DNA of 64,000 bases from Heterotrichella gracilis. Its lineage: Eukaryota > Sar > Xanthophyceae > Tribonematales > Xanthonemataceae. The stretch spans positions 1,965 to 65,964 of the forward strand of contig JAULBX010006109.1 of the NCBI GenBank assembly GCA_032358255.1, in the 5' to 3' direction. The notes below the pieces were generated by a model, which searched no databases, was not told the origin of the DNA, and saw nothing but the letters and a program-made list of their open reading frames with translations. A program made the position numbers and the translations under genes. This document shows, one piece after another, positions 1 through 64,000 of the stretch (position 1 is the stretch's first letter; every line of letters begins with the position of its first letter).

Positions 1-30
1 CCCCCCCGCCCCCCCCCCCCCCCCCCCCCC
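1..30. repeat. Poly-C tract (29 C and one G) at the window edge
   Basis: Positions 1-30 are C except for a G at position 8. On the coding (minus) strand this is a poly-G run starting four bases after the start of the 5' splice site that follows the last visible SYF2 exon. A second 30-base C run sits in the same position relative to a donor at 57992-58021. Confidence 0.9.
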
Positions 31-34
31 TCAC

Positions 35-3000
35 CTGGCCTCCAGCTCCCCCACCATCCTGTCCACCGCCGCCTCCGACACCCCCCCTGCCCCCCCGTAT
101 CGCAGGCTGTCACCCGCACGGTAGAACTCGGGGTCAGATGCGCGCTGCGCCTCGTACTCCTGCGGCAAAGGAGTGTCTGTTGATGTGTGCACATGTCCTG
201 GTATGATAGTAGAATAAAAACCTAAACCCTGAACTTGGGTGTATGCGTCTCTGTCCTGGCATGGTATGCCAGTCGTGGAGCATATGCAGCCGGTGACTCA
301 TTGAAATCCCTGCCACAAAGTGACATCTTCACCAAGCCATCCTCTCCCACATGCAGCAACCAGCCCACTTCACACATGGCACTCCCTTCCTCCCCTCCTG
401 CATGCCATCTCCCATCCCTACCCCCACCCCCCATTTCAACCCCCACCCACCTGCACGTCATACTGTATCTTGTCCGTGCGCTTCTCGTACGCCTTGGCCA
501 AAGCCACCTGGTTGAAGGACTCCCACCCCGTTGGCCCCGCCTTCTTCTCGCGCTTCTTGTACTGCAGCTCAGCGTTCTCAACAGTGTCCAGCCGGTGCGC
601 CTGGGGACAGGAACAAATAAGTTAGTTTGTGCATGCGTGACGGCAGAAATCCAAAATTGTCAAGAGGCAATAATAGTAACAATAACAATAATAATAGGAA
701 AAATCACATCCGATTGCGCCGATCCGCAAAGAAGCGCTAAACCATCTTTTTGACGGTTTCCAAGGCATCGGCTTTTTCCTACCATGTCAAAACCCCCTCA
801 GCAACAATTCCTTGCGTTTCCCCCACCACATACCTGCGTGGGATCGATCCCCAGCCGCGCCATCTCCTCCGCGCGCTTCTTCTGCTTCTCCTCAAACCAC
901 TTGCGCTTGGCGGAGGCGCCGTCGGTGTCTTCCCGGGCCTGGCAGCGGAGTTGAAAAGGGTCAACATGCGGGGATCATGCGGAGCTGGTGATGCACAATT
1001 CAATTAAAGTAAATGGAAAAAATGGTCCGCATGTAATTAAATACGGTCAACCCATGTGCGCAGGCACCCTGACAGCTGAAGATAACTACTTTGCAGAAAT
1101 TTCCCAGGTCGGGCCGCGTACTTATTTGTTTACTCCAGCCAAAAAAAAAATACTACATTGAATCTATTTCCCACATCAGACTTTTTGTTATTTTCATGCA
1201 TACTGTTTATTTATTTCCCAGGGCAGGCTGCGTATCTGGCGTTTTCTAGCACCTTAAAATTTATGGAACTAATAAAAATAGAACAAAACTGGTAATTTAC
1301 TTTGCTGCAAAAATAAAAAAGTATTGTACTATATGTCTCCTTCTAAGGTTTTTAGGAGATTAGCAAAGTAAAATATAGTTTTAGTAAAGTGAACGATAAA
1401 GCTACTATAATAAAAAAAATCTTACTACGTGAACAGAAGTGATACTAAAAAAGGCAAATTTCGAGTACTTTGCCGCCCCCCCGCTCACCTGCTTGCGCTT
1501 CTTCTCCTCTATGACCTCGTGCTGGTTGGCCTTGCGGCTCTGGCGCAGCTTCTGCTGCAGCTCGTGGAGCTTGCGCTGCCTGGCGTTCATACCCGCAGTG
1601 GGGTCAACACCCTCCCCTTCACCCCCCTCCTCCTCCTCCTCATCACCACCATCCCCTGGGCCGCCACCCGCTGCGGCGGCAGCGGCAGTGGTGGTGGGTG
1701 GCTCTTGGTGCTGCTGCTGCTGCGCTTGGCGCTCCTGGGCCTCCAGCTCGGCCAGCTCATCCTGGACAAGGTAGGAAGGGTTGCATTTAGGGTTTGTGGG
1801 GAACCTGTAAAGTGGGCTTCCCACAAACACTTTACAGGACCTTGAAGAAAGCGAAGTCCAGGCACAGCCCACAGCCAGGTGCTCCCACGTCCAACACACC
1901 AGGCAAGCACCACCAGTGTGACAGTGTGCAGTACCACCACCAACAAATTGTAACACCACCGCCGCCACCACCCTGTGCTCCCTCCTCACCTGAGCGGTGC
2001 GGATGGGCGGCTTGGCCTTCTCCGCCCCCGCCCCCTCCCCCTTGATGGCCCGAAGCCGCGCCAGCGACTCCTTGTCGGGGTTGACAAACTGCCTGTCCTT
2101 CTTGAGATCCGCCAGGGCTGCTTTCTCGGCCAGCAGTTTGGCCAGGATGGCTCTCCTGGAGGGCAGCTCCCCGCAGTCTGCTATCACCACGCGCTGGTTG
2201 GTTTTGCCGCTGGAGCTGCCGCAGGACTCGATCTTGCGCATCAGGGGGAGGCCCTCCACCACTTTTCCGAAGACCACTGCGCAGGGGGAGGGAGAGAGCT
2301 GCTTGGCGCTGCGCGTGCAAGGCTGACTGCTAACCTGGCTGTATTTGCTGGAATGCATGCAACCAACCAACTAACTGAGGGCGGCTGTAGCATGGGTGTG
2401 GCCATCAAGGGGTGCACCAGAGGCGAGCTGGGTGTGCACCTGGGTGTACGTGGTTGGGTATCAAAGGCCATGCACAGGTTTCACAACAGCTCTACTGCAG
2501 CTGGCAAAGTGGTAACGAGGTGGAACCCATGAGCTACGCCTGTGTGCACATACATATGCATGCATATGCATTTTCACTGGAAACCAACCCTCCACAGAGT
2601 AGTTGAGTGTAGAATGCAAGGTGAACAATTGGGAAGCCCCAAAGTGTTTAATGCAGGCTGCATCTCACCGTGCTTGTTGTCCAGCCAGGGGCAGGCAACC
2701 GTGCACATGAAGAACTGGCTGCCGTTGGTCCCTGGCCCGGCGTTTGCCATACTGAGGATGCCTGGAGCGTCGTGCTTGAGCACAAAGTTTTCGTCTGCGA
2801 AGGTCGCCCCGTAGATGGACTCCCCCCCGGTGCCATCCCCTCTCGTGAAGTCCCCTCCCTGGCACATGAACTGAGGGATTACTCGGTGGAAGATGGAGCC
2901 CTTGTAGTGCAGCTTCTTCCCTGATCGCCCCACTCCAGCCTCTCCAGTGCATAGGGCTCGGAAATTCTCTGCTGTTTTGGGGACGACGCCTGCGAAGAGC

Positions 3001-3086
3001 TCGATGATTATCCGGCCCACTGGCTCCCCTCCAACCTCCACATCCATGAACACGCGCGGGTTGTCCAGGTCCCCATCTTGCGCCAT
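35..3086 (-). CDS. Cyclophilin (peptidyl-prolyl isomerase) fused to pre-mRNA splicing factor SYF2; 3' end off the window
   Basis: Exons on the minus strand: 3086-2669, 2276-1990, 1761-1489, 938-834, 600-451, 159-35, then a donor leading off the left edge; at least 452 codons. Residues 1 to about 177 are a cyclophilin: [15 protein letters not shown] carries the catalytic Arg and the Phe/Met/Gln of the active site, and WLDNKHVVFG carries the Trp and His; the loop [11 protein letters not shown] is the plant-type divergent loop. A charged linker of about 55 residues follows in the same exon as the cyclophilin C-terminus. Later exons give a complete SYF2 signature: [19 protein letters not shown], then [38 protein letters not shown] and [18 protein letters not shown]2 is a component of the NineTeen/Prp19-associated spliceosome complex. 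All exon joins keep frame, so I read one fused protein and not two adjacent genes. Start is the ATG at 3086, right at the cyclophilin N-terminus. Confidence 0.88.
2315..2363 (+). repeat. Dispersed ~49-bp repeat, copy A
   Basis: A block containing GGCTGACTGCTAACCTGGCT and ending AATGCATGCAA lies in the first intron of the cyclophilin-SYF2 gene. Similar blocks occur at 4899-4947 and 10843-10889, all in plus orientation. No terminal inverted repeats or target duplication were recognised. Confidence 0.6.
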
Positions 3087-4567
3087 CTTGCAACGATCTA
3101 CAAAATAGGACTAGACTGTACCAGAAGAGGGAACGGAGGCGCTGATAACGCAGCCACGGCAGGGCTTGGCCCCAACTTTTCAAATCGCATGCACTGGCCA
3201 GCCACCACGGTTTCGGGTTCCTATGCCTCTGCTTTTCTAAAAGCACTCACGCAAGGCGAAGAAGGCTTGCGCAGCTAGAATATGCCACAAACGGTGTTAA
3301 GTTGCAGGCTGTAGTGTGATAACAGTGGAAGCATATGTATGCATCAGGGAAAGGGAAAGCGAGTGGCTGCTGAATGGTTTCAGAGTTGCTTTTAGGAGAG
3401 TGCGTTGACTGCTGCTAAATAAATTCAGGTTTGCAGTAACGCGACGCGTATCAGGGTTTTTGACGGCACCATTCCCACAACAAAAGTCCTGGTGGCCCAC
3501 CAAAGGCAGAACATTCAGGTGGCTTCGAAGTGTTCCGGAGTTGGCATGCCGTTTTTGCCGCATGCCGTTTTTGCTACAGCTGTGGCCCAGCACTGCGAGC
3601 CAGGAGTGTTCCACGCTCACCAACTAATAGCTGAGACCTGAGTCTCTCAGGCTGACTGTTAACAGTCACTTCTGTTCTGCGTCCTGTGCTGCAAACCAGC
3701 TGACCTTGGTCAGGTTCTCTCCTACCCAGGAGGTAAGCTGCCTAAGCCTTGCACTTGCCTTAAGGCGGAAACAGCAATAGGATGACATACAATCAAGTAG
3801 AATTATGGGTTGCGTATGACCTGGTATGGTGGGTTGAAGTGAACTTGGGTGCTCCAAGACTAGTTGCATAGACGACTAGATGCACACCAAGCAGTGCCCA
3901 TCTTGGCAACTGCAACGATGTCGAGCGCTTGCTGTAGCCTGGTACCTCAAAACCCAGCAATGTGATGATTGGGGTTATATTTATCAAGTTATCGGTGTTC
4001 CTGAGTGACATCAGGTCGCCTGTACTACAGGCTGTAGTGTACAAAACTAGTTGTTCACCTAGTTTTGCTTTTCTAGACTTGCTTTCAATCAACAACAGGA
4101 ATGCTCAGTTGTGTACAGATGCTTAATCAATCTGTGTTGTTCACACAGTTGGCCAGGGTGGTGAGGCGCTTTGAGCACCCATGGATGGTGCTCCCCACGT
4201 GCTGGTTTTACCCTCTACTTCCGACGCGCTCTTCACACGCTGCAAGGGCTCCAAGTGTAAGTGGTTCACACCTGCTGGCTCCATTACCTTTCGTTTGCTA
4301 GGTGCTAGCAGCAACCAGGGTGAGTGTCCTACACTCAGTGAACCCACAAATGAGTGCGTCTGATCCAATTGCGTCAGCGGTGCCATTCCCTTTGTAAACT
4401 GCCCCTTAGCGTGAAGGAAGCATTGTAGTCAATGCTGTACAGCCAGCCAGCCGCTTGTATAAACACAGACGGTTTTGCCCGTGATCATCGCTCGAGTGTA
4501 AAGCCACCCAGACCCTGATAGGGTATTCAGCCCCGCACCTGGTAGCGTACCTCAAGTGCGCTGAGCA
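3087..4567. other. Intergenic region between divergent genes
   Basis: About 1.5 kb between the starts of the cyclophilin-SYF2 gene (minus) and the coiled-coil gene (plus), presumably holding both promoters. The base composition is less GC-rich than the exons. I recognise no conserved protein, RNA gene or repeat. The open frames here are short and lack codon bias. Confidence 0.6.
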
Positions 4568-7500
4568 ATGGCCAACAATGCAGGCAAGCGATACAACTGC
4601 GATGCCTGTGGGACAGCAGCAACCGACCCCCAGAACTACCTGAAGGCGGGAGGTGGCAGGCACATGGACAGGGAGAGGGAGAAGCGGTTCTCTGAGCTGG
4701 GTGTGGTTGCCTTCCAGGACCTGCGCACAGCCAACAGCGCCTTGGGACAGCAGCTGACAAAGCTGCAGCACAAATATGACGCGGTATGCTGCATCAGATC
4801 CTGCATCTCTTGCATGTGCAATATGTGGTTAATTGGTCATGCAGCATGCAGCATGCAGCACACCCCCTGCCAGGATAGAGCTTGAGTGGCGCAGGCTTGT
4901 GCACGGCTGACTGCTCGTCTGGCTGTATTGCCAAAATGCATGCAAGAAATCTGCCTATACCCCATGCCCTGGGATGCGCACGGTTGAATCCATTGTTACT
5001 CTGTGTATTCTCGTGATTTTCATTTCTTTTCCCAGGACAAGAAGTGGTTCAGCGAGCAGATAGAGCTCAAGGATGCGCAGCTGCAGGCGGAACTGGATAA
5101 CAAGGTAGGCTGGACTCATTGATCGGCAAATATGCGAGATCCTCTGACGCTTGCTGATCCTAGAACGGTGCTTGATTTCAGCCCGAAATTGGAAAATGTG
5201 CATGCATTCATCCACTGTTCAGTGCGTTACAGTAGCACTCCTCTATATGAACCAGCCGGTACTGCCGATGGCATTCACTAAAGGCTTGCCATTGATGGTT
5301 TGATGGCATCTGCACAGGTAGCGCTTGAGAAGTGCTTGTATGAGGGGCGCAGCGGTGTGGATGACATGGAGCGGGAGTACCAGAAGAGGGTCAAGCAGCT
5401 GCAGAAGAGGTGGGGATTACGGTTTAAGGTTTAGGGTTATGGTTTAAGGTTTAGGGTTTTAGGGTTTATTCAGCAGCTACAGGCAAGTTTGGGTTCAGTT
5501 GCGGCAGTGGGATAGTCCAAGGAATAGTCCTGGGTGCTTATAAAATGCACCCTGTGCCAGAATATTTAGCTCTTTGCCATAAGAGGGATCAGCAGACCAT
5601 GGTGGGAGAATACCAAACATGCAAGGGCAAGGGAGAAGCAGCACAGCATGCATCGGGTGCACTCAAGTCATTGCTCGCATGAAATGCAGACTCAATTTTT
5701 AACAATTTAGTCCATTTTTACGGCATCATATCTTAGCATTTGATTGACTCAACGCTCTATTGCGTCCCCTTTGCCCAGGCTGCGTGACGAGCACTTGGTG
5801 CGCGTGGCTGCTGAGCAGGACCTGGCCTCATGGCGCCAGGCGCACGCAGAGGCACACAGGAGCGACGAGGGGCATGCGCAGGAGCTGGGAAATGCACAGG
5901 TATGTGCCACAACCGGGTCTTCTGCTGGTCTATTAGCGCTGGTAGAGGAGCAAGCAAGGGTCAGGCTGGAACCAAGAAGGAGGCAACTGTTTTCTTTGTT
6001 GTTTACTGATCCATGTTGGCATGGATCTACGGTATGGCTGGCCCACCCAGGGGCTGTTGTTCCATGGATGCTCGTTCCTTGTGACGTTCCCAGCAGGCAA
6101 CATTATTGTATATTATATCTTATATCAATCCACATTGGCATTTGGTTCTGACAGGGTCCATATGGTTGTGCGCAGGCTCGCATTGCTGAGCTTGAGGAGC
6201 AGGTGCACCAGCTGCGCAAGAAGCAGTTGCCTGTGCAGGCACTGGAGGAGGAGGTGGCCAGCCTGAAAGCGCAGTGAGTAGCTAAATGCAGTGCCAGTGC
6301 ATGCTTCGGTAGTAAGCCTGCATGCTGGGCAGTAAGTTACATGACTCCATTTGCCATTTTGGAGTTCTTGTGTGGTTGTGTCAGTGACTCATTGTATTCC
6401 CTACAGGATGACCAACGAGCGAGCATCGTCATTTATCTAGTTTACAAATTTACCATAGCCATTACTTCATTTGAATTCTAGTAAATCAAATCTAACTTCT
6501 ATTCCCGTGCAGGGTGGCGGATGAGCGAGCGGCTCGCGAGGCAGCCCATGCCAAGCTGGACAAGCAGTCAGGCAGCGTGGCCGCCAGCGTGAGTGCGTGT
6601 GACCTGGTGGAGCGCAGCCTGCGGGCTGAGAGGGAGAGGAGGGTGGAGCTGGAGGTGGAGCTGGAGGGGGTCACAGGTGGGGGTGTGTGGGTGTGTGTGG
6701 AAGGGGTGGCAAGTAAGGTGGTGGGTGTGTGGGTGACAGGTGTTGTGTGTGTGGGGTCGAGACAAGAAGGAGTGGATGTTTGGCTTGCAGGTTCAGCATG
6801 CACCTAACGTCAATCATGTACTGTACTCATTTTGCGCACTCCCTCATCCGCACATTCACGCATACCATCTGCTCATTTTATCTTCCATTATTTTGAAAAT
6901 TTATGGATTTAATTGTTATGGAATTTTAATTATCATTTACATTCCCATCTGTCCTGCAGCCAGCCACTCCAGCCTTGAGGCCAAGCTCCAGTCGTGCCAG
7001 CAGCAGCAAGAAGCGGATGCTAAGCGGTGGCAGCGGGTGGCGGGGGAGCGGGCAGAGGCGCTGAGGAGGGTGCAGGAGCTGGAGGCGCAGGCGGGGAGAC
7101 ACGCTGCACTGGAGGTGGGTGGGGTTAGGCAGGAATCTAGGATGACATTAAATTGCTGTCGGGGATACGGGTGTGCAGTACTCCGGGAGGCGCAGGCGGG
7201 GCGATATGTGGCACAAGGGCATCTTCAGGGTTGGAATTAGGGTTCAAAGCCTGTAGGCAAGGCAGGCTTGAGATCACGAAGAATGGAACCCCACCAGCTG
7301 CCTTCCCTGCCCTCATCTCCCTGCACCCAATGGCGTTCACTGCTTCCTATGGAGGGGGACTGAAGCTCCATGTTCTCACCCACGTCCCATCCCTTTGTGC
7401 AGGTTGATTGCGCCGAGCAGCGCACCGCCCTTGACCAGGCCCTGCACCAGTCCCGCCAGCTGCGCCAGGAGTTGAGTGCGCGCGATGACTCCGCCAAGCA

Positions 7501-10500
7501 GCTGAGGAGGGAGGCGCAGGGGCTGAGGGACAGGCTGGCGCAGGAGCAGGGGGGGAGGGAGGCGGCGGAGGCGGAGGGGGCAAGGGAAAAGGTAGGGGTG
7601 CAGCTGGTGTGTCTGCAAACTGTAATTCAAGCCAGGAGCGCTGTGGCTCATGCCATCCTTAACCTACACCCTGGCTCCAGCTGGTGACACAACTCATCCT
7701 GCACCCTGAAGTGGGTGAAACATGTCCCTCCATTCTATGGTGGACTGTTCTTGCTGTGTGTGCAGCCAGAGCAGCCATAGTACCAGTACAGGCCTTGTTG
7801 CCGAGCGCTTGTTTTCAGCAGCAGTGAAGTGTCCTGAACCATTCACCCATTGCTACCAGAAGGATCTCCAATCTAGCGTGTTCAAGTCGCAGCAGTTGCC
7901 TTCCATCATCCCTGACGCCCTAATCGTACACCATGAAACCTACGCCCGTCACTTTAAAGCCAACACCTGTAATCCCTACACCGTTAACCATACCCCCATC
8001 ACCTTGAACTAAACAACCCTATCCTTACACTGTGAAGCCTACCCCCATTTCCTCCAGGAGGAGCTCCAGACTAGCCTGTCCAAGTGTCAGCATGTGTGTC
8101 AGCAGCTTGGAGCGGCCCTGCAGCAGGCGGAGCACACAGGGGCGGCGCTGAGGGCGGACCTGCAGGCACTGGCGGCACAGGTGCGGGGGACAGCGAGCTG
8201 AGAAATGTTGAAAATTACAGGAATTTTGAGAACTGGATTATCAACAGAATCAGTGTTGATCTTGAATGCTGAATGAAACTCAATGTTGGAAGGGGGGAAA
8301 TCAAGAACTGTTGAAGCGAGAAAAAGTAAGTTCAGGCATGCAACCACTTCCTGTTTCTTCTGTTTCTCCCTGGCCATCACTTGAATCTCAACCCCCAACG
8401 CCCTGGCATGTGCATAGGTTGTGGAGCAGCAGGGGCGAGTGCGCAGCAGACGGCAGGGCACCCCCTCCTCTAGGCCACTCCTCGTGTTCAATCTGTGCCC
8501 CCCAGCCTGACGGGACACCAAATACATCATAGTATTTCAGAATAAATCTTAAACCAATTGAATTTGTGCGCACAGGTTGTGGAGCAGCGTGGCGTGATTG
8601 CGCAGCTGCAGTCTGACAACGCCTCACTGGCATCAGCAGCGGCTGCCAACGATCGGTCTGCCCAGGCGCTGCAGCAGGCGCTGGCTGATCAGAGCGAGGG
8701 GGCGGGGGCATGGAGGACGAGGTGCACGGCGCTGGCGGAGAGGGTGAGGGGTGGGGGAGAGAGGGGTGAAGGAAGGGCTTGAGCTTGTGTTTTCTTTTGC
8801 CAGGAATACTTTTGCCAAGGGTAATAAGATAAAAAATAACGTTACGGTAATAAGATAACATTTACTCCATTATACTAATATGTTTTTACCCTTGCTCTGC
8901 TTGCTACCATGCTTGCTACCATGGGCCGCCATCATTGACTGCCATGTGGCGTTGCAGGCTGACGCTGTGGAGGCGGAGGTGGCACGCAAGGACGCCAAGG
9001 TACAGGTGGGTAGGGGACACATGGCACACAATCGCATCCTGGACCAGTCTAATTATCACATAATGCGCAAGATCACAATATGTGCATAACTAGATACATG
9101 CGATGCAGCTTTACATTGCAGCATGTTCATTAATTTGTACATGCCCAAGCACCCCAATCACGCATGCATCCATTCAAGCTTATAGGAGCCGTCTATTTGT
9201 CGATTTTTTAAATCTATCTCCCCCTGCAGGACCTGTGCACGAGCAGTCTATCTGTCATTTTCTTTAACTAGTCCCCCTGTGCAGGACCTGAGCACGCGCA
9301 TCCAGACCTTACAAGACCAGGTTGACAGCACAGACAGCGCACTTACCGCTGAGAGGCGCGAGGCCCGGTCACGGATGCATGCAGCTGAGGACCAGCTGGA
9401 GCAGGCAAGGAGGGAGCTGGCAAGCTGCAGGTGGGTGGGTGGAAGTGGTGTGGGGTGTGTGGGGGGAGTTGCTGGCTCTGGACAGGTGGCTAGCGTGGTG
9501 TGACTGTGGTGTAGGTCATAGGGTTCACGGTTTAGGGTTTAGGGTTTGCCATGTGGTCACCATCACCACCATGCGCCAGCCGTGCCACAAGCTTGCGTAT
9601 GCCTGCTGGCGTCCTTAGCAGCGCATACGTTTTTGCCTTTGTTCCATTCTATCGCTGATTGAAGTGTAGTTTATAGTGTTCACAGTTATATGCTTATAAT
9701 AGTTATGTAGCATTTTACAGCTTGTCCTTGTATTTGGCGCCAGTGGCACTCTCACCCTGTGCTCTACACCCCCCACGCAGGACGAACGCCCAGGCCCAGC
9801 AGGAGGCGTGCAATGACGCGCGCCAGCATGCGGCTGCGTGCGAGCAGGAGTGTGCCCGCGCCAAGCAGCGGTGCGATGAGCTGCAGGGCGTGGCCACAAG
9901 GCTGAGGGCGGAGCTGGCGGCACAGGCGGAGGGGCACGCAAAGGTGGGGTGTAGGGTCAGGGTGTAGTAGGGTTAGGGTGTGGCCACAAGGCTGAGGGCG
10001 GAGCTGTCGGCGCAAGCAGAGGGGCCCGCAAAGGTGGGTGCAAAGGAAATGAAAATGTAGTGGAAGTTCATATTGCCGCCTGTCCTCAGGCCTAGCCAAC
10101 TCCTCTCAATTGACCAATGCACCAGGTAAGGACAGGCTGGGTAGCTTTTACTTGCCATTAAACCTTATATATCACCACATTCATTTCTTATTTCATGAAC
10201 TTGCACATTTTATGTTCATCTCCCTCCACACAGGAGCTGGACTTCATTTATTCAAATATTAATGGATGATTTTATCTAGTTGTTTTATCTACACATTTTT
10301 ACTTTCCCTTAATGCAGGAGATGGACAGCAAGGTGCGCGCGCTGGCTGAGCTGGCGGAAGCAGTGGATGCAGAGGGCACAACCCGACAGGGTGCAGTGCG
10401 GGACGCACATGCGCACCGCCAGCGCATCGGCCACCTGGAGGAGGCATTGGCGGAGGCGCATGCGGCGCGGGGGCAGGCGGATGCCGCCGCTGCGGGTTGC

Positions 10501-10617
10501 CGGGCGCTGCTTAAGTCCACCCGTCGCAAGGCTGAGATGTATGGGGAGGAGAACAAGGCGGTGGTGGGGGGGTATGACGCGTGGCTGGCGGGGGTGAGGG
10601 GCAAGGGGGGGAGTTGA
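4568..10617 (+). CDS. Long coiled-coil protein, function unknown
   Basis: Exons: 4568-4783, 5036-5104, 5318-5409, 5779-5899, 6176-6273, 6513-6676, 6960-7114, 7403-7591, 8058-8180, 8576-8743, 8958-9005, 9285-9430, 9781-9943, 10318-10617; 683 aa. The N-terminus has a CDAC pair followed by a Gly-rich turn; from about residue 45 almost everything is heptad-like and rich in E, Q, A, R and L (for example QALEEEVASLKAQ), typical of a continuous coiled coil. It contains no catalytic motif. The Ala/Gln-rich heptads resemble centrosomal, basal-body or flagellar coiled-coil proteins, but that resemblance is compositional only. The exon ending at 9005 could instead end at 8999. The C-terminus is uncertain: a donor-like GTGAGG at 10594 lies before the stop, so further exons are possible. 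Several introns contain copies of neighbouring splice junctions. Confidence 0.75.
4899..4947 (+). repeat. Dispersed ~49-bp repeat, copy B
   Basis: Contains GCACGGCTGACTGCTCGTCT followed by GGCTGTATTG and ATGCATGCAA, matching copy A at 2315-2363. It lies in the first intron of the coiled-coil gene. Confidence 0.55.
8410..8616 (+). repeat. Duplicated 3' splice site and exon start in intron
   Basis: The block AGGTTGTGGAGCAGC with matching downstream bases occurs at about 8416-8453 and again at the exon start at 8574. The upstream copy also ends an intron-like stretch in TAG, so it is a potential decoy acceptor. Confidence 0.7.
9190..9300 (+). repeat. Duplicated 3' splice site region
   Basis: A block running from the TCTATCT-type pyrimidine stretch through CCCCCTGCAGGACCTG occurs twice head to tail (about 9192-9245 and 9246-9300). 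Only the second copy continues into the long coiled-coil exon starting at 9285. Confidence 0.75.
9888..10035 (+). repeat. Duplicated 5' splice site region with telomere-like spacer
   Basis: GTGGCCACAAGGCTGAGGGC through GCAAAGGTGGG, which spans the exon end at 9943, is repeated at about 9978-10035 in the intron. The spacer contains GTAGGGTCAGGGTGTAGTAG and TTAGGG, a degenerate telomere-type sequence. Confidence 0.85.
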
Positions 10618-10842
10618 AGGGGTGCGGGTGTGTGGTGGGGGTTGCAGGGCGGGATGGTGAGGGGGGAGGGGGAGGGGGGAGGAGGGAGGTTGGGTTGGGG
10701 TGCACTGGGGTTCTTGGCTTGTGGGTGCTGGTTGTGTGTGCGCTTAACCTGGTATATACATGACTGGGACTGGAAGCATTGGGAGTTGTGCAGCTTTTGC
10801 ACTTTCGCCAGGTAAAGTGTTTATTGTTGAATTGTTTACCTT

Positions 10843-10889
10843 GACTGAGGCTGGCTAACCTGGCTGTATTGCTACAATGCATGTATTGC
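10843..10889 (+). repeat. Dispersed ~49-bp repeat, copy C
   Basis: Contains GGCTGGCTAACCTGGCTGTA and ACAATGCATG, matching copies A and B. It lies downstream of the coiled-coil gene. Confidence 0.5.
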
Positions 10890-12455
10890 AGTTGAACTGT
10901 GGCGCACTATTTTTGTGGTGTAGTAGTGTTGATAGCATCCGTATCATTATCTTTGTTGTATCTGTACTGAGGATCATGTTTGATATATCACGCCTGGTGG
11001 AGTGGCACATGCGAATAACAAACTTACGTATGTATTGACATTCCTTAATTTGATGTTGTTGTTGTTGCTGTTGCTGTCTTCTGAGGTAGTGTCAGGGGCT
11101 CACCGTCTTGAAGACCCTTGGAGGCCCCTTGCAAGCAAGATGTATTCTGGAGAACCGCTAATGTTGGCGGCAAGCGCCTGTGCATCCTGGGTGCATGGCC
11201 ACCATGGCTCAGCCACACAGGACCGGCTGCTGCTCGTCGAGGGTTGCTCGTTCTTCTTGCTTGCATGGCCAGTGAAGAGGGCCCTTTCAACCAAGTAGTA
11301 CATGTAGGGTTTTATGGTCCTAGGGTTTAGGGTGTTGGTGCATGGTGCCTGCGCTGCAATATGCGGGGGGGCAGCCAACACGACAAAAGCTCAATAAACG
11401 CGCAAGTGGGGAGATACAACACTGGTCTGAGCCTTTGGCTGCCGTCGTCGAAGGGTGTGGCTGTCGCAGTGTCAGAGAGAAGTGCTTCCCGCCAATGCGA
11501 GTGTAGCTACCTGCCTCCAGGTGGCGGATAGTGCTGACTCACGCATGCAGGGTGCTCACGTATTACTGCCAGTGGTCCACTGGCTCAAGAGGTTGCAAAA
11601 CGCCACCGCGTTGTTGCATCTCCTGTCCTGTAAGCTGGGGATATACTTCGTACTTATAGGCACACCGCGCACTGTATGACTGACTGTAGCGCAACCTCCT
11701 CAACGACGCACCAGGATGAGATACTAGTCTCAGCTTAAACCTGAGAGGTGCGTTGATGCGAGCCCAAAACCACACCCTGCCCCACCTCTTGAAGTGCCCT
11801 ATTTGCATGTTTTCGCGTTGTTAGTCAGCCTCGCTAACCGAACACTAGCCACTGTCCGGGCGACTCGCGTGGCAGCATGCGGGCGTCATCAAGTGCCGGT
11901 AGCACCGTGGTTACGGTATAGGGTTCGATACTGACAATGTAGCTTTAATATGCCAACCACTGCTCGCACGGCTTGCCAGTGGCGTACGTTCCGTGGGTGC
12001 TGGCTGGGGTATGGGCATCAAGCCCATGATGCGCACGTCACCCGCCAGTGATTGGGCACTGCCTTGCGCCAGCTGGCCAGGTGGTGGTACCGTTGCCTCA
12101 TCAGTCGCGGGGCACGGTGATGCAGTATATGCACCTGTGCATCATTCCTGCCCGGACCTAATTTCAGCTGTCTCACCCTGCTCAAGCAACTAGCCCAAGC
12201 ACTGCCAGGGTCGGCATCCCCCCCACACACATGTAGGCCAGATCATACCAAAAGGCAACGGGTGACTCACTATTATCCTTAGCTTTATTCAGAGTGCATC
12301 CCCAGGTCATACATCACTTCGATCACTCATGGCCTGTAGCACTGTCTACTCACCTGGTGAAAGCGCCTGCACCTAGCCACAGCTCCCCACCACCCCACCC
12401 CCCCACCCCCCACTTGCCGCAGGGTCAACACTAACCAGGCGTCATCTTCCCCATA

Positions 12456-12522
12456 GCACAGCACAGCACAGCACAGCACAGCACAGCACAGCACAGCACA
12501 GCACAGCACAGCACAGCACAGC
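12456..12522 (+). repeat. Pentanucleotide microsatellite (AGCAC)n, about 13 units
   Basis: A perfect run of the five-base unit AGCAC, ending four bases before the ATG of the PA14 gene. It therefore probably lies in that gene's 5' leader. A length multiple of five means slippage would shift frame if it were translated. Confidence 0.92.
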
Positions 12523-12526
12523 AGGC

Positions 12527-15500
12527 ATGGCGTGCAGCGCAGTTGGGTGGGCACTGTGGCTGCTGCTGGCAGTGGAGGCGGTGGCCGGTCAGGCTGCGGA
12601 GCACCACACCGCCATTACCACCACCACCAGCCACCTAGCATTGGGGGGTGAAGGTAGGGGAGAATAGTGGGCAGGAGGGCAAATGCGATGCTTTAAAACG
12701 CACCTGTTGAACATGTCCTATTTTGACTACGTAGTCTATCCATTTTTTATTTATTTCTTTATACTTTACTTGTTTATCGTGTTTTATTTATGTGTTATTT
12801 ATTTAATCATTTATCAATTTGATCATTATTTGTTCTGCAGTGGGGGTTGAGGCGGGGCGCCAGGGAAGCCGTGCCCTCCTTGCCACCAAGAGACCACCAC
12901 CAAGCAAGAAACCCGGCAAGAAACCGCCACCCAAGACCACCAAAAAGCCACCGCCCAGCAAGCGATCGCCTCCCCCCAAGAAGAGGTCCCCACCCCCCAA
13001 GAAAAGGTCCCCACCCCCAATAAAACGGTCCCCACCGCCCAAGAAAAAGTCCCCACCCCCCACCAAACGCCCCCCTCCCAAGCGCCCTCCACCCCCACCC
13101 CCCGCCACTGGGCCCTGGGCAGCCAAGTTCTGGCAGCGCCCCTCCCCCCCTGGACCCACCCTTGACCAGGTGAGCTTCCAGCGACAGCCAGAATAGCACC
13201 CTGGACAGGTGAACTCCAACATCCTAAAATATAAAACTTTGGATCCTAAACCCTAGACCTCAATACCCTAAGCTCTAATCCAGGTGAACCAGGCGCATAC
13301 TCCCTGAGCATGCGGGTGCCGGCTAAATCCTAAACCCTCCGTGAACCCTAAACCCTTCGTATACCCAGTACCCTACCTGAAGTACCCTAAAACCCCTGGC
13401 GCAGGTCAACTTTGCCACCCTGCCCACCCCTTCCCTGGACACAAGGGTGCAAGGCATTCGCTTCTTGGGCGGGGGCACTGACCCCCTGGCCTACGGGGCC
13501 CAACCCTTCCCCGGGGGCTTTGCCACCTCCACCAGATTTGTGGCCCGATTCGAGGCGGTGGTTGTGGTAACCCTAGGGGGCAATTTCCAGTGGCAGCTGG
13601 AGGCGGATGATGCTGCGCGCATGTTCATCAACGGGTACACAGCCATAGACATACCAGGTATTTCAGTTTTGTATGAACATAATGCAGTCGAGAGGGGGCC
13701 AACCTGGGGTCATTAGGCAGGCACTGGTCATGCACCATCCATTAATTGACAGAAACCACCCACACAAACACACACACTTCACAGACATTAACAATTTCAT
13801 GGCATGGAAACGACCAGCACGGGTATAGGGTTTTAGGGTCCCTCCCCTCCCGTGACATGTTCCCTTTGTCCCCTCCTCAGCCACGCCAGGCGGTGGCTCC
13901 AGCTTTGGTATCGTTAAGACTTTCTAGAATGTTTCCCATTTTGCTGTTTGTGTTTTTGTTATGTATCCTTTTTTGGTTAAATCCTTTTCCGCTCCCCAGG
14001 CACACCAGGCGGTGGCCCCAGCTTTGGCACCAGCTCAGCAGCTTCTACCCACCCGGGCACTACCCCATGTTGACCTGCACAGGGTTTAGGGTTCCTGGGT
14101 TTCAGGTTTAGAACGTTTAGGGGTTTGGGTACTAGGGGAAAAGCAGGCTGCTGCCCTCATCTCACGTATTATGGCCCCCTTGCCCCCAGCCACACCAGGC
14201 GGTGGCTCCAGCTTCGGCACCAGCTCCAGCAGCTTCTACGCACCTGGCCGCTACCCAGTGCGCATCGACTACTTTAACGCGGCAGGCACCTCTGCCCTGC
14301 AGCTGCAGGTGCAGGGGCCAGCGGGGGTGTATGAGTACATCACCTCCGCCACAGACGGGATCAAGGTGGGTATTTAGGGTTTAGGGTTTAGGGTTTTGGG
14401 CCAGCGGGGGGGTGTATGAGTATACCACCTCGGCAACAGACGGGATCAAGGTGGGTGTGCAAGAATCAGGGTTTGGGGCCTTGAGTTTGCTTGGGTACAA
14501 TACCTCGCCAACAGACGGTCTCAGGGCGTTGCTTGAGTAGGTACTTACATGCATTCCAGCAGTACAGCCAGATGAGAAGACAGCCTTGCACAGGCTTGTG
14601 CCACTTGGCATTGCTTGCATCATTTCGATGTTTTCTAAATCTGTTGTAGATGCGGGCGTGTGGCTGTCCCCCCCTCAGATTGAGTACCCCCCTGCCCCCT
14701 AAACCCCCAAACCCTCTTACCTGAAGCATAAACCCTAAACGCTTGGCTGACCATGTGCGTGTCCCCACCTCAGATTGAGTACCCCCCAGCCCCTGCACCC
14801 CCCCCCCCTCCTGGCACCTCCACCACTGGCCTCACCGCACGCTACTACAACTACGCAGCAGTGGGACTCACCATACCCAAGGTGCAGCAGAGCGACTGGG
14901 GTGAGTTCAAGGTGTAGAGTTTGGAGTTTAGGGTTTAGGGTTCAGTGTTTAGGGTTTAGGCAACATCCGCCTTAGGTAAGCCTCAGGTCTCACAGTGCCT
15001 ACGGTGCAACAGAGCGACTGGGACGCATTTAGGGTTTAGGGATAAAGCAACATCTGCAGGGTTAGGGATTAGACGACATCTGATAGGAGGAATTCATCAA
15101 CCGCCTGTGGTGGGGTCACCCTAAACCCTAATCAGTGCCAACCTCCCCTGCTGAGATCCACTCCCCCCACCAACCCTCATGTTCCCCTCCCTCGCAGAGA
15201 AACGCACCCCTGACCTCATCACCACGCACCCCAGCGTAGACCTGCGCAACGTGGCCTACGAGTTCGCCCCAGGAGCAATGTTTGCACTGCCATATGGCGA
15301 CACATCCCCCGCTGCCTACCAGTTTGCCCTGGTGCTGAATGGGAGCATCAATCTGCCGTTGCCTGGGGACTATGCTTTCATGATGCGCTGCGATGAGGGA
15401 TGTCGCCTGTACATCGACGGGTATTTGATCATCAACAGCAGGGCGGGAGTCAGCGTGGGAGGTGGGAACCCTACACCCTAAAACCCTGGTGGAAACCCTA

Positions 15501-18500
15501 ACCTACATGACCCTGCTACTCGCCGTTACACTCCTTTCATCACCTTGGCCACACCCCTTTCCTCACCTTGCAGAATGCATGGCCACACCTGAACAGGCAC
15601 TTAGCGGCTTGTCAGTCGTTTTCTTATATATATACACTTTATCACCTAATAAAAGCCCATAAAAACGGTTCTTCATTGTTTTAGTATACTGCAACAACGA
15701 CCAGGCCTGGGCGTGGTTGTCAATGTGATTTGCCACCTTTTGTGACCCCACCCAGGATCAGGGGTAACGGTGAGAAGGGTGAATCCCAAGCATAAAAACA
15801 CTCCTGCCCCCCCCCTTGCAGGGTGCGACGCCTCCCCTGCCAACTGCGACTGGAATGAATACTACGCCAGCTCAGAGGTTGGCGCCACGGTTGCCACCTA
15901 CCCCGCAGGCAGGCGCACCATCCGCGTTGAGTACTGGAACAGGGGGGGCAGGGGCCTGCTGCAGCTGTGGTGGAGGTGGGTGCACTGTGACAGGCATGTG
16001 AACGAGGTTGATCATTTGTAAGTGTTTAAATCCGGTACAGTACCTGAAGTAAAAAGTGCAAATCATTCTCGTACAGTATGGAGTTGTTGAAAGCCTGTCA
16101 CAGTAACTATTTATTTCTTTTCTACTTTTCTCCCCATTCCTTGTCACTCCCTGATTGGTACATTTGCGTGTCAAGTTCTACTTCTACTCCGGCGATTTAT
16201 GTTTGCCACCCTGGTTGCATGCAGGGGTCCCCCTACCGACAGCATCGACGCCTCAGACCTTGTGCCGGCAGTGTACAGTGGCAGCCCTGTGTTCTCAACC
16301 CAGCCCGCACCCGCTCCGCCCCCACCAGACCCTATCAAGGGTTTGGCAGTGACCTACTACAACTATCTCAAGGGCCAGCTCAAGGCGTTCCCAGATTTCA
16401 GTGAGTGCACCATCAGGATACTGGTGCATGTGGAGGGGGATATTGGTGCATGCGCAGGATATTTTGGGATTTAGGGTTGAGGGATTTATTGGAGCAGGAT
16501 CAGGGGAGTTTGGTGTATGCATGTGGTGCTTGGCGGTGGGTATAGGAGGGGTCAGCATCCCTTGTACTAGTTTTGGTCACATCCTGCTGCCACTGACAGT
16601 GCTGTCTGGAAGTCCTTCAAACCCCAAAACCCTTAGCCCCTCCCCGCCCTGCAGCCAAGCCCAATCAAGCCCACCTAAACCCTACACCATCGGCCTAAAA
16701 ACCCTAAAACCCTCCCCGCTCTGCAGCCAAGCCCGATCTCCTCACCAAGCCCAACATCAGCGGTGTTGCGCCCTACCTGTACGCCTGGGGACCAGACTAC
16801 AACCTGTCAACCCCGGGATACACGTTCCCAGTGGGGCTGGAGGCATTCGCAGCCGCCTACCAGGGCGCCATGCTGTTTCCAACCGCCAACAGCGCGGTCA
16901 GCTTGTATCTGGAGTGTGCCACCGCCTGCCGAATGTACATAGATGACTATATGGTGGGGTCGACAGAGGACAACGGAGGTGCGGATTGAAGGGTTTATAG
17001 GGTACAGGGGTTTGGGTTTTTAGGGTTTAGAGTTAGGGTTTAGGGGATTGGGTGGGCAGCTGCTTACTATATGTAGGGCGCCATGCTGTTTCCAACCGCC
17101 AATAAGGCAGTGAGCCTGTATCTGAAGTGTGCCACCGCCTGCCGCATGTACATAGACGACTACATGGTGGGGTCGACAGAGGACAACGGAGGTGCGGGTG
17201 GGGCTTAGGGTTTATAGGGTTCTAGGTTTGGGGTTCACGGTGGGGCAGACGACCGCACGTACATAAACGACTACATGGTGGGGTCCACGGAGGACAATGG
17301 AGGTGCGAGCTGGATTTTAGGGTTTGTAGGATGCAGGGGTTTAGGGATAGGGTTTACGGTTTACAGCTGCTTGTCAGGGGGCAAAGCTGTTCCCAAACGC
17401 CAGCATCGCAGTCACGCTGTACCTCCAATGCGCCATTCCCTGCCGCATGTGCCTTTCACAGGTGTTGCTGGTCACATGGTGGACAGTGGGGTGGACAGAA
17501 GACATTTTTAGGTGTTGCATTTCCAGGAAACCAACACCAATTCCACAATGGGAAACACCAAAGTTTCAATAATAGTAATCATCAGGGATTAACACCCATT
17601 CAAAATGCTGACAGTATCTGTGGTGCACAGGGTACGTCACCGTGGGCCCCGCGCCCTACCCCGCCGGCAAGCGCAAGCTGCGCGTGGAGATGTACACCAA
17701 GGACGCCAGCGGGTACATCAAGCTTACGCGCAACGGCGGCCAGCTGGGCCAGGAGTCGTACGAGCAGGCGGCGCCGCCAGCCCCGCCCACCCCCACCACC
17801 GGCCTCACCGGCACCTACTACGATGCAAAGAGCCTGGACACAACTGCCCTGCCCAATTTTGGTAAGCGCGTGCTTGAGCAGGCATGTTGGCCAACCTTTT
17901 CATCCTTGCATGAGCCCATCGTGGCCCGCTTCATCGCCCACATGCCGCATTGGCAATGTACTTGGTTTCAGGATTCACTGCTTTTGCCGGTGGGTGTGCA
18001 CCGCCGAGACTGCTGGCAGTGCAATGTATAGTCAGGTGCCTGCGTTCTAAACGCATTGCTGGAACGCACGTAACCAATTTCAACCTTTAAACCCATGCTT
18101 GCATGCAGTCCTATCGGTTCCTATCCCATTTCTTGCTTGCAGCGCTGTTGACCCCCTTGGCCACCATCATCACCGGCACCCCCATCAGCCTGTGGAACAT
18201 AAAGTACCAGACCTTCACCGTGGGGCGCATGTTCCCGCCCGCCTTCCAGTGGCAGTTTGCAGCAGTGTACAACGGCACAATCACCATCGACACGGCCGGG
18301 CCCTACCAGTTCTATGTGGATAGCGCCGATGATGACCTGGTGGAGCTCCGGGTGGGGGACATGGGGTCGGTGCTGCTGGCAGCCAGAGGTGAGAAATACA
18401 TTGCTATAGAATGAAATCATTGGTTTTCAATACATGCATGGCTACATTCCATGTGAGCTTGAAATAATAAATAGCTGGCATCTGCTAGTTCTGCGCAGAT

Positions 18501-18886
18501 AGCCCTGATGATGACCTGGTGGGGGTGAGGGTGGGGGACATAGGGGCAGTGCTGAACAACATATACTGAATTAATGAACAAAACAATTGGAAAGTAAGCT
18601 TGAAAATGAACATAAAAAATTGCAGCATGTCAGACAGGCGTGTTGAGGGGTCGGCAAAGAGGTGGGCACACCTTTACATACCATGACACTGAAGGCCATG
18701 GTTCTTACGCATGCAGGCGGCAGCGACCCCGTCACGCTGTCTGCTGGCCATGTGGCCATCAGCCTCACCTACCTCAGCGCAAACAGCCAGGGCTACGCAT
18801 TCCTGGAGCTCAGCTCCCGCGCATACAACGAGGAGACGACCGACGAGTTTGTGGTCATACCCGCCAACAAGCTGAACCCAGCGTAG
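12527..18886 (+). CDS. Secreted Pro-rich (extensin-like) protein with PA14-type repeats
   Basis: Exons: 12527-12653, 12841-13169, 13405-13657, 14190-14365, 14774-14900, 15198-15461, 15822-15975, 16225-16400, 16727-16978, 17631-17861, 18143-18388, 18717-18886; 834 aa. A signal peptide (GWALWLLLAVEAVAG) is followed by about 75 residues of KRPPPSKK/KRSPPPKK repeats, the kind of sequence that is hydroxylated and glycosylated in algal cell-wall glycoproteins. Then come about four PA14-like units; three open with a GL.x.YY motif (GLTARYYNY, GLAVTYYNY, GLTGTYYDA) and all carry core motifs such as CRLYIDGYLI, CRMYIDDYMV and RKLRVEMY. PA14 domains are beta-barrels that commonly bind carbohydrate. Most introns are phase 1, which fits unit-by-unit duplication. 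Likely a wall or extracellular-matrix protein, possibly an adhesin. The first unit lacks the opening YY motif and may be degenerate. Confidence 0.85.
13878..14260 (+). repeat. Three copies of a 3' splice site and exon start
   Basis: The block CAG(C/G)CAC(A/G)CCAGGCGGTGG plus following bases appears near 13879, 13999 and 14187. The third copy begins the exon used in the model (14190) because it alone stays open through PGRYPVRIDY. The second copy runs into a telomere-like TTTAGGG stretch near 14085. Confidence 0.85.
14325..14530 (+). repeat. Three copies of a 5' splice site region with TTTAGGG spacer
   Basis: GTATGAGTACATCACCTCCG through GGGATCAAGGTGGGT spans the exon end at 14365. A close copy lies at about 14402-14457 and a decayed one at about 14490-14528. 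Between the first two is a run of TTTAGGG units. Confidence 0.88.
14665..14800 (+). repeat. Duplicated acceptor with CCCTAAA spacer
   Basis: CCTCAGATTGAGTACCCCCC occurs at about 14676 and again at 14769; the exon model uses the second. The spacer holds CCCTAAA-type units. Confidence 0.85.
16620..16745 (+). repeat. Duplicated acceptor with CCCTAAA spacer
   Basis: CCTCCCCGCCCTGCAGCCAA (near 16639) and CCTCCCCGCTCTGCAGCCAA (near 16711) are almost identical acceptors. The exon at 16727 uses the second. The spacer contains ACCCTAAAACC. Confidence 0.88.
16856..17510 (+). repeat. PA14 exon 3' part followed by three decayed intronic copies
   Basis: The exon segment ending at 16978 (encoding MYIDDYMVGSTEDNG) is copied at about 17077-17195, truncated at 17240-17308, and strongly decayed at 17378-17510. 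TTTAGGG-like tracts separate the copies. Copy 1 is still open and is preceded by a TATATGTAG acceptor-like sequence, but using it from the upstream donor would break frame. Confidence 0.88.
18497..18560 (+). repeat. Decayed intronic copy of the upstream PA14 exon
   Basis: GATAGCCCTGATGATGACCT and following bases repeat the exon segment at about 18319-18375 (encoding DSADDDLVELRVGDMGS), now carrying substitutions and lying in the next intron. Confidence 0.75.
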
Positions 18887-20287
18887 GATATTTTGGATCA
18901 TCTTTGCTGAAGAAGCTACCCCAGATTAGGGTTTAGGATTTAGTCCGGTGCCGATTACTGCTTCTGACAATGGTGGTTTAGGCGTTTTAATCACGCACAT
19001 TTGTGATGGAGATTTCGATACCATGATGGGGCACAAGTATGGCACTCACGTCACATGCCCGGTAATTTTGCGAGGTTTTTCGACAAGTTTTTGGTATGCA
19101 TGGTTTTGCTGCTCGAGCCCCATGTCCCATGATACCGTCAACAGCATCAATGGCGCATTGCATGGCGCCTTTGTATGCACGGGGGGGTGAACTTATTCCT
19201 GTACTCCTACCTTTGATCCCCCCCTTTATTTGGCATGGCCTGTTGAACCCTAAATGGAGGAAAGGTAGTGACATGAGCACTGCACCACCTCACAGTGCAC
19301 TGTGACAGCAACACTTGTGCACTATTTCCCAGCACTAATTATAATGACGCAAAGGGCGTGTCACACCTTGACCACCATGACATCCCATCAGCTGTTGATA
19401 CCTCGCTTGTTGCATTTCCCTCCTCTTCCACCGCTGGTACCCCTCTATCATTTTATTCCCCCATCCGCAGGAAGGTGGAGTTGGTGACTGACTTTTGTCT
19501 GTTTTCATGAAGGGCTGTGCCCATCTGCTATGCCGCCTTTTGCCCTTGACGTTGGAAACCCTTTTCTTTTCATATGTGAACCCTTTTTAGGGTTAGGATT
19601 AGGGTTGAATGCTTGACTCTGGTAACAGTCACACGGGGTAGCCCTTAGGGTTTGACAAGCTGTGTTCCTTGGGCTTGCTCTACTGAAGTAGTTGACCTAC
19701 TTCCAGGGCCAAACCCCGGGACCCCGACATGTATACCTGCTAGATACAATGCTTGTATTACTGTACATGAATATCAGTGTCAAAGCAGCTCAATCTTTGC
19801 AATGAGAAAGGATGCAGAATACACATGAAGTTTAACGGCAGGGGAACATCGCTGACAGTTGAATGTGCAGCCCATTCTGGCGCGTCGAGAGTATTGTCCA
19901 CTGTGTAGCAAGTTGGCATTACCTTGTCACACACTGCAGTGATCACTAAATACCAACAGAATATGGATCTAGAGCACAAGTGCAACGCTGTTTTGCATGT
20001 GTGTGTGTGTGAGGCTATAACCCTGCAAATCCATTATAATTAGTCAATAACAAGTTTTTGGAAGTGCAGATTGTAGAAATCAAAATATTTTCTAAGCAAG
20101 TTTTCTGCCGCTTTATAAACGTTCAAACCAGAACGGGGTGCAGTCCTGTTGCAATCCAACTCACCAGCAGACTCATCCAAGCATCGCCTGCAGTAAGTCA
20201 CTTGCCTTGAAGCAGATCGTACATCAGGTCTCGGTTGCTGGCGGTGGCAGCAGCAGCAATACCAGAGGGAGGGGTGGGTGTGCCAAA
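18887..20287. other. Intergenic region
   Basis: About 1.4 kb between the PA14 gene and LSM2. It should hold the PA14 3' UTR and the LSM2 promoter and leader. It contains short TTTAGGG/TTAGGG-like tracts near 18930 and 19587-19605. No coding region, RNA gene or mobile element was recognised. Confidence 0.6.
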
Positions 20288-21024
20288 ATGCTGTTTTATT
20301 CCTATTTCAAGACGCTGGTAGGCAAGGAGGTACGGACCCGTACGAAAACTGCTTGATGCAGCGCACACCAAACGGAAGTGGTTGATGCATGCATATGGAA
20401 TGCACCGGTGCATGCATATACTTTGCACGGGCTGCGTGATGTGAAACGAGGAGTATCACAAGAGCTGTTTCACTTGTTGCTCTTTTACAGCACAGTATTC
20501 ACGTCTTAAGCACTGAGTCCTGCCTCATTCGTGTTGCAACTCCCCTGAGACGACCTGTGTGGAGTCCACAGGTGACAGTAGAGCTAAAAAACGACCTGGC
20601 CATCGTGGGGACATTGCATTCTGTGGACCAGTACCTGAACATCAAGTTGCAAAACACACGGGTACTCAACGAGACAAAGTACCCACACATGGTGAGTGCA
20701 TCCCCACTCTTTGTTGCGTGCGCCAAGCACCCCATCATGCAGCCCTCTTCCTGAGCTGGTGCACCATCGATGCACAGTGAGTGAAGGTTCCTGTGTTGGG
20801 TTGCAGATGTCTGTGAGGAACTGCTTCATCAGAGGGTCTGTGGTCAGATATGTCCAGGTAAGTGCCAGCAATACACTTCTCCTGCCTCCATCAAAGGGTA
20901 CCCCTTATCACCCACCTGACAACTCTTAACAACTTTGCCCTTGCCCACCCCGCAGCTACCTAGCCAAGGTGTGGACGTCGAAATCCTGCACGACGCAACG
21001 CGGAGAGATGCTAGAGGAGGATAG
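20288..21024 (+). CDS. LSM2: U6 snRNA-associated Sm-like protein LSm2
   Basis: Exons: 20288-20329, 20572-20691, 20807-20857, 20956-21024; 93 aa. LSm2 is one of seven subunits of the LSm2-8 ring that binds the 3' end of U6 snRNA in the nucleus and of the LSm1-7 ring that acts in cytoplasmic mRNA decay. The start MLFYSYFKTLVGKE, the Sm1 motif VELKNDLAIVGTLHSVDQYL and the Sm2 motif NCFIRGSVVRYVQLP match the family along its whole length, and 93 residues is the usual size. The ATG at 20288 is the conserved start. Introns are short and free of telomere-like tracts. Confidence 0.96.
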
Positions 21025-22545
21025 ACCGCCATAACCTTTGGCGTTGGGCTCCTTGATGACTCACTAGTTTCCCGGCCGCCGAAGACCCACCCACCTGGTA
21101 CAGCAGTAGTGGAACAGAGTGTTCAGCTGGTGGTTGACAAGGGCAGTATTTTTATCAGGCTTTGACACTGTCAAACAGTATCCATCTGATCCTTAATGAC
21201 TTTGCCCATTTTTATCGCTTTGCCATGCGAGCCATGCACTTTCGAAGCCCTGTCCTGATGAACAGACTGGCTTGCACACAACGCGCAAAGCAGTGTGACT
21301 GGCCCTGCGAGCGAGTGCTTTCTGTGCCAAGCCCACACTGGTATACCACCTCACCAGCCTGCTTCTTTTATCACAGCAGGGCTGGTGTGTGCAGAAATTG
21401 AGGGGTTGCCTCCATTTTCTTGTTGACCCTGTTAGTGCCCTTTTTGCTCTCAGACGCATGCAACACCCTGCTACTACCCTCACACCGCACATACAGTGCC
21501 CATGACTGCCCAGGCAGACCTGCCCACACCCTTACGGTGACAGCTGGGCGAGGATGCTACCTTAGTTGCTCGATGCCTTGGTTACCCCAGTTTTGGCACA
21601 AGTGGTTGCATAGCATACCACATTATTCATGATCATTGCTGTAACATTCAGCTGGCAGCGCAAGGCAACCTGCCATCATGGTAGCATGGCAGCCATGTTC
21701 CCACTGACAACCTGATACCTTTTGACAGTCTCCGAAGTGGCGGTTGCCATGGGAATTTTCGACTGATCTACAAACCACAAGCAGTGCAATATTGCAGCCA
21801 GGAAAAAAACAAATCATGACATGTAGCCTGGGCGCGCACCCCCTTGCCCACGGCACGCTTGGCAATTGCAACACATATGGTGTGCTCACTCCTGTCTGAA
21901 AGCAAAAACAATCCCACCCCCACCAGTGTTCTGCAGAGCAGCTTGCCTACAATGTTGAGCAAACCGAGGCGTCCCGTGGCAGCAGCGCAGCTTTCCATGC
22001 CACGCAGGTGGACAGAAAAGGGTTTCAAAACAATTGATGCATCAACCAAGACGTTGCAGGCCCATGGCAGGCCCCAACTGAAACTCGACAACTGCCAAAA
22101 CTCAACAACTGCCACACTGCTCCAGCCCTCATGTCTGGCTTTCAAGGACTTTTCAGGCTGGATCCTCTGAACCGACATGCAGCTGCCAGTTTGCCGCAGG
22201 CTCCCCTGCCTCACCTAACTCCTTCGCACAACAAAAACCCTTGATTGGGGTACCCATTAATGCCCGCCACAGGATGTACCCCTCCAACCAGCTGTGGCCC
22301 AAGACCCACCCACCCACCACGCCGGCTGCAAATCCCCCTCCCAACCCCCATCAGCTATGCACCGATGTGAGACTTGGCAGCACCCCAGCAGCTGCGCCCT
22401 TTAGCTGCAAACCCATAGAAAGCCCACTGGGGATCCCCACCCCTCGCAGCTTGAACCTGCAGTTGTGAACCAGGTCCTGGAACCCCACTGGGGATCCCCA
22501 CCCCAGCGGTGAGCCTGAATATCCCCCGAGAACCCCCCGACCCCC
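21025..22545. other. Intergenic region between convergent genes
   Basis: About 1.5 kb between the stops of LSM2 (plus) and the F-box/LRR gene (minus), presumably holding both 3' UTRs. A minus-strand open frame at 21768-22214 has no recognisable domain. A TGTAA motif near 21640 could serve as a polyadenylation signal for LSM2 but is far from the stop. Nothing else was recognised. Confidence 0.55.
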
Positions 22546-25472
22546 TCAGCTGTGAACCTGGAAGCATGTGAGGTTGGGCAGCAGGCGCAGCAGGCTTGGC
22601 CTGTCGCGCTGCTTCACCTGGACACAGCCATGCACATCAAGCGTGTGCAGGCTGGACCTGCAGGGGGGTTGGGAAGGGGGTAAGAAATCACGGAATGCTT
22701 GACAGATTTTGGATAGCCAAATACACTTCCTGGCAGGGCCCCACACAATCAAAATGAACTCCATAGGAATCGTGAGAAAGGAGGGATTTATGGTGTGTGG
22801 GTGCCACAGACCCCTTGGGTGCTCAAAGTTTAAACGGCAGCAATTCCACCTCATGCCACCTACCAATCTACAGCATGACAGAACTTTCTCCACCACTACT
22901 TGGTCCCCACCACAGGCCATCAGCACCAACATCCCCCCAATCCACCCACCTGCAGTGCTCCGCCAGCTCGCATATGGCAGCATCTGTCACCCCCACGATG
23001 CCATGCAGCGACAGCAGCTCAAGGTGCGGGCAGCCCCTGGCCAGCGCCCCCACCCCCACGTCCGTCAGCTGCACACACCAGGTCAGGTTGACGGAGCGCA
23101 GCTGGTGGCACTGGGCCAGCGCCTGCAGGAAGGGGAGAAGGAGGGCGATTAAAAATGTGGGATTAAGAATAGCTATTCTAGAACGTACATATGCAGGCTG
23201 TTGAGGTGCTATCGGTGTCCGCCATTGGATGCATGGCCAGTTCAACTCCCCGTGATGCTCAAGGTACAGACGCCAAGATGGGAACACAGGACTGTGCTCT
23301 CTACACCTGCACTCTACACCCCTTGGCCCCAGCCCGCACCTCCAGCCCCGCGTCTGTGATGTGGTGCGCCCCGCACATGTCCAGGGTCTGCAGCTCCCGC
23401 AGGCCCCCCAGTGCGCGCATGCCGCGGTCCGTGAACCCCACGCACGCGTACAGGTTGAGGCTGGTCAGGCGGGCCAGGTTGGCGCCAATTGCCTCCAGGC
23501 TGCTGTCGGTGAGCTTGACACACCTGTGGGCGGTGAGGGTAGGTGGGTATGGGGTGGGGTACGGGTCCTTGTTAGACGGTTGGCATGGGGGTTATAGAAA
23601 TGCTCTCAGACCAAGCTCCAACATATATGTGCATGGCAGCATGTAGCCGATTCAGCAACAATTTTGCTACGGGGTTGTAGGTGCGTGCATGGCATGAACC
23701 CACCGCTGGCTGATGCATCCCGCCTGGTGCATGCATGTGGCTGTAAGTGTGTGTGGAGGTATCAGTGCAGGGGTGGGGTGGTAATGTGAGCTCCCGGCAA
23801 GGGTCAGGTCAGGGGCACGATAAGGCCCGTTTGGAAATTGGACTTTCCTCCAGCATGAGCATCCAGCCCTCGTCAGTACCAAATTTTGTTAGGGTTTAGG
23901 TGTTATGGTTTCCTCGCCTTGCGAGCTCCGAGTCCTCAAGCTGCATGCATGTGCAGCCCCTCGCTGCTTGATCACCCTTGTGTAGGGTTTAGGCTTCAAC
24001 CATTAGGGTTTAGGGTTTGGGGCTTCCTCACCTCGTGAGCTCCAGGTCCTCCAGCCGCGTGCAGCAGTGCGCCAGCGTGCGCAGCCCCTCATCGGTGACG
24101 TTCTTGCACCCGCTCAGGTTGAAGCGCACCAAGCGGTGACAGGTGGCGGCGGCCGCCAGCAGGGCGCGGTCGCCCAGCTGCAGGTTCCAGTACAGGGACA
24201 AGCTGACCAGGGCGGGGCTGCGCAGGAGCAGGGGCTCCAGGCCGTCGTCGGTCACCCTGGAGTTGGAGGGAGAGGCGCGCGGTGGTATGCTTGGCGAGTG
24301 CACGCAGCAGGTGGGTGTGGTCCCGATGTGGCAGTGCACCGCGTGGAGATCACAGGGTAGGGCGATGAGTGGCGCGTTTCATCACGCGGGATCAGTGATG
24401 TTGGTACCAGAATTCTTGTTGTGAAGGTCCATTTACAAGGTTGCGGGTACAGGTAACAGCTGTTGCGATACCACACCTACCACATCCACACGCGGGTCTC
24501 ATGCATGCGTTAGGTGTAATCACCATGCAGCAATTGCGGGTATGTCCTAAGGATGCCCCCTGCCCCCGCACCTTTGGCAGGCGTTGAGGTTGAGCGTCAG
24601 CAGCTGGGCGCGCTGCAGGAAGGCCAGGTGTGCGTCCTCCACACCCACCGCAAACTCCAGGGTGACGTGCTGCAGGTGCCTGAAGTGCGGGATGCGGGCC
24701 GCAAGCTCAAGAGCCGCAGCTGCCTCCTGCTGCCCACTGAGGTCAATGCTGCGCCATAGCTCCGGGTGCTGTGTGGCTCTGTGCCACTCCTAAATATGGC
24801 AGAGTGGGGTGATCAGGTGGGGGTCAGATGGTGGCTAGAGATCCTCTTGGAAGGCAACATAGGCAGGCATTGAAGCTGTGAGGCAGTTGGGCTGTGAGGC
24901 AAAGAGCTTACCTTGCAGACTAGCGCTACAGATCCCCGCTCCTTCCAGCTGAGGTGCTTGAATATGTCTGTCAGGACTCCCATGTGCCTTCTGTAGCTGA
25001 TGGGTTGAAGCCAAAATTGTGCTGTAATTTAAAGTGACTAGGAACAGCTAAAGGATAGGTTAGCAACCTGAAATAAGCTGGCATAAAGCAGTAGAAGTAC
25101 GGGTTTGGGATGGGCTATGGAACTAGCTCACATACAGCAACAGCACTGCTTCTTCTCAAACCACTCGTCCTCCTCGTACGAGGTTTCAGAGGGCTCGCTG
25201 GGCTGGAACTCCCGTACGGCCACCAGGTCCTTGCCGTGAAAGTCGTGCCACGACACAACCCGTTGCAGTGACCCCGTTCTGCCTGTGGCTGACACGAGGG
25301 AGCTTTGGGGGGGCTGGGGTGCTAGGTCTGATGAGGTGGAGGGCTTCAACTCGACGCCGTTGGCGTCCTCGGTGGGTGCCTCTATTGGTTGTTGTTGAGC
25401 AATGGCAGCGAAAGGGCCCTCGGGTTGCGGAGGATCTGCTGTCACAGCTCCGTTGCTGTCTTGTGTCGCCAT
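22546..25472 (-). CDS. F-box/leucine-rich repeat protein (similar to Arabidopsis At3g58530)
   Basis: Exons (minus): 25472-25132, 24990-24912, 24789-24572, 24256-24032, 23523-23340, 23122-22950, 22657-22546; 443 aa. The first 110 residues are low-complexity with no known domain and end in a run of four cysteines. An F-box-like segment follows (LTDIFKHLSWKERGSVALVC), then about ten cysteine-containing LRRs with motifs such as LNLNACQR, FNLSGCKNVTD, LDMCGAHHITD, SVNLTWCVQLTD and LSLHGIVGVTD, ending LLPNLTCFQVHS. From memory this order and the C-terminal end match the plant protein At3g58530. Such proteins usually serve as substrate receptors of SCF ubiquitin ligases. The exon 1 donor was chosen as GTGAGC at 25131 because the nearby GTATGT would create a stop at the junction. 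Confidence 0.87.
23905..24064 (-). repeat. Duplicated 5' splice site region with TTTAGGG spacer
   Basis: The plus-strand block CCTCACCTCGTGAGCTCCAG and following bases (24027-24064) spans the donor at 24032 on the minus strand. A decayed copy, CCTCGCCTTGCGAGCTCCGA, lies at about 23912-23960. TTTAGGG-like tracts lie between and beside them. Confidence 0.75.
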
Positions 25473-26566
25473 CCAGGGAGATGCACCATCACCGTGGGTT
25501 CAGAGCTCTGAGCTAAGAGAGTGCGTGTCAATCAGGCCGCTGGGCAAACCATACGTTGCAGTATTGATGCACTGTTGTCAATAGTGTTGGCTATTTGCAC
25601 TGCCTTGCGCACAGGAGCTATATATTCTCTCCTCCTCGTGAGTGCACCAATAAGACCAAGTGGGCAGTGCAACACAGTGAGGTAAGTAACTGGGCACCGG
25701 GCCATTTTCAGGGGGCCAATTTGCCATTCACCGCCAAGCTTTGAAGCCTGCTTACGTTCGTTATCCCATCGCAGCTAGTCACCACAGTGATATATGCTGG
25801 GGTTCTCCACATGCTCCCACATGCCAGTGCCACTCACAGTACCCCACACCCCCCTGTGTTCATGCCTTTCCTCTGGAAAGGCCCGACAGAGGTCTCAAGA
25901 TGTACATACCAGTGGTACCTGCTTGCCAGCCTAGTGCGTATTCCTCTTAAGGCGGTCACAAAATATGCATCCAAATGACTACCGCAGTTGTACTGGGCAA
26001 ACGCGACAAGGCCCACAATCAACTTGCTTGTGCATGGTCCACTGTCCCGTGACACTTGGCCCCACCACAGTGCCATCACAGCACAAAATTCACAGGGTCA
26101 ATTATTTTGTCATTCGAGATCGTAACCCCAGTGCACGAGCGCACTGGTACCTGCTGTGAAATGGTGTTGTGGCAAAACCATCCAGTTCATAGCGCTCATC
26201 ACTTGCAAAAACCAAACTCCAGGACAGCCAAGTGTAAATCTAGCTCAAAAATCAGATTCCTGACAAACTGCGGTTGTTGGTAAAATGCTGTAACTAAAAC
26301 TTGCGCCGTGTGGCCTAGTAACCTATATAACAAAAAGGTAGGCAAATTGGCACCGTGGATCATGTCAGGTTTACTAGCTGTGGTTGTTCTTGTGCTTTGG
26401 AGACAAGGGAGGGTACCGTATTGCCTCTTATAGTGGGTCTCCAAGCAGTGTAGTGAAGGGCATTCCGGGTGGCTATGTATCATTTCATCCCGCTATTCCA
26501 CAGCAGATGACCTTCAAGGAATGTCAGCCACGAATGCTGGACCACTGCAGCCCCTCCGCATGCAGC
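25473..26566. other. Intergenic region (tandem minus-strand genes)
   Basis: About 1.1 kb between the stop of the SPX gene and the start of the F-box/LRR gene, both on the minus strand. It should hold the SPX 3' UTR and the F-box/LRR promoter. No coding signal, repeat or RNA gene was recognised. Confidence 0.6.
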
Positions 26567-27994
26567 TCATGCAATGACTGAGCCAGCGGTGGTGATGCTG
26601 GATGCGTTGCGCGGCACCGCCCTGCCCGCTGCAGGCACCACCGTGGAGGGCGTGGCTGCGTTGCGCTTGAGCGTATCCCACAGCCCCAGCGCCACCTGCG
26701 TCTGGCGGAACACGCTGGACTGCAGCTGCGGGTGCTCCTCAGCCGCCTGCTGCTGCCCCTCCATGGGTGGTGATGGCGGCCCATCAGCGGCAGGCGGGGC
26801 GCCCGATGGCCCTGCAGAGGCTGCATCATCGGTGGCGCCCTGCTGGTCCTGGGACTCGCCTGCGGGCGCACCCCTGGAGCGCTTGCATCTGTGGGCCTCT
26901 GCGGAGTCAACCTCTTGGAAGGCATCCCCGTTGCAGGCTCCGCTGGCGTGTGCTGCGCCATGGGTGGCTGCGGCTGCGCGGCTGGGGCCAGCGGTGGCCG
27001 ATGGAGGGTCATTGCAGCCTGCACACTCCTGCTGTGTGGAGGTCTGACCGCCTGCGGCTGCCTGCTCCACCACCCTGTTGGGCGCCGCCGCCAGCTGCGG
27101 GACATCCACGCTCACGCCAAAGTCAGCCAGCCGCTTGGCCAGCTTGTCCACACATGCCTCTGCCTTGCGGACAAGCTCAGACAGCACCTGGCAGGAGGGT
27201 TGAGTGGTGTGTCAGCGAAGGGGCAGCGACCGACAGGGTGTTGGTGTGGGGTGGAAAGGCGGCTGGCGTTCCCAGTCTGTTGGCGTGCATGCGATGCACA
27301 TGGGCAGCGGGGTCTAAAAACATGGCAGCGGGCCAGGAAGCCAGCGCAGTGGTGTGTGCCATACGAACCCTCTTGGCCTCACCTCAACTGAGCAGAAGGG
27401 CTGCGACAGCAGGTTTTCCATCTGAGGCGCCCTGAGGAGCAGCCCAGTCCGCTTCTGGTGTTTCTTGAGGATCTTCACGAGCCCGGTGTATGCAAGGATG
27501 CTCCAGTGTACCCGCAGCAGCAGCTCTCCGTGGAAGTCCACAAACCGCCTGCAAATTGTGGTGTAAACCAAGGCTCAGTGCCACATAGTTCAGCTGCCCC
27601 TGTGGCCAGTTGTTTACAAGCACCCCAGTGAAAAAGATTACCTGAACATGTCTTGTGTGCTGTCAATGTCGGTATGCACCTCGGCCTCTGACTGCAGCTC
27701 ATACAGCCGTATCACCAGCTCCTCCTCCTTCTCAAGGAACATCTCGTTGAAGCGGCTGATATCTGCTGTCAGTGACTGCACAAACCTGGCCTCCTGGATG
27801 AGTAGGCTGCGGGCTGATTCGCTGGTGGCCATGAGGTTGCCGTTCTCGTCCACCAGTTGGCTCCGCACAGGGAGCTCCTTTAGCGACTTTTTGAGCTGCT
27901 TGTAAAACACAAAGAGATCCTGTAGCTCAGGAGCCTGCTCTGCAGACGCCCGCAGCAGGTTTCCAAACTTCATTGGAGCAAAATAGGTTTCCAA
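26567..27994 (-). CDS. SPX-domain protein (phosphate sensing)
   Basis: Exons (minus): 27994-27642, 27548-27383, 27187-26567; 379 aa. SPX domains bind inositol pyrophosphates and report cellular phosphate status; stand-alone SPX proteins in plants restrain PHR-type transcription factors. Motifs: MKFGNLLR at the start, the hydrophobic/basic helix FVFYKQLKKSLKELP, EEELVIRLYELQ, and the Lys-rich ligand-binding helix KILKKHQKRTGL at about residue 140. The C-terminal half (from about residue 195) is low-complexity, rich in A, G, P, Q and S, with no EXS, RING, MFS or VTC domain. The ATG at 27994 places seven residues before MKF, the usual SPX start; the ATG at 27973 is an equally good choice. Confidence 0.88.
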
Positions 27995-29087
27995 GTGAAA
28001 ACAGCGCAGTGCTAGCGATGTGGAAATGGCAGAAGAATGGCAGCAGCCACCAAAATGGCAAGTTACATGGTGCGAAATGACGTTGGATGGACGCTAATAG
28101 TGACAGGCGCCTTCTGTTAGGCGAAACCGCTTCAAAACTGCGTGTAATCGAACACACTCTTTACTTTGCGCTTCACGACCGTAACAGTGGGATTGCTGCG
28201 CAGGTGTGAGTTGCACGGTGGCAATGACGGTGGGCGGTACCCATTGTTGTGCAAAAGAGGACATCTAGTATACTCGCGTCACATGATGTGTGCAATCATG
28301 TGCCCAACAAAACAAGAGCACAAACTGGGCACAAAGTTGCAAGAAAGATGCCCTGCAGCAAAATCCTTTTGTTTTCCGTGACCACCAAATCCCCACACTT
28401 ATTTCAGAATTTTATTTTCAATTCATTTCCTTTATGGCTGGACCAACATTGCATGCAAAAGTTGAGAGACGAACAATAAGAGCTCGACCTGTCATTGTAG
28501 CAGACAAAAAAAAAATCAGACAGCTCCCTCTCGCATGCAACAATGGGTCGGCGTGGGTTATGGATGTTGGGCATGCCTCAAGCCGAAGCTAGAGCTAAGC
28601 TTATAACAGTGCGCAATTGTAGGTGCACTACCCCAATTGTAAAGAGTTCCGTGAAAATCTTTACACAGATGCAAGTGCAATATCATAATCTGACGTAGTA
28701 CTCAGTCAGAATCTGTGTGGCGGCAGATGAATCCACATAGCCATTTGGGCATTTGAGCAAGCAACAGAAAGGGTGCATGTGTGGGGGGGCATACAGTGTG
28801 TCAGGCGTGTATCGCAAGCATGTTACAGACATATTGTGTACTCACAACCTGTTGAAGGCCATAATTATGTTGTCAGTATGCAGCGATGATGAAGTATAAC
28901 AGCGCTGCACGTTTTTGAACGGCTCGAACCTGGTGTGCTTACTGTGTGAAAGCAAAATGCCTGTAGACAGTTATAAAAAATATGAATGTACAGCCAACGT
29001 TGTGTTTTCAAGGCTTTCCTGCAGGCCTAGGTGCAGGGCACCAGCTGCTCAATGGATGCAAGCAGTTCATCATCACCCATCACAATT
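27995..29087. other. Intergenic region upstream of the SPX gene
   Basis: About 1.1 kb between the SPX start and the stop of the arsenate reductase gene. It is AT-richer than its surroundings and should hold the SPX promoter and the reductase 3' UTR. No coding region or RNA was recognised. Confidence 0.55.
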
Positions 29088-29857
29088 TCAGTCCTTGCCC
29101 CACCCTTTCCTGGCAATCAGCTCCTTTATGCGCTCGATGATCTCGTCCCTGATTACCCTAACCTCCTCGATTGGCTTCTCCTTGGGGTCTCGCAGAGGCC
29201 AGTCCTCCTTCTCCAAGCCAGGCACATAAGGGCAGGCCTCTCCACACCCCATCGTGATGAGCAGCGAGCACTCCTGTGCCAGCTCCAGCGTTAGCTTTTG
29301 GGGCTGGTTGTTGCTGACGTCAATATCAATCTCCTTCAGTGCCACCACCACCTCTGGGTGCACATGGTCACCTGGTTGGGTACCTACAATGCCACCGCAC
29401 TTGGTTAGCCACCAAGGTAGTAGCTGGGCTACTGGGAATGGTCCCTTCAAGTACAAGGCAGCACAAAGAAATCAGGAGCAGCTGAAAAGGTTCCCTGCAA
29501 CTGTATCACTGGTGTATCGCTAGTGTGCAGCCAGCTGGGTTGGCGAGAGCTCAGAGAATTGCAATCTAGGTACTGCAACGTATACTTGCAGCTGCAGCAT
29601 CCGTTACAAAGTCCAAGCTGTCGTTAGCTCTTGAAAGCAAGAGCCCCAGTGCGAGAGTGGTGCTCAGGTGGGTGGGCTGTGCCGTCACCCCTGCTGAACC
29701 TAGTTGCCTAGTTGGGTGGTGTTATGTGAGCACAAACCCTACCGGCAGAGATGCCTTCTGCCTTCTCTGGGTCTACCAGTGAGTTGAAGAGGGCGCAGGA
29801 CATCTGAGACCTCCCAGCATTCTTTATACACGCGAACAGTACTTTCACTGGTGCCAT
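29088..29857 (-). CDS. arsC: Arsenate reductase, low-molecular-weight phosphatase fold (bacterial ArsC type)
   Basis: Exons (minus): 29857-29743 and 29383-29088; 136 aa. The family reduces arsenate to arsenite using three cysteines and thiol electron donors. The P-loop CIKNAGRS (Cys10, Arg16) sits at the N-terminus; GTQPGDHVHPEV, then MGCGEACP (Cys85 and Cys89, the resolving pair), and DWPLRDP complete the signature. The length is typical. The sequence resembles prokaryotic ArsC of the MGCGxACP subtype far more than the rhodanese/Cdc25-like arsenate reductases of plants. The intron shows it is a nuclear gene, not contamination. It is divergent from eL34 with 360 bp between the starts. Confidence 0.9.
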
Positions 29858-30217
29858 GTTTGTGCCAATGAGTTTAGCGGGACTAGAGTTCCTTACTTAG
29901 GCTAGGACGTAGCGAGTACAAGGGTATCTTTCAGTTCCACCAACACATGTGTAGCCTGGATGTGCACAATCAGTTTCCGTAAAACCTTTCCGCTTAATCG
30001 ATAGCAAGCAAAGTGCTGGCGAAAGTGCCCAAGTATTCCATATGATACACCAGAATCACGTCATCTTGTTCCCCCCTCGCTCCATTTGACTGATTTCTCA
30101 TATTTGGCTGGGCAGCCGCCGAAGTAGGGCTTTGACAGAACAAAGCTGCATTCGTAGCACTTGAACAGCCCTTTTCGAGACACGGGAGGATACGTGGGGC
30201 TGCACAGGACCGGCACA
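29858..30217. promoter_or_regulatory. Shared divergent promoter region (arsC / eL34)
   Basis: Only 360 bp separates the start codons of the arsenate reductase (minus) and eL34 (plus), so both promoters must lie here or overlap. No specific element could be assigned with confidence. Confidence 0.5.
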
Positions 30218-31930
30218 ATGGTGCAGCGACTAACGTACCGCAAGCGTCACTGCTATGCGACGGATTCCAACACCGTGCGTATTGTGAAGACGCCAGGTGA
30301 GGGGAGGGGTTGAGAGGCTCCAGCCGCAGCTGTACAGCCCACCAGCAGCAGTTATAGCATCATTTGTGTCCGAACATTGTATTGGTCGGCCTTCATGGGC
30401 GTAAGGAACAGCAGGGCCGCTGTAAACCCAGGAAACATATGCATATGCATGGGTGAACATCTTCGTTGGGGCAATCAAACAGGGACCACCACCCCAGCAG
30501 TTCGCGGGCTCCCAAGCAGCTACACGTGTAAGTGGCTTACCATACACCGTCCCTAGGGTTGGTCCCTGATTCTCGCCTTGTACCTAGTTTCCGTTGGTAA
30601 AGGCTAAGCAGGAGTCTGCCCATTGAGTATACCATGGCAACAGGTTGGTGCCATGTTTGCGACGCCACACACGCATGTTGCTCACAACAAACCTTCCTGT
30701 TGCACCCTCCACCGCATACGCGCTGCAGCCTTGCCTTGACCCCAGCCTGCACGTGCACAGGTGGCCGCCTGCTGTACCAGACACAGAAGAAGAAGGTGAA
30801 GCATGCGCACTGTGGAGTGTCCGGCGTGAGGCTCAACGGGGTACGCACAGCGCAGCTGGAAGGATAGGCTGGCACTTCAGCCCTCAAATTGCTGCCTGCA
30901 GAACACATCACGCGAGAGGGGTGCATATGATTCCATATATTGCAGACAGTGCATACATTGCTGCTCTGGGCATTCAGTGCGTTTGGAGACGCAACCAAAA
31001 AGCATGTTGCTGGTGGAAGATGGTTTCTTACCCCTGTCCCAGCCCCTTGACTTGCGGTGTGTGCCCTGTCCAGCTGCCCGCCGTGAGGAGCGCCAAGCTT
31101 GTGAACCTTGCCAAGGGTGCCAAGAACGTGAACAGGATCTACGGCGGACACCTGTCCCACAAGGTGGTGAAGGAGAGGTGCGCATGAATACAGCGGGGTG
31201 GGGTGGAGTGGGGAACATCTGGATGGTGGGGTTTGGGACATCAGGATAGTGGGGGTTGGGGACACCAGGTGGTGAGGGGCGGGAATGGAATGGGGGATCT
31301 TCAGGATAGTGCGGGTAGGGGCCAGGGGAAAACTGCACACCGTGTGTGGTTGACAAACAGCAGCAGGCGTTGGATGTTTGTGCTAGCGAACCTTTGCGGC
31401 CCTGCTAATGTGGGAATGGCCTGCCGATGTGCATGTACATGGGGTCAGGCTGATACCAAGTAGACCCTGCCTCGTTAGTGGGAGCCATATGCGTATTGCA
31501 CCGTTAACACTGCATTCCTTGGGCTGCAGGATCATCCGCGCCTTCCTGATTGAGGAGCAGAAGATTGTGAAGAAGGTACGACACTAGGGTACTATTGTGG
31601 AAGAAGTGCTGGTCACGGGATGCTACGCCCACACACATGTTTTGGCTTGCATAAAGGCCACCTAACTGCGCGTTGCACGTCCCCTTCTTTCTGTCTGTGG
31701 CTCAAGATTTCCTTGTGTGCCACTTGCCGCACCCACCACACCGTGCTTGTCACGATCAGGAGGACTTTAATATATAACTGGTTTACTCAAGTCCTCCTGT
31801 GACGATCCTTGCAAGACCGGTTTGCCACCATTCCTCCACCCGCTGCAGTGTGTCTCACACTCCCTTGTCCCCCCCCCTGCAGGTGTTGAAGCTGCAGAAG
31901 GCCAAGGTGGAGAAGCCAGCTGCCAAGTAA
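30218..31930 (+). CDS. RPL34: 60S ribosomal protein eL34
   Basis: Exons: 30218-30296, 30761-30840, 31074-31177, 31530-31575, 31883-31930; 118 aa. This is a cytosolic large-subunit ribosomal protein. The start [18 protein letters not shown], the segments [19 protein letters not shown] and [16 protein letters not shown], and the Lys-rich C-terminus match the family end to end at the usual size. The ATG at 30218 is the conserved start. The codons are strongly GC-ending. Confidence 0.97.
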
Positions 31931-32736
31931 ATGTGCCAACACTTTGGCAGCCTGTAACTTGACCTTTCGCTCAGCGCAACCCTGTGACGTATGTATGCCC
32001 TCTGGCATCCCTGCACAAGCAGCAGCATACACGCATATGGTAGGCACCTCCTCACGCCAGATGGCGGACGCAGCAATAACGTCTCGCCTGCTGGTCGGGG
32101 AAGGGGCTGTGTGTGTGTGTGTGTGTGCATGACCTTGCAGGCAGGTTGCTGGTGTCTGGGGACAGCATATGAACTGGCGCCATCTGTGCTGCTTCAAAAA
32201 CCCAATTATTATCATCAGTAAATTACCAGAAGGTAGCCTGTGGGTGCACGAGTTGCAGCACGGAATTGGGTCACCAAGGTTGGATCATTATGATAGTGAG
32301 TGTCTGGGAAGGGGTTTTGCTGCACACATAGCCATCTTGGCGTGACTCTCTGCGGGCATAGGGGCCACCCTAGTCAGTCTATCCACCCCTGTGGTACGAG
32401 TGGGAATTGCTGGGATTTGAAAACTCGCCCAACATCCCTTCATTAAGGACTTCCACGAATGCTCTATCGTTTCAAAAGTGGGCACAGAAAGGTACCACCA
32501 GTGGCGAAAAAGGGCGCTTCCAGTGTGTAAACAGTGTCACACTGGCAACAAACCCCTTCACCCTTGGTGACCCATGATATAATTACTTCAAAGCCGGCAG
32601 CAGGCATCAAAACAGGCAGCACGGTGTATGCAATTGTTGCCTTTCCATAACAAAGGGTTGCAAGTGTTGGCTTTTGAAACCCGGGTATCGTACAGCACAC
32701 CCTTGCAGTGGGCCCGCAGGGCATGACCGGGCACTC
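31931..32736. other. Intergenic region between eL34 and IFT20
   Basis: About 0.8 kb, with a (GT)n microsatellite near 32109-32127. It should hold the eL34 3' UTR and the IFT20 promoter. Nothing else was recognised. Confidence 0.6.
31953..31957 (+). terminator. Putative polyadenylation signal TGTAA for eL34
   Basis: TGTAA lies 23 bases after the eL34 stop codon. TGTAA is the usual poly(A) signal of chlorophyte green algae; here the very short spacing suits a compact ribosomal-protein 3' UTR. Confidence 0.5.
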
Positions 32737-33534
32737 ATGGCGCAAGGGACCGCACGCATCACGTTTGACAAGGTAGGCGGGAACTCAAGTCACATTGTTC
32801 ACAAGCAAAGGTCCCTGGAACCATCGATCGACGGGTTGTGGCGCAGGGATATCACATCCGTATCGTCGACGAAGCAACTTCCATTGCTTCAAGGAAACTT
32901 TGCACAGACGTGCCAGCATTCTCGCAAAGGATCGAGGATCTTATTGAACAGGTCTCAACATACTTCGAAAAGATAGAGGCCAAGGTGGGCTGCTTGTCTC
33001 TCTACACGCTGTCACATCACGGGTGAAGGTGGAAGTGCCATGCACGCATGCCAGCAACTTTGCACCCTATGGCAGCACCCCATTACGACCCAATTTCGCC
33101 CACCCACATCAACAGGCAAAGCTGATAGAGTCAGAGAAGTTGAAAGCCTTGCAAGCTCAACACAAATTTGCAACGGTTGAAGAGGTGAGTTATGATGGTA
33201 AGCTCGATGCCAATAAAACATAGCAAGATGATGATATCGATGGGTCACCCACTTGACATTTTGGCTTGACAGAGGCGGAAACAGGCAGAGAAGGAGGTGA
33301 GAGATGAGTTGGTTGCTAAGCAGGAGGAGTTGAACAGGTAAGATACATATCATGCGTTTGCGTTGTAGCGTCTGTTTTGCTGTAATGTTGTGGTGCGTCC
33401 GAGGACCTTCAAAAGTTTGCTGGCATCCACAGCGTACGGTGCTACCTTACTACAGGTTGCTACAGGAAGAACAATCTTTGTTGCGCGTCCGCCAAGAACA
33501 AGAACTAATTATAAACAGACTTGTGGACCAATAG
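32737..33534 (+). CDS. IFT20: Intraflagellar transport protein IFT20
   Basis: Exons: 32737-32772, 32847-32984, 33116-33184, 33273-33337, 33456-33534; 128 aa. IFT20 is a small coiled-coil subunit of the IFT-B complex needed to build cilia; in animals it also acts at the Golgi. The segments HIRIVDEATS, FSQRIEDLIEQV, AKLIESEKLKALQAQHK, RKQAEKEVRDELVAKQ and EQELIINRLVDQ match the family in order, and the length fits the 130-residue class. The first exon is short (12 codons), joined at AAG|GTAGGC to an acceptor at 32846; a GTG at 32838 in the same frame is inside the intron. The presence of this gene implies a ciliate life stage. Confidence 0.92.
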
Positions 33535-33565
33535 CCAACATGAAGCAGTGCTGGACTAGAAAATT

Positions 33566-36500
33566 TTACCGGAGGACGAAGCCTGGCAGTTGTGGTAGCT
33601 GATGGGTTTGCAGCTGAACATCATACGTTGGGGTGTAAGAGGGATATACCGATTGCATACCTGAGTATCCTGCATCGCAGAGGCACATACGCTGTTTCAG
33701 GCTAACAGGAATACATTGTATATGTTGCAAAACGGTTGCTGCAGTTGCATGACTTGCAGGAAGACAAGGCATTATTGATGGTGTGACAAAGATACATTCG
33801 CACCGTTTATAGCCAATTCTCCACTCTATGGCAAGACATCGGTGGCCATCATTTTGATCGGGAGTCAGTTTGTAGGTTTCCAAAATCTCTATGTCCTCTT
33901 GCAGCGTTGTTGATAGGTCATCAAGTACGCCCTTGCACAGCTGATGCAGCAAGCGCGCTGCCCAGGCGTCTCTTTCTAAATGCTCAGTGTCGCTATCTGC
34001 AAACCAACATCAGTTGCATGTCAGTCATTGCTGTAATAAGGCACCAATACATCACCCCTTTTTGCCTGGACGAATAGTCAGTCCAATGTAGCATTCCATC
34101 GCGGTTTTGAAGGCAAGCTAAATCAGTGCGACACTAGACTAGCTACAGCGCAGGCCACGTAAATTGAATATTCGGACAAACATCCCTTTCTGGAACGGAC
34201 CTACGCTCTGTGCAACCTCATGCATTAGAGAGCGCAAGAGAAGAAACTACCCGCCACCCATGGGTGAATCACCCCACTCTGCGCATGGAATTCATCCAGC
34301 ACCATTACCTGAATCATCCGACTCTGCCAGGCTCAGCCCTGCGAACATGTCATCCTCATCAGCCAGCCCCCGCCGAGCTGCGTGCTGAAGCTCCTGCAGC
34401 AGGTCCTTGGAGGGCGACCCGTTGTGGTGGATGAACATCATGGGGTGCCGGCTGGGGTGCACTCCGGGCAGGCGGTGATCGAGGTGGTGGCCGGGGATCA
34501 AGGCTGTGTCGTGGGGGTTGTCGGGGAGAACAAACCCATACCACTCTGGACACACAAGGGGAAGTGGTTGATGCCATTGTGGTAATTCAACATGGGGACA
34601 TGACAGGGGGGCAACTGCATGGACGCACAAGAAGGCACCACAAACATGTTTTTATACCGTGCGTAAACCATGCATGCGTACCCATAGCGCACATGATGCA
34701 CCAAGCGCAAATGGGGTACATCAGCAGGTGCCCTCCCCCATTCCTCACAGATCCTCACAAGTGACACATGCTTGGTGAAAAAACGGTGCCTGCCATGGTT
34801 TGGCCTGCATGGCCATGTGTTCATGTGGCAGTGCGCTTCTGCAAGGCGTGCATGGTCCCCCCCTCCTCCTCGAATTGTGCTGTTGCCATGTGCAATGCTC
34901 TGGCTTGGAGTGGTTGGGCTGTGGGCAGTGCCCAGTGGAGCACGCCCATGCGCATTATGCAGGTTCTCACCTAGCAGCTCCAGGTTGGTGAGGTAGCCAT
35001 AGCACATGTACACCTGATCACCCCGCTGGTACCTGCGCAAGAGGGCGCCAGCATGAGTTAGGGCATTTGAACACTCCTATCCTACTGTGTCTAGTAATGC
35101 GGATGGCATCGCATTGCGGCACAGCACAAAGTTTCCATCTTGTGCATGCTTGTAATATCCCCTTTCCCATACCATTGCTGTAGGTAAGTTACATACCTCT
35201 GGGTGGTCGCCATCACAAATTCGTCGCTGTCTGGGTTGAATGCGCCCAGATGCCAGTCAGCGCCTGTGGCATCGCCGTGGTCCCTCCCCACTACGCCCGC
35301 ATTGTGCGCCTCCCCCTGCAAATGCGAGGGACCGGCAAGACCTGCACCCCACACAGAGCATTAATGTTGGGAGGAAACACTGGCCGGGGCATGAGGCGCT
35401 GCCCTGCCCACCTTTCCCTCGTCACTGGATGCACTGCACATGGGGGCAACTCCTGGCAGGCCGGGATCACACAGGGCCAACGGGGAGACACTCTGAGATA
35501 CGCTAGATATTATTCATAAGGTCTGCAGAGTTGACAGGCCCCACTGCTGCGATTATGCATGTGCAACAACTCTGCCCCCTGGAAGCTCCCGCACAACGCG
35601 CGGTGTACGCCAACTTGGTTTGATTTGTATTGGGAGGGCGGGGTGCGCACCTTCCCACGGGGTGCTGGTTGGCGGTGGGGGCGCGTGGTTGAACAGGTCT
35701 CCAAAGGGCAACAGGGTGCCTGCAGGCCAAAGGGGAAATGTGTCACATGGATCATGCATGGTGCTACGTGACTGCAGCTGTCGTGATGCAACATGCACGC
35801 CCTAGTGTAGGGTTTTCAGCAGGCTTAGCTGCGTCATGTGCATCACTGTGTCATGATTAGGATAATACGTTCACGTGATGACTCTTTACTGACACGAGAT
35901 GCCACCCTAGGTTAGGCCAACAAGCAGTTATGCTGCTAGAGCAAAGTAGCCATGTAAAGAACTGCAAATTTCACCCATCTCCCTCCCTTACCTCCCATCT
36001 CCTCTGGCACACTCCTGTACAGGCCTCGGGATGATGAGGAGGACCGGGCCCACCGCCACGCGCTGTGGTCTGATTGGTCCGGGGGCAAGCCTGCACAAGT
36101 CACAGGGGAGGCGATGAGGTGCATGCATCCCTGCATGCGATGCAATAGCCTATGATTGTTGTGAACAGGATCGGCCGTGCCAGTGGTTGGATGATGTGCA
36201 CCGATTGCATGCCATGTCGCGACTTGTGAGAGACAAGGTCCTGGAATGGTAGGAGGGATGAGGATTGGCTAACACCCTGTGACATCATGGTACATAGTAA
36301 ACACATGATATGAATCACGTCGGGTGTCACCAGTGTCAATGGAAGGTGTGGGATAGGGTCAATTGAGTTATTCATGGCTACCATTCCTAGGACAACTCCA
36401 TGGAAATGCCAGGGTGCAGTGCAGAGTGTTGATTGAGCACAAACAACTTTGAGCTTGCAGCCGCACAAAGCGCGTATCATCAGAGGTGCGGTGCTAGTCC

Positions 36501-37568
36501 CCACCCCTGCTATGGAGCCACACGGGGAATATGGAGGCATGACCTACCCAGCTGAGCCATTACCGGCTGCATCTTACACCAGGATGTCTCCAGGGCCTCC
36601 CGTGATTTCCCCGCCTGCGCCATGGCACACTCCCCCTGCAGCTCCTCCACTGCCTGCTGGTCCCAGCACCACAGCAGGCTGTACCTGTGGGGGTTGGTTA
36701 GGCTGGTGAGAGTTGTCGCACCGGGTGGGATTGCTCACACGTGCGTAGGTTACTATACTGTCAGATTAACTATTACAAAATATACAAAAAACAAAATAAA
36801 TATAAAATCAATGTATAGAAATGTACGCAATCACTCAGTTTCCTTTGCTCTTGCACACGTACCCCGTGGGTATGCTGTCCACATAGGGGTGCCAGAACGA
36901 CCCCTCCCCTTTGCTACGCTCGCACAGCAGCGCCAGTGCCAGCACCTCTTCGGGGTCGAGGGAGGCGGTGGTGGAGGGGGGGAGGGGGGAGAGGCAGGTG
37001 GCCAGGGCGTGGGAACCAGTCAGCAGCAGCCTGGAGGGGACCGTGAGAACCACTGTGCCTGCAGGGTAGGGTTTACTAGGGTCGTCATCAACCCTAAGGG
37101 AGTGGTGTTTGTGCCGGGGCAGCGGGTGATAGGGTGGCGGGTGTGCACATGAGGTATAGCGTTGACCATCTGAAGCAATATGTGCTATGAAGTAAGCTAG
37201 ACTAACCACGGGGTATAGATTTGGTTGGTCTATAACAGCAACGACAGAAACACAGGTAGGTACTGGCCTCACTGGGCGTACCTAGACCCATGCTGAGGAA
37301 GATGCCTTCACGGCCCCACACAGCTATTATAGTTCTGTTTACATATTGCTTGAACGAAGTTTATAAGTATAACCCGTTTAGTTGTCGCATCATCTTTGAA
37401 GAATGCACAGCATATTCCACCAAGGCGGCCCCCAGGCTTACCTGGCTCAAGGGCCTGTGCCACAACCAGGCCTCTGTCTCCTTGATCAACGTCAGACACC
37501 TTGACGTGCTGCACACGGCCACCGTTTTCTACTAGCCATTGTTCAAGCCGGCGATGAATGGCGGTCAT
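33566..37568 (-). CDS. SET-domain protein methyltransferase (Rubisco LSMT / SETD-like)
   Basis: Exons (minus): 37568-37442, 37058-36863, 36684-36548, 36090-35992, 35719-35651, 35341-35197, 35032-34971, 34545-34309, 33996-33566; 500 aa as modelled. These enzymes transfer methyl groups from S-adenosylmethionine to lysine or histidine of non-histone proteins. The split SET domain shows GLVVAQALEPGTVVLTVP, the WHPYVDSIPTGYSLLWCW region, the cofactor motif LLPFGDLFNH, YQRGDQVYMCYGYLTNLELL, then WYGFVLPDNPHD leading into an LSMT substrate-binding region (LTPDQNDGHRCLAIEWRIGYK). I cannot tell the substrate or whether it is plastid-targeted; no clear transit peptide is seen. The last exon may end early at a GTGCGA donor after YKR, so the final 80 or so residues are uncertain. 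Confidence 0.82.
33634..33638 (+). terminator. Putative polyadenylation signal TGTAA for IFT20
   Basis: TGTAA lies 100 bases after the IFT20 stop, inside the modelled last exon of the convergent SET gene. If used, the two transcripts overlap antisense. Confidence 0.4.
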
Positions 37569-38272
37569 CTCAAATCTTGTCGTGCGGCATGCCGAGAAAT
37601 GTCGACCCCAAATATCAACACACTGCAGGTTAGCTTAGCCGAAGAGATGAGAGAGCATACGCGTTAGCAATACCTTTTTACCAAAGATGTGCTATTGGTG
37701 ATAGAATAAAAGTTGCAAGGACCAGAGAGATTTATTTAATACAGGTCCTGGACCTCAACTGGTGCCACTCGAGTGGGCATTTTGCTAGCGACCTCTCTTT
37801 CGCCGAGATGAACTGTTTTTAACACAGCCAACCGCAGCCCAGAACGACGCTTATTGACAACTCCAACCCTGCATCCGTGCCTGGACGTTTTCAACCTGAA
37901 TCTTGGAGGTGCTTTCGAAGTGTTGTAGACTTGTTCGCTAGGAAGTTGGGCCCTTATGCATGCATATGCGGTCGCACCAACTTAAGCCATAGACTGGTCC
38001 AGGTGCCTTTCTGAACCCCTCAGTAAGAGGTGAAGGAACCGATAGTACGGGTTTTATTTCACGAGTCAGCGTAGACGGGTGCTTGTCCCTCGCTGGTGTT
38101 GGTGGTGCAAGGTGTTCGTCGGCAACTGCTGGGAACCCACAAAGATAAAGGTCGCGAAAGCTGGGTTCGGGACTCTGCACCTTTAGCAATAGTCCCGACG
38201 CCGCTCCCCACAAGCACCCCCTTCATCCCCTCCCACCCACCCCGCCCCCAAGAACCTTGTGCAACCCCAGCC
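37569..38272. promoter_or_regulatory. Divergent promoter region between the SET gene and VPS37
   Basis: About 0.7 kb between the start codons of two divergent genes, presumably holding both promoters. No individual element was identified. Confidence 0.45.
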
Positions 38273-41200
38273 ATGTGGTTACAGTCGCGCCCCCCTGCCC
38301 AACAGCCCCCACCCCCCTCACAAGAGTAAGCCCACCGCAGACCCAGTCGTAACCTGCGCACTGTACATATAAACACGCATGTCTTGGCCCTTTTGAAGGC
38401 TGGGGAGGAGTCTGAACCCCCCTGCCCACCCACCCCCACCCCCACACCACCCACCCCTTTCCCTGCTCTCCTATCCATCTCCATACCTCCGATCACCGGC
38501 TATGCTTCCCTGCTCACCTGTTCCACCTCCTCCCACACACACCCATCCACCACCAGCTACCTCTCAACAGTCCTTGCAAACCCCCCACCCCCACCCCCCT
38601 TTCCCTGGTCAAACCCCCACCCCCACCCCGCACCCCCTACCGCAGCCGCATGAAGCAGGTGGGGGAGCTGCTGTCTACAGTGCCATCCTGCAGGCCACTC
38701 AACCCAGACAAGTAAGTGGTGCCGCACGTGCGGAAACGCAAAAGCGGGGTCAGGGGCACTGGGGATACTCAACTTGCTTATTGTCATCGCTTCATGTCGT
38801 CGCTGCATCACATGCGTGGGATTGAGAGGCGGGGTATGCTTTGCAACCAAGCGGCTGCGGAAACGCAGTTCGGGGTCCAGGGGCACTGGGATACCAAACT
38901 TGCGCCATGACAACGCTACACCACTTGCACTTGATCACCCTGTGAAGTGTGGGGATTGAGAGTGCGGGGGGTGCAGGGAAGCGGCTGTGGGAAGGTTTGG
39001 GAAAGCCTGGTCCCTGTGCCTGCACTGCACAGCCACTGCCACCACAAACCTGGCAGCACCAGTCACCACGCTGTGTCACCTTGACAATGCCGCGTTGCCA
39101 ACCTTCCATTAACTGGACAGCAGACAGGCGCAAAATCTCCCTTGTGGTGTACACCCTGTGAACCCTTCCTGCAGCATCCTGGTTCCCCAGGTTGGCATCT
39201 GTGAACCCACACCCTGTAAACCCCACCTCTGACCCCGTCCCCCACTCCCACCCTGCAGCACCCTGTTTGAGGTCCCCACCCATGTGCGGGACGGGCGTCT
39301 GGTTGCGCTTCGAGTGATGCTGCCGCCTGGGTTCCCACAGGTGGGGGTTCACACATATACCCTATGGAAAACCCTAACGGGATGACTGGAACTGCCCTAG
39401 CGGGATGGCTGGAATTGCTCTAATAGGTTAGCCTGCTGCCCTGCTCTGCCCTGCCCTTGTGTGCCTGTGGCATTCTGGCAAAACCCTAGTGACACCTCCT
39501 GGAACTTGCATATGGAATCCTGCTTGAACTTGCTGTATTCAAGCCGTATAACGCTTGCATCCCCCACCCCATCAACACCACCCCCGTTGCCGCCTCCAGG
39601 AGCGCCCCCAGCTGTCTATCTCCCACCCTGTCCCCCACCCATGGGTGCACGCAGCAGACGGCACCGTCACCTCCCCTCTCCTCAACGGCTGGCGCTTCCC
39701 TGGTTCCACGCTGCCTGCTGTGGTGCACCAGGTGCAGGTGGCGCTGGGGGGGCAGCAGCAGGCGCAGGGAGGTAGGGGTTGACGGAAACCCTAACAAAAC
39801 CTGATTTATATTAAAGTACAAGATTGCGCATAGAAACCCTAGTATGCAACACCAAACTCTGGCTTGTTGTGATGAGCAGCCCTCCCCCCTCTCCACCCCC
39901 ACTCCCCACCGCTGACACGCCACCCTCCTTCCCCCCCCCACAGGCCCCCCTTCCTCCTCCTCCAGCAACGCCGCCCCCCCCTCCACGTCCTCCGCCAACC
40001 CCCCTCCATCCGTTGGGGGCGCAGCCGCCATCCCCGCCCACTTTGACGAGCTTGACCGCCTGTCTACTGAGGACCTGGCACTTGCACTGGTGGATGGGGA
40101 GGCATATGCACAGCTGGTGGAGATAATCGCGGGGAATGCGCAGCTGTTGAGGGTAGGCGCGCGGGGAAGGGGGATGTGGTTCGAGGTGCAGGGGTTTGGG
40201 GGAGGAGGGTTCCAACATGTGCAAGTTTGCTGCGGGGGAAATTCGTCCATTTTGAGAGCTTGGTCGCCTGTCAACTGGGACTGATTAACGTTGAGACATA
40301 TTCGTGGCTGGTGGAGATGCACTGCTGAGGGTATGCGTGTGGGCCATGTGCAAGACCCGAGGATCAAGGAGCTAGCCGCATGTCATACCGCAGCCCCTCC
40401 CCTGCTTCCCATCTCCACGCCCCTTGGTCGTCCAGGGATAACTTGATCATCCCCTGATCATCCTCAGATCATCTGCTTGATCGTCCCATTGGTCATTTCC
40501 CGCTACCTCCCCTCCTGCAGGTCCAATCCTCCCTGCGCCAGGGCAATGCCGAGGTGGCTGAGTCAAACCTGTCGCGGGAGGGGGAGATACAGGAGCTGAG
40601 GAACCAAATCAACATCATACGGTGAGAAACCATATCAGGATGAGGAACCAGATCTCACTTGCATGGTCAGGAACCGTGTTCGCATTTTATGGTGAGAATC
40701 ACACCACATAATGATGAGCCGAATCTTACTTGAGTAAGGAATTATGTTCGCATTATATGGTGAGGGCCCCGCGGGGCCCGCCACTTCCCCAAGAAGTGCA
40801 GCTGGGGAGGAGGGAAGAAGTGTGGGGGCGTGGGGATTTACAGCACTGAGCCTGAGCCTAGCAACAGGAGCGGTGTACAGCTGATATTAACAGGAGCGGC
40901 TGTAGGATAACCCTACTCAAACCCCAACCGACCTCCCCTCCCACACAATCAATTCCTCCTTCCCCCCAGGTCATCCGAGTACGCCATGGCCAAGTCTGCC
41001 TTTGACGAGAAATTTGCGCAGCAGCAGGCGGTGGCACAGCTGCTTCACCCCACACGCATACTGGCACAGCTCGCGGCGCAGGCAGGGGAGGCGGAGGAGA
41101 GGAGCGCACAGGTGGGGGGTGGGGGTAGGGGTTCTGTGCGCATAAGCAATGCACTTGTGTTGATGCAGGCACGGGCATGCAGGCATGATTTTGATGTAGG

Positions 41201-41545
41201 CAAGAGAAACCTACGCACATCAGCCAGCAGGCAACATCACATCCTTACCATCCCCACTCTAAACCCCACACAGCCTATCCCTGTTTCCTGCCAGATCCCA
41301 CTCCACTTCAACACCCTAACACCCTTCACCCCCGACACTCATGTCCCCGACCTGCAACCACACACCCTCCCCTCCCCTCAAATCCCCCCCCATCCCCCCC
41401 CTTCCAGCTTGGCGACGAGCTGCGCGAGCGGCCCCCCTCCGACCCAAGCCCCCTGGTGGAGGAGTTTGTGGGTGCAAGGAGGGAGTACTACTCAAAGCAG
41501 CTGCGGGTGGCAGCAGCGCAGGCGCAGGGAATGAGCACAGCGTGA
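38273..41545 (+). CDS. VPS37: ESCRT-I subunit VPS37 (Mod(r) domain)
   Basis: Exons: 38273-38325, 38646-38711, 39259-39340, 39600-39771, 39944-40152, 40521-40621, 40970-41111, 41408-41545; 320 aa. VPS37 stabilises ESCRT-I, which sorts ubiquitinated cargo into multivesicular bodies. After a short Pro-rich start, residues about 20-130 resemble the UEV-like N-terminal domain of VPS37A: ALRVMLPPGFPQERPQLSIS, then HPWVHAADGTVTSPLLNGW. A Ser/Pro/Ala linker leads to the helical Mod(r) domain from about residue 155: FDELDRLSTEDLALAL, NAEVAESNLSREGEI, SAFDEKFAQQQAVAQLL and VEEFVGARREYYSKQLR. The first exon (17 codons) is the least certain part; it was chosen because it keeps frame and gives a Pro/Gln-rich start. 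Confidence 0.85.
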
Positions 41546-42594
41546 GGGAAATGGGGTGGCCACAGGCTGAGGAAGCTTCCTTGGAGGGGTTTTGGGTGGA
41601 CTGGATGAACAACTCCAGGTTGGCATGGAATTTCACTTCAGCAAGGGCTTAGGAGATTGATGTTGATGACACCCGTCTGGCCCCGGCTCCAGCCCCAGCG
41701 TTATTTGGAAAATCATTGATCTTCCGCGTTCGGGGTAAACTTGTGGCCCCCTGACTCCGCCCTTGTGCGTTCCCTTGCTTCTAAGAAAACTTCCTTTTTT
41801 CTTGACACTATGTGAATCAAATCAGATTTGTCAACTATGGCAGTGTGGGTGGCTGTACATGTACAGGGCGTGTTTTGGTCACAGTAACTGATGGGTACTT
41901 AGAACGTTCTGAGAGGGGGCTCTCGGGGATGGAGAGGGTTTCTGAAAGGGATTGGTGTTGGCAATGTGCAACCTCCAGGGCGTCCATGGTCACCAGCCGG
42001 GCTTGTACAGATTCAGCATCCATGCAGAATTTGACACCAAAACACCCTAAACTAGCGTAGTACACGAATTTCTTATGGAACCAATGCAGTTGAACCTAGT
42101 GGACTGCCAATGGCTATAGCTATAGTCACTGTGAGCACTCGTGTTGCAGACCTTGTGTACACTGGCTCATGCCAAACTGTAGTGTAATAATGGGGATTAC
42201 AACTTGAAGTTCACAAAGGCTTCCATGACGAGCCTCTAAATGGCACTGGCAGTGCCGTGATGCCGGAAATCCTACGCCCCAAACCCTAGAGCTAGGGGAA
42301 ACCCTCCTCCTGCCTTGTGCACCGGCCAAGACCGGGGTAGAGCCCCTCCCTGAGTCTGCCATGGCGGGCCCCTTTTTCCTCCCAAATCCTCCCAAATCCA
42401 CCAGCCAGGCGCAGTGGCGGCCGCTGCGGATTGAATCCGCATGGCACCCTCCACCCATCTTCCTCTCCCCCTTCCATACAACCCCCCCCTCTCCCCTCGA
42501 CTCTGCGTGGCACCCCACCACCATCACCCTCCCGCCCCCGCCGCCGCCCTGCGCTTGCGCCACAGCACCCACCCCATCAACACCACCGCCCCAA
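41546..42594. other. Intergenic region between convergent genes
   Basis: About 1 kb between the VPS37 stop and the JTB-like gene stop (minus). It should hold both 3' UTRs. It contains a diverged tandem copy of the end of the JTB-like coding region at about 42535-42590. Nothing else was recognised. Confidence 0.55.
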
Positions 42595-42650
42595 TCACGC
42601 CCCCGCCCCCGCCGCCGCGCTGCGCTTGCGCCACAGCACCACCGGCCCCG
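42530..42650 (-). repeat. Tandem duplication of the JTB-like C-terminal codons
   Basis: The plus-strand block CGCTGCGCTTGCGCCACAGC (about 42617-42636) is nearly repeated at about 42546-42567 with the flanking GCCGCC-rich sequence. On the coding strand both copies encode LWRKR followed by an Ala/Gly stretch and TGA. The downstream copy lies after the stop. Confidence 0.8.
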
Positions 42651-44020
42651 CAATGGACAGCAGCACCAGGCACAGGCACTCAAAGGTGGTCACAGTGACC
42701 TCCCCAGGGGCGGGGGCGCAGGGCTCAAACGCGCTGAACACTGCCCCTGGCCGGTATTCCAAAGGGGTGCTGGGGCCAGGGAGGTCCTTCACAACCTTAA
42801 AAGGGAGGGGAAGCGGGGTGAGTGGATGCGATGGGAGGGTGGTGTGGTGTGGAGTGGTGTGGAAATAAGCAATTATTCTGCACAATTTACTAAGGACCAG
42901 AGATGGGTATGAGCAGTGCCTGGACAGGGTTGATTGGCGCAAGGCAATTTATAGACTGGCTGTTAATCTGGCCGAACTGCTGGAAAGCATCTAAAGAAGT
43001 GATCTCGTCAGGTGATAAGCTTGCACTGGGCTGTCAATCTTGCGCTAAGGTTTCCATGTCCTTACCGTGTGCGCGATGGCGTCCTCTTCAGTGCCCGCCA
43101 TGCACCTCAGCTGCTCCCTGCGCCAAGGAGAGGGAACGCAGGGGAGTTGAGCTTAGTGTTCAGCATGCGATTGGGACCGCGCTACACTTGAACCATCGTA
43201 GGGTGAGGCGAGTGAGGCAAACGTCGGGGTTCAGCATGTGCAGGCAGAACGGAAGCAATTGATCCCTGGGTGAAGTGGGCGCTCTGGCTAGGTTTCTTCC
43301 AGGCTTTTGACCAGGCTTCAGCCTCTGTCACAAGGGCGAAGGTGCGTGCCCCGGGAGGCAAAAGCGCTTTTGCCTAGGTTTTAGGACAGGGTTTTGCTTA
43401 GGGTTTGCGCTGCCCACCTGTACCCTGTTGCCCTGCACTCCTCCTCTTTGGTGGGGCGGCAGGCGGAGCAGGCAACTGCAAGGCAGAGGGGAGGAGAGGA
43501 GTCAGGAATATAAGGGGCAGTGCGGGCAGGGGGTACTTTGCAACTGTTTAGAGTTTAACTATAGACCGTCGACGGCAGCAGAGCGGTGCGGGATATTAGC
43601 AAAAGCACCCGATCAGCAGGGGAGGTGAGGTAGGATCACGAACACAGGGAAGGAGCAATATCAGTAAAAGCCTATTACTTAACATGCAGCCAAACAACAA
43701 CTTTGGGGTTCTGTGCCTGGTCACTCAAAACTCCTCCCCTGTGCTACGCTTCCAATACCAGCGCCCGCCCAGCACCCACCTGTGACGTTGCAGTAGGCCT
43801 TGAGGTGCACATGCCCCGACCCCACGTGCGTGCGGCTGTCGTGCTTCCCCTGGTGCTTCCCGGTGCTGTGCTTCACTGGCTCCTGCTTGGGGGTCTCCTG
43901 CTTCTGCTCTATGAGGCTGCGGAGGGAGCTGGCGCCCGCACCCTGGCCCCCACCCCCCACCACAGCCACCAGCAGGGGGAACAATAGGGTCAGACAGGGG
44001 AGGACCCCGCGCCGCTGCAT
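42595..44020 (-). CDS. Type I membrane protein resembling JTB
   Basis: Exons (minus): 44020-43780, 43475-43418, 43117-43066, 42795-42595; 183 aa. A signal peptide (LPCLTLLFPLLVAVVG) is followed by a Lys/His/Gln-rich stretch, then a cysteine cluster CSACRPTKEEECRATGYREQ with a further Cys, a spacer, one transmembrane helix near residues 153-171 (CLVLLSIAGPVVLW) and a short basic tail RKRS. The spacing C-x2-C ... EC-x2-TGY-x-E-x3-C followed by one helix is the signature I remember for JTB (jumping translocation breakpoint) proteins, small type I membrane proteins of poorly known function in animals. The resemblance is from short motifs, so the family call is moderate; the topology call is stronger. 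Confidence 0.6.
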
Positions 44021-45280
44021 GGTGGTGCCCGATGGGTTCAGAGTCTGAGGAGGGATACCCTAGGGTAGGGTGTGGCTTGTTAGAAGAGGGTGCTGGAAGC
44101 GCCTGGGGTGCTTTTCTCCAGGTCCACAGGGTTGTGAGGATTTTTACTGTATTGGTCAAGGTTGGGCTACCTCTTCTGCGCTGTGTGTGCTGTTGCTGCG
44201 CTGTGTGGGTACTGGTCCTCTACTAGAGGGGCGCCGGCAAAGGATGCACTAAGTGCAACTACAGAGGCTCAGGGGTCAGCTCTTCACCTAACCGAGGTTA
44301 AGCTTCCGGCCCTTCGTCAGTGGGATCACTGCTAGGAAGGTAGTTACCACTCCAAATACGGGGAGTGAGATGTTGGGTGCTAGTGCCCTGCACAACCCAA
44401 GGACTCATGAGCGGACTGACAAGTCGCTGCGCAGCAATAGACGCAGTATAAATTCCCTAGCTTGTGGTGTAGTATAACAACTCTTGAACGACGTGCGAGG
44501 AGGCAGCAGACAGGTGGCGTTTCAGGCGTTACCACTGTGTTTGAAATTCAACTGTTGGGCACATATGCATGCATGCCACCGTTCATGCAGAACTTTGTGG
44601 AATTTACATAGCCAGCACAGCCTTAACACACCGACCGTGAACGACGAGAGTGGAAGTCACATCAACTGAAGTGGTTCACCTCGGTAGCCCTTTGCTAGCT
44701 CGATCAATGTGGGACCTTTTTAGGTTTTTGGACATGCAAAATCAACGTGTGCGGGGAGGTCACAATCTCGACACCCCCAGCGACACCTGTAGAACTTCGT
44801 GCTTTTAAAGTCTGCATAGCCTGTCGGTGAGGTTGCCAATACAGCATTGACTGTAGAGTGCGCTGCGATGCTGCTCGGGCTGGCTTTAGGGCTGATTTCG
44901 TGTGCCACCCCCCTGTGAACGGGTGTCGCCACTGCCCCGGGCAAAACCAATATACAAAACCCCAAAACCTGTCTGGATACCTCTGTCCAGGGAAAACTAT
45001 AGTTCACAGGTATTAGATTCCTGTTTTGTATCGACAGAAGAGGGCTTGGGTGAAGGTTGCAGGTGAGGTGCTGGTTGGGATGGTACTAATAATACCTACA
45101 CACGGAACCCTCACTCCCCCAAACTGGTTCCTCGCGAGAGGGGAATAACTTTAGTTGCCTTTTCTCTGGGCTGTAGCTCTTGAACAAAAATAAGAACAGG
45201 CCTTGCCAACGCACGCTGCTGTTATTTCCTGCTGGCACCACCCTCAACCCCGCTTATTGGCATTGCCCAGGTGTCCTCTT
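44021..45280. other. Intergenic region between divergent genes
   Basis: About 1.3 kb between the JTB-like gene (minus) and the dynamin-like gene (plus), holding both promoters and possibly a 5' exon of the GTPase gene. No RNA gene or repeat of note was recognised. Confidence 0.5.
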
Positions 45281-48200
45281 ATGCAACCCGTCCCGATGGA
45301 TATCGACACGGCAAGGTACTCCACCCTGCGAGAGCAGGTGGATGAGGCGATCGAGGGTGTAGGCAAGTTCCTGGTGGAGCTTGTCGAGGGCCCACCCGGT
45401 GCCCTGGACGCCCCTCAGCTGCAGATAGACAGGCAGGTGGGCTCCCTGTTCGCCTGGCTCAAGACCCTCAAGGAGAGGCACGGCAACGAGACGCTCACCG
45501 TGGCCGTGCTCGCGCTGACAAAAGCAGGTGAGGGAGGAGGTGCAAGGTTCCTTGTAGGTGCTGCTGCGTGGTGCTACTGCGGTGCTTGAGCCATCTTTTT
45601 CTGTGTGTACACGGGGTGGCTGTACCTCTTGAAAGCGGACGCTTTTTCAGGGTTTCTTTACCTGCCTTCGCCACAAACACCCTCTTTTCGTACGTTTCTT
45701 ATTACTTGGACTGCATATACCCTTTGAGGATTGGGGTGATACAGTTCTTCGCTGTTTTGTGGTCGATTTGCTGTAGGGATAGACCATCTCCTGCACTTGC
45801 CAAGCACCTCCGACACCCCCCCCAGTGCGCATACAGCCCTCGCAGGCACCCCCGCACGCCAAACTCGACCACATGAAACCTCCTCTTGCCATCGCCAGCA
45901 TTCACACGGACCCTCACACGTATCCCCACCCACGATCCCCCGACCCACAATTCTTACAAGTCCCGGGAACCCCTTCAGCTGGTCGCAAAACCCTAAACCC
46001 TTCCCCACCCCATGCAGGCAAGTCCACCCTCCTCAACGCGGTCACCGGGACCAACTGCCTTCCATGCAACAACGTGCCCGAGACCGCGCGGATCATCCGG
46101 ATCGTGCACGACACCAACCCCCAGGCGGAGCCGCGCCTGGTCGACGCCGCCCGCGACGCGGAGGTGACCGGCGAGGCGGCCATCTGCGCCCACCTCCGCC
46201 GCCTCAACGGCGAGGAGCGCGGCGGCGGTGGCGGGTGTGAGGACCTGCTGGAGCTGCATGTGCCGGTGGAGGCGCTGGCGGACAAGGTGGCGGCGGGCGG
46301 GGTGACCATCAACATTCTCGACACCCCTGGTGGGTGCCTGCTGCATGCCCCACATGCCACCCCATGCCCTGCTCCACAACCCTGAACTGTAGGTTGTGGT
46401 GTGGTGCATACACACAGTACTCCCCTTGTTGCTGCCTGTCGCGAGTCTGGTGTTAGGTCATGGGTAGGTGCGTTGCCATGGGTTGTGCGTTCCGCCAGTC
46501 CTGTGCGCATTTTGAGCAGCTACGCGTGCCATGCTCGCAACTTTGCAGTCGCTGCAGAGACAGACCACTGCGAACCAGCAGCAGAACGTGCAGTTTCACT
46601 TGGAAACCCTCACAGAAGTGGCAAATGTACTGTTGGAGCGGGGTGAAGTACACCTTTGCTCGGGTTGAGTACACTTCTGTGCAGCGTGGGCTGCCCCTGA
46701 GTCGACACCAATCCACACGGGAGCAAACGCACCACCCACCCCACCCACCATACACAGGCACCAGGGGCCTCGCGTGCATCATAAACCACCTCTTGCCCCC
46801 ACCCGTTCACCCCGCCCGCCCCCGCCGCACCCGCAGGCCCCAGCAGGAGCAAACGGCGCACACCCCACCCCACCAACGATACACTTATTTTCCATTCTAT
46901 TCCTTTTCATTCATCCCAACCCACCAGGTGCTTCGCCTGCACCACACACTAGCCCCGCACCACTGCCCCCCAACCCTACCCCACCCATCCACACCCAATC
47001 CCGTCCCACCTGCAGGCGGGGTTTGCCTGTTCTGTGCGCATTCCCAACTGGGACAGCATCGCACTACTTGGTCCCACCCACACTCCACCCATCCACACCC
47101 AATCCCACCCCACCCGCAGGCCCCAACGAGGCTGGGGAGCCCCACCTGCGCGCCAAGGTTGAGCGGTTGCTGGACAGCGTTGACGCCGTGGTGTACCTGC
47201 TTGACTACTCCAAGCTGAAGACGCAGGAGGAGGCCGACGTGCTGCAGGGGCTCAAGACCAGGAACCCGCAGCTGGTGGCGCGCCTCAGCCAGAGGCTGTT
47301 CTTTGTGGTCAACAAGGTGGGTGGGTGGGTGGGGGGGGTTCAGAATCCTAGGGGAGGGTTTTTGATAATAGGGATCTAGGGTTTTTGACAGTAGAAACCC
47401 GCAGCTGGTGGCGTGCGTCAACCAAAGACTTATCTTTGTGGTCAATACGGTGGTTGACTGGGGGAGGTTAGAACCCTAGGAGAGTGTTTGTAATAATGGC
47501 AACCCGCAGCCGGTTACGCGCCTTGGCCAGAGGCTGTTGTTTACTGGTCAACAAGGTTAGGGGACTTTGGGGCTTGTGGTGGACGTGGTGGACGGGTTTT
47601 CACCCTCTCTCACCCCCCACTTGATTTCGATGGTTCCCCCCTCCATTCTCTTCCCAATCAAATGCACCCTTTTATCCCTCTTCCCAATTAAGTGAACCCT
47701 TTTATCCCCAGTTCCCACCCCCCTCCCCCCCTCACCCTTGCTAATTTCCTACCCCTCCCCCCCCTTGCAGGTTGACCTTATGGCCACCAGTGAGGGCATG
47801 GACCACGAGGCCACCCAGCGCTACGTGGCGGACCTGGTCACACGCCAGGTGGACATGGAGGGATTCTGCTTGCAGCCGGAGCAGGTGAGGGGGTGTAGGA
47901 TTTAGGATTCAGGATTTAGGGTTCTGGCCTGCTGCCGGAGCAGGAGGGGAATTTAGGGTGTAGGGTTTTGCCTGCAGCCAGAGCAGGTGAGGGATTTAGG
48001 GTTTAGGTTTCTGTCTGCAGCCGGAGCAGGTGAGGGGTGTAGGGTTCTGGGTCATTCACGCCCAACACTCCACACAACACTGCCCAACTCGTGCCCCACC
48101 CTCCGCAGGTGCTGCTCATCTCTGCCCAGGAGGCGCTCCTGTCCCGCCTGGTGCTTGCGCGCAGGGCCGACCCCCCGCAGTGCGCGCGCTTTGCAGCCAT

Positions 48201-51200
48201 CGCGCTGGGCAAGGCGGCAGGCAGGAAGAAGCACACTGCGGACCAGCTGGCGCCGCACGCGGGGGCAATGCTGGAGGCCAGCGGGGTGCGTGGGGGGTGG
48301 TGTATAGTGTTCATGCATTGTGTGGCTTTGCGGTTGTGGAGTGGAAGCATACTCCACCGTAGTTCTCTTTGTTGCCCCAACAAACCCCAACATAGGGTTT
48401 TCCCATCACTGCAGGTCCCTGAGCTTGAGTCTCGCGTTGTTTCCTTCCTGTACACCAACAGCGCGGTGGTCAAGCTGCTGGCAATGCTGGATGACATGGA
48501 GCGCATGCTGACGGAGGTGGGGAAACCTTCTTTATTTCTAATCTTGTGTCCAGATATGTATGTGTTTTCTTTCTGTGTAGATGCTGAATTGGAAGAGTTA
48601 TAAGATTCGACTGTGGTTCAGTGACCTTGCTTTGCCTGAATTTAGGGTTCATGAACATGAATATGTGCATTTTGTTTGGTCCTTAGGACCCCAATGCCTC
48701 TAGAATTGTCCCTAAGTGGACACAAGGATCCCACATTTTCCCTCTTACCCCTCAGGTCCAGAACACGCAGCGCGTGACCTCCGCATCCCTGCGTGCTGAC
48801 GTGGAGAGCCTGCAGCGCGACACCTGCCGCCTGGCTGAGGAGCTCGAGGGCGTGATGGGGGGGTTTGAGCAGGTGGAGGCGGCGGCGGAGGGGGTGGAGC
48901 AGCAGGTGGCGGACGAGGTGGGTGGGGGTGGATGTGGAGGGGGTGGAGCAGCAGGTGGCGGACGCGGTGGATGGGGTTGGATTTCGATGGGGGTGAAGTA
49001 GTTCGATCCTGGGCACACTATGCGTCTAGCGCTTGTTGATCCAGCACAGCTCAGGTCAGCCCATGTGACCCTTGACAAGGGTTTTCCTCCCTCATTGGCC
49101 CGTCAATAGATTTTCTTCTTAACGGCACCCTCACAAGACTTTTCCGCCTTCGCAGGTGACCGCCCGCATGCAGACCCTGCGCGAGAACCTGCTTGAGCAA
49201 ATTAACACCGCGCTGTCGGCCGCGGGCGAGGCTCGCCACCCTCCAGCGGGGCCCGGCTGGCGCCGCGTGTGGGACGTGGTGCGGGGGGCCTTCAGGGGGG
49301 CCGAGGGCGGCGGTGGCGAGGCGGGGAGGGAGGCGCTCAAGGCCACCCTGATTGGCCTGCACGAGGCAGTGGAGCGGCAGGTGGAGGCGGAGGTGGGTGC
49401 GGTACCCTAGGGTATGGGTAGCGGGTCGGAATATGAAAGTTTATCCACCCAAATCTATGTATGAAATTTAGGGTGGGACATGGGCACTATACTCTAGGCT
49501 AGGGTTGTTGTGGTGTTGCAAGGATGTACGTCAACGAGTGAGGCTTGCACATGATGTGCATCTCTCACAGCCCGCCTCCCACCCTCCACCTGTGCAACTT
49601 CTTGTCCTCCCTTGAAACCAGCCTCAACACCCACCACCCTCTCCCCCACAATGTATAGCAAACCCCATAAGCTAACCCACTCCCCCGCCCCCACAGCTGT
49701 GCGACTTTTGGTCCGCGCTTGAGACCAGCCTGAACGCCACCCAGCGCAGCCTGTTCCACACCGTCAACCGCCAGCTCAAGAAGCTGAGCAAGGCAATCGA
49801 GGCGGCGGTGAGCCAGCAGCTGGAGGTGGTGCTGGTGCCGCAGCGCATTCGCCTCAACGCGCCGGGGGCAGAGGGCTTTCATGCCGCGCTGCAGGAGCTG
49901 CTGAACGAGGGTGAGGCGGCTGAATGGAAACCCTAAACCATTATGGTAAACCCTACGGGAAGTTGTCACATCAAACTGTACACGAAAAGGAAAACCCTAC
50001 AGCACAGTGCTCTACCCTGGAAGTGCTCCTGAAGGGTTTACCAAAAGGAAAGTGAGAACCCTACAGGATGGGAAAATGGAAATTGTCCAAGAGTACTCAA
50101 CGAAAGTCTGAGTACACGGAGTACACACGGAGTACAGAGTGCACACCCTTCAACGCCCTAACAAAGGACGCATCTCCCCAACCTCAAACCCCCACCACTC
50201 CACTCAACCCCTCCCCTCCCCAACCCCCCCAGGCATCAGCGAGGAGTCGTCTGTGCGCCACCGCCAGCGCCTTGAGCACTACACCGAGTGGCAGCAGCGC
50301 GTGGTGAGCGTGTGCTTTGCGCTGCGCAGGGTGCAGTGGGTGGGCACACCAGCCACACGCACAGTCATGGAGCCATACACGGAGACGGTGAGGAGGGGTG
50401 TGGGGGGTTGGGAGGGGGGTGCTGTGGAATGGGTAAACTGTTTACTGATTGGCATGTTGTTGTGTTGGTAAATGGACAAGGGCTTTGGCTGTTTATTCGA
50501 CCCAATCAAATTAAATCAAACAAGTCAATCAATGGATTCCACACTCAGCAACCTCCGTCCCACCCACTCCACATTTATGTTTATGCGCTTGCCCCTCACC
50601 GCACCCCCCACCCCCCACCCCCCCAGGTGCTGCGCCTTGACGCCGAGCGCATCCGCTCCCACTTCATCGACCACATCCACCGCCTGGTGGAGACCAGCCA
50701 GCGCGCTGTGCGGAGCCGCGTGCGCGCCTATCTGGCCAACCAGCTGGGCGAGGCCAGGGGCAAGATCAGGGCGTACGGGGAGAGGTACACGCAGGCGATG
50801 CTGGCGGCGCTGGATGTCAAGCGCGAGGGTGAGTGGTGGGGGTAGGGTGGGGGGTTGGGTGGAATGGTGCATGCACGCTGTGCCTGCTGTGCTGTAGATG
50901 AATTAGATTAATGCAGGCCATGCTTTCAAAACGTGATGTAGTGCGGGCGGGGGTCTCGTGTGGCAATGGGACAAATGGACCATTATATATGGTGGTCCAT
51001 TCAGGGCGAAAGGCAAAGAAAGCCACCGGCCCCTCTCCTGTCTCCCCTGTCACCCCCCCCACCCCCTTCACCCCATTTCTCTGTCAAGCGCCCCCCACAC
51101 ACACCCCTGCAGGCCAGGAGCAGCAGGAGGCCGCCCTGTCCCGCGTAGCAGCCCAGTCAGCACGCCTGGATCAGTTGCTGCGCCAGGTGGCGGATGCACA

Positions 51201-53032
51201 GGAGGCTGGGGAGGCGGCCTTTGACGGGCCCATCACCCCCCGCAGCCTGGGCTATGAGTCGGACTATGAGCATGTGGAGATGGAGGAGGAGGGGCTGACG
51301 GAGGGGATTGAGGGCGCAGGTGGGTTGGGGGGGTGGTTGGGTGCTAGATGGGAGTGGACGGTGGCGAGGTGATTGTTGTGAAGGGTGGCTGCTGGCATGC
51401 GTGTCTTGGGGGTAGTACTTGGATTGTTGCAACCGCCATATCACTCTTTGCTTCACACCTTGGTTAGCAAAGTGGCTTATTGTTTGTCTTTCAAATGGCA
51501 GTACTGTTCATCCCTGATGGGTGTTCACCCTCGCTCCTTCTGCCCCCCTTGCAGGCGAGGAATCCGACGGCATGTCCGACGCAATGTCAGGGGGGTACTC
51601 CCCCATCCACAGCAGCGCCTCTTGCTCCCCTGAGCAATCCGTGCTTCTTCCCCTGTGCCTGTTCCCGGCAGCGGTCCCCACCCAAAACCCTGCCGAGGGT
51701 TCCGACGCAGCCCTCGCAGACCCTCGCGACGGAGTCACCCTGGGGGAGGGGGCCCCACCCCTGTACCGCGCTGACTCCCCACCCTACCCCGTGTACCCTA
51801 CCGAGGGTTCCGACGCAGCCCCTGCAGACCCTCGCGAGGGTGTCAAACTGGGGGGGAGGGACCCACCGCTGTACCGCGCTGACTCCCCACCCTACTCCCC
51901 ACGGGCCATCCCATTCCCCATCTCAGAGTGGAGTGAAGTCCCCCCCAGCGCTCCCCTGCACCCCACCCCTACCTCACCCACCCCTGCACCAGTGCCAGAG
52001 GCCGAGCTCCACACCCTTACCGAGGGTCTGCTCACCACGCATGACTTCCAAACCCTAGCCCAGGGTTTCCCCGGCGCAGCACCTGCGACGTCCCCACCCA
52101 CCCACTCGCCACATGACGCCACCCTGGACGCGCTGCTGGCCTCTCCAGTGCCCTCCCCTGCTGAGCTGGCAGAGGATGGCATGGTGGAGGACTACGTCTC
52201 GGACGACGACGCCTCCTTTGTCGGGGACCCGAGGGCCCGTTCTCCAGTCCCAGAGGCTGAAGAAGCGGTCCCTGTGACCCCTGTGAGGGCCACTTTTGTG
52301 GTGGAGGAGGTGCCCCAGCCCGGCCAGGATGTGCAGCCGCCACTTGCGCCCGCACCAGGGGGCGAGGCTGTGTCTAGGGAGGAAGCGGTTGGAGAGGAAG
52401 AGCATGTGGATGTGGAGGCGCAGGAGGGGGAGGGCTCACCTATGTCGGCCAGGGATGAGGTACGTGTGCACATGCCATGAAAGCGTGGGGGGAAGGGCAC
52501 GGGTGCATGTACAGAAAGGGCTTTTAAAGTACAGCGATGGAATGCCTGGACATTCTGGCGGCAAAAGCGGTTTGTCTGATACCATTCCCACTTGCCCAGT
52601 GCGTCTGCAAGCCTCCTTGACTATCTGTCCTGCTCGCGTGGTCCCAGATGCGCCTGTTGTGTGAAGCGCATTGTTTTCGTCCCACTGCCATTGCACTTCC
52701 CTTGTGAGCATCTTCCCCTCCTCTCATTTTGTAGCTCACCCCCCCCTCCCCTTCTCCCTTTGCCACAGGGCTCCCCCATGCACGCGCAGTACACCCCCTA
52801 CACTGGGGAGGACAGCTTTTACAGCGCCTCCCCTGACGCGGCATCCATCGCCACCATATCCCTGGACTCCCCCACCTCTCGCCCCATGGCCACCTCCCCT
52901 CCTTCCTCCCCTGGCGGCTCTTCCATGGCAGGCGGGGATGAGTGGGAGATTGTGGAGGATGTGACTGATGAGGATGTGGTGAGGGACATGCTGCAGCACA
53001 GTGGGATGTCCCATTCAAGCGGGACAGCGTGA
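45281..53032 (+). CDS. Dynamin-superfamily GTPase with long acidic C-terminal tail
   Basis: Exons: 45281-45527, 46018-46329, 47120-47316, 47771-47884, 48109-48285, 48415-48516, 48756-48917, 49156-49392, 49697-49910, 50233-50387, 50627-50828, 51113-51319, 51555-52459, 52769-53032; 1164 aa. GTPase motifs: G1 LTKAGKSTLLNAV, split by an intron after the Ala; a G2 Thr in NVPETARII; G3 ILDTPGPNE; G4 FFVVNKVDLM, split by an intron. A long helical region (residues about 230-750; for example SLQRDTCRLAEELEGV, RQLKKLSKAIEAAV) fits a dynamin stalk or bundle. There is no PH domain or obvious membrane helix. The tail from about 790 is Pro/Ser/Glu-rich, has a tandem repeat, and ends with DEWEIVEDVTDED. The G1 sequence recalls bacterial dynamin-like proteins more than classical dynamins. 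Start codons at 45203, 45281 and 45296 are all in frame; 45281 is a compromise. Confidence 0.8.
46980..47130 (+). repeat. Duplicated polypyrimidine tract and acceptor
   Basis: CACCCATCCACACCCAATCC followed by a CCACC(T/C)GCAG acceptor occurs at about 46983-47016 and 47087-47119. The exon uses the second. A further acceptor-like CACCCGCAGGCCCCA lies near 46828. Confidence 0.85.
47264..47560 (+). repeat. Three copies of an exon end and donor (G4 region)
   Basis: ACCCGCAGCTGGTGGCGCGC through GTCAACAAGGTGGG, which encodes the segment up to VVNK and the donor at 47317, is repeated with substitutions at about 47396-47455 and 47499-47560. The two intronic copies have lost open frame or donor quality. 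Confidence 0.88.
47866..48038 (+). repeat. Four copies of an exon end and donor with TTTAGGG spacers
   Basis: TTGCAGCCGGAGCAGGTGAG at the exon end (47884) is echoed near 47928, 47970 and 48014. Each interval contains TTTAGGG- or GTAGGG-type units. Confidence 0.88.
49570..49745 (+). repeat. Decayed upstream copy of an acceptor and exon start
   Basis: CTGTGCAACTTCTTGTCCTC near 49588 mirrors CTGTGCGACTTTTGGTCCGC at the exon start (49697), and the match continues through ACCAGCCT(C/G)AA. The upstream copy lacks a clean acceptor. Confidence 0.78.
51675..51900 (+). repeat. Tandem repeat in the GTPase tail, about 100-120 bp unit
   Basis: The coding segment for EGSDAALADPRDGVTLGEGA to PPLYRADSPPY is repeated as EGSDAAPADPREGVKLGGRD to PPLYRADSPPY, in frame and adjacent (about 51695-51792 and 51800-51897). 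Confidence 0.9.
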
Positions 53033-54525
53033 AACCCTTGTGTAGGGTTCGGAAGGGGATGGTTTGAAACCCCTGGTTGAGGGTATTGAGGGGGTTCGTA
53101 GCCCTGGTTAGAGGGTTTGGAGGGCGTGGATTGAATCCCTGGTGTAGGGTTTGAAGGGCGTGTATCAGCGTGAAAGGCACTGGTTGGTGAAGGGGCTGTG
53201 GTGGCTGGGCTGGGCGAGCAGGACAAGGATGGCAGTGTTGAGGTGGCAGCAATGTACACACACCATATATGGGATTGGGAGACGCTGCATGGACTGATGT
53301 TGAGGGGCAGCAAGGGGATGTGGCAGCAGTACTACAGCAGCTACAGCTTGGAAAGCAACTTAATCGCTGCTATGGTGTCGCTAGGTACATCTGGGGGAGG
53401 GGAGGTTGGGTGCCAACCACTGGGTGGAAGTTTCCAGGTTTCAAAGGTGCAATCGTGCTCTTCCAGTGTTAGGTTGGAACGATTTACAAAAAAAGATTTT
53501 TAGAGTAAATTACAGGCTGAGGTGCTCTGGCTTGCGACATTTCGTGATGGATAGTGCAGTGACATGGGCGATGGTGGTATGTGCCGGTGTGTATCGCTGA
53601 GGCCCCGCATGTGCCCCTGGGGCACTGTGCGCATTCTCACATTCATGGGAATCATTGGGTTTCAATGGCTGGATGTTGATCTGAAATAGTTTGGCAGGGT
53701 GTTTCTTAGCACATGACTAGTTGTTGATGGATGAGGGTGGTGCATATGCCCCTTCATTTCTCATGTTTTTGGCATCAGGCGTCCCTTATAAATGTCCACG
53801 TTTTGGCGACAGGGATGTGCGTTGTATGTGGCAAGGGGAAAATGCATAGTGCTGTACAATCATCAGAGAACGTTGCCTTGCAGGGTAATAATATGTATGA
53901 TATCGGGCACAGGTTTTAGGGGCAAGCATGTGTATGTATATTTTGCATCCCCCCTGTATCCATTTACCAGTCAGTTTGACAGCAAGCGTTGTTATGTTTT
54001 GGACTATCAGACGGTTTGGACGCCTGTCGGGTTTCAAGTACAATAGTAAAAATTATACTGAAGTTATCTCTGTAGAAGGCAGCATCAAGTGTGTAAGATA
54101 TTGAGTTGAACAAGCATGTACAAATGGGTGCTACGGTGTATGCCTAGTGTACAGGTTATGCTATATATGGATTCAAATTGTACCTGAGGTGCGTGGATTG
54201 TACCTGAGGGTCCCAAATGCTTGCTACGGCTTTTGATGCAACAGGTACGAAAATCTAATATCCTGCAACAGTTGCAGCACAAAAAATAATTTACTGCAAC
54301 AAACGCTTCCAAGCCAGACACCGGCTTGATAACTTTTTTGTGTAGTTGTAGGACATCACGTAATGGGATGTGTGGTCATGTTCCCTCCCCTCTGAGGCTT
54401 GTCGGTGAATCCCTGACCAGTTCAAATGACACGCAGTCGCAAGCAAAATTGGGTACCCAGTTGAAAAGTTTAACTCACGCAGCCACATCCCCAAGCCAAA
54501 GCCTTGCAAGCAAAAACCTTCCCTC
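53033..54525. other. Intergenic region between convergent genes
   Basis: About 1.5 kb between the GTPase stop and the GH51 stop (minus), holding both 3' UTRs. At about 53033-53165 it carries short repeated AACCCTTGTGTAGGGTT-like units. No coding region or RNA was recognised. Confidence 0.55.
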
Positions 54526-57500
54526 CTATGCCGTTGTCACTGCCTCCCCTTGTGCCGCTGGGCCCCCTTGCACCCTGAGGGTGAACACGTTGACCGACCA
54601 GGGGGGGAGTGTTAGGAGGGAGTGGGTGGAGAGGTCCTTCAAGGGGAGGGATTTGGGGGACACCTGCATGGGGAAGGGCAAGATATTTCATTCCTTTTTA
54701 TTTCAGGCATCTAGGGGGTTGCCTTTCTGTTTGTTTGTTAATTTATTTCAGCCATGCCCTGGTTGCAGGACGAGAGCGGCTTTCAAGAGGTGAAATGGGC
54801 TGCCAGGGCATGATAAGGACCAGCGGTTGCTAAATTAACCTCTTATAAGGTTTATTGCTTCATAAGGGTAAGAAACAAACCCTTGGCGCCAGGATGCGCT
54901 GTGGGGCAGCGCCACATGTGCTTCACACAAACCCTAACCTAGCGTGTGTGCTCCAAACCCCAAACCCTAGTCAACAACCTCTTAAGGGGAGGGCCCAAAA
55001 CCCCACCTTGAGCGGGTCGTCCATCGAGTTCCTGTCCAAGGACGAGCTTGAAGTGATTGTGATATGCTCCCCCTGCGCCTCCACCCCCGCCACCCCTGCC
55101 AGCTGCAGCACCAGAGGTTGATCCAAGGGGGAGTAGTTTACCACCTTGACCGCCAGGGAGGAGCAGTTTTGGGTGAGGCAGGAGGCGATGGCAACCACTC
55201 CGGTGCCTGTGCCATAAGGGTTAGGGTTAAGGGTCAAGGTAATGGACACTGTAAGGTAAAGTAAGGGTAAGGGTGGTTTTAGGAGGCGGGCAGGAAGTGG
55301 TGGCAATCACTTCAGTGCCTGCGCAAGGGGCCAGGGGTGGGGAAGGGGATAGCGTTCGGTAAGGGTAGTTGTGGGCAAGGCAGAAGGCTATGGCAACCAC
55401 AGTTTGCAGACGGCAATGCTTGCTTACCAGTTGGTGGGCTGACAGCTGTCGCCGCGTTTGCCACTCCCAGCGCTGACGTCAGCAGGCGCTGCACATGGTA
55501 GGAGGGGATGCCAAACCACCTGCAAGGCAAGGGGTGTGTGTGTGTGTATGACACTGGTGGTTGCAGCAACACTTGTGGATAACCTCGGCATCATGAGAAA
55601 TAGTGTTCAGGCCATCCCCACACACACTGGCCACAGCCCTAGCCATCCAGTCGCCACAACGCCGCTGACCCTCACGCAAAGTCCATCAACCCCACTCCCC
55701 CACCCAACACCTCCCCCTTCCCCATCCAGGCCCCCACCCACCTTGTGCTCTCGAAGTTGATCATGTTAGGGTTCCAGTTGGATGCGCGCACGTTGACCAG
55801 CAGGGGTGCATAGGATGCCATTGTGACCCTGTCTGAGTTGCGCTCAAGGCCGAGCATGAAAGCAGCCTCAGCAACAGCGCCTGCAAGGGAAGTTAGGGTT
55901 TTAGGGTGTAGGGTGTGGGGTTGTGTCGGCCAGCCACAATGCCCTCTACCCATGCATTCACTTTGCCATTACATCCACACTGAACTGACATTTGCGGCAT
56001 TGTCATTCTCATGCATTGTCATACTCATGCTGACACAAGCAGGCATTAGGTAAGGGTAGCCTAGGGATAAAAAAACCCTAGGTTAGGGTTTTTGCTCACT
56101 CAGCAGCGCGACCCCCTGCTCACGGCATACTTGCTGGCGGAGGCCCCTGATCTAAAACCTAAAATCACGCTAGGTTTACAATACCCAAAATTTAGGGTTT
56201 CCGCTCACCCAGCAGCGCGCCTGGCCCCGCGCCCCTGGTCACCGCATACTCGCTGGCGTAGATGTCCGCCCAGTTCCTGTTGTAGTCATCAAAGTGGGTG
56301 TGCAGCGCAAACATGGTGGCGTCATCGGTGTACATGTGGTAGTCCCACAGCTCGGTGGGGGCCACGGGGCCCATGGGGCAGTTTGCAATGTAGGTGATTT
56401 GGGGGTAGGCGGCCTTGAGGGCCTTGTACAGCGTGGCGTAGTTGACGGAGTAAGCGGCCCACCGGAAGCAGCCCTGGGGTGGGTGGGAGGGTTTATGGGG
56501 TTTGGGGTGCTGTTTGGAGAACCATAAAATCCTAAACTCTACATCCGGAGTAGGCGGCCCACCGGAAGCAGCCCTGGTGGGGGATGGTGGGTGGTGGTGA
56601 GGCGGGTGGTGGGCTGGAAGGGGAACACCGGTGGGGAAAAGGGAGGGGGGGCGTGAAGTTTCATTTTCTTTCCTTTTTGGGGCCATGGCGATGAGGCATG
56701 GGAAGCTTGAGGAAGGTAACATGATGTGGCAGGGGGGATGCACGCTGACCTCCAACGTCACAACATGAAATGACCAGACTAAGCGCTGTATCATCTTCCC
56801 TGCCCATTCATTTCATTCCTGTAGCATTGCTTTCGCGCGTCAGGTGCCCCTCACCTCATTCCCAATGGACACGTATTTGAGCTCCCAAGGCTCGGGGTGG
56901 CCCATGTCAGCACGAATTTTGCCCCATGTGGATGTGGCGGGCCCAGTAATGAATTCGATTGAGTCCAGGATGTCCTGAAGCCAGGGCCCCAGCTGGGCAG
57001 GGGGGATGGCTGCAAATGAAGGCACATTTGGAATGTCAGGGGGCACAAGGGGGGGTACACCAGGGCCATGCGCGACTTGCATGAGAAGAGCTAGACCCTT
57101 ACCACTCGCATGTAAAAACGTAGTGTATATATCGATATATGTGTGTCAAGGATATAGTATATATATGTATATCTTGACAACCCTGGTGCGTCAACCCTAC
57201 ACAATATGCAGGTGGACTGCCTTTGTCACGTGTCATTTTATAATTTTGTCATTCAGGACGCATGCATGGAGTGTGTGCCTTACCTTCATTGTGCGCGTTC
57301 CCACTGTTGACCACCCACACAGCGTCTGCCCCCAGCTCCTCAACCAGAAGCATGTACTCATACAACCCAAGGCCTGCGAGCCATGGGGGTGGGTAGTGGA
57401 TGGAGGTGAGGGGGTTGGAGGTGCACCTCCCCAAGCAAGATTGCGGCGGATATCAAATTCGTAACATTTTCAACCCCCTTTTTTCCCATTCTTTCCCCGC

Positions 57501-60500
57501 ACCATTCGTGCTCCCGAAGCCCTTGGGTGCACAGGCTCCCCAACATCATCAACATACCACCCATGCACACCTATCTCCCATCTGGCTATGCTGATGGAAT
57601 GGTTGGAATAATAATAAAATGACATGTGTCCACACATCCATTTCCATCCCCGTTTCTCCCATCTTTCCCCCTCACCGTCTGTGCTCCAGTAGCCCCAGGG
57701 GTCATTGAAATGCCCCGGCCGCTCCTCGTTCCGACCCAGAGCATTCTTCCAATTGAACCTGCACACACCAAATCAGGATTACGATCCAAGACAAGACACG
57801 CCACCTTGCAAAAAACCTGCGCACACAAAGTAAAAGGGTAGCATGCCAGCACTGTGAGCGCCCAAGCTTCTTACTCCTTCCAACCCCACCCACAGCCACA
57901 GTCACAACCAGAATCACATCCACCCACAGCCCCAATCACAGCCAGGGCCACACTCCACCCACAGCCACAGTCATCGCCCTTACAACCACAGCCCCCCCCC
58001 CCCCCCCCCCCCCCCCCCCCCACCTGTTGACCAGCCAGTTCCCCTCCACGTAGCACCCGCCGGGGAAGCGCACAAAGGCTGGTGCCAAACCCTTGAGGGC
58101 ATCCATCAGGTCCTGACGGAAGGGGTGGGGGTTGGCCGCGCCTGCAGGGGAGGGTTGGGGGTTCAGGGTGTAGGGTTTAGGCTGCATGGGAGGGGAGGAA
58201 GAACATGCAGCTGCGTGGCAGAGAAATAGACATGGAGCTGCGCAAGGGGTGATGCACTGACACTAAAAAGCATGGAAGCCTTCTAGAAGTATTGTACATC
58301 AAGTCATCAGATCATCATTATCCTGTTATTCTGTTATGAAATCAACACCCATCCATCACCAATTTTTCAATTTCCACACCCACTCACCGCTGACCATGTT
58401 TTCCTCAGGAAACACCGACACATAGTCCACCACCAGAGTGCCTGGACCAGGAAAGGTGAGCAGCAGCAGCGCATCCAGATCTGTGCCATTGGCCTCCAGC
58501 ACGGTTTCGAATTTGAACCATGCTGTGGATAGGCCGGTGAAGGTATGAGAGGCGTAGGAGGTGGCGAGGGAGGGGGAGACAAGGGCGACGGTGGCGGAGG
58601 GGATGTCGCCCTGAGGGTTGGGAGAATGTGGATGGTGAGGATTTCCATTTATTGGTAGCATTTTGGATGCAGTTTGAAATGACATACTCATCCAACAACC
58701 CTCGCCTGCCACCAAGCAGCGGCCCTGCCCCACTGAGAACACCCCCACAAGCTGCGCGTATCACTCCCCTGGACCCCATGGGTGTGCATCACCATGCTCA
58801 CTGAGATGTGCAGCATCAGCGGGGTGCAAACACCCTAAGCAGAACCCTCCCAGCCCCCTAAACCCAATTCACATCCCCACCCACCTGCAACGACATGCGG
58901 CACACCGTCATACCAAACCTGCTCTCCTGCTGCATCGCGAAACCCCGTCCCAGACCCTAGTTTAAAACCCCGGCAAAACCCTACCAAACACCACCCACCT
59001 GCAGCGACATGAGGTACACCGTCACACAGAACCTACACCCCTACTGCACTGTGAAACCCCGTCCCAGACCCTAACCTAAAACCCTGGCAAAACCCTATCC
59101 ACCTGCAGCGACGTGAGGTACACCGTCACATGGAACCTGCGCCCCTGCTGCACTGCGACACCCGGGCCTAGACCCTAGCCTTTAACCTTGGAAAACCAAT
59201 ATCCAAATCCCACTCACCTGCAGCGACATGAGGTACACCGTCACACAGAACCTGCACGTCTGCTGCCCCGCAAAACCCTGGCCCAAACCCTAGTCTAAAG
59301 CCCTAAAACCCTACCCAAAACCCCACCCACCTGCAGCGACATGAGGTACACCGTCACATGGAACCTGCGCCCCTGCTGCACCGGGAACCCCCAGAAGCCG
59401 ATATTAATCAACCCTCCCTGGGGCCCGTCTGTGTGCAGGATCATGCTGACTGTGTTGTGAGGCGCCAGCGGGTGCCACTTGGACAGCGACCATGCGGTGG
59501 CAGGTGCTGGGCGCCAGGCCACCTGGATGGCGTTGGTGCTGTAGTTCCTGGGAGGGGTGGGGGGAGGGGTGGTGGGGGTGGTGGAGATGATGGTGGGGTT
59601 TGGAGGTGATGGTAGGGTTGGAGGTGATGGTGGAGGTGGAAGTGAAGGTGCTGATTTGTGGGGCGTCAGTGGATGGCACTTGGACGGGACTAAGCGGTGG
59701 CAATGTGCGTGTGTGTGTGTGTGTGTTTCTTGGTGGTGGAAGGGGGGTGCATATACGGGCCATTTGGGTGGCATTGATGGGGTAGCTTTTGGAAGTGGTG
59801 GAGTGTGGTGGGTGGTGGGTGGCCCTCACCTTTTGCCCCACAGCCGCTCAGGCTGGCGCAGGCCTGGTGGGGGGTAGGGCAGCGCCACCTCCTTTGCCCC
59901 CGAGGTGTGGAACCCTGTTGCTGCCGCCAGGCCGTCAAAGCTTCGGTCCTGGCACAGCTCGGCATACAGGCCCCCCTCCCCTGCGTAGTTGATCTGCAAG
60001 GGGGGAGGAGGTGGGTGGTGCGGGTGGGTGTGAGGGTGGGAGCGAAGGGGTTGGAGGGTGGTTGGCAGCATAGGGCTGGAGGGGTGCGCGGGGGGAGGGG
60101 TTGGCAGGAGTGCAGGTGGAAGGGAGGGGGGTGCGGTGGGCAGGGAGGAGGGTGTGTGGAGGCCAAACTCGGCCTGCGCGAACGCCAACCCCACTGGTCA
60201 CAACACATATTGCGGCGGCGCTGCCCACTCTGTTGCATGCTGGGAATGGACCTGGTGGCCGACCAAGGCAGCCCCGCAAACCTGCAAATTGAAAACCCTA
60301 GGGTTTCAAACCATCACGACAGCGTCCTGCCCATCCCCTGGTCCTGCACCAGGTTACAGCTGTGCAGGCTGCATCATGCCCCATCCTGCCCCATCCACAC
60401 CCTCCAACCCCCATGACAGGATGCCCTACCTCCTCAAAGAATATGCCGTACAGGCCCGGGCTGTTGGGCTTCAGGGAGCCAAGGTTGACGTCGATGGTGA

Positions 60501-60633
60501 CGGGCTGGTTGCTCTCGGGAGTGGGGACGGAACCTACTGAAGGTGTGGTGGTGGGCTTGCTCAGCGATGGGACTGCACAGGCTGTGGTGAGGACGCATCC
60601 CACCAGCACGATGGCAGCCTTAGCGCACTTCAT
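54526..60633 (-). CDS. Secreted alpha-L-arabinofuranosidase, glycoside hydrolase family 51
   Basis: Exons (minus): 60633-60430, 59993-59830, 59547-59331, 58610-58388, 58141-58024, 57758-57676, 57373-57284, 57009-56855, 56473-56209, 55880-55742, 55519-55428, 55206-55007, 54663-54526; 695 aa, close to plant GH51 enzymes. The family removes terminal arabinofuranose from wall polysaccharides and glycoproteins. A signal peptide (AAIVLVGCVLTTACA) is followed by PGLYGIFFEEINYAGEGGLY, a carbohydrate-binding-like region, then the barrel: FVRFPGGCYVEGNWLVNRF, NEERPGHFNDPWGYWSTDG, LKYVSIGNE with the acid/base Glu, and IYASEYAV with the nucleophile Glu; the C-terminal beta domain ends with YSPLDQPL and SVNVFTLRV. 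The first ATG in frame is at 60633. Several introns carry duplicated splice junctions. Confidence 0.93.
55150..55440 (-). repeat. Diverged triplication in a GH51 intron
   Basis: Plus-strand blocks resembling GGAGGCGATGGCAACCACTC with a following GTGCCTG(T/C)GC occur near 55178, 55283 and 55382. Only the first is part of an exon (end at 55206). GGGTTAGGGTTAAGGG lies between the first two. Confidence 0.65.
56090..56280 (-). repeat. Duplicated 5' splice site region with TTTAGGG spacer
   Basis: CGCTCACCCAGCAGCGCGCC, spanning the donor at 56209, has a decayed copy near 56095 (GCTCACTCAGCAGCGCGACC), and both continue into similar GCATACT(C/T)GCTGGCG sequence. Each copy is preceded on the plus strand by a TTAGGGTTT unit. 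Confidence 0.82.
57992..58021. repeat. Poly-C tract, 30 bases, at a GH51 donor
   Basis: Thirty consecutive C on the plus strand. On the coding strand it is a poly-G run starting three bases after the start of the 5' splice site at 58023. Length may be unreliable in sequencing. Confidence 0.9.
58860..59390 (-). repeat. Five-unit tandem array (~112 bp) of an exon end plus donor
   Basis: The block CCACCTGCAGCGACATGAGG and about 40 following bases recurs near 58881, 58991, 59099, 59216 and 59329, spaced 108-117 bp. Only the last (59331) ends the GH51 exon; the other four lie in the intron with CCCTA-rich spacers and keep donor-like sequence on the coding strand. Confidence 0.92.
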
Positions 60634-61451
60634 GATGGTGAATTGCAATTCTTTTCAGGGGAGAGAGTGGGTGTGCAAGTACCCAGGTGCGTTTCAGTTG
60701 CGAGTGTTGGGGGTGGGGCCTGAGGACGGAGATAGGGTGTCTCGCATGCGGTGTTGGTGCCAAAAGTTGCTGCCTGCTGACGTGTCGGGTCCTGTTACTG
60801 TGTCACGATGCCCAAGTACCACTGCAAGTGTATTCGTACTACTCCTTTCCGTCCGTTCAACTCAGTCGAGCTGTTTCAGCTATTGCAAGCCTATTGCGAC
60901 CGTCTGAAGGTCGCATGAGAGTCGCCCAGCATTGCACCCTACACGTGGGTCTTGTACACAGGCCCTTATTGAGTTCTCGCCTGCTGGTGCGAGTGTCTGT
61001 GAAGCGCTGGTGGCATCAAGCACGCGTTGCAAAGGCATGCATTGCCAACCACGATGCTCCGAAACAGTTGACGAAAGGGGCGGCAGGCAGTCGAGGACTG
61101 CGGGGATGGGGATTTCGTGCAACACAACCATCGTAAAACGAATTTGCGCCTTATGCATGCGTTGCACAAGTGCTTGGCCAATACCAAGCGTGGTCACTAG
61201 TAGCGTGCACAGTAGCGGTGCTTGATCCTCCAAGGCTGCCGGTGCAAAATTGACGAGAAATTTTCCTGTCCAAAATAACACAGTATCTTTGCTTGGAGAA
61301 AATCTAGCTCGCGCTTGAGCTAGGTATAAAGGTTTAAACAGACGCTATCATACGTTGTTCAACTGAGGGAAGTGGTCGGTGTATCGTCATTTGGTGGACG
61401 TTACTCTATCCATAGTCTGGACGACCTAGTACATCAGCAGTAGTGGGAACC
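60634..61451. promoter_or_regulatory. Divergent promoter region between GH51 and the dehydrogenase gene
   Basis: About 0.8 kb between the starts of two divergent genes. It should contain both promoters; no specific element was identified and no coding region seen. Confidence 0.45.
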
Positions 61452-64000
61452 ATGTCGCTGCCCTCTGAGCTCTACAAGCCCTACTCTATCAAAGACCAAG
61501 TAGTCCTCATAACAGGTACACCGACCCAACCTTATGTTGAACAGTGATTAAAAAGTACTTCCAGGCATACCTGTGATTCTTCTTCGTACCACATGCAACA
61601 CTGCATGCTCGCATTGCATTGGTACACCCCACTTCTCCAGTAGGGTATGCATACGTATGCACTGTACGCTTGCTACCCTGCACCATGCGAAACTCTTGCA
61701 CACTCGTACCTCAGCTTCACACCCCGCTACTTGCACTGCTGCACTTGCCTCACCTCCACGTTAGGGTTCAGGGTTTCGTGACACCACCCTCGCCTGCACC
61801 TCCTCTGCACGCAAAAGCAAATAACACTTGAAACCGATGTCTGCCCAGTTAATATACTTGTGTCATGACTACGGTAACACTCCTGCGCCCTCAATCTAGA
61901 CCCTAAACCCTAATCATAAACCCTAAGCTCCTGCGCAACCCCCCACCTAGGTGCCAGCAGCGGCATCGGAGAGGCCTGCGCATGGCGATTTGCCGAGGCG
62001 GGGTGCAGGCTCATTCTGGTGGCACGCACAGCCGCCAAGCTTGCTGCGTTGAAGAAGGACATCGGGGCAAAGTACCAGGTGGGTTGACAGGTCATCGAGG
62101 GTTATTAGGGTTTTAAAGGGGGCTGAGGATTCTTTGGGCTGGCTGTGATGGCACGTAGGGGTGGTGCTGAGCCCCGCCCCCTGCACCCAGCTGCACTCCA
62201 TCGGATTTAGGGTTTTGAGGGTTTGGAAGTGGCAGAGATCAAGTACTGGGTCGGTTGGGGGGTGTTCATATCATCAGTGATTCGTGAAGGTGGGGACCTC
62301 GCAGTGCGCTCCCTCCTGGGCTTTGCCCCCATCCATTTGGGGTTGCGGAATTATGCGACTTCCTGATCCCCTCTATCATCAACCCCCCTGTAGGTCCCCG
62401 TCATCTGCATGCCCCTTGACGTGCGGGAGCTGGATCGTGTGAAGACCCTGCCCCTGCACCTGCCCCCCGAGTTTGAGGATGTGGACATTCTGGTGAACAA
62501 CGCGGGGCTGGCGCTGGGGGTGGCGCCAGTCACAGAGAACAGCATGGAGGTGAGGGGTGCTGTGGGGTTGGTGTGGGATGTTGAGGTTTCAGGGATACTG
62601 CGAGGTTTCTAAGAGTTTTCTGTGTTTTCTGAGGTTTAACACCTTGATTGCTCCCGAGGTGGCAGGACCCCATGACAGTCAATGTTGGTGCATGGGCGCG
62701 TTGCACTCCGAAAATGGCGCGCTGCGCTCATAACAACACTCTTGAGGGTATCAGGGCTCGGGAAGGCTCGTGGGACCCATGGTCATGAGTTTGGCCAATG
62801 TCATGCTCACAGTTGATCGAACCTGATCCAATTTAGAGACATGACAGAGACCGGTGCAGCAATCGCGCTATTTGGATGCAACCTGATCAAATCTTCTGAT
62901 TGCGCTTACTAACCAGACGCGCATCACCCGATCGCAGGTCCTGATGACCATGATGGAGACCGACATCAGTGCCACAACCGATCAAACCTGATCCTAGCCC
63001 TCTGATCATACTTAATCATCCTCTGATCGCAGGACCTGATGACCATGATGGAGACCAATGTGATGGCTGTGGCTGCGTTCACTCAGGTGTTCACACCCGG
63101 CATGGTTCAGCGCAACAGGGGGCACGTGGTCAACATCAGCTCGGTGGCGGGACAGGAGGCGTACGCAGGTGTGCTTGGCGGCTGGGGCCCCGAACAACTT
63201 GAATTTTCGACCCTTACCTGAATCCTGTCCAGTAGCAACCCTAGACCCTGACCACTAGCAACCCATGCCTGAGAAGCCTAACCAATGTGCACCCTTGAAG
63301 TGCGTGGATGAGCCACCACTCCTGTGCCTCGATTTGAAACCAGCAGCAGCGGAAAGTCACTCCCCGCCAACTGGCAGAGGCCGAAAACCAAGAAAGCAGA
63401 TAACATGTTTTCATTGATATAAATAGATAGATGAATTCATGAAATTGATACCTAACAGCACATCAACTCCTCCTCCCTTCCTCCCTGCCCGCAGGTGGCA
63501 GTGGGTGTCGGCATCCTGAAAACAGTCGCCTTTTGACATCAGCCACAATTCCACTCCTCCCCCGCAAGTGTCAGCAACCCACCTTCACTCCCGTTCACCC
63601 CCTCTTTTCTCCCCTTGCAGGTGGCAGTGGGTACTGCGCCAGCAAGTTTGCCCTGGACGCCTTCACCACAGCTGCCAGGCACGACCTGGTGGCCAGCAGC
63701 GGGGTGAGGGTCACAGCAATCAGCCCAGGGGCGGTAAGCACACAAACCCTAAACCCTAGAACAACCCTAAAACCCTAAGCAGCGGGGTCAGGGTCACAGC
63801 AATCAGCCCAGGGGCGGTGCGCACACAAACCCTAAACCCTAGTAAACCCTAAAACCCTAAGCAGCGGGGTCAGGGTCACCGCCATCAGCCCGGGGGCGCG
63901 GTTCGCACATGAACCCTAGCGAAACCCTAGCATAACCCTGCAGACCCGGGCCACTATCTGCCATGTGGCCAAACCTGCGCAACCCCATGATGCCCGTGTA
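61452..64000 (+). CDS. Short-chain dehydrogenase/reductase, partial at the right edge
   Basis: Exons: 61452-61515, 61951-62078, 62394-62549, 63033-63168, 63621-63733, then further exons beyond a repeat-filled intron; 199 residues visible. Classical SDR motifs: the cofactor loop TGASSGIG, split by an intron inside the first Gly codon; LDVREL; NNAGLAL; the catalytic Asn in METNVMAV; the catalytic Ser in [20 protein letters not shown] with the Tyr and Lys; and ISPGA. The closest type I can name is the NADP-dependent YdfG / yeast YMR226C group, which oxidises 3-hydroxy acids such as serine and 3-hydroxyisobutyrate; the substrate here is inferred only from overall motif resemblance. The next exon may begin near 63944 but I could not confirm it. 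Confidence 0.88.
62930..63060 (+). repeat. Duplicated acceptor and exon start
   Basis: GATCGCAGG(T/A)CCTGATGACC followed by ATGATGGAGACC occurs at about 62932-62962 and 63026-63056. The exon at 63033 uses the second. Confidence 0.88.
63490..63645 (+). repeat. Duplicated acceptor
   Basis: GCAGGTGGCAGTGGGT occurs at about 63492 and 63617. Only the second leads into the YCASK-encoding exon. Confidence 0.85.
63690..63900 (+). repeat. Three copies of an exon end and donor with CCCTAAA spacers
   Basis: AGCAGCGGGGTGAGGGTCAC through AGCCCAGGGGCGGT spans the exon end at 63733; copies follow at about 63778-63818 and 63860-63897. The spacers are made of AACCCTAAACCCTA-type units. Confidence 0.92.

Follow-up and report, generated by a model that had tools for sequence, protein, structure and literature searches.

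In Heterotrichella gracilis, short blocks of DNA that span splice junctions are recurrently duplicated into the neighbouring intron, and the copies often lie on either side of a tract of the telomere repeat TTTAGGG. Tract and copies are frequently flush with one another, and the spare copies carry frame-breaking gaps. At roughly even odds (a probability of about 0.5), the duplications are scars of break repair, in which broken ends underwent telomere end-processing, by telomerase and fill-in synthesis, before being rejoined, with tandem growth thereafter.

Sample and definitions

The sample covers 294 kb of the genome, including the window (the whole 64-kb stretch presented here), a 200-kb stretch termed C2, and three small stretches. 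Splice junctions are those predicted by gene models trained for this analysis. A duplicate pair consists of copies of at least 28 nt with at least 75% identity, no more than 1.5 kb apart, with telomere words masked. Independent loci in the window were grouped from pairs of at least 30 nt with spacers of at most 400 nt, and pair counts there were compared with three sequences simulated under an order-3 Markov model. Telomere tracts were counted across the 294 kb where at least 12 nt were covered.

Duplications at splice junctions

The window contains 42 local duplicate pairs, while the simulated sequences contain 1, 0, and 1. At 10 of its 19 independent loci, a copy includes a predicted junction; at 12, a spacer holds a telomere run of at least 7 nt; and at eight, both are true. 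Over the 294 kb there are 99 independent loci (about one per 3 kb), which bears out an earlier note on this DNA that described such duplications as recurrent. A splice junction lies inside a copy at 48 of these loci; 51 carry a telomere repeat run in a spacer, and the other 48 have no run of at least 7 nt there. Periods range from 66 to 280 nt and the exonic part from 8 to 125 nt, the copies being neighbouring, direct, and tens of bases long. Some loci are arrays of up to six copies, and in multi-copy loci, the repeated unit includes the telomere tract. Assembly artefact is an unlikely source, because copies differ by 0–25% and have unlike spacers.

Loci in the window are listed in Table 1. 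Junction duplications are present in six of the seven genes named in the earlier note (coiled-coil, PA14, F-box/LRR, dynamin-like, GH51, and SDR); the seventh, JTB-like, drops out, its duplication lying at a coding end. The region from about 26 to 37 kb is free of them, as had been noted: 26–38 kb holds only one 24-nt duplicate family, and exact TTTAGGG or CCCTAAA is absent from 24009 to 42045. The second piece of the PA14 gene has no Pfam match. In the dynamin-like gene, the real exons join into an NKxD motif (VVNK/VDLM; exon from 47771).

Table 1. Duplicated loci in the window (positions in nt; percentages are identities between copies)
Feature	Locus	Strand	Copies	Junction and telomere tract
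3' splice-site duplication	8409..8606	+	8409-8447, 8567-8606 (82%)	Real exon from 8576
Coiled-coil gene, 5' splice-site duplication	9885..10038	+	9890-9948, 9980-10038 (91.5%)	Degenerate TTTAGGG tract 9952-9979 between copies
PA14, 3' splice-site duplication	13863..14256	+	Three copies	Real exon from 14190; TTTAGGG tract 14081-14126
PA14, 5' splice-site duplication	14315..14485	+	14315/14398; 85-nt unit	Exon end 14365; tract 14373-14396 flush with both copies
PA14, 3' splice-site duplication	14659..14791	+	14659/14754	Exon from 14774; CCCTAAA tract 14697-14740
Duplication ending at 5' splice site	14864..15022	+		5' splice site 14900; tract 14911-14960
PA14, exon end with 5' splice site	16862..17450	+	Spares from 17075, 17253, 17376	5' splice site 16978; tracts 16990-17045, 17205-17221
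Exon-end duplication	18303..18554	+	(81%)	Stops 13 nt short of predicted 5' splice site; copies not separated by any exact telomere word
F-box/LRR, 5' splice-site duplication	23889..24063	-	23889/24003 (79%)	CCCTAAA (gene sense) after each copy
JTB-like, 3' end of coding region	42515..42640	-	42515/42586 (89%)	Predicted coding end, not splice junction; exact TTTAGGG absent
Dynamin-like, exon end with two spares	47260..47572	+	47263/47401/47501	5' splice site 47316
Dynamin-like, 5' splice-site array	47861..48048	+	Unit of about 43 nt: exon end, GTGAGG, TTTAGGG tract	Real exon end 47884
In-frame duplication within exon (contrast case)	51687..51895	+	108 nt	
GH51, 3' splice-site duplication	55165..55400	-	55165/55367 (85%)	Degenerate telomere-like sequence between copies
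GH51, 3' splice-site duplication	56446..56583	-	56446/56546 (92%)	Exon 56209-56473; tract 56488-56503
GH51, real exon end with four spares	58855..59392	-	Unit of about 114 nt: exon end, splice site, telomere tract	5' splice site 59330/59331
SDR, 3' splice-site duplication	62922..63056	+	62922/63017 (90%)	Exon from 63033; no telomere tract
SDR, exon end with two spares	63695..63939	+	83-nt unit	5' splice site 63733; CCCTAAA tracts 63744-63778, 63827-63860

Across the 294 kb, 62 of 156 pairs span a junction, compared with 30.0 ± 4.9 under random placement. Of 208 intronic telomere tracts, 81 are no more than 25 nt from a junction, against an expected 21.5. The comparison of junctions with other positions proposed in the earlier note thus leaves its claim standing. 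On its own, the window tests junction enrichment only weakly (14 junction-spanning pairs of 39, compared with 8.2 ± 2.6 and a maximum of 18 in 500 random placements; with telomere-masked gene models, 16 of 39, compared with 8.3 ± 2.4 and a maximum of 15 in 300 placements). The result rests on C2, where 43 of 102 pairs span a junction and 19.1 ± 3.6 are expected. The spare copy is on the intron side at 50 junctions and on the exon side at nine, a difference that is partly a matter of geometry.

Such a distribution could be ascribed to selection alone, with breaks and duplications falling at random, exonic ones dying out, and those at junctions or in introns surviving. The low density of telomere 7-mers in exons (0.55 per kb, compared with 10.0 in introns) and the shortage of exon–exon pairs with spacers of up to 400 nt (three observed, 8.3 expected) agree with this, and slower decay is expected of pairs with one coding copy, from which the excess of junction pairs can in part arise. 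However, selection predicts that wholly intronic pairs should be the commonest, whereas they are fewer than under random placement (34 against 48.9), and among pairs at least 90% identical, five are intronic and 28 contain exon sequence. Pairs between genes, also without coding constraint, number five where 25.2 are expected; exon–exon pairs show no depletion at spacers of up to 1.5 kb (nine against 9.4); and tracts are concentrated in the first ~45 nt of introns and thin out at greater distances from the 5' splice site, in contrast to the flat distribution of control words. The survival of junction duplications by selection, as the earlier note proposed, accords with the intron-side position of most spares, but is insufficient by itself because of the deficit of intron–intron pairs and the crowding of tracts near intron starts. 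As a complete explanation, it is improbable.

Identity and location of the telomere repeat

TTTAGGG is the chromosome-end repeat of this genome. The array (TTTAGGG)6 occurs at 63 places, 59 of which are within about 280 nt of a contig end, on 12 contigs and all in telomere orientation, while the remaining four are internal. Interstitial tracts consist of the same repeat, a feature of short interstitial telomeric sequences (ITS), and the 294 kb contain 236 of these short, imperfect, internal arrays, with a median length of 22 nt. In the window, TTTAGGG occurs 35 times on the forward strand and 18 times on the reverse (dinucleotide expectation 3.7 and 3.3), confirming the telomere-like filler previously noted in the spacers, and its rotations are the most over-represented 7-mers among those seen at least 25 times.

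Tracts that lack detectable flanking repeats also crowd junctions (54, compared with 15.6 expected). The three small stretches show no crowding (two of 19 tracts, 1.7 expected). At 5' splice sites, tracts are enriched in both orientations, unlike control words, a pattern that fits a process acting on DNA better than a signal in RNA. A sense-strand bias of tracts, apparent by eye in the window, vanished on counting (190 sense, 187 antisense). Sense tracts tend to occupy earlier positions in introns than antisense tracts, but this was set aside as evidence, since control words of equal composition behave in the same way.

Copy–tract–copy anatomy

Of 235 tracts, 58 have direct repeats on both sides; random positions of the same class give 14.7, and swapping the flanks gives 1.3. 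The counts are 32 of 81 for tracts of at least 20 nt and nine of 19 for those of at least 30 nt. Among intronic tracts, 57 of 208 are flanked, where about 19 are expected after matching for distance to the junction. Flushness (to within 8 nt) is found on the left in 36 of the 58 flanked tracts, on the right in 36, and on both sides in 23. Such flush repeats beside tracts are as predicted by break repair with insertion of telomere sequence. Telomere words occur between the junction and the intron-side spare in 39 of 50 cases (17.4 expected from duplication-free junctions) and are absent there in 11, and the 6-mers most enriched in spacers are telomere words or their variants, 4-fold over introns. 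Copy identity correlates with telomere-run length over 123 adjacent pairs (rho 0.25, p 0.004). The correlation is not significant in the 84 pairs with a run of at least 6 (p 0.24), and the median run is just 7 in the nine pairs of at least 95% identity, below the 10 of the 90–95% class.

A possible, if less probable, origin is that fragile tracts came first. Forks stalling or breaking at a tract would switch template 60–280 nt back into the exon and recopy exon end, splice site, and tract, giving X-T-X-T arrays (X, copy; T, telomere tract) without any need for telomerase at the time of duplication. Further telomere-like sequence is present within 40 nt outside a copy at 47 of the 58 flanked tracts, so the tract often belongs to the repeated unit and is not a clean insert. 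The tract-containing units of multi-copy loci point the same way, as do 17 of the 39 tract-bearing junction cases, in which the homologous stretch of intron includes telomere bases, and fragility and expansion of ITS are reported in a review (PMC6410037). Yet the tract lies solely between the copies in 11 of the 58, telomere bases are confined to the non-homologous spacer in 22 of the 39, and the junction crowding of repeat-less tracts is left unexplained.

Fate of the spare copies

Of 28 internal gaps in the copies, 25 are not multiples of three and break the reading frame, and five of 167 single-change codons are changed to stops. Judged by sequence, the spares are dead and frame-broken, and maintenance as functional coding exons was rejected in view of the gaps and stops. 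The synonymous share of single-change codons is 93 of 167 (0.557, against 0.258 for random changes), by rough estimate close to what a constrained real copy and a neutral spare would give.

A role in splicing for spares or tracts, whether as enhancers or as decoy or alternative sites, is suggested by the good 5' splice consensus retained in several spares and by the adjacency of tracts to splice sites. It is nonetheless highly unlikely, given the enrichment at 5' splice sites in both orientations, the frame-breaking gaps and stops, and an orientation bias at 3' splice sites whose direction is shared by control words.

Least probable of all is the birth of introns, or an introner-like mobile element that carries the telomere repeat and makes target duplications. 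A predicted 49-nt intron at C2 197077-197125, whose model is doubtful, consists of telomere-like sequence; introns with a tract at each end give a weak signal (20 against 12.9 expected, p 0.02); and intron heads show a slight in-register excess of similarity to the next exon head (0.268 against 0.257 ± 0.004). However, among 310 introns, only two are bracketed as a whole by direct repeats (none under the null), the telomere share is lowest (2.2%) in introns shorter than 120 nt, and spacer enrichment is headed by telomere variants only, with no shared non-telomeric core. The route to new introns envisaged in the earlier note is accordingly not upheld.

Proposed mechanism

We infer that the loci began as breaks, with telomerase and fill-in synthesis as the agents. 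A break with staggered complementary ends would arise at or near an exon edge, and telomerase, or capture of telomeric DNA, would put TTTAGGG onto one 3' end. Protruding strands would be copied by fill-in synthesis and the ends then joined, yielding X-T-X, in which X is the stretch between two nicks, mostly tens of bases. Where a splice junction falls within X, the copy next to the exon would stay functional; because the tract and spare would land in the intron, the scar would be tolerated there and subsequently decay. Some loci would re-duplicate as a unit of X and tract, producing the arrays of up to six copies.

Junction enrichment, the true telomere repeat, and many flush repeats support break repair with telomere insertion, as the earlier note suggested. 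Priming by telomerase would be expected to leave stronger in-register homology at one boundary; such homology occurs at the presumed priming boundary in nine of 21 flush cases and at the other boundary in six, which is not a significant difference (p 0.57). A match to the telomerase RBD is split over two open pieces. A CTC1 family search did not detect CTC1, but it matched nowhere and is uninformative on presence.

The preference for exon edges may have a tentative explanation: staggered breaks, or the processing of breaks, could be concentrated at these sites, and the broken ends could be treated like chromosome ends, receiving telomere repeat and having their protruding strands filled in before being rejoined. 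The genome would then preserve traces of thousands of abortive telomere-healing events (extrapolated from 294 kb), placed at splice sites in either orientation by some DNA-level process associated with transcription, splicing, or exon chromatin.

Known systems and significance

Tandem duplications from adjacent single-strand breaks have reportedly been described in plants by Schiml et al. in 2016, to go by the title, and are similar in that respect; to our knowledge, telomeric filler is unreported for them. Mammalian short ITS are inserted at breaks, some with target duplication (six of 130 rodent loci, 4.6%; four of 25 primate loci, 16%), and share with the present loci short true telomere repeats inside chromosomes, occasional duplications, and a proposed origin in break repair (Nergadze et al. 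2007, PMC2246262). They differ in that here 58 of 235 tracts are repeat-flanked (by a different criterion) and loci crowd exon edges. Small tandem duplications arise in mouse and human cells through fill-in by CST-guided Pol alpha at breaks with 3' overhangs (43 bp in the test; Schimmel et al. 2021, PMC8355091). These are likewise small, direct, and formed at staggered breaks, there by the telomere C-strand fill-in complex; unlike in this genome, the available text mentions neither a telomeric insert nor a tie to splice junctions. Direct repeats near intron borders, for which break repair is invoked, resemble the present ones in their proximity to splice sites (Rogers and Bendich 2025, PMC11782384). 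They pair the two ends of one intron and measure 4–30 bp, whereas here the copies lie at one intron end, and flanking of whole introns is nearly absent.

A search of the open-licence literature found no description of splice-junction duplications tagged with telomere repeat. Insertion of telomere sequence at breaks and tandem duplication by fill-in are each known on their own; here, they appear to be coupled and anchored to exon edges. For gene annotation, the finding is a warning that many introns hold decayed exon ends with good splice sites. It also offers a natural archive in which to study how often broken ends receive chromosome-end treatment, by which enzymes, and why exon–intron borders break, or are repaired, in this manner.

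Sampled sequence and gene models

The genome assembly, judged eukaryotic from its introns, comprises 68.5 Mb in 903 contigs, and the analysed sample covers 294 kb: the window (C63:1965-65964), a 200-kb stretch of a second contig (C2), and three 10-kb stretches. A further 10-kb stretch (L031, G000:C100:20001-30000) was left out because it looks bacterial, being AT-rich (GC 0.349) with compact open frames. Judging from this composition and these frames, its contig probably represents contamination by an associated bacterium.

Gene models are predictions of a small gene finder trained on window exons chosen by eye, which converged on the donor AG|GTGAG and on a CAG|G acceptor rich in C. Exons and introns have median lengths of 164 and 296 nt for the window models and 171 and 366 nt for those of C2. 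The predicted proteins are plausible, and Pfam matches confirm GH51 (two domains), SDR, PA14, and a dynamin GTPase domain; a Pfam search with the second piece of the PA14 gene returned no match. At window 12455-12523, a microsatellite, (AGCAC)13.8, overlaps a predicted exon, and the gene model there, which fuses the coiled-coil and PA14 genes, may be wrong. Introns in the sampled stretches change along their length from G-rich (33% G in the 5'-most tenth) to C-rich (31% C in the 3'-most tenth).

Duplications at splice junctions

Local duplications are real and common. Neighbouring direct copies form 42 pairs in the window and 123 in C2, while simulated sequences yielded 1, 0, and 1. Once pairs are collapsed, 99 independent loci occur in 294 kb, of which 48 have a junction inside the copy, 51 have a telomere run (counted from 7 nt upward) in the spacer, and 31 have both; the window's share is 19 loci (10, 12, and 8, respectively). 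A typical locus runs from the exon end and its splice site through a tract of TTTAGGG or CCCTAAA into a decayed second copy of both exon end and site, here called a spare.

Location of arrays, duplications, and other repeat features
Location	Strand	Feature
Window 47260-47572	+	Dynamin-like exon end and two spares
Window 51687-51895		In-frame tandem duplication of 108 nt inside a dynamin-like exon, with a short telomere-like stretch between copies
Window 58855-59392	-	Array of five copies in all (GH51 exon end and four spares)
C2 stretch 164500-164900		Array of six copies
C2 stretch 118000-118440		Long duplication without telomere words, copies about 150-190 nt; exon, splice sites, predicted gene end
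C2 stretch 127799-128108		Long duplication without telomere words, copies about 150-190 nt; exon and splice sites
G000:C109:52096		Internal perfect (TTTAGGG)6 array
G000:C120:45692		Internal perfect (TTTAGGG)6 array
G000:C346:45229		Internal perfect (TTTAGGG)6 array
G000:C640:149455		Internal perfect (TTTAGGG)6 array
Window 1-30		Pure or near-pure C run, 30 nt
Window 57992-58021		Pure or near-pure C run, 30 nt

The earlier note held that these duplications favour splice junctions and carry telomere-like filler, and both claims were borne out. A predicted junction is spanned by 62 of 156 pairs, against 30.0 ± 4.9 at random (maximum 42 in 500 placements); with models rebuilt on telomere-masked sequence, the count is 63 against 30.6 ± 4.7 (maximum 44 in 300 placements). 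At 50 junctions a spare lies towards the intron and at nine towards the exon, one junction counting in both sets. Where the spacer is at most 400 nt, pairs joining exon and noncoding sequence number 101 (60.1 at random), intron-intron pairs 34 (48.9), between-gene pairs 5 (25.2), and exon-exon pairs 3 (8.3), the last reaching 9 (9.4) once longer spacers are admitted. Part of the junction excess could be a detection effect, since divergence should be slower in a pair with one coding copy; at 90% identity or above, exon-containing pairs still outnumber wholly intronic ones by 28 to 5.

The spares are dead: across 46 of them, 25 of 28 internal gaps break the frame, and stops account for 5 of the 167 codons with a single change. 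In the dynamin-like gene model, joining the exon-proximal copy at 47316 to 47771 yields VVNK|VDLM, which we take to be the G4 motif, and the two spares within that intron thus appear to be skipped in splicing. Nor do the data favour the suggestion that duplications are a route to new introns. Repeats flank the whole intron in only 2 of 310 cases, and telomere repeat is scarcest (2.2%) in introns shorter than 120 nt. Two weak contrary signals, tracts at both ends of one intron (20 against 12.9 expected, p 0.02) and a slight in-register excess at the heads of introns (0.268 against 0.257 ± 0.004), are not taken as evidence of intron birth.

Telomere repeat at exon edges

The spacer filler is telomere repeat. 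(TTTAGGG)6 occurs at 63 places, and 59 of them are no farther than about 280 nt from the end of a contig; these are spread over 12 contigs and are reversed at contig starts and forward at contig ends. A telomerase RNA-binding domain lies on another contig (G000:C626:23723-24513), split over two open pieces. TTTAGGG is already known as the ancestral green-algal telomere (excerpts of PMC12636532 and PMC8226300). Introns contain telomere 7-mers at 10.0 per kb, intergenic sequence at 3.55, and exons at 0.55, and telomere words are the 6-mers most enriched in duplication spacers relative to introns. Such words stand between junction and spare in 39 of 50 cases, against 17.4 expected from the same spans at duplication-free junctions.

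Tracts concentrate at exon edges. Within 25 nt of a junction lie 81 of 208 intronic tracts (21.5 expected), including 54 without detectable repeats (15.6 expected), and 64 of 186 under telomere-masked models (20.1 expected). By sample, the counts are 27 of 52 in the window (6.5 expected), 52 of 137 in C2 (13.8), and 2 of 19 in the three small stretches (1.7). Within 45 nt downstream of 5' splice sites, tract starts are 2.9 (sense) and 2.6 (antisense) times as dense as beyond 90 nt, against 1.1 and 0.8 for controls, 19 pooled repeat units of telomere-unit composition. Before 3' splice sites, antisense density is 3.1-fold (controls 1.5) and sense 1.0-fold (controls 0.6). That both orientations are enriched at 5' sites argues against a motif acting at the RNA level. 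A supposed sense-strand bias proved wrong (190 sense, 187 antisense), and position-dependent orientation was discarded as evidence, as control words show the same.

The earlier note explained the exon-edge preference by selection, a junction-spanning duplication being tolerated because its spare falls in the intron. Selection does account for the removal of exonic events, but cannot alone deplete mid-intron positions and is therefore insufficient.

Origin of the tagged duplications

Tract and direct repeat belong together. Direct repeats within 130 nt flank 58 of 235 tracts; random positions of matching class would give 14.7 and swapped flanks 1.3. They become more frequent with tract length (32 of 81 tracts of at least 20 nt, 9 of 19 of at least 30 nt). 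Tract-free control points are flanked in 18 of 111 cases within 25 nt of a junction and in 1 of 408 beyond 250 nt; matching for junction distance, about 19 flanked intronic tracts are reckoned, against 57 of 208 found. Repeats lie close to the tract (medians 4.5 and 4 nt), flush on both sides in 23 of 58. Copy identity rises with telomere-run length (rho 0.25, p 0.004, 123 adjacent pairs); among the 84 pairs with a run of at least 6 the correlation is not significant (p 0.24), and the trend is broken by the nine youngest pairs.

Telomere-tagged duplications at splice junctions were not found reported in the open-licence literature searched. In mammalian genomes, breaks have received insertions of telomere repeat, of which a minority show target duplications (excerpts of PMC2246262), and in mammalian cells the telomere fill-in machinery, CST with Pol alpha, produces small tandem duplications at 3'-overhang breaks (excerpts of PMC8355091). 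Acting together, insertion and fill-in would directly give the order copy, telomere tract, copy, and we infer this combined origin: telomerase would lengthen one protruding 3' end, fill-in synthesis would copy both ends, and the ends would then be joined. Telomerase priming predicts better register at the growing boundary; the check for this was negative or underpowered, with 9 of 21 cases in register there against 6 at the other boundary. Secondary tandem growth must also act, since more telomere-like sequence lies outside a copy at 47 of 58 flanked tracts and the tract falls within the repeated unit in 17 of 39 junction cases. Its source is perhaps the tracts themselves, telomere tracts being fragile (excerpts of PMC6410037).
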